Shown here piece by piece: positions 1-64,000 of a DNA stretch of 64,000 bases. Under the pieces are notes generated by a model, which worked only from the letters and a program-made list of their open reading frames with translations, was not told the origin of the DNA and made no database searches. This DNA comes from Loxodes magnus (Eukaryota > Ciliophora > Karyorelictea > Loxodida > Loxodidae), in contig CAMPDV010000518.1 in NCBI GenBank assembly GCA_946699065.1, forward strand, positions 1-64,000, written 5' to 3'. Position 1 is the first letter of the stretch, and every line of letters starts with the position of its first letter. The translations under genes and the position numbers were made by a program.

Positions 1-1137
1 ACAGTATTCATTTTCTCCTAGCTTTTTAATTAAAATCCAATCTTTAACTTTTAAAGCTCTAATACTCTATTTTTATTTCATTACTTTTATAATAAGCAAT
101 CATTTGGGGGTTTTAAAAATGGGCAATAAGCAAATTATAAAATAAACTTAGTAGATATTAGATTAATTAGAAAGGCATTTCTATTATAAGTGTTTTCTTA
201 AATCAGTAATAATTAAACTTCATGCTATTTATGTTAAAATTAATTAGCTATAATTAGCAGTTAAATTTAGAAACATTCAAGAATCTAATTAATAACATGC
301 TATATCTCTTATCATTCTGATCATATCCCTTGAAATGTTAATAAACTAGATATTTAAGTTACTGCAACTAAGTTTTTTCTATAATAAATAAAGAAAACTT
401 TATTAATACTAATTATAGAAAACTTGGCAGGGAATTATCTTTCATCACTGTAAGTATTTTAGAATACATTTACTTATCTCTTTCCATTTCAACTTTTTAT
501 ATGGTTATTAATAACTTTTATCTATATTATCTTAACCTTCTATTAGCTTAAAATGAACTGCTAGAGATTCTATTTAAATGCTTATCGAACTTGACAACCA
601 TAAACTAAAGAAGTTCTATAAATTAATTTACCTAGAATATAGATATAATTGTAATAAAGTATACTAAACTAACTAGTAGGTTTATTATAAAATGCTTAGT
701 TATTCACATAAATTTGCTATATTTCAAGTTAAGTCATTTGATTAAATGCATCTATGAATAAATTTTCTTATATCTTTTTGATATTTATTTGTCTTTTATT
801 TAAAATAGCTTAATTTAGTTAGATAACTTCTTAGAAAACAATGAGCAAGTACTTACATATATAAGAATTTAAAACTTGAATATTAAAATGAAATAAGCAA
901 ATAGTAGAATAATAACAAATTCTTTTAATTATTTTAGTATGTTTAGAAGTAACCTTCTTATAATATGCCTTTGATTATTCTATTAACTATTTGAAATTAT
1001 TATGTCAACTAATTATATATAGTACCAAATAATATTAGTAACATAATAGATAAAATAAATTATTTATGAATGTAATGTAACTTTGATTTGGCTAGACAGA
1101 AAATGATTAAAAAAGTTTCAGGATCATAGTAAAATAC
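1..1137. other. AT-rich left flank, no gene seen
   Basis: No family motif and no convincing codon pattern was seen on either strand, even with UAA/UAG read as Gln. The stretch is dominated by short A/T words (taatta, agctaa, ttagt). It resembles the other intergenic gaps in the window. Confidence 0.5.
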
Positions 1138-1200
1138 ATTGAAATCGTTCAATTCTTCTCGAGGCTCGTATTATTGAATAACATGTCGATGGTTATCGAT
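1138..1200. other. Hairpin cluster next to the satellite array
   Basis: Three perfect inverted repeats lie within about 60 bases: ATTGAA-atcg-TTCAAT (1138-1153), CGAG-g-CTCG near 1160-1168, and TCGAT-ggtt-ATCGA near 1183-1196. The segment is richer in G+C than its surroundings and ends about 50 bases before the first satellite unit. It could be part of a small RNA gene or a structured border. Nothing identifies a family. Confidence 0.35.
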
Positions 1201-3083
1201 TTATCATGCTTTACCGTTGGAATTTCATTCAAATCTAATTTCCTAAAAATAGCTAGCTAAATAGCTCATTCTCCTTTTATTGTAGAAAATTAAGATGGTT
1301 AGTACGATTTTTCACCTTTGAACGAAATTACTTTTGGTTAAGTTTATGTTACTTATGTATAAAACAAGAGATATAGCTGCATATCAAGAGCTAAAGTATT
1401 GCGATAGAGATGATAAGTTTTCTATAATAGAGACTCAATGTTTAGCTGCAGTTATCTATGAGCTTAGAAAAATATAGAATTAACTGATCTGAAGAAACTG
1501 AACATACTCTAGACATCGATGCAATGAAGTAAACTTTAATGCAGCAAAAAGTAATTCAGCTCAAAAACTATGTCGTTTTCTTTTTATGAAGTCCAATGCT
1601 TTATCTAATTGAAACAAAAAGTAATGCTAATAATGTAATTCTAATTTTTTCAATTTTCAATGAAATAATCTTTACCAAATTTATAATTTTATGCTTTATA
1701 GCAAAGAATGTTGATAGCCAAAATAAAAAACCTTTTAAAACGAAAATAAAACTTAAAAATTCAAAAAATCACTCTCTTGCCAAACTTCTCATAAAACTGT
1801 TACTTTCTTTACCTAACTAAGAAAACAAGCTTTCAAAATAATCTACTATATGCCATGTGCTTTACTCTGGATTTTCACTCTCAGTTATTTCGATTATTTA
1901 AACGTTTGCTTCATTTTTTCTCACTTATAGTCAAATATTCTTTAGTTTGCCTTATAAAATTGGTGGCTTAATTTCTTCTTCCTTTATCTTTTCTATCTTA
2001 ACGCTTCTATTAATACTTCTGTTTTATCCAAATACAGCAGCTTTGATAAGACAGCTTTGATCTGCTTAACTGCAAACATATCTATCAATTCCATAATCAA
2101 GTTTGGTTTTTCTAAAATTTTTAGACTCAGCAATAAACAAGAGGAGAGTAAGAAATACAAAGGTGGCTTTATTCATTATGATAGAAGTTTGATATTTCGC
2201 ACTTTAAAGGAAGAAGGGTTTCATAACTAGTCGTTTATAATGATGATTGCATAAAGTGTTAAAACAAAAACTAACCCCTTAAATAACCACTTTAATGATT
2301 ATAATTCTTTATTATTTTCCTTTTTTATAGTTTTTAAGGATGCTTATGCTTATTAGTTTTTTATTAAACTTATGCTTTTGATTTATTTAAAGCCAAGAAG
2401 ATTTGTTTAGTTGAAAATGACTTAGTTTTTTTGATAATCTAATACGTTTTTGATAGAGTTTTAATTTGTTCAATTAAAAGATATATGTTTTGCTTCTAAA
2501 GGATTTTATTATAAATCTCTAGTCTTTTTATTTTTTAATATTACTAAGCTTGATTTAGAGATTTTTAGTTAAGTCCAATGATATAGTTGAGAGTTATTAA
2601 GTTTATATGAGTTTTTTGCTTAATTAAAGTGTTTATTAGATGAAGGTTTTATGTTTTTTCCTCTTTTTAATATCTTAAAGTTTCCAAATTATGGTTACAT
2701 GACCTAGAACCAAATTAACATTGCGTTGAAATATCTTAGCAAAATGAAGGATATTTTTGTATGCTTCAATACTGCCTAAGATCCATATATAACAATATGT
2801 TTAGGAAACTGTATCTCATAACTAATTAACAAAAGCTTCCTTAATGAATCAAGGATAGAGTATATAAGCATTCAATAATTCAACCCTTATTAAGATATTT
2901 TATAGCTCTCTAATTTGGCAGATAGGTTTGTGCTAATTAACTTGAATCATATTAAGAAAAACCTACCTAGATGATCTCTTTTTGTTGTAAAAAGGTCCAA
3001 TTTATAGATTAAGTTATCAACCTAAAGAAGTAAGAATGGGATTTTAAAATATTGCACCAATTATTTCAAATGGGGGAATTTTC

Positions 3084-6000
3084 AGCTAGCTAAATAGCTC
3101 ATTCTCCTTTTATTGTAGAAAATTAAGATGGTTAGTACGATTTTTCACCTTTGAACGAAATTACTTTTGGTTAAGTTTATGTTACTTATGTATAAAACAA
3201 GAGATATAGCTGCATATCAAGAGCTAAAGTATTGCGATAGAGATGATAAGTTTTCTATAATAGAGACTCAATGTTTAAGCTGCAGTTATCTATGAGCTTA
3301 GAAAAATATAGAATTAACTGATCTGAAGAAACTGAACATACTCTAGACATCGATGCAATGAAGTAAACTTTAATGCAGCAAAAAGTAATTCAGCTCAAAA
3401 ACTATGTCGTTTTCTTTTTATGAAGTCCAATGCTTTATCTAATTGAAACAAAAAGTAATGCTAATAATGTAATTCTAATTTTTTCAATTTTCAATGAAAT
3501 AATCTTTACCAAATTTATAATTTTATGCTTTATAGCAAAGAATGTTGATAGCCAAAATAAAAAACCTTTTAAAACGAAAATAAAACTTAAAAATTCAAAA
3601 AATCACTCTCTTGCCAAACTTCTCATAAAACTGTTACTTTCTTTACCTAACTAAGAAAACAAGCTTTCAAAATAATCTACTATATGCCATGTGCTTTACT
3701 CTGGATTTTCACTCTCAGTTATTTCGATTATTTAAACGTTTGCTTCATTTTTTCTCACTTATAGTCAAATATTCTTTAGTTTGCCTTATAAAATTGGTGG
3801 CTTAATTTCTTCTTCCTTTATCTTTTCTATCTTAACGCTTCTATTAATACTTCTGTTTTATCCAAATACAGCAGCTTTGATAAGACAGCTTTGATCTGCT
3901 TAACTGCAAACATATCTATCAATTCCATAATCAAGTTTGGTTTTTCTAAAATTTTTAGACTCAGCAATAAACAAGAGGAGAGTAAGAAATACAAAGGTGG
4001 CTTTATTCATTATGATAGAAGTTTGATATTTCGCACTTTAAAGGAAGAAGGGTTTCATAACTAGTCGTTTATAATGATGATTGCATAAAGTGTTAAAACA
4101 AAAACTAACCCCTTAAATAACCACTTTAATGATTATAATTCTTTATTATTTTCCTTTTTTATAGTTTTTAAGGATGCTTATGCTTATTAGTTTTTTATTA
4201 AACTTATGCTTTTGATTTATTTAAAGCCAAGAAGATTTGTTTAGTTGAAAATGACTTAGTTTTTTTGATAATCTAATACGTTTTTGATAGAGTTTTAATT
4301 TGTTCAATTAAAAGATATATGTTTTGCTTCTAAAGGATTTTATTATAAATCTCTAGTCTTTTTATTTTTTAATATTACTAAGCTTGATTTAGAGATTTTT
4401 AGTTAAGTCCAATGATATAGTTGAGAGTTATTAAGTTTATATGAGTTTTTTGCTTAATTAAAGTGTTTATTAGATGAAGGTTTTATGTTTTTTCCTCTTT
4501 TTAATATCTTAAAGTTTCCAAATTATGGTTACATGACCTAGAACCAAATTAACATTGCGTTGAAATATCTTAGCAAAATGAAGGATATTTTTGTATGCTT
4601 CAATACTGCCTAAGATCCATATATAACAATATGTTTAGGAAACTGTATCTCATAACTAATTAACAAAAGCTTCCTTAATGAATCAAGGATAGAGTATATA
4701 AGCATTCAATAATTCAACCCTTATTAAGATATTTTATAGCTCTCTAATTTGGCAGATAGGTTTGTGCTAATTAACTTGAATCATATTAAGAAAAACCTAC
4801 CTAGATGATCTCTTTTTGTTGTAAAAAGGTCCAATTTATAGATTAAGTTATCAACCTAAAGAAGTAAGAATGGGATTTTAAAATATTGCACCAATTATTT
4901 CAAATGGGGGAATTTTCAGCTAGCTAAATAGCTCATTCTCCTTTTATTGTAGAAAATTAAGATGGTTAGTACGATTTTTCACCTTTGAACGAAATTACTT
5001 TTGGTTAAGTTTATGTTACTTATGTATAAAAACAAGAGATATAGCTGCATATCAAGAGCTAAAGTATTGCGATAGAGATGATAAGTTTTCTATAATAGAG
5101 ACTCAATGTTTAGCTGCAGTTATCTATGAGCTTAGAAAAATATAGAATTAACTGATCTGAAGAAACTGAACATACTCTAGACATCGATGCAATGAAGTAA
5201 ACTTTAATGCAGCAAAAAGTAATTCAGCTCAAAAACTATGTCGTTTTCTTTTTATGAAGTCCAATGCTTTATCTAATTGAAACAAAAAGTAATGCTAATA
5301 ATGTAATTCTAATTTTTTCAATTTTCAATGAAATAATCTTTACCAAATTTATAATTTTATGCTTTATAGCAAAGAATGTTGATAGCCAAAATAAAAAACC
5401 TTTTAAAACGAAAATAAAACTTAAAAATTCAAAAAATCACTCTCTTGCCAAACTTCTCATAAAACTGTTACTTTCTTTACCTAACTAAGAAAACAAGCTT
5501 TCAAAATAATCTACTATATGCCATGTGCTTTACTCTGGATTTTCACTCTCAGTTATTTCGATTATTTAAACGTTTGCTTCATTTTTTCTCACTTATAGTC
5601 AAATATTCTTTAGTTTGCCTTATAAAATTGGTGGCTTAATTTTCTTCTTCCTTTATCTTTTCTATCTTAACGCTTCTATTAATACTTCTGTTTTATCCAA
5701 ATACAGCAGCTTTGATAAGACAGCTTTGATCTGCTTAACTGCAAACATATCTATCAATTCCATAATCAAGTTTGGTTTTTCTAAAATTTTTAGACTCAGC
5801 AATAAACAAGAGGAGAGTAAGAAATACAAAGGTGGCTTTATTCATTATGATAGAAGTTTGATATTTCGCACTTTAAAGGAAGAAGGGTTTCATAACTAGT
5901 CGTTTATAATGATGATTGCATAAAGTGTTAAAACAAAAACTAACCCCTTAAATAACCACTTTAATGATTATAATTCTTTATTATTTTCCTTTTTTATAGT

Positions 6001-8592
6001 TTTTAAGGATGCTTATGCTTATTAGTTTTTTATTAAACTTATGCTTTTGATTTATTTAAAGCCAAGAAGATTTGTTTAGTTGAAAATGACTTAGTTTTTT
6101 TGATAATCTAATACGTTTTTTGATAGAGTTTTAATTTGTTCAATTAAAAGATATATGTTTTGCTTCTAAAGGATTTTATTATAAATCTCTAGTCTTTTTA
6201 TTTTTTAATATTACTAAGCTTGATTTAGAGATTTTTAGTTAAGTCCAATGATATAGTTGAGAGTTATTAAGTTTTATATGAGTTTTTTTGCTTAATTAAA
6301 GTGTTTATTAGATGAAGGTTTTATGTTTTTTCCTCTTTTTAATATCTTAAAGTTTCCAAATTATGGTTACATGACCTAGAACCAAATTAACATTGCGTTG
6401 AAATATCTTAGCAAAATGAAGGATATTTTTGTATGCTTCAATACTGCCTAAGATCCATATATAACAATATGTTTAGGAAACTGTATCTCATAACTAATTA
6501 ACAAAAGCTTCCTTAATGAATCAAGGATAGAGTATATAAGCATTCAATAATTCAACCCTTATTAAGATATTTTATAGCTCTCTAATTTGGCAGATAGGTT
6601 TGTGCTAATTAACTTGAATCATATTAAGAAAAACCTACCTAGATGATCTCTTTTTGTTGTAAAAAGGTCCAATTTATAGATTAAGTTATCAACCTAAAGA
6701 AGTAAGAATGGGATTTTAAAATATTGCACCAATTATTTCAAATGGGGGGAATTTTCAGCTAGCTAAATAGCTCATTCTCCTTTTATTGTAGAAAATTAAG
6801 ATGGTTAGTACGATTTTTCACCTTTGAACGAAATTACTTTTGGTTAAGTTTATGTTACTTATGTATAAAACAAGAGATATAGCTGCATATCAAGAGCTAA
6901 AGTATTGCGATAGAGATGATAAGTTTTCTATAATAGAGACTCAATGTTTAGCTGCAGTTATCTATGAGCTTAGAAAAATATAGAATTAACTGATCTGAAG
7001 AAACTGAACATACTCTAGACATCGATGCAATGAAGTAAACTTTAATGCAGCAAAAAGTAATTCAGCTCAAAAACTATGTCGTTTTCTTTTTTATGAAGTC
7101 CAATGCTTTATCTAATTGAAACAAAAAGTAATGCTAATAATGTAATTCTAATTTTTTCAATTTTCAATGAAATAATCTTTACCAAATTTATAATTTTATG
7201 CTTTATAGCAAAGAATGTTGATAGCCAAAATAAAAAACCTTTTAAAACGAAAATAAAACTTAAAAATTCAAAAAATCACTCTCTTGCCAAACTTCTCATA
7301 AAACTGTTACTTTCTTTACCTAACTAAGAAAACAAGCTTTCAAAATAATCTACTATATGCCATGTGCTTTACTCTGGATTTTCACTCTCAGTTATTTCGA
7401 TTATTTAAACGTTTGCTTCATTTTTTCTCACTTATAGTCAAATATTCTTTAGTTTGCCTTATAAAATTGGTGGCTTAATTTCTTCTTCCTTTATCTTTTC
7501 TATCTTAACGCTTCTATTAATACTTCTGTTTTATCCAAATACAGCAGCTTTGATAAGACAGCTTTGATCTGCTTAACTGCAAACATATCTATCAATTCCA
7601 TAATCAAGTTTGGTTTTTTCTAAAATTTTTAGACTCAGCAATAAACAAGAGGAGAGTAAGAAATACAAAGGTGGCTTTATTCATTATGATAGAAGTTTGA
7701 TATTTCGCACTTTAAAGGAAGAAGGGTTTCATAACTAGTCGTTTATAATGATGATTGCATAAAGTGTTAAAACAAAAACTAACCCCTTAAATAACCACTT
7801 TAATGATTATAATTCTTTATTATTTTCCTTTTTTATAGTTTTTAAGGATGCTTATGCTTATTAGTTTTTTTATTAAACTTATGCTTTTGATTTATTTAAA
7901 GCCAAGAAGATTTGTTTAGTTGAAAATGACTTAGTTTTTTTGATAATCTAATACGTTTTTGATAGAGTTTTAATTTGTTCAATTAAAAGATATATGTTTT
8001 GCTTCTAAAGGATTTTATTATAAATCTCTAGTCTTTTTATTTTTTAATATTACTAAGCTTGATTTAGAGATTTTTAGTTAAGTCCAATGATATAGTTGAG
8101 AGTTATTAAGTTTATATGAGTTTTTTGCTTAATTAAAGTGTTTATTAGATGAAGGTTTTATGTTTTTTCCTCTTTTTAATATCTTAAAGTTTCCAAATTA
8201 TGGTTACATGACCTAGAACCAAATTAACATTGCGTTGAAATATCTTAGCAAAATGAAGGATATTTTTGTATGCTTCAATACTGCCTAAGATCCATATATA
8301 ACAATATGTTTAGGAAACTGTATCTCATAACTAATTAACAAAAGCTTCCTTAATGAATCAAGGATAGAGTATATAAGCATTCAATAATTCAACCCTTATT
8401 AAGATATTTTATAGCTCTCTAATTTGGCAGATAGGTTTGTGCTAATTAACTTGAATCATATTAAGAAAAACCTACCTAGATGATCTCTTTTTGTTGTAAA
8501 AAGGTCCAATTTATAGATTAAGTTATCAACCTAAAGAAGTAAGAATGGGATTTTAAAATATTGCACCAATTATTTCAAATGGGGGAATTTTC
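3084..8592. repeat. Satellite copies 2-4, carrying only homopolymer length variants
   Basis: Relative to the 1833-bp consensus, copy 2 has one extra A (GTTTAAGCTG), copy 3 has six extra bases and copy 4 three. All I found are single-base additions inside A, T or G runs (for example near 5030, 5641, 6121, 6272, 6290, 6750, 7090, 7617 and 7867). Such changes are typical of uncorrected long-read homopolymer errors, although young real variants at the array edge are possible. Confidence 0.8.
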
Positions 8593-11500
8593 AGCTAGCT
8601 AAATAGCTCATTCTCCTTTTATTGTAGAAAATTAAGATGGTTAGTACGATTTTTCACCTTTGAACGAAATTACTTTTGGTTAAGTTTATGTTACTTATGT
8701 ATAAAACAAGAGATATAGCTGCATATCAAGAGCTAAAGTATTGCGATAGAGATGATAAGTTTTCTATAATAGAGACTCAATGTTTAGCTGCAGTTATCTA
8801 TGAGCTTAGAAAAATATAGAATTAACTGATCTGAAGAAACTGAACATACTCTAGACATCGATGCAATGAAGTAAACTTTAATGCAGCAAAAAGTAATTCA
8901 GCTCAAAAACTATGTCGTTTTCTTTTTATGAAGTCCAATGCTTTATCTAATTGAAACAAAAAGTAATGCTAATAATGTAATTCTAATTTTTTCAATTTTC
9001 AATGAAATAATCTTTACCAAATTTATAATTTTATGCTTTATAGCAAAGAATGTTGATAGCCAAAATAAAAAACCTTTTAAAACGAAAATAAAACTTAAAA
9101 ATTCAAAAAATCACTCTCTTGCCAAACTTCTCATAAAACTGTTACTTTCTTTACCTAACTAAGAAAACAAGCTTTCAAAATAATCTACTATATGCCATGT
9201 GCTTTACTCTGGATTTTCACTCTCAGTTATTTCGATTATTTAAACGTTTGCTTCATTTTTTCTCACTTATAGTCAAATATTCTTTAGTTTGCCTTATAAA
9301 ATTGGTGGCTTAATTTCTTCTTCCTTTATCTTTTCTATCTTAACGCTTCTATTAATACTTCTGTTTTATCCAAATACAGCAGCTTTGATAAGACAGCTTT
9401 GATCTGCTTAACTGCAAACATATCTATCAATTCCATAATCAAGTTTGGTTTTTCTAAAATTTTTAGACTCAGCAATAAACAAGAGGAGAGTAAGAAATAC
9501 AAAGGTGGCTTTATTCATTATGATAGAAGTTTGATATTTCGCACTTTAAAGGAAGAAGGGTTTCATAACTAGTCGTTTATAATGATGATTGCATAAAGTG
9601 TTAAAACAAAAACTAACCCCTTAAATAACCACTTTAATGATTATAATTCTTTATTATTTTCCTTTTTTATAGTTTTTAAGGATGCTTATGCTTATTAGTT
9701 TTTTATTAAACTTATGCTTTTGATTTATTTAAAGCCAAGAAGATTTGTTTAGTTGAAAATGACTTAGTTTTTTTGATAATCTAATACGTTTTTGATAGAG
9801 TTTTAATTTGTTCAATTAAAAGATATATGTTTTGCTTCTAAAGGATTTTATTATAAATCTCTAGTCTTTTTATTTTTTAATATTACTAAGCTTGATTTAG
9901 AGATTTTTAGTTAAGTCCAATGATATAGTTGAGAGTTATTAAGTTTATATGAGTTTTTTGCTTAATTAAAGTGTTTATTAGATGAAGGTTTTATGTTTTT
10001 TCCTCTTTTTAATATCTTAAAGTTTCCAAATTATGGTTACATGACCTAGAACCAAATTAACATTGCGTTGAAATATCTTAGCAAAATGAAGGATATTTTT
10101 GTATGCTTCAATACTGCCTAAGATCCATATATAACAATATGTTTAGGAAACTGTATCTCATAACTAATTAACAAAAGCTTCCTTAATGAATCAAGGATAG
10201 AGTATATAAGCATTCAATAATTCAACCCTTATTAAGATATTTTATAGCTCTCTAATTTGGCAGATAGGTTTGTGCTAATTAACTTGAATCATATTAAGAA
10301 AAACCTACCTAGATGATCTCTTTTTGTTGTAAAAAGGTCCAATTTATAGATTAAGTTATCAACCTAAAGAAGTAAGAATGGGATTTTAAAATATTGCACC
10401 AATTATTTCAAATGGGGGAATTTTCAGCTAGCTAAATAGCTCATTCTCCTTTTATTGTAGAAAATTAAGATGGTTAGTACGATTTTTCACCTTTGAACGA
10501 AATTACTTTTGGTTAAGTTTATGTTACTTATGTATAAAACAAGAGATATAGCTGCATATCAAGAGCTAAAGTATTGCGATAGAGATGATAAGTTTTCTAT
10601 AATAGAGACTCAATGTTTAGCTGCAGTTATCTATGAGCTTAGAAAAATATAGAATTAACTGATCTGAAGAAACTGAACATACTCTAGACATCGATGCAAT
10701 GAAGTAAACTTTAATGCAGCAAAAAGTAATTCAGCTCAAAAACTATGTCGTTTTCTTTTTATGAAGTCCAATGCTTTATCTAATTGAAACAAAAAGTAAT
10801 GCTAATAATGTAATTCTAATTTTTTCAATTTTCAATGAAATAATCTTTACCAAATTTATAATTTTATGCTTTATAGCAAAGAATGTTGATAGCCAAAATA
10901 AAAAACCTTTTAAAACGAAAATAAAACTTAAAAATTCAAAAAATCACTCTCTTGCCAAACTTCTCATAAAACTGTTACTTTCTTTACCTAACTAAGAAAA
11001 CAAGCTTTCAAAATAATCTACTATATGCCATGTGCTTTACTCTGGATTTTCACTCTCAGTTATTTCGATTATTTAAACGTTTGCTTCATTTTTTCTCACT
11101 TATAGTCAAATATTCTTTAGTTTGCCTTATAAAATTGGTGGCTTAATTTCTTCTTCCTTTATCTTTTCTATCTTAACGCTTCTATTAATACTTCTGTTTT
11201 ATCCAAATACAGCAGCTTTGATAAGACAGCTTTGATCTGCTTAACTGCAAACATATCTATCAATTCCATAATCAAGTTTGGTTTTTCTAAAATTTTTAGA
11301 CTCAGCAATAAACAAGAGGAGAGTAAGAAATACAAAGGTGGCTTTATTCATTATGATAGAAGTTTGATATTTCGCACTTTAAAGGAAGAAGGGTTTCATA
11401 ACTAGTCGTTTATAATGATGATTGCATAAAGTGTTAAAACAAAAACTAACCCCTTAAATAACCACTTTAATGATTATAATTCTTTATTATTTTCCTTTTT

Positions 11501-14500
11501 TATAGTTTTTAAGGATGCTTATGCTTATTAGTTTTTTATTAAACTTATGCTTTTGATTTATTTAAAGCCAAGAAGATTTGTTTAGTTGAAAATGACTTAG
11601 TTTTTTTGATAATCTAATACGTTTTTGATAGAGTTTTAATTTGTTCAATTAAAAGATATATGTTTTGCTTCTAAAGGATTTTATTATAAATCTCTAGTCT
11701 TTTTATTTTTTAATATTACTAAGCTTGATTTAGAGATTTTTAGTTAAGTCCAATGATATAGTTGAGAGTTATTAAGTTTATATGAGTTTTTTGCTTAATT
11801 AAAGTGTTTATTAGATGAAGGTTTTATGTTTTTTCCTCTTTTTAATATCTTAAAGTTTCCAAATTATGGTTACATGACCTAGAACCAAATTAACATTGCG
11901 TTGAAATATCTTAGCAAAATGAAGGATATTTTTGTATGCTTCAATACTGCCTAAGATCCATATATAACAATATGTTTAGGAAACTGTATCTCATAACTAA
12001 TTAACAAAAGCTTCCTTAATGAATCAAGGATAGAGTATATAAGCATTCAATAATTCAACCCTTATTAAGATATTTTATAGCTCTCTAATTTGGCAGATAG
12101 GTTTGTGCTAATTAACTTGAATCATATTAAGAAAAACCTACCTAGATGATCTCTTTTTGTTGTAAAAAGGTCCAATTTATAGATTAAGTTATCAACCTAA
12201 AGAAGTAAGAATGGGATTTTAAAATATTGCACCAATTATTTCAAATGGGGGAATTTTCAGCTAGCTAAATAGCTCATTCTCCTTTTATTGTAGAAAATTA
12301 AGATGGTTAGTACGATTTTTCACCTTTGAACGAAATTACTTTTGGTTAAGTTTATGTTACTTATGTATAAAACAAGAGATATAGCTGCATATCAAGAGCT
12401 AAAGTATTGCGATAGAGATGATAAGTTTTCTATAATAGAGACTCAATGTTTAGCTGCAGTTATCTATGAGCTTAGAAAAATATAGAATTAACTGATCTGA
12501 AGAAACTGAACATACTCTAGACATCGATGCAATGAAGTAAACTTTAATGCAGCAAAAAGTAATTCAGCTCAAAAACTATGTCGTTTTCTTTTTATGAAGT
12601 CCAATGCTTTATCTAATTGAAACAAAAAGTAATGCTAATAATGTAATTCTAATTTTTTCAATTTTCAATGAAATAATCTTTACCAAATTTATAATTTTAT
12701 GCTTTATAGCAAAGAATGTTGATAGCCAAAATAAAAAACCTTTTAAAACGAAAATAAAACTTAAAAATTCAAAAAATCACTCTCTTGCCAAACTTCTCAT
12801 AAAACTGTTACTTTCTTTACCTAACTAAGAAAACAAGCTTTCAAAATAATCTACTATATGCCATGTGCTTTACTCTGGATTTTCACTCTCAGTTATTTCG
12901 ATTATTTAAACGTTTGCTTCATTTTTTCTCACTTATAGTCAAATATTCTTTAGTTTGCCTTATAAAATTGGTGGCTTAATTTCTTCTTCCTTTATCTTTT
13001 CTATCTTAACGCTTCTATTAATACTTCTGTTTTATCCAAATACAGCAGCTTTGATAAGACAGCTTTGATCTGCTTAACTGCAAACATATCTATCAATTCC
13101 ATAATCAAGTTTGGTTTTTCTAAAATTTTTAGACTCAGCAATAAACAAGAGGAGAGTAAGAAATACAAAGGTGGCTTTATTCATTATGATAGAAGTTTGA
13201 TATTTCGCACTTTAAAGGAAGAAGGGTTTCATAACTAGTCGTTTATAATGATGATTGCATAAAGTGTTAAAACAAAAACTAACCCCTTAAATAACCACTT
13301 TAATGATTATAATTCTTTATTATTTTCCTTTTTTATAGTTTTTAAGGATGCTTATGCTTATTAGTTTTTTATTAAACTTATGCTTTTGATTTATTTAAAG
13401 CCAAGAAGATTTGTTTAGTTGAAAATGACTTAGTTTTTTTGATAATCTAATACGTTTTTGATAGAGTTTTAATTTGTTCAATTAAAAGATATATGTTTTG
13501 CTTCTAAAGGATTTTATTATAAATCTCTAGTCTTTTTATTTTTTAATATTACTAAGCTTGATTTAGAGATTTTTAGTTAAGTCCAATGATATAGTTGAGA
13601 GTTATTAAGTTTATATGAGTTTTTTGCTTAATTAAAGTGTTTATTAGATGAAGGTTTTATGTTTTTTCCTCTTTTTAATATCTTAAAGTTTCCAAATTAT
13701 GGTTACATGACCTAGAACCAAATTAACATTGCGTTGAAATATCTTAGCAAAATGAAGGATATTTTTGTATGCTTCAATACTGCCTAAGATCCATATATAA
13801 CAATATGTTTAGGAAACTGTATCTCATAACTAATTAACAAAAGCTTCCTTAATGAATCAAGGATAGAGTATATAAGCATTCAATAATTCAACCCTTATTA
13901 AGATATTTTATAGCTCTCTAATTTGGCAGATAGGTTTGTGCTAATTAACTTGAATCATATTAAGAAAAACCTACCTAGATGATCTCTTTTTGTTGTAAAA
14001 AGGTCCAATTTATAGATTAAGTTATCAACCTAAAGAAGTAAGAATGGGATTTTAAAATATTGCACCAATTATTTCAAATGGGGGAATTTTCAGCTAGCTA
14101 AATAGCTCATTCTCCTTTTATTGTAGAAAATTAAGATGGTTAGTACGATTTTTCACCTTTGAACGAAATTACTTTTGGTTAAGTTTATGTTACTTATGTA
14201 TAAAACAAGAGATATAGCTGCATATCAAGAGCTAAAGTATTGCGATAGAGATGATAAGTTTTCTATAATAGAGACTCAATGTTTAGCTGCAGTTATCTAT
14301 GAGCTTAGAAAAATATAGAATTAACTGATCTGAAGAAACTGAACATACTCTAGACATCGATGCAATGAAGTAAACTTTAATGCAGCAAAAAGTAATTCAG
14401 CTCAAAAACTATGTCGTTTTCTTTTTATGAAGTCCAATGCTTTATCTAATTGAAACAAAAAGTAATGCTAATAATGTAATTCTAATTTTTTCAATTTTCA

Positions 14501-17500
14501 ATGAAATAATCTTTACCAAATTTATAATTTTATGCTTTATAGCAAAGAATGTTGATAGCCAAAATAAAAAACCTTTTAAAACGAAAATAAAACTTAAAAA
14601 TTCAAAAAATCACTCTCTTGCCAAACTTCTCATAAAACTGTTACTTTCTTTACCTAACTAAGAAAACAAGCTTTCAAAATAATCTACTATATGCCATGTG
14701 CTTTACTCTGGATTTTCACTCTCAGTTATTTCGATTATTTAAACGTTTGCTTCATTTTTTCTCACTTATAGTCAAATATTCTTTAGTTTGCCTTATAAAA
14801 TTGGTGGCTTAATTTCTTCTTCCTTTATCTTTTCTATCTTAACGCTTCTATTAATACTTCTGTTTTATCCAAATACAGCAGCTTTGATAAGACAGCTTTG
14901 ATCTGCTTAACTGCAAACATATCTATCAATTCCATAATCAAGTTTGGTTTTTCTAAAATTTTTAGACTCAGCAATAAACAAGAGGAGAGTAAGAAATACA
15001 AAGGTGGCTTTATTCATTATGATAGAAGTTTGATATTTCGCACTTTAAAGGAAGAAGGGTTTCATAACTAGTCGTTTATAATGATGATTGCATAAAGTGT
15101 TAAAACAAAAACTAACCCCTTAAATAACCACTTTAATGATTATAATTCTTTATTATTTTCCTTTTTTATAGTTTTTAAGGATGCTTATGCTTATTAGTTT
15201 TTTATTAAACTTATGCTTTTGATTTATTTAAAGCCAAGAAGATTTGTTTAGTTGAAAATGACTTAGTTTTTTTGATAATCTAATACGTTTTTGATAGAGT
15301 TTTAATTTGTTCAATTAAAAGATATATGTTTTGCTTCTAAAGGATTTTATTATAAATCTCTAGTCTTTTTATTTTTTAATATTACTAAGCTTGATTTAGA
15401 GATTTTTAGTTAAGTCCAATGATATAGTTGAGAGTTATTAAGTTTATATGAGTTTTTTGCTTAATTAAAGTGTTTATTAGATGAAGGTTTTATGTTTTTT
15501 CCTCTTTTTAATATCTTAAAGTTTCCAAATTATGGTTACATGACCTAGAACCAAATTAACATTGCGTTGAAATATCTTAGCAAAATGAAGGATATTTTTG
15601 TATGCTTCAATACTGCCTAAGATCCATATATAACAATATGTTTAGGAAACTGTATCTCATAACTAATTAACAAAAGCTTCCTTAATGAATCAAGGATAGA
15701 GTATATAAGCATTCAATAATTCAACCCTTATTAAGATATTTTATAGCTCTCTAATTTGGCAGATAGGTTTGTGCTAATTAACTTGAATCATATTAAGAAA
15801 AACCTACCTAGATGATCTCTTTTTGTTGTAAAAAGGTCCAATTTATAGATTAAGTTATCAACCTAAAGAAGTAAGAATGGGATTTTAAAATATTGCACCA
15901 ATTATTTCAAATGGGGGAATTTTCAGCTAGCTAAATAGCTCATTCTCCTTTTATTGTAGAAAATTAAGATGGTTAGTACGATTTTTCACCTTTGAACGAA
16001 ATTACTTTTGGTTAAGTTTATGTTACTTATGTATAAAACAAGAGATATAGCTGCATATCAAGAGCTAAAGTATTGCGATAGAGATGATAAGTTTTCTATA
16101 ATAGAGACTCAATGTTTAGCTGCAGTTATCTATGAGCTTAGAAAAATATAGAATTAACTGATCTGAAGAAACTGAACATACTCTAGACATCGATGCAATG
16201 AAGTAAACTTTAATGCAGCAAAAAGTAATTCAGCTCAAAAACTATGTCGTTTTCTTTTTATGAAGTCCAATGCTTTATCTAATTGAAACAAAAAGTAATG
16301 CTAATAATGTAATTCTAATTTTTTCAATTTTCAATGAAATAATCTTTACCAAATTTATAATTTTATGCTTTATAGCAAAGAATGTTGATAGCCAAAATAA
16401 AAAACCTTTTAAAACGAAAATAAAACTTAAAAATTCAAAAAATCACTCTCTTGCCAAACTTCTCATAAAACTGTTACTTTCTTTACCTAACTAAGAAAAC
16501 AAGCTTTCAAAATAATCTACTATATGCCATGTGCTTTACTCTGGATTTTCACTCTCAGTTATTTCGATTATTTAAACGTTTGCTTCATTTTTTCTCACTT
16601 ATAGTCAAATATTCTTTAGTTTGCCTTATAAAATTGGTGGCTTAATTTCTTCTTCCTTTATCTTTTCTATCTTAACGCTTCTATTAATACTTCTGTTTTA
16701 TCCAAATACAGCAGCTTTGATAAGACAGCTTTGATCTGCTTAACTGCAAACATATCTATCAATTCCATAATCAAGTTTGGTTTTTCTAAAATTTTTAGAC
16801 TCAGCAATAAACAAGAGGAGAGTAAGAAATACAAAGGTGGCTTTATTCATTATGATAGAAGTTTGATATTTCGCACTTTAAAGGAAGAAGGGTTTCATAA
16901 CTAGTCGTTTATAATGATGATTGCATAAAGTGTTAAAACAAAAACTAACCCCTTAAATAACCACTTTAATGATTATAATTCTTTATTATTTTCCTTTTTT
17001 ATAGTTTTTAAGGATGCTTATGCTTATTAGTTTTTTATTAAACTTATGCTTTTGATTTATTTAAAGCCAAGAAGATTTGTTTAGTTGAAAATGACTTAGT
17101 TTTTTTGATAATCTAATACGTTTTTGATAGAGTTTTAATTTGTTCAATTAAAAGATATATGTTTTGCTTCTAAAGGATTTTATTATAAATCTCTAGTCTT
17201 TTTATTTTTTAATATTACTAAGCTTGATTTAGAGATTTTTAGTTAAGTCCAATGATATAGTTGAGAGTTATTAAGTTTATATGAGTTTTTTGCTTAATTA
17301 AAGTGTTTATTAGATGAAGGTTTTATGTTTTTTCCTCTTTTTAATATCTTAAAGTTTCCAAATTATGGTTACATGACCTAGAACCAAATTAACATTGCGT
17401 TGAAATATCTTAGCAAAATGAAGGATATTTTTGTATGCTTCAATACTGCCTAAGATCCATATATAACAATATGTTTAGGAAACTGTATCTCATAACTAAT

Positions 17501-20500
17501 TAACAAAAGCTTCCTTAATGAATCAAGGATAGAGTATATAAGCATTCAATAATTCAACCCTTATTAAGATATTTTATAGCTCTCTAATTTGGCAGATAGG
17601 TTTGTGCTAATTAACTTGAATCATATTAAGAAAAACCTACCTAGATGATCTCTTTTTGTTGTAAAAAGGTCCAATTTATAGATTAAGTTATCAACCTAAA
17701 GAAGTAAGAATGGGATTTTAAAATATTGCACCAATTATTTCAAATGGGGGAATTTTCAGCTAGCTAAATAGCTCATTCTCCTTTTATTGTAGAAAATTAA
17801 GATGGTTAGTACGATTTTTCACCTTTGAACGAAATTACTTTTGGTTAAGTTTATGTTACTTATGTATAAAACAAGAGATATAGCTGCATATCAAGAGCTA
17901 AAGTATTGCGATAGAGATGATAAGTTTTCTATAATAGAGACTCAATGTTTAGCTGCAGTTATCTATGAGCTTAGAAAAATATAGAATTAACTGATCTGAA
18001 GAAACTGAACATACTCTAGACATCGATGCAATGAAGTAAACTTTAATGCAGCAAAAAGTAATTCAGCTCAAAAACTATGTCGTTTTCTTTTTATGAAGTC
18101 CAATGCTTTATCTAATTGAAACAAAAAGTAATGCTAATAATGTAATTCTAATTTTTTCAATTTTCAATGAAATAATCTTTACCAAATTTATAATTTTATG
18201 CTTTATAGCAAAGAATGTTGATAGCCAAAATAAAAAACCTTTTAAAACGAAAATAAAACTTAAAAATTCAAAAAATCACTCTCTTGCCAAACTTCTCATA
18301 AAACTGTTACTTTCTTTACCTAACTAAGAAAACAAGCTTTCAAAATAATCTACTATATGCCATGTGCTTTACTCTGGATTTTCACTCTCAGTTATTTCGA
18401 TTATTTAAACGTTTGCTTCATTTTTTCTCACTTATAGTCAAATATTCTTTAGTTTGCCTTATAAAATTGGTGGCTTAATTTCTTCTTCCTTTATCTTTTC
18501 TATCTTAACGCTTCTATTAATACTTCTGTTTTATCCAAATACAGCAGCTTTGATAAGACAGCTTTGATCTGCTTAACTGCAAACATATCTATCAATTCCA
18601 TAATCAAGTTTGGTTTTTCTAAAATTTTTAGACTCAGCAATAAACAAGAGGAGAGTAAGAAATACAAAGGTGGCTTTATTCATTATGATAGAAGTTTGAT
18701 ATTTCGCACTTTAAAGGAAGAAGGGTTTCATAACTAGTCGTTTATAATGATGATTGCATAAAGTGTTAAAACAAAAACTAACCCCTTAAATAACCACTTT
18801 AATGATTATAATTCTTTATTATTTTCCTTTTTTATAGTTTTTAAGGATGCTTATGCTTATTAGTTTTTTATTAAACTTATGCTTTTGATTTATTTAAAGC
18901 CAAGAAGATTTGTTTAGTTGAAAATGACTTAGTTTTTTTGATAATCTAATACGTTTTTGATAGAGTTTTAATTTGTTCAATTAAAAGATATATGTTTTGC
19001 TTCTAAAGGATTTTATTATAAATCTCTAGTCTTTTTATTTTTTAATATTACTAAGCTTGATTTAGAGATTTTTAGTTAAGTCCAATGATATAGTTGAGAG
19101 TTATTAAGTTTATATGAGTTTTTTGCTTAATTAAAGTGTTTATTAGATGAAGGTTTTATGTTTTTTCCTCTTTTTAATATCTTAAAGTTTCCAAATTATG
19201 GTTACATGACCTAGAACCAAATTAACATTGCGTTGAAATATCTTAGCAAAATGAAGGATATTTTTGTATGCTTCAATACTGCCTAAGATCCATATATAAC
19301 AATATGTTTAGGAAACTGTATCTCATAACTAATTAACAAAAGCTTCCTTAATGAATCAAGGATAGAGTATATAAGCATTCAATAATTCAACCCTTATTAA
19401 GATATTTTATAGCTCTCTAATTTGGCAGATAGGTTTGTGCTAATTAACTTGAATCATATTAAGAAAAACCTACCTAGATGATCTCTTTTTGTTGTAAAAA
19501 GGTCCAATTTATAGATTAAGTTATCAACCTAAAGAAGTAAGAATGGGATTTTAAAATATTGCACCAATTATTTCAAATGGGGGAATTTTCAGCTAGCTAA
19601 ATAGCTCATTCTCCTTTTATTGTAGAAAATTAAGATGGTTAGTACGATTTTTCACCTTTGAACGAAATTACTTTTGGTTAAGTTTATGTTACTTATGTAT
19701 AAAACAAGAGATATAGCTGCATATCAAGAGCTAAAGTATTGCGATAGAGATGATAAGTTTTCTATAATAGAGACTCAATGTTTAGCTGCAGTTATCTATG
19801 AGCTTAGAAAAATATAGAATTAACTGATCTGAAGAAACTGAACATACTCTAGACATCGATGCAATGAAGTAAACTTTAATGCAGCAAAAAGTAATTCAGC
19901 TCAAAAACTATGTCGTTTTCTTTTTATGAAGTCCAATGCTTTATCTAATTGAAACAAAAAGTAATGCTAATAATGTAATTCTAATTTTTTCAATTTTCAA
20001 TGAAATAATCTTTACCAAATTTATAATTTTATGCTTTATAGCAAAGAATGTTGATAGCCAAAATAAAAAACCTTTTAAAACGAAAATAAAACTTAAAAAT
20101 TCAAAAAATCACTCTCTTGCCAAACTTCTCATAAAACTGTTACTTTCTTTACCTAACTAAGAAAACAAGCTTTCAAAATAATCTACTATATGCCATGTGC
20201 TTTACTCTGGATTTTCACTCTCAGTTATTTCGATTATTTAAACGTTTGCTTCATTTTTTCTCACTTATAGTCAAATATTCTTTAGTTTGCCTTATAAAAT
20301 TGGTGGCTTAATTTCTTCTTCCTTTATCTTTTCTATCTTAACGCTTCTATTAATACTTCTGTTTTATCCAAATACAGCAGCTTTGATAAGACAGCTTTGA
20401 TCTGCTTAACTGCAAACATATCTATCAATTCCATAATCAAGTTTGGTTTTTCTAAAATTTTTAGACTCAGCAATAAACAAGAGGAGAGTAAGAAATACAA

Positions 20501-23256
20501 AGGTGGCTTTATTCATTATGATAGAAGTTTGATATTTCGCACTTTAAAGGAAGAAGGGTTTCATAACTAGTCGTTTATAATGATGATTGCATAAAGTGTT
20601 AAAACAAAAACTAACCCCTTAAATAACCACTTTAATGATTATAATTCTTTATTATTTTCCTTTTTTATAGTTTTTAAGGATGCTTATGCTTATTAGTTTT
20701 TTATTAAACTTATGCTTTTGATTTATTTAAAGCCAAGAAGATTTGTTTAGTTGAAAATGACTTAGTTTTTTTGATAATCTAATACGTTTTTGATAGAGTT
20801 TTAATTTGTTCAATTAAAAGATATATGTTTTGCTTCTAAAGGATTTTATTATAAATCTCTAGTCTTTTTATTTTTTAATATTACTAAGCTTGATTTAGAG
20901 ATTTTTAGTTAAGTCCAATGATATAGTTGAGAGTTATTAAGTTTATATGAGTTTTTTGCTTAATTAAAGTGTTTATTAGATGAAGGTTTTATGTTTTTTC
21001 CTCTTTTTAATATCTTAAAGTTTCCAAATTATGGTTACATGACCTAGAACCAAATTAACATTGCGTTGAAATATCTTAGCAAAATGAAGGATATTTTTGT
21101 ATGCTTCAATACTGCCTAAGATCCATATATAACAATATGTTTAGGAAACTGTATCTCATAACTAATTAACAAAAGCTTCCTTAATGAATCAAGGATAGAG
21201 TATATAAGCATTCAATAATTCAACCCTTATTAAGATATTTTATAGCTCTCTAATTTGGCAGATAGGTTTGTGCTAATTAACTTGAATCATATTAAGAAAA
21301 ACCTACCTAGATGATCTCTTTTTGTTGTAAAAAGGTCCAATTTATAGATTAAGTTATCAACCTAAAGAAGTAAGAATGGGATTTTAAAATATTGCACCAA
21401 TTATTTCAAATGGGGGAATTTTCAGCTAGCTAAATAGCTCATTCTCCTTTTATTGTAGAAAATTAAGATGGTTAGTACGATTTTTCACCTTTGAACGAAA
21501 TTACTTTTGGTTAAGTTTATGTTACTTATGTATAAAACAAGAGATATAGCTGCATATCAAGAGCTAAAGTATTGCGATAGAGATGATAAGTTTTCTATAA
21601 TAGAGACTCAATGTTTAGCTGCAGTTATCTATGAGCTTAGAAAAATATAGAATTAACTGATCTGAAGAAACTGAACATACTCTAGACATCGATGCAATGA
21701 AGTAAACTTTAATGCAGCAAAAAGTAATTCAGCTCAAAAACTATGTCGTTTTCTTTTTATGAAGTCCAATGCTTTATCTAATTGAAACAAAAAGTAATGC
21801 TAATAATGTAATTCTAATTTTTTCAATTTTCAATGAAATAATCTTTACCAAATTTATAATTTTATGCTTTATAGCAAAGAATGTTGATAGCCAAAATAAA
21901 AAACCTTTTAAAACGAAAATAAAACTTAAAAATTCAAAAAATCACTCTCTTGCCAAACTTCTCATAAAACTGTTACTTTCTTTACCTAACTAAGAAAACA
22001 AGCTTTCAAAATAATCTACTATATGCCATGTGCTTTACTCTGGATTTTCACTCTCAGTTATTTCGATTATTTAAACGTTTGCTTCATTTTTTCTCACTTA
22101 TAGTCAAATATTCTTTAGTTTGCCTTATAAAATTGGTGGCTTAATTTCTTCTTCCTTTATCTTTTCTATCTTAACGCTTCTATTAATACTTCTGTTTTAT
22201 CCAAATACAGCAGCTTTGATAAGACAGCTTTGATCTGCTTAACTGCAAACATATCTATCAATTCCATAATCAAGTTTGGTTTTTCTAAAATTTTTAGACT
22301 CAGCAATAAACAAGAGGAGAGTAAGAAATACAAAGGTGGCTTTATTCATTATGATAGAAGTTTGATATTTCGCACTTTAAAGGAAGAAGGGTTTCATAAC
22401 TAGTCGTTTATAATGATGATTGCATAAAGTGTTAAAACAAAAACTAACCCCTTAAATAACCACTTTAATGATTATAATTCTTTATTATTTTCCTTTTTTA
22501 TAGTTTTTAAGGATGCTTATGCTTATTAGTTTTTTATTAAACTTATGCTTTTGATTTATTTAAAGCCAAGAAGATTTGTTTAGTTGAAAATGACTTAGTT
22601 TTTTTGATAATCTAATACGTTTTTGATAGAGTTTTAATTTGTTCAATTAAAAGATATATGTTTTGCTTCTAAAGGATTTTATTATAAATCTCTAGTCTTT
22701 TTATTTTTTAATATTACTAAGCTTGATTTAGAGATTTTTAGTTAAGTCCAATGATATAGTTGAGAGTTATTAAGTTTATATGAGTTTTTTGCTTAATTAA
22801 AGTGTTTATTAGATGAAGGTTTTATGTTTTTTCCTCTTTTTAATATCTTAAAGTTTCCAAATTATGGTTACATGACCTAGAACCAAATTAACATTGCGTT
22901 GAAATATCTTAGCAAAATGAAGGATATTTTTGTATGCTTCAATACTGCCTAAGATCCATATATAACAATATGTTTAGGAAACTGTATCTCATAACTAATT
23001 AACAAAAGCTTCCTTAATGAATCAAGGATAGAGTATATAAGCATTCAATAATTCAACCCTTATTAAGATATTTTATAGCTCTCTAATTTGGCAGATAGGT
23101 TTGTGCTAATTAACTTGAATCATATTAAGAAAAACCTACCTAGATGATCTCTTTTTGTTGTAAAAAGGTCCAATTTATAGATTAAGTTATCAACCTAAAG
23201 AAGTAAGAATGGGATTTTAAAATATTGCACCAATTATTTCAAATGGGGGAATTTTC

Positions 23257-24000
23257 AGCTAGCTAAATAGCTCATTCTCCTTTTATTGTAGAAAATTAAG
23301 ATGGTTAGTACGATTTTTCACCTTTGAACGAAATTACTTTTGGTTAAGTTTATGTTACTTATGTATAAAACAAGAGATATAGCTGCATATCAAGAGCTAA
23401 AGTATTGCGATAGAGATGATAAGTTTTCTATAATAGAGACTCAATGTTTAGCTGCAGTTATCTATGAGCTTAGAAAAATATAGAATTAACTGATCTGAAG
23501 AAACTGAACATACTCTAGACATCGATGCAATGAAGTAAACTTTAATGCAGCAAAAAGTAATTCAGCTCAAAAACTATGTCGTTTTCTTTTTATGAAGTCC
23601 AATGCTTTATCTAATTGAAACAAAAAGTAATGCTAATAATGTAATTCTAATTTTTTCAATTTTCAATGAAATAATCTTTACCAAATTTATAATTTTATGC
23701 TTTATAGCAAAGAATGTTGATAGCCAAAATAAAAAACCTTTTAAAACGAAAATAAAACTTAAAAATTCAAAAAATCACTCTCTTGCCAAACTTCTCATAA
23801 AACTGTTACTTTCTTTACCTAACTAAGAAAACAAGCTTTCAAAATAATCTACTATATGCCATGTGCTTTACTCTGGATTTTCACTCTCAGTTATTTCGAT
23901 TATTTAAACGTTTGCTTCATTTTTTCTCACTTATAGTCAAATATTCTTTAGTTTGCCTTATAAAATTGGTGGCTTAATTTCTTCTTCCTTTATCTTTTCT
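23257..24000. repeat. Truncated last satellite copy (first 744 bp of the unit)
   Basis: Copy 13 matches the unit up to TATCTTTTCT at 24000. The sequence then changes abruptly to the interior of a LINE endonuclease reading on the other strand. The break is sharp, with no target-site duplication or poly(A) visible at the joint. Confidence 0.9.
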
Positions 24001-24425
24001 TTGTTGCTTAAAGTTTGAATTTTTTCACTTATTTATGGAATTACTCATATTATTAGTTGTCTTTTGCCACAGTTGCGTATAAATTTATCACTGCCGGTTT
24101 TCTCCTTATTTTAATGGTCATCACTCTCGCTTCTTCGTAAAGCTTCATTTGGTTTTCTTCATTCCTTACTTCTAAGATCTCCTCAAATATGTCGTTGCTT
24201 ATATAGAATGCTACTCCTTTCCTTTTTTTTTACCCGACATTCATTAAGTTTTTATATCCTGCTATATTTCACATTTCTTTTTAGTTTTCAATTAAAATCT
24301 CTTATATTGCCATTATGTGGATATATTTTTGAGTCATGAATTTGGCTAGTGCCTCTTTTGCTCTTATAACTCCACTAATATTTGCTCTCCTTATTTTTAT
24401 GACTTTTCTTATTCTTCTTTTTCAC
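24001..24425 (-). mobile_element. LINE apurinic-like endonuclease fragment, cut by the satellite
   Basis: With UAR=Gln, the minus strand from about 24400 to 24001 reads as an exonuclease-endonuclease-phosphatase domain of a non-LTR retrotransposon. In order it shows RRANISGVIR, then KYIHIMAIQE (the catalytic QE motif), then GYKNLM, KGVAFYISND, EEARVMTIKI and VINLYATVAK (the usual vYaP strand, here with V for P). The domain stops at the satellite junction before the GDFN and SDH motifs, so the C-terminal half of the endonuclease and all of the reverse transcriptase are missing. A 3' loss is not the usual 5' truncation of LINE insertion, so the break followed insertion. The frame is open through the preserved part. 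The clade is not assignable from this piece. Confidence 0.75.
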
Positions 24426-24960
24426 CCTTTTCCTCTATTTCCTCTTCATCTCTTTATTCTTTTATTCATCTTCCTATTCCATCTTTCTTTTATCTTATCT
24501 ATCATTCTCTGCTTCCCTATTCTCTTAATTATTAGTTATTTCCCCTTTTTTATATTTTACCACTTATTATCTATATTTTCTTTCTTCTTATCTATTCTAT
24601 TCTTCTTCTTTTGCCTTTTCTTATTAATTTTTATTGCGTAAGTTTTCATTTTTGTTTTTCGGTTTCTTAACATAGTAAATTCTAATTGACTTGTTTCATT
24701 TTGCTTCTTACTTTTCACTTTTTTCTAGCATTTTTTTTTCTTCTTGAACTTGTTCTATTTCTTTTTGTTATTTTTCTTAATTAACGCTTTTCCTTACATA
24801 CTACATTATGCTATTTTATTTTTTTCATATTCTTCTGTTATATTTTAGCTTTTTTACCATCACTTATCCTATCCTATCCTATCCTTTTCTCTGATTTTTT
24901 TTATATTATATCTTATTGTATAATTGTTTGTTTTCTATTTTATTTAGTTCTATGAACATT
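24426..24960 (-). mobile_element. Lys/Glu-rich region upstream of the LINE endonuclease
   Basis: The plus strand is almost all pyrimidine; read on the minus strand it gives a very Lys/Glu/Gln-rich, coiled-coil-like peptide (for example EEKKMLEKSEKQE). It lies directly 5' of the endonuclease, but its best frame differs from the endonuclease frame. It is either a decayed ORF2 leader or simple purine-rich DNA. A hydrophobic plus-strand ORF at 24336-24641 is its mirror image, not a protein. Confidence 0.4.
24866..24885. repeat. Pentanucleotide microsatellite (ATCCT)n
   Basis: About four perfect tandem ATCCT units lie within the pyrimidine-rich tract. Confidence 0.85.
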
Positions 24961-26370
24961 TCTCTATCCCTCTGCCTTACATATGTCCAATTCAATTTTG
25001 ATGAAAAATAATTCTTATTTATCATTTAGAATAAAAAGGCTTTTTATTATTTAATTGTTTAGTTATTTTAATTATTTTCCTATTATCCTCGTTTTATTTC
25101 CTTCTCTTCTTCCCTTGTTCCTCTATAATCAATTACTCTCCTTCTTCAATTATATAATAATTCATATTTTCTTATAAACAGTACATAATCAAGGAGTCCT
25201 CAATTTGATTGGACTTATTTAAGCCTTATTGTATTTTGATATTGTAATTTGAAACTTAGAAGACAAAACCAACCTTTTAGGATTTAAATTCATTAACTTC
25301 GATAATAGTCATGCATGTTGAAAATGGACAGGGTATTTATTCTGGTATCTAATTCGGAAAGAATTATGGAGAGTATAATAAACGAATTTAGCAGAATTTT
25401 TAGAAGATATAATTAAATATAAATATTTTTAAATTTGAATCTATATCATGTTTGAAGAAGAAAGGGAAATATACTAAGCTAGATTTAGAAATTAATGAGA
25501 AACTAATTCTTTAAAATTGTAAGTCATTAACTTAAGTGTGCTATTACATTCAAAAAGTACCTCATATTAAACTGTAGAGAAGCAGGATTTAAATATCTAG
25601 CCGCAATAAAGAAAGCTTTTTTATTGTTAAGGTATAAAAATGTGACACTTTTACACTTTAAAACCTTTGTTAACTCTTTACTATACTAAATGAATATAAA
25701 GGAGAATTAGTAACTTAAGATGTTTAAAAAGGTATTATAACAGTCTTAAACAAACTGACTTAAAGGAGATTTTAATTAAAAAAACTTTCTAAACTGAACC
25801 TGAATCTTTTAAGGAATTGTGATATCTATATTTGAATTGATTTCGTTTTAAACATATTATGGCTATTATACTTTTAAATATTTTTTACAAAATCATTAAA
25901 GAAATCTCAAAAACAAATTAATTTGACAATAAGAAAAATTTTAAAATAACTGAAAGGAAAGTAACTAAAACTATAGGGAAGTTAAGAAATTTCTCAGTTT
26001 TATAATATTGATTTAAGTGACAAAATAAAAAAACAGAAATATATTTGGTAAGCATGCTAAAACTAAAAATAAGCTAGATTTTATAGAGGTTCAATTCAAC
26101 TAATTAAATAATACTTCAGCCTATATTTAGGCTAAATAATTTTATAGTTTGTTTTAATTTCCAAAATTAACGTATCGAAACTTAATAAGCATTATATAAG
26201 AGAAATTATTAGCATATATAAATAAGAAATCAATCTTATATTTTTCGGGAAAAAATATAAGACATCACTTCTCTATTGACATTCCTAAATGTAAAAGTGG
26301 TTAATATATTTATTATGGCCATGATATAATATAAATTTAATATATATAATTCATTTTTAAAATTGATTTT
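24961..26370. other. AT-rich gap without an assignable gene
   Basis: Several frames stay open because only UGA stops, and a stretch near 25310-25750 (+) has protein-like composition in two frames. None has a recognisable motif or a clean Met-to-UGA gene structure. It may be decayed transposon sequence between the two LINE pieces. Confidence 0.35.
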
Positions 26371-26537
26371 GGTTTCTAGTCGACCGAGTAGGCAATCCAG
26401 TGCAATCATGTCTGCACTACAAGTACTCTCTTGCAATAGATGCCAACACAAACAATTAAGGACAGGCTCATTGTGTGATAAGCCTTACTTTTTTGAGGGT
26501 TCTTTCTATCGGTACGAGAAGTCGACTAGAGGGAACC
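26371..26537. ncRNA. Candidate 167-nt structured RNA or miniature inverted-repeat element
   Basis: This island is visibly richer in G+C than the surrounding DNA. It is closed by inverted repeats TCTAGTCGAC (26375-26384) and GTCGACTAGA (26521-26530), extended by GGTT (26371-26374) against AACC (26534-26537) with a 3-nt bulge. Inside, GAGTA (26386-26390) pairs with TACTC (26424-26428) around a hairpin AGTGCA (26399-26404) / TGCACT (26413-26418). Further on, TAAGG/CCTTA (26457-26461, 26483-26487), AGGCT/AGCCT (26464-26468, 26481-26485) and ACACAA/TTGTGT (26446-26451, 26471-26476) can pair in alternative ways. GC islands in AT-rich genomes are often structural RNAs. I could not match snRNA, SRP, RNase P or 5S motifs. 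A MITE with terminal inverted repeats, or a short coding exon (frames are open on both strands), are alternatives. The strand is unknown. Confidence 0.45.
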
Positions 26538-26860
26538 AAATCCAGAATTCAGAGTTATCCTGATTTTAAATGTCGCTATTCTAATCAGGAATTAGAAAAA
26601 AACAAAGACATACTGAGATCACAAATAACTATTATTTAGAGAAATTTAACCTGATTGGGTAATTTGACACAAATATAGAATGATCTCTAACTCCAGCTTT
26701 TGGAATAATTACAAGAATTTAAAGAGTGAAGGCAACCAATTTTAATTATAAAAACGGATAGAAGAAAAAAATAATCAAAGAGGCCAGATGAAGCTATAAA
26801 CATTTCTAGCCTATTACTAAAAATTAAATTTGGTTCTTTGTTTTTTCGTGGTGAACCAAA
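26538..26860. other. Gap between the inverted-repeat element and the LINE ORF1 remnant
   Basis: A plus-strand frame continuing from the element reads as a Gln/Leu-rich, coiled-coil-like peptide near 26560-26730, with no start or family. I see nothing else here. Confidence 0.3.
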
Positions 26861-27764
26861 CAAGATGGCACCACGCTAATTTAATTTATACAAATACAAA
26901 ATTAAGTATTTGGCGTTCTTGGAGATTTTTTCAACTTCTTTCCAGCCAACCTCTAGATTGCTCTAAAGGCTTAATATAAAAGTCTGAAAATCTCTACAAG
27001 TCTTCTTATTGGCATGCATATTGTCCTTTAATTCTTCTTTCACCAAGATGCGAGATGTCTTTTTTCTTGTAAATTTCCTCAAATTTGTTATAGTATAATT
27101 TTTCTCTTTCTTTTGATAGCTTTAATTATTATTGCTTCTAGTTTTGTTCTCCAACTACTTCAAATAGTTTCAATATCTCTTACTTGAAATTGAGAAATTT
27201 CTAGCATCTTTTCCACAAATGTTATCGAGAGTTACAATAACAGCATCTTTTTACTTGTAGTTTAGGTTTAAATCTTGAGTTACTTTCACCTTCAATTATC
27301 AGTGGATCATTCCTTTATTCTTTCAATTCCATTTAAAGCTGCAATTTGTACTGATTTTCTTCTATTTTTCTAATTTTCTGATTAGTTCTTTCTACTTCTA
27401 TTGCTAGATTTGAAATTAACTGTTCTAATCTTATGAAATATTTCAAAATGCGTTAAGGTCTCTTTCTTAGGTCATGAGTCTCGATTCTATGTCCTCTCAA
27501 GTTCAAATTTTTACATTAAATTCTTATTGTTTTTCTTCAATTTTTTGACCTCTTCCTGGAGGTCTAGCACCATTTTAGGCAGCTAATCGAGCTTATTTAC
27601 TATTATATGGTGGGATTCGAGACTTCCGAGCGCATAATATTTTTAGCCTATTTCCTAGGTTTTTCTTCAGAATAATGACTCATCCTGATGGATGGCCTTT
27701 TTGGTATCTTTTCCTGTTTCTATCCTTTCTAGGATGTCGTTAACTCCTACTTTTTAGGAGCCAT
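26861..27764 (-). mobile_element. Degenerate LINE ORF1 (nucleic-acid-binding protein) remnant
   Basis: Minus-strand pieces in at least three frames line up with an L1-type ORF1 protein of about 300 aa. First comes a leader with NDILERIETGKD, then a coiled coil (KMVLDLQEEVKKLKKNNKN, then VERTNQKIRKIEENQYK). A signature strand before the RRM (DPLIIEGES) follows, then RRM-like pieces (VRDIETIW, EAIIIKAIK) and a C-terminal piece (RILVKEELKDNMHANKK). The frame changes near 27440, 27230 and 27100 show that it is broken. ATG at 27764 may be the original start, but its frame does not carry the coiled coil. It lies 1.9 kb from the endonuclease piece on the same strand, so the two may be one element split by other DNA or two separate fossils. 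Confidence 0.6.
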
Positions 27765-28567
27765 GAAGAATGCTGGTTTGAATATGACATATTTTTCTAG
27801 TTCTAATTTAATAAATAAATTTATAAGCATTTAAGGAATAATTGAATATAGGTTATGAATCATTATATCAGTTGATTAATACTTTAAACTAGATATACAT
27901 CAGATTATCCTCTAGAAGTATTAAAACATTTTTTATCATTAGATTTAAACTTTTCATAGAATGCTGCTCTCTTTCAGAGTTTAATTCTTTAATTTATCAG
28001 ATGGGAATGAAAAAGCAAATAGTAAGTTAAATAAAAAGAAGAAAGAATGCTGATTTGATTTTTTAAGATTTAAAGCATCTTGGTTGAAAAAAGCATTTCA
28101 TACAGCTAAAGTAATAATTAACTTACTTAAGAGATAAATATTTCATTCAGAGATGCTTAATTTAGAAAATAAGATTTAGATGAAATTGAAGATTTTTATC
28201 TTAAATTTGATTATTTAGAAATGAAAATAGGCATTTAAGATGGAATGAAAATAGAGCATTACTTAGAGTTACTATTTTAATAGCAATTAAAAAAGATATA
28301 ACAATTTTAAGTTATTATTATGTAAAGATTCATTGATGCAATAAATAAATCTAATTTTATTTAGCAGAAACATTTTCTAATAATGAAAAAGTACACTAAC
28401 AGAATCTAAATTTAATTTATCTAAACTTTGATAAAATATTAATTAAAATAGAAAATATTTAACACTTTTTTCTCTTATAATTTTATTTCTGTAAAAATAA
28501 TCATTTTATAAAAACTTATTTAAATTACCCAAAACTCAGAGATTATTATATGTCATCTTTAATAAGA
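27765..28567. other. AT-rich gap, no gene seen
   Basis: Purine-rich plus-strand stretches (about 28000-28300) give Lys/Glu-like frames of low complexity. There is no start, stop or motif to support a gene. Confidence 0.4.
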
Positions 28568-29569
28568 ATGATTGGATGATATGAAATATTTTCATTAGAT
28601 TTTTTATTTTATTAATTTTAGAATTAAAAGAAGAATTTAATTTTTAAATCACTCATTTTAACTGATTTTCCATCTTCTCTATCTCTTGCTACTTATCTTC
28701 TATATTGTTTGGAATGAAATTAAAATTTGAAGATTATATTTTTGGCAACTACTGTACATCAGTATTATTAAAGTTTGAAAGTTAATTTTCTTAAAAAGGT
28801 GGTTATTATTAGTTTTCCTATTAAGTTGGTTAATTAAAATCAAAAGTTTAAGGAAGATTGTTTTTTGAATAGATATCCTGCTGATTAACTTATGAAGAGT
28901 TTTAAAGCTTGTCTTATTACTCTACTTATTACATATAGAAGTTTTATTATTACTTAAAACTTAGATTTGGTTCGTTATTTTGATTCAAATCTAACTAATT
29001 ATCTGGATTTTAAGTAGGTTAAAAAGAGAATAACTAATTTGGCTTATAATTTAATTAGTTTCATTTAGGAATTTAAGTCTTTTGACCTAAATAATGATTT
29101 TGATTTTCTTCTTACTATTGATTTTAGCAGGGAAAGTTTTGCTCCAAATGGTAACTTTATGGAATTTATTATTAATAAGGTTATTATTGTAAATTAAAGC
29201 CAAAATTGTTATTCAGTTGATTTTACTAAATATTTTAGTTTGTGTTTTCATTTTGATAGTAGAAACTGACTTGCTAAAACTATTATTGCTGTTGGTTTAT
29301 TTGTGGATTATAAATTTGATATTTTTCATTTTATTAATTCTGAAATTTTTAAGTATTTTAAGAGTCTTAAAACTCTTATTATTACTATTTATTATATTCT
29401 TTATACCAATCTTAATTGCTTATGTAAGAATCTTCTTAGAATTTAAAATTTTGCTTATCATTTTAGAAATTATAGAATTGCTGAAATGGCTAATTGTTCT
29501 ATTAATATTTCCACTATATTTAAAACTCTTATTATTTTCCGTTAGTTTAATCGCTATAGCTACGTATGA
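28568..29569 (+). CDS. Hypothetical protein, 333 aa
   Basis: ATG at 28568 opens a frame that runs to UGA at 29567-29569 under the ciliate code, with UGA at three internal sites (GW, LEWNQ, RNWLA). The frame has a regular purine-first, T/A-third codon pattern (gat, gct, aat, aag), which the other two frames lack. The product is rich in Phe, Ile, Leu, Asn and Asp (for example NNDFDFLLTIDFS, SEIFKYFKSLKTLII), with leucine-spaced segments that could be degenerate leucine-rich repeats. No clear transmembrane topology was seen. A hydrophobic ORF at 29217-29591 in another frame is its shadow. I do not recognise the family. The gene converges on the kinase-like gene, with 148 bp between the stops. 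Confidence 0.55.
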
Positions 29570-29717
29570 AAATAATGGCTTTTTATACTAATTCTTCTAT
29601 AGGAATATTAAGACTTTCTAAATTTTATTCTTTAAGCTATTTTTAAATCTTCTAAAAAATTATATCTTTTAAGTTATTTTTGTTTTTAATATTTAATTAT
29701 TATCTATCTAATGGCAT

Positions 29718-30869
29718 TCAGAAGCCACAACTATTTTTCACTTAATCTACCTTTACTAAAAGTTCTTTGATTACAGAATCTTTTATATGTAATGAGTATG
29801 AATCTCTAATTTTATTCAACAGCCAAAAAGCTGATAGATAATAAGCATATTTTAACTACAAGTTTTCATTATCTTTAATTTATTCTGCCAACATTAATAT
29901 ACTGGAAGCATTTTCTATTTCTTGCTCTATTTTTACTTATAACACCTTTATAATGTTCTAATCCATATTACTTTAAGATTCCTAGTTTTATTCTTTTTAT
30001 ACTATATGCTCTTAAGGAGCTAAAGTAATTTATTATGTTTAGCTTCTTAGTCATGGATGATTATAAAACTCATCGAAGTTAATTCTAAAGGCTGGTTCTG
30101 GAGTAAGAAGTTTTTTTATTAAGTCTTTACATAAATCAGAACATTAAAGCTTCTCTAAATTTGGTCCTAAGATTTATTCAATCATCAACTGATTTTAAAT
30201 TTTAGATTTGAAAGGCTTTTCTCCAGCTATCATTTCATATAAAATTACTCCAGTACTTCATAAATCCACTTTGTAGTCATATGTATCAGATCCTACTAGA
30301 ATCTCATGTGCAATATAAGGTTTAGTATTATATTTAGTTTTACCCAATCCTTCATCTTCTATACATTTAGAAAGACTAAAATCACAAATTTTTAGGATGG
30401 GACTTTGCGAAAAATCACTCAGTAACAGATGACTAGGTTTTAAATTTCTATGTAATATATTATTATCATAGAGAACTTTTAGTCCTTCTGCTAATTGATA
30501 CATAAAATAAAGAGCTTCATTCTCAGTAATTTAATTATTTCTTTTTTCTAAGTATTATTAAAGAGTTCCCCCTGCAGCATATTCCATAACTAAATAACTG
30601 TTATTTGAAGTTTAAAAAATATCTTTAATTTCTATAATATTTCTGTGATTTACATTTATCCAAATATTTATTTCTCTTCTTCTCGAAATATCCAAAAATT
30701 GGGCTCCTGGATAATTTTGATTTCTAAAGGTTTTAATTGCAAATCAATCTCCACGAGTTATATCTAAATTTTTTGATAATCACACACTTCCAAACGACCC
30801 TTCTGCTATCTATCGAATAAGAAGATATTCTCTAACTTTTTTAACTTTAATTTTTTAATCCTAAGCCAT
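29718..30869 (-). CDS. ULK/Atg1-like serine/threonine kinase homologue, probable pseudokinase
   Basis: A 383-aa product reads from ATG at 30869 to UGA at 29720. Residues about 15-290 form a protein kinase fold: Gly loop AEGSFGSV (22-29), AIK lysine K46, helix-C glutamate E66, hinge MEYAAGG, and VDLWSTG (201-207) with UGA coding the invariant Trp. Key catalytic positions are changed. HRD is HRN (140-142), so the catalytic base is lost. The loop Asn is His (KPSH, 144-147), DFG is DFS (163-165) and APE is AHE (187-189). Lys46, Glu66 and Asp163 remain, so ATP binding may persist without phosphotransfer. After the kinase domain come about 90 residues of predicted helix (EQEIENASSILMLAEQIKD), reminiscent of the MIT-like tail of Atg1/ULK. 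That link is an inference from layout and gross similarity. In-frame UGA is Trp at SVW, GDW, DLW and HPW. Confidence 0.88.
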
Positions 30870-32928
30870 TAGTTTTATAAGAAGCAATGAAAATAGGTTT
30901 AAAACAGACAAATAGGAATTGATAGAATAAAAGTAAATGTAAATCTAAATAATTGGGTGACAATGATTTGATAATAATTAGTTAGTTATATTTAAACTTG
31001 ATGGTACTTTGATTAGTACTTATTAGATAAATTCTTATAAAATAAGAAACCTTCTATTCATTCTATACCTATAAGTTAGTTTCTGCTAATTTATCTTTAC
31101 ATTTATATAACTATTTTCAGTGTTATTTTATAATATTAAAGTGATAAAGTTTCTATAATGAATGTAATAGACATTGTTAGATTTACTTAGTTAATCTAAG
31201 TATCAACTATATAAGCAAACTAATAATTTAATAGTCTATTATATTTTAGATAAACTAACTATGTTTATTTTAAATGTAGTAACTAATAATCTAATTAACA
31301 AGAACTATATCATTATCACTATCAATATTATAAATCCATATATCTAAGTTACTTCTAGTACCTTTTATTATACTACCTAAAGAAAACCTAAGACTAATTG
31401 CTAGCCATTTAGTATTAAACCTATACACTTCCTTATCTCTTATTATTTCTATTTTAGTATGCTTTCTAATTACTTTATCCATATTATCTAAACCTATTAT
31501 TAACTTAAGATAAGCTACTAGAGATATTATCTAAACACTTAACATACTAGACAACATAAAGATTAAGAGTTTCTATTATAATAATAAAGCTTTCTATAAT
31601 AATAGATGGAAGCATAAATATAACAGTAATAAAGCATAATAAACTACTAGAACGCTCACAATCAAATATTAAGCTATATATAGCTAATACTTATTTGCTT
31701 TTAATTTAAAATTAAATAGTTATATCTTAATAAATCACTTCTAACCACACTATGCGCAAGTACTTCCTCATTAATATTTTACATACTTGAACATTAGTAA
31801 TAATCACAGAGTAGAGAAATAATTAATTATCTTAACTATTTTTGCTATTTAATTAGTAGCTTTCAAGTATTATGCTTTTGAATCTGTGAGCTATATTGTA
31901 AGGCCTATTCTTAGTATTTATATAGTACCTAATTATTAGATTGATTATATAATAAGCAAATAGATTCTTATTAAACTAACTAACTAAATGGTTTGATCTA
32001 AGCATTGTTTATAAAATTCTAACTTTGATTACTTAATTTTTAGTAGTAATGCATTCTAGAACCTTATACTAATAAGTAAAATCTTAATGTTCTTGATTTT
32101 AAAGAATTAAAAGTATAGTAGTTGCAATAATTACCTTTGCTTATATATTCTAAGTATTAACCTATAATGGCTTGTATAATAAAGCCTTTATTTTACTTAA
32201 GCTGGATTAGAAAATCAGTAAGTAATACTTTAGTTAGAATTGCTTAAGCCACTTACTAACTCAATTAATAATACTCTATTTATAAAAAAGATAATAGACT
32301 ACTAATCTGATTTAGAGTGTAATCTCAATTACATGTTTAATATACTCTTAGCTATAAAATAATAATTTCCAATCATAGCAAAGAAGTAAATAGTATGATA
32401 AAACTATGCAGGCTTAGTAAAATTGATTAAAGTTAATAGCCCAATAAAATAATAAAATAGTCATTAAATGAAAAGAATCTAATACTTTTAGATATAATTA
32501 AAAAGGAAAAATCTAACTATAAATATAGCATAGTTCTAGGTATAATCATAGACTAATTCATAAGACTCTATACTTTTCCTAAAGTAACTAAATAGTGCAT
32601 TCCTATTATATCATAAAGCTATAAATGTTAAACTAACCACTTTGTTAATTATTTTCTATCTATAGATGAAAAGGATGATTATAGTTAGTAGAGATTAGTT
32701 AAATACATGATAGAAACAATTAGATGACTTAGTACTTAATACTAGTATTAATTATATAAGATTAGATATTTTACTGCATTTCGCTTCTTATTTATCTTAT
32801 TATTTCAATTGAGATCATTAGTTTCATTTTTTAATATCATTTTATTACTCTTATATGGTTGAAGAATTAAGCATAGTATGATATTTTTTAATGCTTATAT
32901 TAAATAGCTAGTGTATAAATCAGGATAA
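30870..32928. other. Two-kb intergenic region between divergent genes
   Basis: This very AT-rich stretch lies between the divergently transcribed kinase-like and calcium-channel genes, so it should hold both promoters. No box or operator can be recognised. It contains one weak ORF, entered separately. Confidence 0.45.
31291..31482 (-). other. Weak protein-like ORF, possible decayed gene fragment
   Basis: MDKVIRKHTK begins at 31482. The following 60 codons have a purine-first pattern and ordinary composition (YRFNTKWLAISLRFSLG, NIDSDNDIVLVN). The frame can extend upstream without a UGA. There is no recognised domain and no clear UGA end close by. It may be a fragment of a transposon ORF or chance. 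Confidence 0.22.
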
Positions 32929-35900
32929 ATGGAATAAGAGAGTTTTAATTTTTTGGTTCATAATAAAAAATTAAAATTTGCTGAAAAGTCTTTGTTTGTA
33001 TTTAGCACCTAAAGCAGGTTTAGACTTGCTGTTGTTTGAATTTAAGAATCGAAAGTTTTTGAAATATCAGTGCTGATAATAATTCTTGCCAATTCTTTTA
33101 TTTTTGCTTGCTCAGATTATACTTTTAGAGAAAATGGAAAGCGAAGCTGAAGAAATGAACTCGCTGCTAATACTGAAATGCTTTTTCTTTTATTGTTCAG
33201 TATTGAAAGCTTAATAAAGATAATAGGGATGGGGTTTATCCTTGAGAAAAATACTTATTTAAGAGATGGATGAAATTGACTTGACTTCTTCGTTGTTATA
33301 ACAGGGATTATCGGATCCATTCCTAATGTTCCTAATTTATCTGCTTTAAGAACTTTGAGAGTTTTGAGGCCTTTAAGATCAATTTCAGCATTGCCAAGTA
33401 TTCGTCTTTAAGTTAAATCTTTAATGAACTCTTTGCAAGCTCTAGCCAATGTTGTCATCTTTTTATTCTTTATCTTCCTTTTATTTGGTATCTTTGGCTT
33501 GCACTTTTTTTAAGGGTTAACTTACTAAAGATGTAGAATGTCCAACGTTCCTAAAAAAGATTGACCGGCTGATCCAAAAATAGATCGTCTTTGTGCATAA
33601 AACTCAGGATAATATAGATGTCCAGAAAGTAGATACTGCAAGTTACCAGGTGATTTGAATATATTCTGGGATAGTTTCACAAAAGAAGCAGAAATAGAGA
33701 ACCTTAACTATAATATCCCTAATTTCGATAACATATTAAGAGCCATTTTTACAATCTTCTAATGCATTACACTAGAAGGATGAGTATAGATAATGTATAA
33801 TTATATGGATGCTGAGTTTCCTTTACTTTCTGTACTTTTTTTTATTCTTGTTATATTATTTGGAGGCTTCTTCATTGTTAACTTAGTTTTTGCAGTTATC
33901 TGAAACACTTTTTCACAAACCTTGAAATCTGATATTAAGGAGCAATCTAAAAAGATATTTTAGCTATAGTAAGCTCAAGTCAATTAATCCGTTATCTAAT
34001 CCTCACAGCCAGTTAACAGACGTAACTCTATCCCTATTTAAAGAAGAATGATAAGAAAAGTTGGGTTGACATATGATGCGGATAGTAAAAAAGCTCATTC
34101 CGATTTTGTGGCGAAATACTAAGAAGATCATAGTGACTCTCAAAGTTCAGAGCAGAATGAACCAGAAGAAAAAAGTTTGCTACTAAGTTAATAAATACTC
34201 ACTTAAGTTAAGCTAAAAAGCTAACTTAAGAAGTTAAGAAGATATGCTAAAAAGATTATAAATAGCTAGTATTTTTAGCACTTTATCACTTTATCCATTA
34301 TAAGCAATACTATATTTCTGTCATTGGAGAAATATCCAAATAACGAGAAGTTAGAGAATATTTTAAATGAAACCAATCTTATTTATATAGTTATTTTTAC
34401 TGTTGAAATGATTATCAAAATAATAGGCCTTGGTATTAAGAAGTATGCATAAGATAGGTTCAATCTATTTGATGCTTTCATAGTTCTCGTTTCATTTGTT
34501 GAACTTATTCTTACGGAAGTTTATTCTGGTGCTAGCTAAATTAGTTCTGGAGGTGCATTGTCAGCTTTTCGTGTTTTCAGGCTACTTAGAATTTTTAAGT
34601 TGGCAAGAAGCTGAACTTCTTTTAAAAACCTTTTGAAAACAATTGGAAGGACAATTTAAGACATGAGCAGCTTTAGTGTCCTGCTTCTTATAATAATTTT
34701 CGTTTTCACTCTTGTTTCAATGGAACTGTTTGCCTATAAAATCTAATTTGATGAAGAAGGAAATCTAGATTTAGAGCATGGGAAGTCTCCTAGAAATAGC
34801 TTTGATACATTCTTTAAAGCCTTCACTAATATTTTCATCATACTAACAGGAGAAAACTGAAACTTGATATTCTACAACACAGTTAGAGCTACCAATTGAT
34901 TCTCAGTCATATTCTTTATTTTTGTGATAGTGATTGGTAATTATATCATGCTTAACTTGTTTTTAGCTATACTGCTGTCAAACTTCACATCAGTTGAAGA
35001 CTATTTTGATTATATTAAAAAAAAGAAAAAAAGATAATAGGTTTCTTTGAAAATTAAGTAGGGAGTTAAAAATGTTTTTCGTCGTATGTTGACTAGAAAT
35101 AATTCAAATCTGACTACTAAAGTATATAATCACTATAATTAAGAATAAAGCAGAAGAAAGTCAGCTTTATAGAAGTAAGAATCTAATGCTACTCTGGAGA
35201 ATAATGATAATGAAGCTATGAAAAACGGATTATAAAGCAGCCCTTAATAAAATACAACGAATTAAGAGCAAAAAATAGTAATAAAAGTAAAGCCTTCTAA
35301 TAGTAGACTCAATACGGCAAGTTCTTAACCAGAATCTTTCGAAAAAAATAAGGAGCAAATTTATGGAAAATCCTTGTGTCTGTTTTCTACAGAGAATAAA
35401 TTTAGGATTTTGCTGTATAGAATAATTAAAAGTAAGTACTTTGAATTCATTATTTTGATAACTATCTTGTTTTCTACTATAACTCAATCAATAGATAATC
35501 CCCTTTTAGATCCGAATAGTAAAGAAGCCAAACTATTATGATACTCTGATTTAGCTACTACTTCCATTTTTACTTTAGAAATGGTTTTAAAAATGATAGC
35601 CCTAGGATTTTGAAGTAATTAAGAATCAGCATATATTCGAAATAACTGGAACAAACTAGACTTTACTATAGTTTTGCTTTCCTTGCTAGACCTTGCCTTA
35701 GAGAATTATCAGTTTGCATTTGTTAAAGTTTTAAGAACTTTCAGAGTTCTTAGACCTTTAAGAGTCCTTAGTAAAAATGAAGGACTGAAGTTGGTCACTA
35801 AGTCTTTGCTTAGAGCTATACCTTCAGTAGTTAATGTGACTATAATTTGTAGTATTTTTTTCCTTTTGTTTGGAATTTTTGGTGTAAACTATTTTAAAGG

Positions 35901-37947
35901 AGCATTTTACTAATGCTTAGATGTTTAAATTGATGGAATATACTTAATTACTAAGTAGGACTGTATGGATGTGGGAGGTGTGTGAGAAAACAGAATACTA
36001 AACTTTGACAATGTTCTAAACGCAATGGTTATTATGTTTTCAATATCAACAACAGAGGGATGAGTTACTGTTATGCATTAAGGAATTGACTCTGTTGGCA
36101 TAGATAAAGTTCCCCATATTTATCATAGAGAATAATGAAGCTTGTTTTTTATCGCTTTTGTGATAGTTGGAAACTTCTTTTTACTGAATCTTTTTGTTGG
36201 TGTGGTAATCGACGTCTTTAATAAAGAAGAGGGCATAACAAGTGAAAGTGCTTTTTTGACTCCTTAGTAATAGTAGTGAGTTACAGTAAAAGCTATGATG
36301 CTTAAATTTTATCCTAAGAAATTGATATAAAAGCCTAGTAACAAAGTGAGGAAGTTTCTATATGAAATATCTAGGAGTTAGAAGTTCGAATACTTAATGC
36401 TCATTTTCATAATTCTTAATACATGTGTACTTGCATTATAATGATATGGAATGGATGAAGATTTAAGGCAAGCTTTTGATACATTAAACATTGTGTTTCT
36501 TATCATTTTCATGATTGAAGCTGCTATTAAAATACTAGGATGAGGCTAAGTTTACTTCAAAGATAACTGAAACAAATTTGATTTTTTCATAATCTGCGGA
36601 TCTATAGTTGGAATGATTTTATCAAGCTTAGTCAAAGGAGTAAAATTAGCTGCTATAAGCACTATTGTTCGAAGTTTCAGAGTTGGGAGAGTTTTGAAAT
36701 TAGTCAAAACTGCGAAAAGCTTAAGAACGATTTTTAATACACTACTTCTAACTATTCCTGAACTAGCAAACGTTGGAGCATTAAGTCTTTTATTCCTATT
36801 CATTTATTCAGTTTTAGGAATTTAACTATTTTCGAAGATAAAGGAAAATGGATCTTTAGACTCTCATGCTAATTTTCAAAGCTTAGCCAATGCTTTTCTT
36901 ACGTTATTAAGATGTGCCACTGGAGAAGGTTGGAACGAATTAATGATAGCCTGTTCTCTTTAAAACAGCTACTTCACAAGATGTATTGATAACCCAAGTT
37001 GAGAAGATGTAAAGGATAAGCCAACAGGGTGTGGAAGCTAAATCAATTCTTACCTATTTTTCATTTCATTTGCCATTATTTTTACTTTCGTTTTCCTAAA
37101 CCTTTTTATAGCTGTTGTCTTGAAAGGTTTTGTTGAAGCTAGTAACAAAGAGGATCTAAAAATAACTGAAAATTAATTTGAGCATTTCAGAGACTGTTGA
37201 AGCACTGTAGATTAGGAAGCAATTGGCCATATTGATATCGAAAAACTGGAGGTCTTTCTTACAAAACTAGGAGAACCTTTAGGATTTTCCAACTTCCTGA
37301 CTAAAAAGTAGAAAGAAAAATTCATGCTTGAACTTGACTTACAGATAAGAGAAGAAAAGCTATACTATTTAGAAGTAGCACAAGCAGTATCTAGGAGATA
37401 TTTAGCTAAATGCTATAAGAAAGATCCTTTAGAAATGTGGAAGTAATTAGAAAAAGAAGCTGTTATTTTCAGAAGGCTAAATAAGAAAATAATAAAGATG
37501 TACCCTGAGCTAAAATAGAACACTGATACATAAATAAAAATGACTACTGCAACCTTGATAGCTGTTAAGAAAATTTAGAAAAAATTTAAAGACAGAATCA
37601 AAAAGAAGAATGAGCAATCTTAAATAAACCTATCCAAAAAGAGACGAATTTTTGTCTCTCCTTCTACTATTTCTTGAAAATAATAATAAAATAAAGAAAA
37701 AACTGGAAGCAAAGAAATACTCAAAAAAAATGATACTTAAGAAATGGAAGGTACAACTGAAATGAAATTTTAAACCACTTGGATGGATAATGATCCTGAA
37801 ACTGATTAACTTAATGTAAACAGTTAGATAATTTATGGTACTACAAAAGATATAACCAACTTTAGCGCAAGTCATAGTAGAATAATAGATGAAAAGGATT
37901 CGATGAGAATAGTTGATGCAGAATAGTTAAATTAAATTTAACTCTGA
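32929..37947 (+). CDS. Four-domain voltage-gated calcium channel alpha-1 subunit
   Basis: One uninterrupted 1672-aa frame runs from ATG at 32929 to UGA at 37945-37947. It has four repeats of six membrane segments. The arginine-rich S4 helices include LRTLRVLRPLRS (about residue 138), FRVFRLLRIFKLARS (about 546), LRTFRVLRPLRVL (about 933) and VRSFRVGRVLKLVK (about 1244). The pore loops give an EEEE selectivity filter: TLEGW (E283), TGENW (E642), TEGW (E1043) and TGEGW (E1333). EEEE is the CaV pattern; NaV has DEKA. The C-terminus has an EF-hand-like stretch (EAIGHIDIEKLEVFL, about 1430) and a basic Lys-rich tail. The length is near the usual CaV length. About 22 Trp codons are UGA and about five are UGG. 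It probably carries calcium-driven ciliary or contractile responses in the cell membrane, as known for ciliate CaV channels. UGA at 37675 is read as Trp because clear coding sequence follows it. Confidence 0.96.
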
Positions 37948-38396
37948 ACTTTTTTCACTTCAATATTATTTTACTTATTTGCATTTTGCTACTCTTTTAA
38001 CTTTTAGTTTTTGAAATTTTTTTCAATAGCTGGTATAACATAAGCTTTGACTATATTTTTATATATAGACTATCTAGCATCCATTATAGAATAATGATCA
38101 CTATCTTAATAACAAAAGACTTTCAATTGCTTAGATACCTTTTATAAATATAGTGGTTTTATAATTTACACTTACTTAGTATTTCGAACATCTTCACCTT
38201 TATTTCTTTCTATTTTATCACCTCACTATTAAAAAAGGCTAAGCTTAAGCAATATTATAAGATATTCAAAGGAAAGGTAGTTATAGGTTAAAAAAAGATG
38301 TAAGGAATTGAGAAATGAGGATGATAGACTTTTCTTTATTATAAGATTATTAAATATAAGATTATTATAGCAGTCTTTAATACTTATTTCATTCAT
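37872..38396 (-). CDS. Hypothetical protein, 174 aa, overlapping the channel 3' end
   Basis: ATG at 38396 opens a frame to UGA at 37874. The second half has good codon pattern and composition (for example DSDHYSIMDARQSIYKN and AYVIPAIEKNFKNQ). The first half is weaker, and one internal UGA would be Trp. The last 25 codons lie antisense to the end of the channel gene, a 76-bp overlap. The real end, or a tiny intron, may therefore differ from what is given. The plus strand here also reads as a hydrophobic frame that continues past the channel stop, which is probably its mirror image. No family was recognised. Confidence 0.4.
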
Positions 38397-39393
38397 CCCT
38401 TTTAATTATTCTCATCCTTCAGTTTAAAATATTTTTTAAAGTTATAAGACTATTAAGTTTCCTTTGATAGTATATATCAAATTAATCAATTATTAATTTA
38501 GTTATATCCTAGCGAAAGTAAGATAAAGGAGAAGTCAATAGTAATCTCATGATAGTAAGTTTTTCATTAGTTTAGTTATACTATAAGTATATTAATGTCG
38601 ATATCTAAGCTGTATATTGAGAAGCTTTATGAGGCTATTTACTCTCTAATGCTAATATTATATGAATAAGATAAAATTAGATTATCGTACTTATACAATC
38701 TTAATAACCTAGTTAAACGATATTGAATAGATTTATTGAGGATTATAAGTTTCTTAAATAGAGTTAATTCATATAATAAAAGCTCCCCTTAAAGCAATTA
38801 GTAGATGAAAGTATTCAAGCGTATTTTAAAACTAGTTGTACTGTTTATAACTTAATCATCTCTGCTTCTTTTCCTTGATTATTAATAAAGCTTCTTAGCC
38901 AAAAATAATCAATTACTATCTTAATCAATTTCTTTATAGTATTAGGTTTATAAATTTCAATCGAAGCATATTAAAGTAATCAGGATACTAAATTAATTTG
39001 AATTAGCAGCTTTTTTAGCTTTACTTGACTTAACTTAATTTAATTTTTATCCTTGATAGATATATAGATAGTAAGTACCTTAATTTTGAACCTTCTAGGT
39101 ATTACAATTGACTCATTTTAGTCATTATAATTACTAATTTGCAAAGAGCATTAATCAAATAACTGATTATATTAGCCTCATTTTAATATAATCTCATTAT
39201 ATTAGGAGACATACTCATAAGCACTTTAATAGACTCTTATCCAAACTCTATGATTCTATAAGTCTTTATTAGAGTATAGAGATTAAGAGCTATTAAAAGA
39301 GATTGCTAAAAAGTGTTATCTTAATGGAATAGAATTAAGGGATTAAGACTAAAAAGCTTAAATTTAGATTTAATTTATTAAAGACAAGTTTAA
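38397..39393. other. AT-rich gap, no gene seen
   Basis: It lies between the start of the small minus-strand gene and the end of the histidine kinase gene. Only low-complexity A/T words were seen, with no motif on either strand. Confidence 0.45.
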
Positions 39394-41094
39394 TCAAATC
39401 TTTTTGCTTCTTACATAAAAGGAAAATTCAGAAAAGGAGTTTATTTCTGACTTTATTTCTAGGTACCTTTCACTGAGAACATATGCTATTTAAGAAGATA
39501 TATAAAGTCCAAGGCCGAAACCCTCAAAGACATTCAAATTACTTTTGCCTCTGTATATAAAAGATTACTTGAACATGTTAACATCTAATCCTTTGCCAGT
39601 GTCATATACTTAAAACTTGTATAAGTCATACCTTTCTTGTTCTTCCACTGAGATATAATTATTAGACTTTTTAACCTTAATCTCAATTTTTCCTACTTCA
39701 GTGTATTTTATTGAGTTAAGCAACATATTTTATAGTACGTATAAAATCTTAGTTTGATCCGAAAATATGTGTACAGGAACCGAAGGCTGAATATTAGAAA
39801 TCAGTCCTATTCCCTTTTCATCAGCTTGAGACATAATTATTTATTAAGCCTTTCTCAGTAGTCCCTTAACTTCAAAAATGCTCCATTTAATCTAAGCTGC
39901 ATTGGTATGTATTTAGACTATTTCATGTAGCTATCCTACTACATTCATCAAAGATTTTGCCCTTTTATTAATTTACTTCAGGGATTCTGCGAAATTTTAG
40001 ATATCAAGTTTATTTTCAGTCTCTCCATTTTGCTCCTTCTAAAGTTTTTCAAGAGCTACCAGAGAATCATGACTTGCATTTTTTATTTAAGTAACAGGTT
40101 CACAAACTTAATTGTTCAGTGATTTTAAAAAAAGCGTTTTGTACTTATCCTCCTGCTTAAGATTTTCAACCTTGGCGATTTCTTTTTATATTTAAGTTAT
40201 ATCCAGAATATTTAAAAGAACAGCTTCCTAGCCTTATCAGAAGGTATTAAGAGCTTCAATTTCCAGTATCTGATAGTTATCTTAAGCTCCATAGATTTAG
40301 AAGTTTTTAATAAAAACTTGGCTAAACTTTTTAGGAACGGATTCCTTACCAAGAATATACTTCTCTAAGTCAAGGGAAAATTTGGTAGTCAGGCTTTTAT
40401 TGTAATACTGAGCATCTTTCAAAATTTAGAGAATGCTTCTATTCTAGAAGAACTCATAAACTGAGGCATTTTCCCACATCACCTTACAGTCTTTATTCAT
40501 AATTAGAATAGCAGCTCTAGTAGTAGAGGATATGAATCTGAACTGTATTAAATCTTGCTAGATTTGCTTCTGATTGAGGTATAAAGTTTCTTGCTCTAAA
40601 TGAAATATTACAATACTTGCTCCATTAATAAAGACCAAAAATAAAATTCCAATTTGGAAGTTAAAACTCATATTAAGCAAGCCTGATTGATAGCATTTGG
40701 TTATTCCTATCAATACGGATATAATATAAGTAGGCAGTTATATTTTTCAGTTCCTTACTATCAAATTTCCTAATGTTGCATTTCAAATTATTACCAATAA
40801 CCCTAATCATTATAAATCTGGAAACAGGAACAGTAGCAAGAAACTTTCAAAGGTGCAATAGAACATAGTTAAGTAGAAAGCAGCTTTTAAATAAAATTTA
40901 TTTTAAAGGTCCTCAAATGAAGCGAAGAAAACCCAGAGGACAAAGCGCGAAAAGATGGTAATTCAGCTGATCATATTAGTATCGTTCTGATAAGCAACGC
41001 AAAAAGAGATAACATGCAAGGGAAGGGTAACTAATTTCAAGTAAAAAGCTGAAATAGAAGAATTTTAGAACTTAAAATTCTTAACTGAATCCAT
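39394..41094 (-). CDS. Membrane-bound sensor histidine kinase with a PAS-like domain
   Basis: A 566-aa product reads from ATG at 41094 to UGA at 39396, with no intron. The first 190 residues are hydrophobic, with about six membrane spans (such as TIFSRFVLWVFFASF and QIGILFLVFING). A PAS-like section follows (FISSTTRAAILIMNKDCKVMW, about 215-320). The dimerisation helix carries the phospho-acceptor in KNASHDSLVALEKL (H342). The ATPase domain has the N box LLNSIKYTEVGK (N460), the G1 box VYDTGKGL (D498) and the G2 box GFGLGLYIS (about 523). No receiver domain follows, so any response regulator or phosphorelay partner is encoded elsewhere. Such multi-pass membrane histidine kinases are common in ciliates. 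The stimulus is unknown. The last coding UGA (TFWQG) is 281 codons before the stop. Confidence 0.93.
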
Positions 41095-42917
41095 TTTTAT
41101 AATGAAGTTCCATAAATAAATGAGTAAATGGATATTTAATTACATAACTAAATATTCACTATTCTAGTATCCTAAAATTAAATCAAAAAGTACTAGAATC
41201 CATATTGGTATTTATGTAGAAATTAAGATATCCAAGCTTTTTTAAATTTAAGGAGATAAAGTCTTGGGTTTGCTTAAATATAATAGCTCTAGTATCTAGT
41301 TAGATCTGGGTTTAATTAGTTCTATCTTTTGCATATGATAAGAAAGAGAAAGGTTGTTAAAATTATTAGCTTATTGAAGACTATGATATAAATGAGAATT
41401 AAAGCAGCAAAAACTACTTTAAATAGTTTAAAGCTAAATAGGGGACTTTCTTATTACAACTATCTTGACTGGATCAATTGAAAGTATCTCTTCATTTAAG
41501 AATTTTGAAATATAATAAATACCATAGAAGCTAAATTTAAGCCAGCTAATTAAACGCTTTTACCATATATCTTTAAAGATAATTATAAGACAGAAACCTT
41601 TTTATTGTATGAAGTATTACTATTAAAGCTAAAATTAGACTCTAGGAGATGAGTAATCAGTATACTAAAAGTATGATAGTTATAGCAATGTTTAAGTATT
41701 ATAGTTATTGTATGTATGATTGTCTAATATCAGATATTCTTATTTTCAGTTATTAGTTAGTTTCTCTATTTCTAGAAGAAAATCTCATTTCAATAGAGCA
41801 AAAATTTAAGTTTGAAGAATTAGACAGGAAACTATCGAAGATAGCTTAAGATATTTAGAACACTGAAATGAACTCTTCAATCTATAATCCCTACACTAAA
41901 TCATATAGAGCATCAGATTGATTTATATAAAGCAATAGCTATTAATCTTTATACTATGGATAAAGATTATAAGAGAATAGCTTAATAGTCATTTATTTAA
42001 AAAGCTTTTCGATATTAAACTTATAATTGTAGTAATTAGATAATAAAACTGATTTCAAAGGAATGGGAAATTTATTAAGGGATTAAGAGGGAAATATCTG
42101 TAGTTGTATAGTTACTTGGTATTTATCTTATGGATAAAGACATATTTGTGCTGATTAGATTTGCTTGTTCAGTTTAGAGATTATCCTAGTAGCAACTAAT
42201 TAGACATTTAGTTCTAGTAGCAATGCTAAATTTAAAGATTTTATTCAATCAAATATTTGCTTACTTTCTTTAATTTCATAGAAAGCCTGATTTTAGGTAT
42301 TAAATTTTGACCAATATAAAAGTATAAATAAATGAAAATAAGCTGGACATAAATTTAAAGCTTGATGCTTCTAAATGCCTAAAAATAAAGTAGAAACAAT
42401 ACAAAGTAGAAATAAAAAAGCTACATCTGTAGCTACTCAAAACGTATTTTAGCTATATTATGAACTAATTAAAACAGACTAATAAAGGAAATATTATAAA
42501 TTAGTGCTATATATAAAATGCAAGCTAAGCTTTGTATATTTGCTATAGTTTACTTTTATTAAGGATGAATTTTTGTTTAATACTGCTATGATTTAACATT
42601 AAATTAGCATGCTAATAGGAACATAAAGAAGTAGTATATAAGTTATAAAAATTAAATTTGAGTTATCATACCTGAAATAGAATTAAGGGTATTTTAATAG
42701 TGCTGAAATAACTAATTAATTATTTTTAAATCGCTCATCAATAATTTTCACTAAATACAGAGCTAAATTTACTAGATCAAATTTAAAACCTTTTTTTTTA
42801 GTCGTAACAACCTTTTTAAAAAGTTAATAGCTGATTAAGATTCTTAGTCTATTACATTAGAGTATTAATAACTAAAGATTAGCTAATGAATCAGAAAGTT
42901 GTAAGAGGTAGCTTCAT
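41095..42917. other. AT-rich gap, no gene seen
   Basis: This 1.8-kb stretch lies upstream of the histidine kinase gene and should include its promoter. No conserved motif, RNA gene or supported ORF was found. Confidence 0.45.
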
Positions 42918-43281
42918 ATGTTATTTCATACAATTATTAGAAAAATAATGACTATGTAGATAAGTATTATCATTATCATTTTATATTATGAACACGAAAT
43001 GAAGAAATAGATGATTTATAAGTTTATGAGATTACATTCTAAAAGATAACTTAAAAACTTACTTCGAGATCAATATTTATAATCAGATTTTTTATCATCA
43101 ATCTTTTATTTATTGATTGGTTGGAATCTGAATGATGATAACAAGAGACCAGAGAATTCTTTTATTTAGAGTATTCACTGGATTTGTGAAGAAGAAGGAG
43201 GATGTAAAATTGAATTTCTTAATTTCAATAATTAGGTTATTATTTAAAGATAGAATAAAGTAAGCATTTATATATTTCAAC
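42918..43281 (+). other. Possible small gene or gene remnant in mixed frames
   Basis: A frame from ATG at 42918 has no UGA for over 100 codons. Near 43120-43250 it reads like protein (GWNLNDDNKRPENSF, HWICEEEGGCKIEFLNF). Around 42940-43060 another frame looks better (YVDKYYHYHFILW, RNEEIDDLQVYEITF). No end before the ArfGAP gene is convincing. It could be an intron-bearing gene with tiny introns or a decayed one. Family unknown. Confidence 0.3.
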
Positions 43282-44217
43282 TCATTCGCTTTTTGAATTT
43301 TTGTATGAAGACTGTGTAGGAGGAAAAGAATTTGTTTCCTATATCACATTTTCTTCCTCTTATTTACTCTCTTCATTTCCAAGACCTGTGTAAGCTAGAA
43401 ATTTATTTAGTCCTTGTTTTCCCCTTTCGACACCCGTTCATAATGCCTAAGATGATTTTTCCTTAATATTTTGTATATTAGGATCTTGCTGAATTTTAAA
43501 ACTTACTACAAGCCCCTTTGTCTTTTCAAAGGCACTACCTGCCAAATTTTTGGACTTTTCGAGTGCTACACTACTCATTTCTTTTGTTTTATTCAAAGCT
43601 TATGATGCACCATATTAAATCTTCTAGCCTAAATCACCCGAAGTAGCAGTGTCTTTTACAACTTGGTATGTTTATTTAGTTTTACTCCAACCATATGATA
43701 ATCACGAACCCAATGAGTTATCTTGTTCTTGCTATTATGGTAAAGGTTCTGAAGCAAAGCTTTTTTATTGCGAATACATTTATTGAGAAGCTGGAGGTCC
43801 TTATTCAAAGTTTTTGGCGCCTTCTTCAGGAGTGGGTTTCTTTTAATTAAATGGAGTTTCTTCAACTTAGCTTTTAATCGTATCCCTATATCATTTTGCT
43901 GCAATCGTTTAATATTTGGCAGGAAGTGGCTATTCAGGAATATTGTAAGTCTAAAGGAACTCTCTAAATAGACGATTTCCTCCATTACTCATATACTTAA
44001 GTTATTTAACACTTCAGCTGTCCATAGTAACGCTTCGGACAAATGAAATATGCACTCCTAAACCTCTATGAAAGCCAGAACATTCAAGGCATAAAAAGAT
44101 TCCATGTGAGACAGACGCCCATTATGTTCCTTTTTTTCGGCAATCAAAACATAATTAGTTTTCTGAATCTTATAGTAGTTATCTGAAAACCTCTTGCGCG
44201 GTTGCTTAAGAAACCAT
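43282..44217 (-). CDS. ArfGAP1/Gcs1-type Arf GTPase-activating protein
   Basis: A 311-aa product reads from ATG at 44217 to UGA at 43284. The N-terminal ArfGAP zinc finger is complete: C23-x2-C26 (CFDC), QWAS (32-35), C43-x2-C46 (CLEC), then [15 protein letters not shown] with the arginine finger at R51, VTMDSW and [27 protein letters not shown] closes the domain near residue 120. The tail is Gln/Ser-rich, then repeats amphipathic segments ([24 protein letters not shown]) like the curvature-sensing region of ArfGAP1. The family stimulates GTP hydrolysis on Arf1 at the Golgi and COPI vesicles. UGA codes Trp at AKWYR, DSW, GSW and ALWTG. The last of these is 52 codons from the stop, the closest coding UGA to a stop in the window. 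The length is somewhat shorter than animal ArfGAP1. Confidence 0.93.
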
Positions 44218-44893
44218 AATTATAATAAATAATGGCGATTTTTCTGGTTTTAAGAACTGATTCTTATTACTCCTTTAAACTTTAAATTTTCATATCTATT
44301 ATTTTAAACCTCATTTTATTCATTTTCTATCACTACCACATCTTTCTACTCAAGCACTTCAACAACTAGCATGATCAATCTAGCTTTATAAGGAATGATT
44401 GCTTTTAATCCTATAAGATAAGTTAGCCTTTATCTTTATATTCTAGCTCTAGTTTGACATTCACTAACTAATGTTTAAGTTAATCTTTTCTAAAGCTTCA
44501 ATTTATATAATTAAGTAGGCTACTTTCTTTATAGTTAACGCATTAATGATATCACTCTTTCTTCCCATATTCCTACATTCTATTTTTAGTTCCAATTCTT
44601 ACTCCTTTTAATCTAACTATGACCTTTGATCTAGTACACTGACGTTCATAAAAGTTAGAAATTAAATTAAGTCTAAACAACTTGAACAAATAGAACTAGC
44701 AATAGATAAAGGATTTTGAATCTATAAAGAAAGACTAAAGAAGCTTATTAAAAGGATGATAGATTAAATAAGCAGGGAACCAGAATGATATGAAACTAAA
44801 GTAATAGATAATGAATATAAAGTACTAAAGGGAAAATGAAATAACTAGTATTAGTATGAATTAGTTCTAACTTTACTCTGAATTGAATTATAA
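44218..44893. promoter_or_regulatory. Divergent intergenic region of the ArfGAP and CNB-domain genes
   Basis: This 676-bp stretch separates two genes transcribed away from each other, so both promoters must lie here. It is AT-rich, and no specific promoter element can be named from the sequence. Confidence 0.45.
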
Positions 44894-46332
44894 ATGGAAA
44901 ACAATGAAAATAACAGAGAATTATTTAAGAAACTTCTTTAAATCCCTCCTGCTAGTAGGACTACATAATAAGTGCAAGAAATCGGGCAGAAGTTGAGCAG
45001 TTTTTTTACGAAGTTAAATTTATCAGAAAATTAGATTTAGCAGTTAGGTAGATATGTCACTGTCAGGGAATATTTTCCAAAAGATGTTGTATTTGAGGAA
45101 GGTGATGTTGGTGATGCTTACTATATGATTCATTCAGGATCAGTAGAAGTAGTGAGAAGAGAAAAAAATGATTATGTTACTAAAAAACCCACTAGAATTG
45201 CAATTCTTGAACAAGGTAATGGCTTTGGTGAAGTTGCTTTGCTCTACGGAACACGTAGGATAGCGTCTATCATAGCTTTAGAAAATTCATGACTAATAGT
45301 GCTATAAAAAGAAATATACGATCAGCTAGTTAAAGGAGAATGCTCACAACGAGTACAGAAAATTTTTAAAGCAATAGATAAATATCCAATCTTTAGAGAC
45401 AAGACAGATCCAATTATAATAGACTTAGCTTATAACTCTGAAATAAAGTTTTATTTTTTAGATGCTGTTGTAGCAAAATAGAATGAAGAATCCAATAAAA
45501 CATTTTTTGTTATCAAAGGAAGAGTGAAATTAATGAGGAGAATTGAATTCGTGGTTGAAGCAAAAGGAGATAACAGATATATAGATCCGTAACCGGGAGA
45601 AGCTTCTTAATTCTAATTTATCAAAGTGGGAGTCATAAGTAAGCATTAATATAGGTGATGGAGGTATATATGGACTGGATGAATTTTTCGCGAAAATGAG
45701 AAGGTATAAAGTTTATTTAGTTGCTGAACTTCCAACTGAGATCTTAATAACCAAAAACGAAGACTTAGAAAGACTTGATCAAGTAATTTTTTATATAGGA
45801 AAAACTGAGATTACTTGATAAATATTGCATGTATGTTCCTAAAGACAATGAAATAAGATAAAAGCATATTGAATAAAATGAATGGGGGTAGTATAAATAA
45901 GACTTGGTTAGCTCTATTTTTAGCGAGAGAGTTAATCGAAAAATTGCAAGAGATTACTCAAGAGATTTTTACTAAGTTCCAACAAAAAACGTACTAAAGC
46001 CAATTTATAAGCACAATGAATTAAAAATTTCAGATTGAAGTAAATATTGTAATGTCAAGCCAAGGCTGCTTGAATAAAAAAATAGATCCATTAATAAAAC
46101 TTTTGATGGAGGATTAATTAAGAAAGGTAAAACTTAGAGAGAATTCAATTCTAAATCTTTTCTCAATGAGAGTGTCAAATAATTTAAGAGCTTGAAAGAG
46201 AGTAGTTACAAGAAGAGAGGGGTAACTGAAAGAAAAATTTTGCTTTAATAATACAAAAATTAAAATTTTAAATCTTAATGTTTACTTTACTCTCAGCATT
46301 TTTATAATATCTTAGTCTCTTTTATTTTATGA
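44894..46332 (+). CDS. Protein with two cyclic-nucleotide-binding domains (PKA-R/PKG-like sensor)
   Basis: Exons 44894-45638, 45655-45782 and 45799-46332 join to 468 aa, ending at UGA 46330. The first CNB domain (about residues 45-165) has VFEEGDVGDAYYMIHSGSV and a near-canonical phosphate-binding cassette GFGEVALLYGTRRIAS (about 110-125), with the Glu and Arg that hold cAMP or cGMP. A second, divergent CNB domain (about 170-295) has KTFFVIKGRVKLM and a weak cassette YGLDEFFAKMRRYK. There is no dimerisation/docking domain or inhibitor site before the first CNB, so it is not a plain PKA regulatory subunit. The last 170 residues are basic and unrecognised. Two 16-nt introns in the second CNB domain restore the frame. 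The gene converges on eS1, 179 bp away. Confidence 0.88.
45639..45654 (+). other. 16-nt intron 1 of the CNB-domain gene
   Basis: GTAAGCATTAATATAG. Removing it joins KVGVIS to DGGIYGLDEFF and keeps the second CNB domain in frame; leaving it in shifts the frame. Confidence 0.88.
45783..45798 (+). other. 16-nt intron 2 of the CNB-domain gene
   Basis: GTAATTTTTTATATAG. Removing it joins DLERLDQ to EKLRLLDKY in frame; reading through gives a quick UGA after GKTEIT. Confidence 0.85.
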
Positions 46333-46511
46333 AGTCAAATGACTTATATAAGCTAAGCTTATTGTAAACTTCCAGCAAATTATAAATCAACCATTAAAGC
46401 TATTAGTTGAATAATTTGGGAATCACATATTTTTATATATGAGTAAAAAATATTAATTAGATGCTTAAACTTAGGTAAGTTATTATTTAATTTTTAAAAG
46501 TCGGAAGCGGA

Positions 46512-47297
46512 TCACTATGTCGAGGTTTTGATTTCTTTTGTCAAAGTGTTTTCAGTTTCTTTAGTCTCATTTTGCTTCTGAACAGGTTCTTTAGTATCCA
46601 TATGAATTTCCATAAGCTTGCTGATATCGAATTTAGGCTTCTTCAATACTTTTACTTTGCGAATTGCAACATCCTTAAGAGGAAAGATTGTGGCGGTTTG
46701 CTTAATAACTGCTTTTCCAATTTCTTCAGTGATAAATTTGGAAACAAGTGTCTTCAAATCATTCTAACTAGCTTCCTTAGTCATGATTTCCATCATCTTT
46801 TTCCTAATGAGTTTTATTTACGAAGTTTAAGCATAGCATGTTTTCTTAATCTAGTTCTCTCTCTTCTTGGTGAAGCCAGCGCAGAAAATACGTAGTAAAT
46901 ACCCATCTTAAGTTTTAACTTCAACATGAGCCTCAATCATTGTTTGCCATTTCCTAACAAGCCAACCCTAATGATCACGAGTCATATCCATTCCATGGAA
47001 GTTAGTAAGGCATTCTTTTCCCTATGTTTCTTCAATGCAAAGCTTCATTTTACGGAAGGCAAGATCATTATTTTCCTGAAGATCTGCCAAGGAAACAGTA
47101 GCAACACGACCTTTAAGCATCTCAGTTGCAATCTTAGTACCTGTAGTTTTTGTGACTATTGTTTTTCCGAAGCGACGCTTAGAGAAAACGGCGGGAGCCT
47201 TAAGGTCAAACCACTCCTTACGAAGATATGGGTCTGCTACCTTCTTTTTTCCTCCCTTCTTGCCTTTAGAAATTCTCTTGTTTTTCCCCACAGCCAT
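46512..47297 (-). CDS. RPS3A: 40S ribosomal protein eS1 (RPS3A)
   Basis: A 261-aa product reads from ATG at 47297 to UGA at 46514, close to the 264 aa of human RPS3A. Conserved blocks in order are [103 protein letters not shown] and [20 protein letters not shown]. It is a small-subunit protein near the mRNA exit. Internal UAA/UAG at conserved positions prove Gln coding (for example VKTQDGY and CYAQ). A UAG immediately precedes the UGA stop and is read as Gln. All three Trp codons are UGG, unlike the neighbouring genes. No intron. Confidence 0.98.
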
Positions 47298-47791
47298 ATT
47301 ATTAACCTTATCTAAATCTCAAAATGAACTAAATCATATTTAATTAAATAAAAATGTTCTAATCTTTATTTCAACTAACTCAAGCATTAACTATTTCAAT
47401 GATATATCTCTTGATAATCATTCTACAGCCCTCTAGTCTATTACTTTGTTCTGCTACTAACTAAGATTATTCTAAAGCAACAAAAAATTAAATTATTAGC
47501 ATTATAGACTTCAATTTAGATATCCTTTTATTTAATCAATTTATCTTCTATTATGTTTTCAATTTTAAGTTAATAGTACTTTAAAACATTGCTAACAAAT
47601 GGCCTAATTTAATCCATTTAGCTTATGAAATAGCTATTTATTAATAGCCTTATAATAATTTATCAAACATCCTTGCTTAGAAGCTATTATCAAAATAAAT
47701 TATTAGTTTATCTTTTATTATATACCTAAATAATTTAGAAAGCTAAGTTTTAACACAATAATGATATAAATTACCCGTTTATTCTAATTAT
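47298..47791. other. Upstream region of eS1, no gene seen
   Basis: This 494-bp AT-rich stretch lies between two minus-strand genes and should hold the eS1 promoter. No motif can be named. Confidence 0.45.
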
Positions 47792-48295
47792 TCATGAAAG
47801 TTCTATCTTCTTTTTCAGGTTGTTCTGTTTCTTATATTCTGTAGCTTCTTACTCTTTAATCGAGCTATTTGGAGATACTTTTATACTTTGATTTGTTATC
47901 TTTAATTTCCCATCTCATGCTGGAGTTATTGGTTCCTAGGTTATTTCCTTTATGCAAAAGCTATTTTCTTATTAAAAATTTTTCTTCAACTACTCTTAGC
48001 TCTCGTTTTCAAAACTAAGCGTTCACTTAATATCAATTTAGCTTTATGAAACTACAGACTTTTAAATTTTGATATTTAGTTCATTACTTAAAACTTAAGT
48101 ACAATCTTGACTAATTTGTAAATAAGACTTACTTAAAACTAGGGTTCTCTTCTCTATTTTAATGAAAAGTTCTATTCTCTTCATCTTTTTTTGCTTATTA
48201 ATCTTCTTCCAGGTTCTCCTTACAGCATAATAGATAATTAAGAAGCTATTTTATTATGGTTTAGTTTTTCCTCATTTATATCATTTTTATTCATT
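47792..48295 (-). CDS. Hypothetical protein, 167 aa
   Basis: ATG at 48295 runs in one frame to UGA at 47794. The codon pattern is strongly purine-first. UGA is internal Trp at IKWTL and PAWDGK. The product is basic and Lys/Gln/Asn-rich, starting MNKNDINEEKLNHNK, with a short hydrophobic stretch IASLIIYYAV near residue 16, VRRTWKKINKQKKMKR after it and a charged C-terminus. No family was recognised. It lies upstream of eS1 on the same strand, 494 bp away. Confidence 0.55.
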
Positions 48296-50064
48296 TTACA
48301 AAATTAGCTGACTCCTTTAATTAAAAAAGCATAGTTTTTGATTATCTTTTATCAAAGATTAACTATTAACTACTTATATACCTTCTAAAGGGATTTTATA
48401 TAATGCTTTGTACTTCTAGTCATGCCTAGAAGTCAGGAGTTCTTTAAATTAATTACTCAATACAAACTTCCTTTCTACTTATGACTCTTAGTTAAGTCTT
48501 AGAACATATTAAAGTACTACTCTTTGACCTTTGAAACTCTTATAAAGCGATATTTTAAGATAGTTGGTATAAAATATTTCATAATAGTAGTGCAATTTTT
48601 AAATTTCCAGTCTCTTCTTATAAGCAATTTAAAAAGACATCTACATTAGTCGCTTGATTCTAGATTATTGATTAGCTATAAAATGAGAAATATGTAAATT
48701 ATGATTCTTATTATCAGTGAAGTGTGGATATAGAATCCTTTAATATTTTTTAAAGTCTACTTTATCTATTTAGAAATAGAAGTCAAAGTAGTTTAAAATA
48801 TATAAAGTTACTTTTTTATTATCTCAGTCTAAGTATTACGATTATGATATTCTGTCATACTTTTGTGATTTATATGGTTAAACCTCTTTTTATATAGCTT
48901 TGTTGATTTAAGATGTATATAATTAAGTATTTTTGCCTATAAAATACAATAAATCTAGTACTCTTTTTTCTTCCTCTGTCATAGTTTTAAATTTAGAATG
49001 ATATCTCAGACAGTTAGCTCCTTTTATGTCCAATAACTGTAAACCTGATACTAGATAATAAAATGAAGCCTAATACATTAGATATCATTATAAGTTCTTT
49101 GGTCAATCTATAGCAGTGAATTTAGAGAATTCTACTTATAATATCTTTAGACTTAATTAGTTAGATTTCTACTTTAATTGTATTATAAAGATGTAGAATA
49201 AGCTAAGTTTATAGTAGGGCTGATATACTTCGTTTAACTATATTCCCTATCTTCAATATACTTAAATAGCAAGCTAGTGAGTCTATTGCTTAAAAAGCCT
49301 TTAATACTTCTTTATAATTCTAGTTTAAGAAAGGTAATTTATCTCTTCAGTAAACTCATGCTATTCAAGGTATTTAAATAAATAGCTACAGGGTTTTTGG
49401 ATTAAAGGCAAGAGGAATAATAGAACTAAAGCTCTGAATAGTTTAATTTTGAACCTTAGAAATCCAATTTTACCTTCAGTGTATTATATATAACGAAGTC
49501 CTTTGATCTAAATAATATATCTTAGATATTTTTTTCATATAAGGGCTAAACTCCCTATTTTCCCTTCTTCTTATATAAAAGAAATGAATGAGTACTAACT
49601 AAAATTATAAATACTAATATAGCTTTTTAAATAAGCAATTCATTCAAATAAGCAAAGAGCTTAGTATCAATTTAGATAATAGCATTCTGGATGTCTACTT
49701 GTTATCTACTTTCTTTAATGTGACTCTTTGGTTTTTTTTTTAATAGAGATGCTCTTCAATATATTAAGTTACGAATACTCCTCTACTAAAGCTAAAAACT
49801 ATTAACATTACAATCAACTAGTAGTAAAGAGCAAAGCTTTAAAATAGCTACCTAGTACTCTATTTTGATAAGCATAGATAAAAAGTAGCCTCTAAGCTTG
49901 AGAAAGCAGAAGTAGTATTAATATAAAGATAGAATGATATAGTCTTAGTTAATACACTCTACTAGTAATTTAAAGTATTTGAATAAATAGTATCATATAG
50001 ATGTAAGATAGACATATCCTTTATTTGACTTGGAGTTTAAATTACTAATAACTTAGGCGGTATA
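48296..50064. other. AT-rich gap, no supported gene
   Basis: This 1.8-kb region lies between divergent genes. Several long frames are open because UAA/UAG do not stop, but none has a convincing codon pattern or motif. It should contain the promoters of the 167-aa gene and the CXC-domain gene. Confidence 0.4.
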
Positions 50065-51057
50065 ATGTAGATAACTGATGAAAACATAGAACAATAAGAT
50101 TTCTAACTTTTTCCCTTCGACTTTAACTTTGAAAACTAAGAGTAGTATTAAATTCCTGACACTGATTTGATGCTTCTATTTTCATAGTAAAGTTAGAGTT
50201 TAAGTAAAATAGAGGATAATCGATAATAGAAACCCAGCTCAAACCAAAGTGCTAATAACTAGGAATTATAGGAAAATGCAAATGATCTAAGCTCTTTAGA
50301 GAAGGCTAGTAAGTAAAATGCAACTGGGAAAGTAAAAGTAGTTATGATTTAATTTCCTATTTTAGAGCCTGGAAAATATACATTCCAAAGCGATAACTTA
50401 TAAGTTACTATTGAGCAAGAAGAATTTATAGATACGTAACAAAAATCAAATAATTGAACTTTATAAAAGGAATACTTTGACTTTAATAATTTGCTTAACT
50501 TTCCCTAGGAAAAAGAGAGAAGATATTAAAACGAAGATAGAAATTAGCAAGAAGTCGAGCTCCAAAACCATAGCATGCTAAGTAATGAAAATGCTAAAAG
50601 TGAGAATTTTAATTTATGCTAGTAACAACTTTTCGCTAATTAATGTAACGAGTAAGAAAAAGAAAATAAGTGATGAATTAATTATGAAATGGTCTTTCAA
50701 AATTTTAATTAGAAATCTGGATGTAGATGCTATAAAACTAAGTGTATAAGAATGTACTGTCAATGCTTTAGTGATTTCAAACTCTGTGACAAAAAATGCA
50801 TTTGTCAGAACTGCCAAAATAATGATAAACACATAGAGGTAGTTAAATAAAGCAGAAAATAGTTTTTAAAGTAAGATGTTCAGGCATTCGATAGGAAGAA
50901 AAATTTAATTTTCCATCAAAAAAATATAAAAGGATGTGTTTGTCGCAAATTCCCATGTAATAAGAAGTATTGCGCTTGCTTTTCAGCCTAAGTTTACTGC
51001 ACACCAACTTGCTAGTGTTCAGAGTGTGAAAATGTAAAATCAAATAAGAATGATTGA
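50065..51057 (+). CDS. LIN54/tesmin/TSO1-like CXC-domain DNA-binding protein
   Basis: A 330-aa frame reads from ATG at 50065 to UGA at 51055. The N-terminal 200 residues are Gln/Asn/Glu-rich and disordered-looking. The first CXC repeat starts at residue 220: GCRCYKTKCIRMYCQCFS, then C-x3-C-x-C-x2-C (CDKKCICQNC). The second starts at 291: GCVCRKFPCNKKYCACFS, then CTPTCQCSEC. The 30-residue linker carries HQKNIKG before the second repeat, as in the CRC family, where each repeat binds zinc and inserts a Tyr into the minor groove of CHR (TTYGAA) sites. Family members control cell-cycle or development genes, in animals within the DREAM complex. The stop is placed at the first UGA after the domain. 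The next in-frame UGA is about 155 codons on, beyond sequence that looks non-coding, so the 3' end is the least certain part. Confidence 0.88.
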
Positions 51058-52311
51058 AATGTTTATGATCAATAAGAACATTCTTAAATGAAATTTCCTT
51101 AATACTAAATATACAAAATCTCAATACTTCTATTTAATTAAAAAATCAAGAATATAAGGTAAGTAAAATATAATTCAAATATATTTGAAGCTAATAAAGT
51201 AACTCTTTATTTTTATACTTTGAAGCATTTTTATAAAATATCACATCTAACTAAAAATCTCTGCATCTTTGCTTATTAACTAGAGATTTATCAAACGTTT
51301 AGTTTCATTTTGATTTTCTTGATTTCATACAGAGAAACATTTTTGTTATAACTTATAATTCTGTTGCCAATAATTATTACCTTTTACCTCTTAAAATATT
51401 TAGTAATTACGTAAACAAAGTTAGAGTATATTCAAAGTTATTTATAAAGTTAGTCTAGTGAACTAAAGGTAAAATATATCCATAATCTTTTTTAAATTTC
51501 AGCAGATAGTCTGTCTTTATGAGATATGTGACTGTTATAATAATTATAGTTTCCATTTTCATATTCAAGTAACTTAGTTACTCAAAACTGATATTTTATA
51601 AGACAGTTAATTTATTTAATATCACAATCTAATAACTTAAGCATCTTAAGTTATAAATTAGCTAAGTTTGTTTTAAAGTTTAGAAATAGAAAAAGATATT
51701 AAATAGTTCTTTTGTTGATATCCCAATTAATTTAACAAGGTCTTTTATATCCTAAATAGCTTTGCCTTTAGTTTAATTCAAATTCTATACTTTAGTGTAT
51801 CTTATTTGATTACTCTATACTTCAAAAGCTTCTATTTATTCTAAACTAAACTTTCTCTTTGAACTGCTGGTTAGTGCTTAAGCTTTCTCTTAGTAATTTA
51901 AAAATTACATAGACTCTTTAATAAGTGCATGTGATACTTATAGTATAACTAAAAGCATTATTATTAGTATTTCTAATGTTTTATCTTTAAGAATCTAAAT
52001 AATAGCAAGATGGTTCAGGAATTCACTGATAGATTCTATTTTACTTTTAAGTGATAAACTTAGTTACTTTCTCCTTTAGTGTTTACTCTCCTTATCTCAA
52101 TCAAGCTACTTTATAATGAAGCTCAATTAAAATCCTCTAATTTCTTTTATCTTTTGCGTTTTGCTTTGCCAATTTATTCAGTACTTTCACAACTGTTTTA
52201 GCCTCTTAACTTGTCTATATTATCTAGAATGCTTTAAATATAAAGATAAAGAATAAAGGCTTAGAATTATATTAGTAAAGCTAATAATTAAAGGAAAGCT
52301 TTAAATTGAAA
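51058..52311. other. AT-rich gap, no gene seen
   Basis: The CXC gene frame stays open for about 150 codons into this region, but composition becomes low-complexity. The promoter of the Rab3GAP2-like gene should lie near the right end. Confidence 0.42.
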
Positions 52312-55300
52312 ATGTCTTAAACAGAACTGAACTTAAAAAAAATAAGCAGAATAGATTTAGGAAAGGATATTCACCAATACTAGATAGAGATGCTAGTGAA
52401 GTCTAATTCAATCAATACTATATTCTGAAATGCATGGAATGTTATCGTTATTCACTATGATTAGTTCATGAATGAAACCAAATGTGTTCTTGATTAGTAA
52501 ATGGATGATGAAGTCTCTAGTGTCAAGTGATTTAAAATTCTACAGCAAAGCGTCAATGAGGAGTAAATTACCGAGCTGAGCTATTAGTTTTATATAGTGG
52601 AAACGTTCTTAAATGGGAACTTTAGTATATTGGATTAGTAAGGAAGACTAATATAAAAGATAGAAGTCTTTCAAGAAATAGTGTCTTGCTATGTAAATCA
52701 GAACTCTATTAATAGAAGTGACGAAATATTTCTAATTGCATCTGATAATTTAGTCTTGATTAACGATTTGTTCGTTTGAAGCTAACGAGGATTCTAGCAA
52801 GAATATTTGGTATGTTATAGAATGTAGTTAGAACAAGCTCCTGACCATTTTCTTGTATATTAGAAAATGAACTTTCTCCCTGCTACTAAAAGTTAGACTT
52901 TAGTAGTTGTGAACAATAACCTTATCTAAACTTTTTATATCGATAAAGAAACCTTAAGCAAATAGACCACTACATAGAAAGCTTTTAGCATCAGCAAAAG
53001 TATCTGAAATAAAATTAGGGGAAATGATAAAGTTATTAGCTATCAGATTAAGCAGATGAACACCTAAATAGATCAGTCCTTTTAAATCACCAACTCCATT
53101 ACTAGGATACACAAAGTCCAAAGCTTATTACTGATATTAGATTCATCAGGAAGAATTTACATATTTGACTGTTAAAGTGAGCTTTTCATAAGAATCTTCA
53201 AAGGAATGAGAGATGTTCTTATTTCTAGTATTCTAATTGAAAAGAAATCCTACATGGTTGTATACAATTAAGTAAGAAAAATTATTGAAATATGAAGGTT
53301 AAGCTCTGGAAATAGGCTTTAGGTGTGTAGGTTAAAATAAGAGGATTTGATTATCAAATAAGGAGGAAATTATACTTATATGATATAAAGTATAGGGTAA
53401 AACTTCAGCTATGACTTCTTTTAGCTAGTCCCTCCTCAGTTAACCAGTTTTAATGAATTTGCAGTTGATGAAACTTATTTTTCGAACTAAGAAGGACTAA
53501 AGAAAGATTAGATTATAGTTAACTAATTCATTAGTGAAAGGAGTGAGTAAAACTTGGCCAAAATCAAAAACATACAGACTAAGAATATCCACATCCTTTT
53601 AATCCATGCATTCGAGCTACTTAATATGACAAGCTAAATTTATATTCAGTTTTATGAGTTCGTTTTAGCGAAACTATCAGAACTAAACGAATAAAAATGA
53701 AAGACTGTTAAAAGCTAAGCTTAATAGCTTTATGGCTAAAATTACATCCAAATCTTTAATAGTGACTTAGAAAGCGTTAAGAATGGAGTAAATAAGATGC
53801 TTAGGTATGGATAGCTGTACGTATTAATGCAAGAAATTATAGCTGAAGACTCAGAAAAACTAAATCAGAAATTTTTAAGTGACAACGAGGGTTCAATTTC
53901 AAAGCAATTGGTAGAAGTATTAAAGTTCTTACAGCAGATTTAGGAATAGGATGAGTTTTAAGAAAGTCTGGAAGAAATTCAAGTGTTTATATAATTAAAA
54001 TAATCAGTATTTGTGAGGTATTTGCTAAACATAGGATAACTATCTCCGAAAGATATATCCAAACTAAGCAACTTCATATTCTAAGCCCTTTTTTCAAGCT
54101 ACTAGAAGTTTGACCAGGTTTTACATTTGCTATAATTAAGTTCTGACTAACTTCTAGATCTATTCATAGTTTTTACTAACAATTGCTGTACTAACCATAT
54201 ATGCGAGTAAGATAGATTCTCATGCAAATTTTGGAAGTTACTAGGACTTTAAAAGCCTTTAAACTTAAGTAGATGATTAACAGACTTCAAACAGATATAT
54301 CTGGAGAACTAGAACCTTTTCATTGATAAAGTTATAAACAACTAAAATAATTTCCTTCATATAATTAGCTGCCTTCAAATCATCAAAACCTAGGAAAATT
54401 AGCTTGCTTCTTATGAAGATTTCATCAAAGTTTGATTAGAAATATACAACTCAGATATCAAATAGTATATACCCTTTTAAAAATATACCTTAAGTAAAGT
54501 TAGACAAAATGTAAGTCTTCACGAGATTCTGTGCTAGTTTTAAATTTAGCAACTAAAGACTTCAGAAAATATAGAAGAGTATAACCAGAAAAATGTGCAT
54601 GAGACTAAAAACGCAATAGCTATATTATAGAAGTATAAGATATACAACTCTGATATTCTATTTTGCTATAAAGTAATTAAAAAGTTTGATATCATTTACA
54701 ATCTGTAAAAGATTGAAGATCCTATAGTCAGATTTTGCTGTGGGCTAGTTATTTTAAGCTATCAAATTATGAATTTAAAAGGCCAAGATAAGGAAAATTT
54801 CTAGTTATGCTTACAAATATTGAAGTAGATTAAAATAGTTTTGAAGTAGATTATCAGCTTTAAAAAGCAAGAAAACTTAGATCCAAATAATGCAGAGGAT
54901 AATTTATCTTAGCAAAAGCAAATCAATTAGGTAGAAAATAAGAGCTTTGAAGAGGAGATGGAAACTCCACTACAACATTTAGAGAGAGTACTTTAAAATG
55001 ACTCTCCGCTTCTTAATATTTTCACTTAGAATATTTCCCAAATATTGTCACAGCCCCTAGATCCCTTTAGCATATCCCTGAATGTTTCTTATATTTAGAT
55101 CCTTATATACCTCCATTATTTTAACATGAACTATGAGGCTCTTGACTCAGACTTTTCTACTTTGGGTAGTTTTTTATAATTAATTCACAGACCTAACCAG
55201 TTAGGAAATCAAAAGAGTTAATCGATTTAAGATTTCATTCGTTAAGTTTTCACCCATTTTAACTACCAATTAGGTAACAAATTTGCTAAAAAGCTTAAGT

Positions 55301-55701
55301 TAGAAGACGAATTTTCTTTACAGCAATATGTCCTTTTCTTGCTTTAAAAAGGAGACGATAATGAAGCAAAAGCATTCGTGAAGCAAGCAATTGACACAGA
55401 AAAAATGGGTCTAGTATTGTTATAAGTGACAGAGTAGCGTTTAGCTCTTTTCATTAGTAAAATACAAAATAGTGTTTAGCACTGTTCCCTTATCTCTTCA
55501 TTGAATAACTAGCTGATTGAAAGCATCGTAGCTAAAAAGCCAAAGAACACTAAAATAAAGAAATTAAGTCTGAATTAAATAAGAGAAATTGGAGATATGG
55601 CTCTTAAGTTTATACCAACAGAAAAAAATATAGAGGCAGTTAAAATAATGGATTCAATAAATGCAATTGAAAGATAGATGAATCTGAGGAATGCGATTTG
55701 A
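52312..55701 (+). CDS. Rab3GAP regulatory (non-catalytic) subunit homologue
   Basis: An 1129-aa frame without introns reads from ATG at 52312 to UGA at 55699. The N-terminal half matches the RAB3GAP2_N beta-propeller layout. Its signature is LLLILDSSGRIYIFDC (about residue 270), FIRIFKGMRDVLISS (the KGYRDAQ block), VVYNQVRKIIEIWRL and LSSGNRLQVCRL. The C-terminal half is helical and Gln/Leu-rich with weak conservation, ending with QAIDTEKMGLVLL and REIGDMALKFIPTEKNI. The animal protein (about 1390 aa) pairs with RAB3GAP1 to act on Rab3 and as a GEF for Rab18, with roles in exocytosis, ER and autophagy. The partner is not in the window. About ten Trp codons are UGA, the last 422 codons before the stop. 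Confidence 0.83.
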
Positions 55702-57346
55702 TTGTCTTGTGACTTACAACTTTTTAGTAAATTAAAATGCATTAAGCCTTATATTTTACTTACTTTATATCTATTCTTTACTCCAACAGCAATATAGTTT
55801 ATAGTATATAGATTTAAGAATACATGCAATAGTGGAAGCTTGCTAGTTAATAATTTAAGACTGTAGAAGCAATATTGGCCTATTTAATAATAATAACTAG
55901 ATAACTAGAGTTTAGTATAAGTGAGATAAATATGCAAGAGATTAGGGAAGGATTACTTGCTTATAGTAAAAGCTTTAATCTCTTTAATAAAAGTAAAATG
56001 CTAATTTGGTAATAATCTAAATGCTTTTCCCTCTTCTTTTTATTTAATCTATAAATGAGACTTATAATCCTAAAAACCTCTTCGCTTATATAAAATAGAA
56101 AAGGCTTCTTTAGATTATTATTCTATGAATATTCTCATAACACTTTTAATATTCTGCTATAGCTTAGAAATTTGATAATTCGAAAACTAATTTAAAACCT
56201 AAGAAGCATCCTCTATACAAAAGCAAGAAATCCATCTTAGCATTATTTATGGAAGCTAAAATATAATTATGACTAAATGGCTTAATAGCTATTTAAAATT
56301 ACTTTTAGTTTCATTTACTCTATTGAAGAAAATGATCCTTCATTATATAAAATCCTTTTTCATTCTAAATTACTAACTTTATTTACCTTATTAAGCACTC
56401 ATACTTATAGCTAATTCTATATGAGCATCACTTAGCTTATTGAAATGAGATTATATTCTTTAAACTAGACTGTTGTTATTAAGTCTTAAAGAGGTAAGTC
56501 TGGATCAGTTTTAATACTATCTTAAGATTCTAATATTTAGCCTATTCAAACTTACCAATTCAGGTTTGACAAACTAAGGTAGGTAGAATCATAGAAAAAG
56601 AATGCAGATATCAACTAAAAAACCTCAATCAGCTTTACCTATTTAATCTAAGGGTAATTAGACTCAATTTTCTTGAGAAGGATACTCACGTTAAGCTACT
56701 ATAAATAATCTTTTTATAAGTAATAAATGCGAATTTTAAATACACTAAAGAGAAAATTAATGCAAGCATAGCTTCACTTAGGTCATTAAATATTATAATA
56801 AGCAATCTATAACCAAATTAAAAATAAAAGGTCTCATTATATTTAATTATTATGATAATAGAATAATTATATTTACGCTTTTAGCTTTCTAATCTAAAAA
56901 GCTAATAGTCCAATGTTTCTTAAATATACTATAAAGGAAAGCATTTTTTAATTACTTGACTATGGAAATTTCTGTCAGAATAAGCTTCATTTTTCTTATC
57001 ACATTTATAAAAGAAATTCCTTCAATTATTGTGAAAAGACGAGAGTTAATAAAGCTTACTTAATAGACTCCTTCTTAAATGATTGAGCTATTTCTAATTT
57101 CTATCTATAATACCTATTCTTAAACATCGTTATAATATCCAATAAGACACACTTGCTAATCAATTTAGCAAATGAAACATATTTAAATAGGGTATTTACT
57201 TATAACTCTATCATAAGCTTCAGTTATAATGTTCAGTTTTAAAAGGAACTAGCGAAAGAAGTAAAAAAGCACTTAAATGGAATAATTTTATAATTATATT
57301 ACTAGGTTTATATTGGATGGTAGTATCCTAGGAAGTTACTCAGTTA
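55702..57346. other. AT-rich gap, no gene seen
   Basis: This 1.6-kb stretch lies between the ends of convergent genes. Only A/T-rich words such as agctt and ttaagc were seen, with no supported ORF or RNA. Confidence 0.42.
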
Positions 57347-57944
57347 TCAAGTTAATTAAGTGCTTAAGAACTAGATTATTAATATCTTTAATAAGAAGTT
57401 TAGTGAATTAACTTAAGTAGAATATCTGTTTATTTCTTACTTCATTACTATAAAATTAAAAGGTCTTCTTTGCTTTAGAAAGTATAATATCAATTAGATT
57501 TCTTGCTTATTTAGCTTAACAAAAATGCTAGACATCGCTTTAGAAACTAAAAATTTAATCTATGAAGAGATTCAAAGATAAGACAGTTCTTCCTTTAGCT
57601 AACTTTATACTTTAATAATCGAGCATCATTGTAGTTTACTGGGGTTTAAATACTCAGTTGTAGTCTCACTAACAGGTATATCATTTGTGATGTTTCAGCT
57701 GATAAAAAACTTGTAAAGCCTAATTTTAAGCTTTTTAAAAAGAAATAATAAGGATATTCCTTACTTGCTTTATTCCTCCTAAGTCTTTTTTTTTCATTTA
57801 TACTGGCATCAACTGAACATTTCTAACCAGTGTCTTAGCATTTGCCAGATCATATAAATTTTCCTAGTCTAATCATTTCTTAATCCCTCAACTATTTCTA
57901 TTGGCTGATTGTTCAATTCTAAAGAAACTACTTGAAACTCTCAT
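57347..57944 (-). CDS. Hypothetical protein, 187 aa, with a probable 34-nt intron
   Basis: Exon 57765-57944 (60 codons from ATG at 57944, starting MRVSSSFFRIEQSANRN) and exon 57347-57730 (to UGA at 57349) join in frame when a GT-AG intron at 57731-57764 is removed. Both exons have a purine-first codon pattern; the second includes VSETTTEYLNPSKLQW and FLVSKAMSSIFVKLNKQ. Six UGA codons would be Trp. No family was recognised. It is transcribed away from the TFIIIC gene with 114 bp between the start codons, so the two may share a control region. Without transcript data the intron is a guess. Confidence 0.42.
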
Positions 57945-58058
57945 TTACTGTATTACTATACAAGTTTCTTCAATACTATAACTTAGTTGCAATAGCGAGT
58001 TAGAATCAATAGAAGATTAGCTTTATATATAGGTATCAATTATAAGTTATTAGATTAA
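57945..58058. promoter_or_regulatory. Short divergent intergenic region upstream of the TFIIIC gene
   Basis: It is 114 bp between two divergent start codons. It is AT-rich and contains TATATATAGG at 58025-58033, which could be TATA-like but could equally be chance in such DNA. Confidence 0.3.
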
Positions 58059-60211
58059 ATGGCTGAGATTGAATTTTCTAGTGGAGATGAAGGAACTCCT
58101 AAAAGAAAAAATGGATCTGGAGGCTAAGGACCTAAAGAGGCTTAATATTTAATCGGAAAGGCAAATTAATATTATGTGTTTTAATAGTTTGATGAGGCTG
58201 AATAGACACTCTAATAAGTTATTACCAAATATCCTCAACTGCCAGATTCTTATCATGTTGCTGGGTTAATTTAAGGTAAGCTACTATATAGAGGAGAAAG
58301 GAAACTTAAAAAAAGCTATAGATTTCTATACAATGGCAGCTTAACTAACTGGTAATGATAAAGATTTATGAATTAGGGTAGCAAATATGTAAAAAGACAC
58401 TAACGAGGATTTCAAATCAGCTGCTTATTGCTTTTAAAAAGCTTATAGACTAGTAAAGCAAAATCCAGAAGAAGCTATTGATATTCTCTTCCAAAAGTAC
58501 TTTTTTATTTTAGAGCTGAGTGCTTTGAAAGATTATAGAACTGGCCGAAAGCTATTAAGTGCTATACATAGATTTTATAGATATCTCCATAGTATCAAAA
58601 TGCTATCAGACAACTAAGCAAAATATACTATGATCAGAGAAATTACAAAAGCGCTATAAGGTTACTAGAGTAAGGTTTAAGCCCTAATCCTGATCTTAAC
58701 ACACTTCACCTTCTTTGCGAACTTTACATTATTCAGGATAATTATGAGAAATGTGATGAAATACTTTCAAGAATAATTAACATTAAAAACATAACTCAGT
58801 TTCCAACTGATTTGATTAACAAGTATGCTCTTGTTAAATTTAAAAGGGGCGATATAAACGAAGCAAAAATAGCCTTTGAGCTAGTTTTACAAAGCGATGT
58901 GCAAATTTTTGCTGAACTAATCTATAATGCAGGGTTGCTTTATCTAAATGAGCTTAATGATTATGAGTATGCACTGAAATTCTTCTAAAGGTTGGAAAAT
59001 CTTCCTGATTACTCTGAAAGCTCTAAGTTTAATTATGAGTTTGGTTCAGTATATAAAGAGCTAAAGTAAAATTAAGAAGCAATAGTTAAATTACAAAAAG
59101 CTATTTAACTAGGAGACAAAACAGATTCTAAAGTTCTACTTGCTAGGATATATGGAGAATAAGGAGATTAGCCTACATAAATTTAGATCTTGAGGTAAAT
59201 TTCTTAAAATGGTAATCTATTCGAAAAAATTTGTTTAAAAGTGGAGGAAACTAAAGTCTGGTATAAAAAGTAAGAATTCCATAACTGCATACAAATATTG
59301 ACTCCTTTAATCAAAAGTTTTAACCATGAATTATTCGATCAAAACTTATTAAATGATGAGACAATTCAGTAACAAGTAGCAAATTCATTTTTGATCTTAG
59401 TTAAGTCTTATTTCAAGCTAAATTAGTTAGACATAGCCCTCTAGTGACTAGAAGCATTGAAAAGTTTGTAACTTAATAGCATTTAAACAGATAATTAAAT
59501 AAGGATAAAAAAGATAGACTTTAAAATAAATGTGGAGATGAAATAGTATGATAAGGCCTTTTTGAGTATCAAATGACTTTGCTAGAGTGACAAAAATAAT
59601 ATCCAGCACTTTATAAAATTAAACAAGCTACTTAAGCAAAACTTTGATCAAAGTAGTGTTAAGTTATGAATGTCTAAGATTCTGGCAAACTACTAGAATA
59701 AATAGGAAATTAAGCTAGTTATAGGAGTCATACATGGAAACATTTCATTCAGCAGTGGGTTTTATAGTAGCGCTATAAGATAATATTTTGAAAGCTTTAA
59801 ACTCCAGCCTGAAGAAAGCTTGCATTCTTTGTAAGTTTATAATTCAGAAATCTAGCGATATCTTACTTATTTTCACTGATATATAAAACTTAGCTGAAAA
59901 GTTTAGTTCTTTTTCAGGAAAATATGAACAGAGCTTGCTATTTCATATAGCTTTATTTCTAAATTAGAAGCCCTCAAGGTGCAATTTAGTTTATGGAAGC
60001 TTGCTACAACTACGGCAGATTTTGCTAGCAACTAAATTTAAACCTCTAAGCTGTTGACCACTATCAATAAGCTATTTCTTTTTACAACGAATACGAGAGT
60101 AAGCAAGATATCTCTCAAATAATAAAACTAGTTGCTTACAACCTTAGTCGAATTTATAAAGCAATAGATAGAGTAAGTGATGCCAAGTATGTCTTACTTA
60201 AATATCTTTGA
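58059..60211 (+). CDS. TFIIIC subunit tau131 (GTF3C3/Tfc4) homologue, TPR protein
   Basis: Four exons (58059-58275, 58292-58496, 58514-59830, 59848-60211) join to 700 aa, ending at UGA 60209. An acidic/basic leader (MAEIEFSSGDEGTPKRKNG) precedes tandem tetratricopeptide repeats. These include FDEAEQTLQQVITKYPQLPD, GNLKKAIDFYTMAAQLTGND with DLWIRVANM, NWPKAIKCYTQILQISPQ and NYKSAIRLLEQGLSPNPD. The family's C-terminal block is clear: HGNISFSSGFYSSAIRQYF, then ESLHSLNLAISYLF and GAIQFMEACYNYGRFC. In yeast and animals this subunit bridges TFIIIC on the B box to TFIIIB at tRNA and 5S genes. The protein is shorter than the roughly 890-1025 aa of animal and yeast forms, mostly at the N-terminus. Three introns of 16, 17 and 17 nt are needed to keep the TPRs in frame. 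Confidence 0.85.
58276..58291 (+). other. 16-nt intron 1 of the TFIIIC gene
   Basis: GTAAGCTACTATATAG. Removing it joins HVAGLIQ to EEKGNLKKAIDFY, restoring a TPR helix pair. Confidence 0.9.
58497..58513 (+). other. 17-nt intron 2 of the TFIIIC gene
   Basis: GTACTTTTTTATTTTAG. Removing it joins DILFQK to AECFERLQNWPKAIKCY. The donor is GTAC rather than GTAA. Confidence 0.88.
59831..59847 (+). other. 17-nt intron 3 of the TFIIIC gene
   Basis: GTAAGTTTATAATTCAG. Removing it joins EESLHSL to NLAISYLFSLIYKT, the conserved C-terminal block of the family. Confidence 0.9.
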
Positions 60212-62229
60212 AGTGGAAAATGTTCATAAAATATCATCTTTAATTAACTATTTTCTTTCAAACCTAAGATTGCAAAACTTCATCTATATTACTATTTAAA
60301 ATTCTGAAAAATAACCCTTTATTTCTTTATAGTCTAAATTCATTATTATAGTTGACTTATTATTAGGCAAATCTATTAAAAGTAATTGCTTTAAAAAAGA
60401 GAAACCTTAAAGTGAAAAACGATCCTATTTATATTTATTGGCGTAAATGTATGCAGTATTATTAAAATCTATATCCTTCTAATTTTTCATAGCCAAAACA
60501 ATATTTTTAATGAATTATTACTATCAAATTAAATTTAAACTTCCTAGCCTTAAATCTTTATTGTCTTATAAATAGCAGTTACTTAATTTCTACCTTAATA
60601 GATAGATTTTTGCTACTAATAATTTATTTAAACTCTTCATTTATTTCACTCTAAGCACATTATAAATATATAAACTGACTTAATTTATTATCAATAGCTG
60701 ACTATAGTCCAAATATGAATTAATATATCCCACTTTTCTAATTAGTAAGTCTAATTTGTTTTAATATCAGACATCACTATAACTTCTCTTTTCTTATCAA
60801 TATAAAATCTTGCACTTAAGTATTAACCAAAATAGCTTCTTAAAATTAACTTGCTTAGTCCAAAGTAAGATAAATAGCTTTCTTTATTAAGCCACTTTTA
60901 TTAGGGTATTCCTTCCATTGACTTAAGTAAAAGTTAACTAATATATAAAAACAAAGTAATTAGGAAAGCTTCCTATTTAAACTAAGAGCATAAGAATAAT
61001 ACCTTTTAACTGTAAATTATTCTAATAAATCCAATATTTTCAATTCTTTTAGCTAGTTCTTAAGATCATTTCTTTAAACTAACTACTATCTTTAGTGAGA
61101 ACTAATTTATTGCAGTATATATGCTTAAATATTAGTTGACAAGCGAATTAGTTATGTCTCTTTAGTTTTATCACCCTTGTTGTGTTTAATTGACGCTTTA
61201 TAACTATTTTCTACGTTTTTAGACCTTAAACTCTTTTTAAATTTTAGCCCCGGATGATATATTTAAACCACTAGTCTTCTTAATAACCTTCAATTATCTA
61301 CTCTAATACCTCAGAAATCCAGAGATTAATAGTCTAAGTAATTACAAAAGATTCATTTTTCATTTGATTTGATAATTCCCATACCTAATTCTATTTCCTT
61401 TGCAACGTCTAATAAAACTTTAGATATCATTGAAACAACTTACTTGAAAGGTAAATAATTCCACTTTAATATTAAGCAAACTAAAGCTTATAAAGTTAAA
61501 TAGCCAAATAATATGTGAAATATAAAGAAAGAGCTAAGGTTAGTATAGTTAGCTTAAAGGTACTTTAACATCTTAGTAACTATAATCAGTTTTATTAAAT
61601 CCACAGTCATTTCAAATTTCTTAGCCTTTTTAAACAATTACTGAATTACTGCGTTCAAAAAGGAAATACTATCAGGTTAAATAAATAAAGAAAGGATATA
61701 GAAAGCTACGCTATTTATCAGTATAAATTATTGCTATAGCATCATAGATTCTAATTAGTCTATCTAGTTTAGAAAACTTATTACTGAACATAAAAGTTCA
61801 TTTTTTATCAATCTGCTATTACTAAAGAAGTCTAAACCTTCTCTATTATATACTATTGCTTTACCCAAAAATAATACCTAAACTTGACTAATTCCAATCC
61901 CTATAAATTGTATATCTAGCATAAAATTTAAATTTAAGCGGCTTTATTAAAGCAACTTTAGTTTTTTATAGGATAAAGATAACTGGAGTGTTACTGAAAG
62001 AAATAACTAAAGTTAAGTGATATTTATAAAATACAATACTTGCTCTATAACTATAAATGCTTATAAAAAGTAATATTAACTATATGGCTTATGATTCAGT
62101 ATTGTTCATAGAGAAACTTGCTAGTAAATTACCATAAATTGACTAATAATGGAATTTTAAGAGATAAGTCATGAGTTATTTATTAACTAGAGCTTTCAAT
62201 CATTTTTTTTATTAAATAGCACGTAGTAC
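60212..62229. other. Two-kb AT-rich gap, no gene seen
   Basis: I found no motif, RNA gene or ORF with a supporting codon pattern on either strand. Confidence 0.42.
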
Positions 62230-62505
62230 CTCAATGGTGCGCATCACTGTTTAAAATGCCAATTATTAAAGTCTCTCTGTAACTAATTGTTCATATGAAG
62301 TCCTTCATCTAATAGCGAACTTGGTTGCATTTCTTTATATCCCCAAAGCTCAGGACGCCTTCAAGCGATCACATGTCCACTTTCCAACCTATAGTAAAGT
62401 GAATAGTTCGGTCCAATATTTAGATTCTTAAGTCCTCAGTCAAATTCCTCATTGGGAGTTTCTTCTTGGTCCCCTCTTAAGTCAAGGTGCAGCCTATTCA
62501 AATTA
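62230..62505 (-). other. GC-richer island: short open frame or unknown RNA gene
   Basis: The island stands out from the surrounding AT-rich DNA. On the minus strand one frame reads about 85 codons with UGA as Trp (LDLRGDQEETPNEEFDW, GHVIAWRRPELWGYKEM, LLDEGLHMNNQLQRDFNNW), ending at a UGA near 62250. There is no nearby ATG; an upstream AG could be an acceptor. It also holds an ATGAAG/CTTCAT inverted repeat (near 62294-62309) and a GGAC/GTCC pair. I do not recognise the protein or an RNA family, and either reading is possible. Confidence 0.35.
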
Positions 62506-63145
62506 TATATAACAATTATAAAAATTAGCAGCTTACTACTGTATTAGCAAACTAAGGAAATAGTAGAGCATTTAATGATAGAGTATTTAAAGATTAACCC
62601 TGATTGATAGCAAACTGTATTAGATCTATATTATAAAGGTAAATAAAGTTGTTCAAACTTAGTAATTCTAGGTAATTAGATTAACTATAAAAAGAGTTAG
62701 CACAGCTGGATCCATATTTTATAAGTAGCAAGATTATGAGAATAGTGAAGGATAATTATATTATAAGCTATGCTTAAACTAATTAAGAGCATGGTATTAA
62801 ACTAGTTGCTTTGCACATTTTCTTATCATAATTAAATACTATAGAGGAAGCTAATACTTCATGATACTTCCTGAGAAATTAGAAAAATGTATTTAAATAG
62901 CTTTTATAGTCGAAGCTATTTTAACGTAATTTTTTAAATAGAAGCTAAAGTTGAATTTCGTAGAAGTAATAAGAGGAATAAAGAGAGGGGATGAAATCTA
63001 TGAGTAGTAAATATAGTTAGCAGAGTGTATAAATAAGCAGGAAAAGTGAGATAGTTAGTAGAGTATATGATAGTAGGAGTAAGATACTTCAATTCATATT
63101 TTAAGTATAAAATTTCGATTTAAAAAATTTAAATAAAAGATCGAA
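62506..63145. other. AT-rich gap before the last gene
   Basis: Nothing was recognised. The right end should hold the promoter of the gene starting at 63146. Confidence 0.42.
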
Positions 63146-64000
63146 ATGTCTTTCACAAGTGATAGGACATTCACTAAAAATAACCATGTGATCGTATTTA
63201 CAGAAAACATTTCAGCTGAGTTCTATATGATATTTAAGGATAAAATTAGTAAAATTAAGCAAGAGGAGTAAAGCTAGAACTAAGTACAGCCTGATGCTAG
63301 TTTAAATAAAATCATAATTGAAGAATAAGGTTCTCCAAAACCTTAAGCCAAGTAAATAATTTATGGTAAAGTGAGTCCTGATTTTAGATTAAAGTTTGCA
63401 AGAAAAACTTCTAAGATAGTAGACATGGAATAGGTAGAAAACTAAGATTAAATGTGGAGTTCCCAGCAAGAAGTACGATTGAATATAGAAAAATAAGCGA
63501 CTTAGAAAAATGTAAGTGAACAGAATAAAACGTTCAGTCTTGAGAAGGTTTAAAAAGAAACATTGCAACCTAATACTTAATCTGAGAGGAATAACTTATA
63601 GACTAATTTATAAAAAGTAGAGCCTAAAAAAAACTTAAGCAAAATTAATAGTATGCTAAAGAAAAGCCTACAGTGAAACTAAAAGGATAGCTAAACTTAA
63701 TAATCCTAAGACTAATAGCAACCAAAATTACTTAACACCATTCAGAAAACTTCAGAATAAAAAAACTAACCTTAAATAGAAAAAGCAGCAGCTTTAAATA
63801 ATTATCAGGAGAAGAATATAGAAAAAGAGTTGGAAAACTTTAACTAAAGCTTATAAACTAAAATTGAAAGCAAATAAAGTGAAATTTAGCAGATCATTTA
63901 GTAGTAGCTTAACTATGAATTCCAGTCTAATGAAATAAAACAACAATAACCTTAGAAAGATCAGACTAACTAGTAGTAAGAAAAGGGCTTAGATAGCTTA
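63146..64000 (+). CDS. Gln-rich coiled-coil protein, 3' end outside the window
   Basis: ATG at 63146 opens a frame that has not ended at the window edge (285 codons). It starts MSFTSDRTFTKNNHVIVFTE. A conserved-looking start (EFYMIFKDKISKIKQEE, YGKVSPDFRLKFARKTSKIV) is followed by long Gln/Lys/Asn-rich segments, in which nearly all Gln codons are UAA or UAG, and then a predicted coiled coil (EKELENFNQSLQTKIESKQ). Only one in-frame UGA is present (LQWNQK). The family is unknown. A structural or cytoskeletal role would be a guess. Confidence 0.65.

Follow-up and report, generated by a model that had tools for sequence, protein, structure and literature searches.

Karyorelict ciliates, including Loxodes, use NCBI table 27, in which, as set out in passages of PMC11441545, UGA is the sole stop codon and is also read as Trp when it lies at a sufficient distance from the poly(A) tail. 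For Condylostoma, transcripts with candidate UAG and UAA stops have been described in sections of PMC4967479, which also present a poly(A)-proximity model of termination. In Blastocrithidia, UAR encodes Glu, UGA encodes Trp, and UAA also serves as a stop. A tRNA-Trp with a shortened, 4-bp anticodon stem is part of the published mechanism, and Loxodes is listed as a carrier of such a tRNA in portions of PMC13092985 and PMC12005148.

We analyzed a window of 64,000 nucleotides (bases 1-64000 of contig C518) together with the whole genome to which it belongs, which comprises 705,730,643 bases in 7843 contigs; the published macronuclear assembly of Loxodes magnus is given as 706 Mbp in a part of PMC11441545. 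We conclude with high confidence that the window is part of a karyorelict nuclear genome, almost certainly that of L. magnus, with an ambiguous code, in which UAA and UAG (UAR) would encode Gln, and UGA, the main stop codon, would encode Trp or act as a stop near the 3' end of the mRNA. The code is already known, having been published for L. magnus as NCBI table 27, and a first-pass annotation of the window had named it correctly from the raw sequence; one point of it needs correcting, as UGA is probably not alone as a stop across the genome. According to the proposed mechanism, internal UAA and UAG would be read as Gln and internal UGA as Trp, and a UGA close to the mRNA 3' end would terminate translation, where, in the published model, poly(A)-bound protein nearby would help eRF1 to outcompete the tRNA. 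Most genes would end in UGA and a small minority probably in UAA. Because the Ras/Rab family has an invariant Trp and Gln in its WDTAGQE motif and ends in a Cys-containing tail, the meaning of these codons can be read from DNA alone.

Genes recognized in the window

Gene finding by codon usage had little power, and Pfam scans of chosen strands and regions from 28.6 to 64 kb were used in its place. They gave matches to a kinase, HATPase_c, ArfGAP, a cyclic nucleotide-binding domain, ribosomal protein eS1, CXC, and TPR repeats. A voltage-gated channel was identified by PF00520 matches and PDB comparison, in which the part of the channel compared matched Cav3.2 with an E value of 5e-143. A search of the window with Rfam at the gathering score found no RNA family. 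The features are as follows.

29061..30839, minus strand: protein kinase exon, with the Pkinase domain at 30048-30821 (PF00069, E = 1.5e-55)
30258-30260, minus strand: TGA at the Trp of kinase DLWS (codon check)
29061-29063, minus strand: probable stop TGA of the kinase (tail reading)
32929..37947, plus strand: voltage-gated cation channel of the Cav/Nav type with four domains, in a single frame of 1672 codons; introns possible
33052-33921, 34267-34998, and 35431-36228, plus strand: PF00520 matches of the channel
33781, 34858, and 36061 (TGA) and 36931 (TGG), plus strand: Trp codons of the channel filters (codon check)
37945-37947, plus strand: probable stop TGA of the channel
39394..39759, minus strand: HATPase_c (GHKL ATPase) gene, with the domain at 39409-39759 (PF02518, E = 3e-10)
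39394-39396, minus strand: in-frame TGA of the HATPase_c gene
43282..44217, minus strand: ArfGAP gene (PF01412, E = 3.2e-33, and PDB alignment)
44014-44016, minus strand: TGA at the Trp of ArfGAP MDSW (codon check)
43282-43284, minus strand: probable stop TGA of the ArfGAP gene
45065..45334, plus strand: cyclic nucleotide-binding domain (PF00027, E = 4.9e-19); the frame changes and introns are likely
46512..47297, minus strand: ribosomal protein eS1 (PF01015, E = 3.5e-70; PDB eS1, E = 1.6e-96)
46515-46517 and 46512-46514, minus strand: end of eS1, TAG followed by TGA
50929..51057, plus strand: Tesmin/TSO1 CXC domain (PF03638, E = 1.4e-16), with an in-frame TGA at 51055-51057
58137..59112, plus strand: TPR repeats (PF07719 and related TPR families)

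Six of the eight recognized genes (kinase, channel, HATPase, ArfGAP, eS1, and CXC) have an in-frame TGA that plausibly marks their end, and the 3' ends of the cyclic nucleotide-binding and TPR genes could not be placed; the earlier statement that every recognized gene ends in UGA stands for these six. The channel frame contains 22 TGA, 55 TAA, 19 TAG, and 5 TGG codons, and it is split into 97 pieces by table 11 (the longest of 96 aa) and into 23 by table 6. The wrong translation table breaks genes apart in annotation, just as the first-pass annotation had said of automatic ORF calls.

UGA at conserved Trp positions

In comparisons with PDB relatives, X was written for each TAA, TAG, and TGA codon. 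The DLX and HPX positions of the kinase stood opposite W among the matches listed, as did the EGX position of the third channel domain in its PDB alignment. At the MDSX position of ArfGAP, two of the five matches listed had W, one had F, and two had N beside an inserted W. The remaining TGA codons in these alignments were opposite variable residues, many of them non-Trp. The Trp positions proposed earlier as UGA, namely those of kinase DLWS, ArfGAP MDSW, and the channel filters, proved to be TGA, except that the fourth of the four filters has TGG.

Genome-wide, stops were masked for an alignment of the 30 best channel domains, whose pore Trp column contained TGA in 16, TGG in 13, and TAT in one, and TGA occurred in other conserved columns of the same domains three times at Leu and once at Phe. 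The codon for the Trp of WDTAGQE was taken from the first 40 Ras-family matches (39 by script and L136 by eye), and in these paralogs, which are non-independent samples, it was TGG in 25, TGA in 12, TAT in two, and TTA in one. Conserved Trp columns in eight kinases gave 18 TGG, one TGA, and one TTT. The openness of the channel frame, a weak test for UGA, gave 22 TGA against approximately 30 expected (P = 0.07). Judged from these columns, UGA inside genes is predicted to encode Trp, as table 27 requires.

UAA and UAG at conserved Gln positions

The Gln of WDTAGQE in the same 40 Ras/Rab-family genes was encoded by TAA in 27, TAG in eight, CAA in three, CAG in one, and ATG in one, which amounts to UAR in 35, CAR in four, and another codon in one. 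The eS1 gene has three TAA, five TAG, no TGA, and three TGG codons ahead of its final codon. Four of its seven aligned TAR codons were opposite a Gln shared by the Toxoplasma and human eS1 proteins, and the other three were opposite I/M, L/T, and K/T. The earlier claim that UAA and UAG encode Gln, eS1 included, is supported. The catalytic Gln of the GGQ motif in the genome's own eRF1 is TAA, and several further conserved Gln residues of this protein are UAR, while some of its UAR codons are opposite non-Gln residues. Many TAR codons in the PDB alignments were likewise opposite non-Gln residues, and in a small set of kinase and channel sequences, UAR in conserved columns fell at E, K, D, and other residues more commonly than at Q. 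UAA and UAG are predicted to be Gln codons, again in line with table 27, and UAR is commoner than CAR in the families tested.

eRF1 and tRNA-Trp

The genome has two eRF1 genes (L081 and L082) that are 96% identical and both end in TGA. A third candidate, L080, was set aside, since it reads by eye as a pelota-like gene. Both eRF1 proteins have RAQNIKS where the human protein has TASNIKS, and Ala in place of human Ser70 (L081 alignment). Human Ser70 corresponds to Ser67 of the yeast protein, a numbering also met in passages of the literature. The substitution S67A has been found in ciliates with sense UGA, according to a part of PMC12440015.

A DNA search for tRNA-Trp matched contig C148 at 34 places, mostly spaced by 241 bp and all with the same match score. 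The two copies that were read (L193 and L194) are identical tRNA-Trp(CCA) genes, in which a U27.C43 mismatch tops the anticodon stem and leaves a 4-bp stem; on C148, tRNA-Trp(CCA) is apparently arrayed in 34 copies or more. The same two bases are described for the stem mismatch of tRNA-Trp(CCA) from Amoebophrya and C. magnum in literature excerpts. A normal anticodon stem of 5 bp is found in three C110 copies (L187, L188, and L190), and two further C110 matches were other tRNAs, for Arg and Met. The copy on C7736 (L189) has an extra mismatch, and ARAGORN makes no call for it.

No tRNA-Trp(UCA) was seen in a non-exhaustive DNA search, and no UAR-decoding tRNA-Gln was located in the searches made. 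One of them used the sequence of Tetrahymena tRNA-Gln(UUA) without a control, and its lack of a match is uninformative alone. An RF00005 search was swamped by tRNA-Lys repeats, so that scores were obtained for 63 of 42,786 candidates, and each of the 13 scanned loci contained tRNA-Lys; a Trp anticodon-arm pattern occurred at 11 places, none of which had a tRNA.

At the level of sequence, some elements of the published mechanism can be recognized, namely an eRF1 whose Ser67 site is occupied by Ala and a tRNA-Trp(CCA) with a 4-bp stem. We infer that eRF1 and this tRNA-Trp would decode UGA and that poly(A) would play the role given to it by the model.

Gene ends and UAA as a probable rare stop

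The 3' ends of 60 Ras/Rab-family genes were read, and 57 were TGA, none was TAG, and three were apparently TAA. A Cys motif of the prenylation type (CC, CxC, or CAAX-like) was located at or within four codons of the TGA in 46 of the 57; the other 11 were without it, and their TGA is the first in-frame one past the domain. GC content directly 3' of 56 Ras-family stops was 18.7%, in agreement with the 18.6% given for L. magnus 3'-UTRs in a section of PMC11441545.

The first TAA end, in L146, reads KCEKCLIF-TAA, with the next in-frame TGA 22 codons on. The L150 end is SCNC-TAA (CNC-TGA in the related L096), and the next in-frame TGA is 43 codons on. L166 ends in KCCN-TAA, with no in-frame TGA within the 65 codons read. 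The three genes are located on C42 near 665.0 kb, on C30 near 481.0 kb, and on C3 near 1001.9 kb. UAA and UAG were also distributed unequally along the genes, some of the analyzed tails spanning short introns. The UAA:UAG ratio was 269:128 in the 60 Ras-family domains and 47:25 at codons -21 to -40 of the tails. Over the final 20 codons of 56 tails it was 31:41 (Fisher P = 9e-5), or 13:27 once similar tails had been collapsed to 33 (P = 1.8e-5). UGA was absent from the 1081 codons of this last region, a zero that is little informative because TGG occurred just twice. A small minority of karyorelict transcripts may reportedly use UAA as a stop, as a 2022 abstract by Seah and co-workers is said to state. 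Transcripts of L. magnus are described as depleted in UGA and UAA and not in UAG in a passage of PMC11441545.

The first-pass annotation had held UGA to be the only stop and had named beforehand genes ending in UAA or UAG as evidence to the contrary. Its view agrees with the six placeable ends of the window but probably not with the whole genome, where three UAA candidates were found and no UAG end. The three TAA ends could also be recent TGA-to-TAA mutants that are read through, or products of missed introns or assembly errors. We regard this explanation as rather unlikely, although there are just three cases, seen in DNA only, and an out-of-frame TGA is located one base from the TAA of L146. 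The Ras domains of these genes are kept over positions 1-161 (L146), 1-160 (L150), and 1-155 (L166) of 162, and the next in-frame TGA, in AT-rich sequence, is distant in two of them and absent from the codons read in the third. Moreover, UAA but not UAG is depleted over the last 20 codons, and in published transcripts too.

From the three candidate ends and the depletion of UAA near gene ends, we judge that UAA probably serves genome-wide as a second ambiguous stop, rarely used, while UAG appears to be sense only. That UAA and UAG fare unequally close to gene ends suggests an eRF1 in this organism that still recognizes UAA but not UAG, and this difference allows the evolution of partial reassignment to be tested. 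On balance we favor a code between tables 27 and 28, in which UGA would be Trp or stop, UAA would be Gln and rarely stop, and UAG would be Gln only, and the decoding of UGA would draw on a tandem array of 34 or more 4-bp-stem tRNA-Trp(CCA) genes.

The Condylostoma code (table 28) itself, in which all three codons are ambiguous and UAA and UAG ends are common, is improbable. It could account for the three TAA ends and for the depletion of UAA near gene ends; however, UAA and UAG are not regular stops in the 60 genes (UAA in three, UAG in none), and UAG near the ends is not depleted relative to UAA, but rather the reverse. The UAG-UGA pairs that end eS1, L083, L084, and L167 were considered as UAG stops and rejected, because the UAG before UGA in L167 aligns with an ordinary Gln codon of its paralog L174. 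UAG was found at position -1 in three of 56 tails, close to the mean of approximately two per position. The prevalence of TGA ends, with no TAG, upholds the initial choice of the karyorelict table over that of Condylostoma.

A Blepharisma-like code, with UGA as Trp only and UAA and UAG as stops, would explain why UGA is clearly opposite Trp, but it is already refuted by the TGA ends and also conflicts with UAR at the invariant Gln of most Ras/Rab-family genes, so that we give it almost no credence. Equally implausible is that the in-frame stops mark pseudogenes, or broken genes under a Tetrahymena-type code (UGA stop only): on C854 there are HSP70-like repeats, matched in pieces only and with several in-frame TGA, that do look like this, but TGA lies at Trp columns of otherwise intact paralogs in several families, and decay would not be so regular.

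Comparison with known codes

The code proposed here has the same assignments, UAR as Gln and UGA as Trp or stop, as table 27 of Parduczia, Loxodes, and others (Swart et al. 2016; Seah et al. 2022; Seah et al. 2024 for L. magnus). Both also have UGA as their main stop, 3' ends that are short and AT-rich, and a depletion of UAA before stops. The three candidate UAA-ended genes set it apart from table 27 as stated for L. magnus in a passage of PMC11441545, where UGA is the only stop. As in C. magnum (table 28), going by excerpts on that species, all 64 codons would be sense, termination would depend on context, and tRNA-Trp(CCA) has a 4-bp stem; unlike in C. magnum, UAG was never a stop among the 60 ends, and UAA would be a rare one. 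The Blastocrithidia code, as described in parts of PMC12153298, also has a tRNA-Trp(CCA) with a 4-bp stem and an eRF1 altered at this serine. In contrast to Blastocrithidia, UAR here would be Gln, UGA would be the main stop, and eRF1 carries Ala, not Gly, at the altered position.

Repeated tRNA genes and the eRF1 pair

The assembly holds two eRF1 genes and an array of tRNA-Trp matches, located as follows.

Contig C196 (L081, L082): eRF1 gene pair, separated by about 35 kb
Contig C148, 155434-165068 (including L193, L194): tRNA-Trp match array, at least 34 places of equal match

The two eRF1 genes share 96% identity, and the site of Ser67 (yeast numbering) is occupied by Ala in both. One or two additional in-frame TGA codons lie within five codons past their stops. 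Within the array, whose count of 34 is a lower bound with 40 of 131 candidates scored, the spacing is mostly 241 bp, and the two places read (L193 and L194) are both tRNA-Trp(CCA) with the 4-bp anticodon stem. Two further repeats were recorded.

L009-L038: tRNA-Lys(TTT), one type in many copies, dispersed and in tandem genome-wide
Window, 1-24000: head-to-tail satellite array, 13 units nearly identical to one another, each about 1833 bp long

Some of the tRNA-Lys(TTT) copies are adjoined by tRNA-Ala(TGC), and the satellite adjoins the gene region.

Internal UGA use by gene class

At the tested positions of the Ras/Rab and channel genes, TGA accounted for one-third to one-half of Trp codons. 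Internal TGA was absent from the multicopy actins, most full-length HSP70 matches, the ribosomal protein gene eS1, and eRF1. Several copies in one HSP70-like cluster carry in-frame TGA, and the tandem copies of that cluster are probably decayed.

Contig C854, 136105-167565: tandem HSP70-like copies, matched in pieces only

Highly expressed genes may avoid UGA; for actin and HSP70 the comparison covered the presence or absence of internal TGA.
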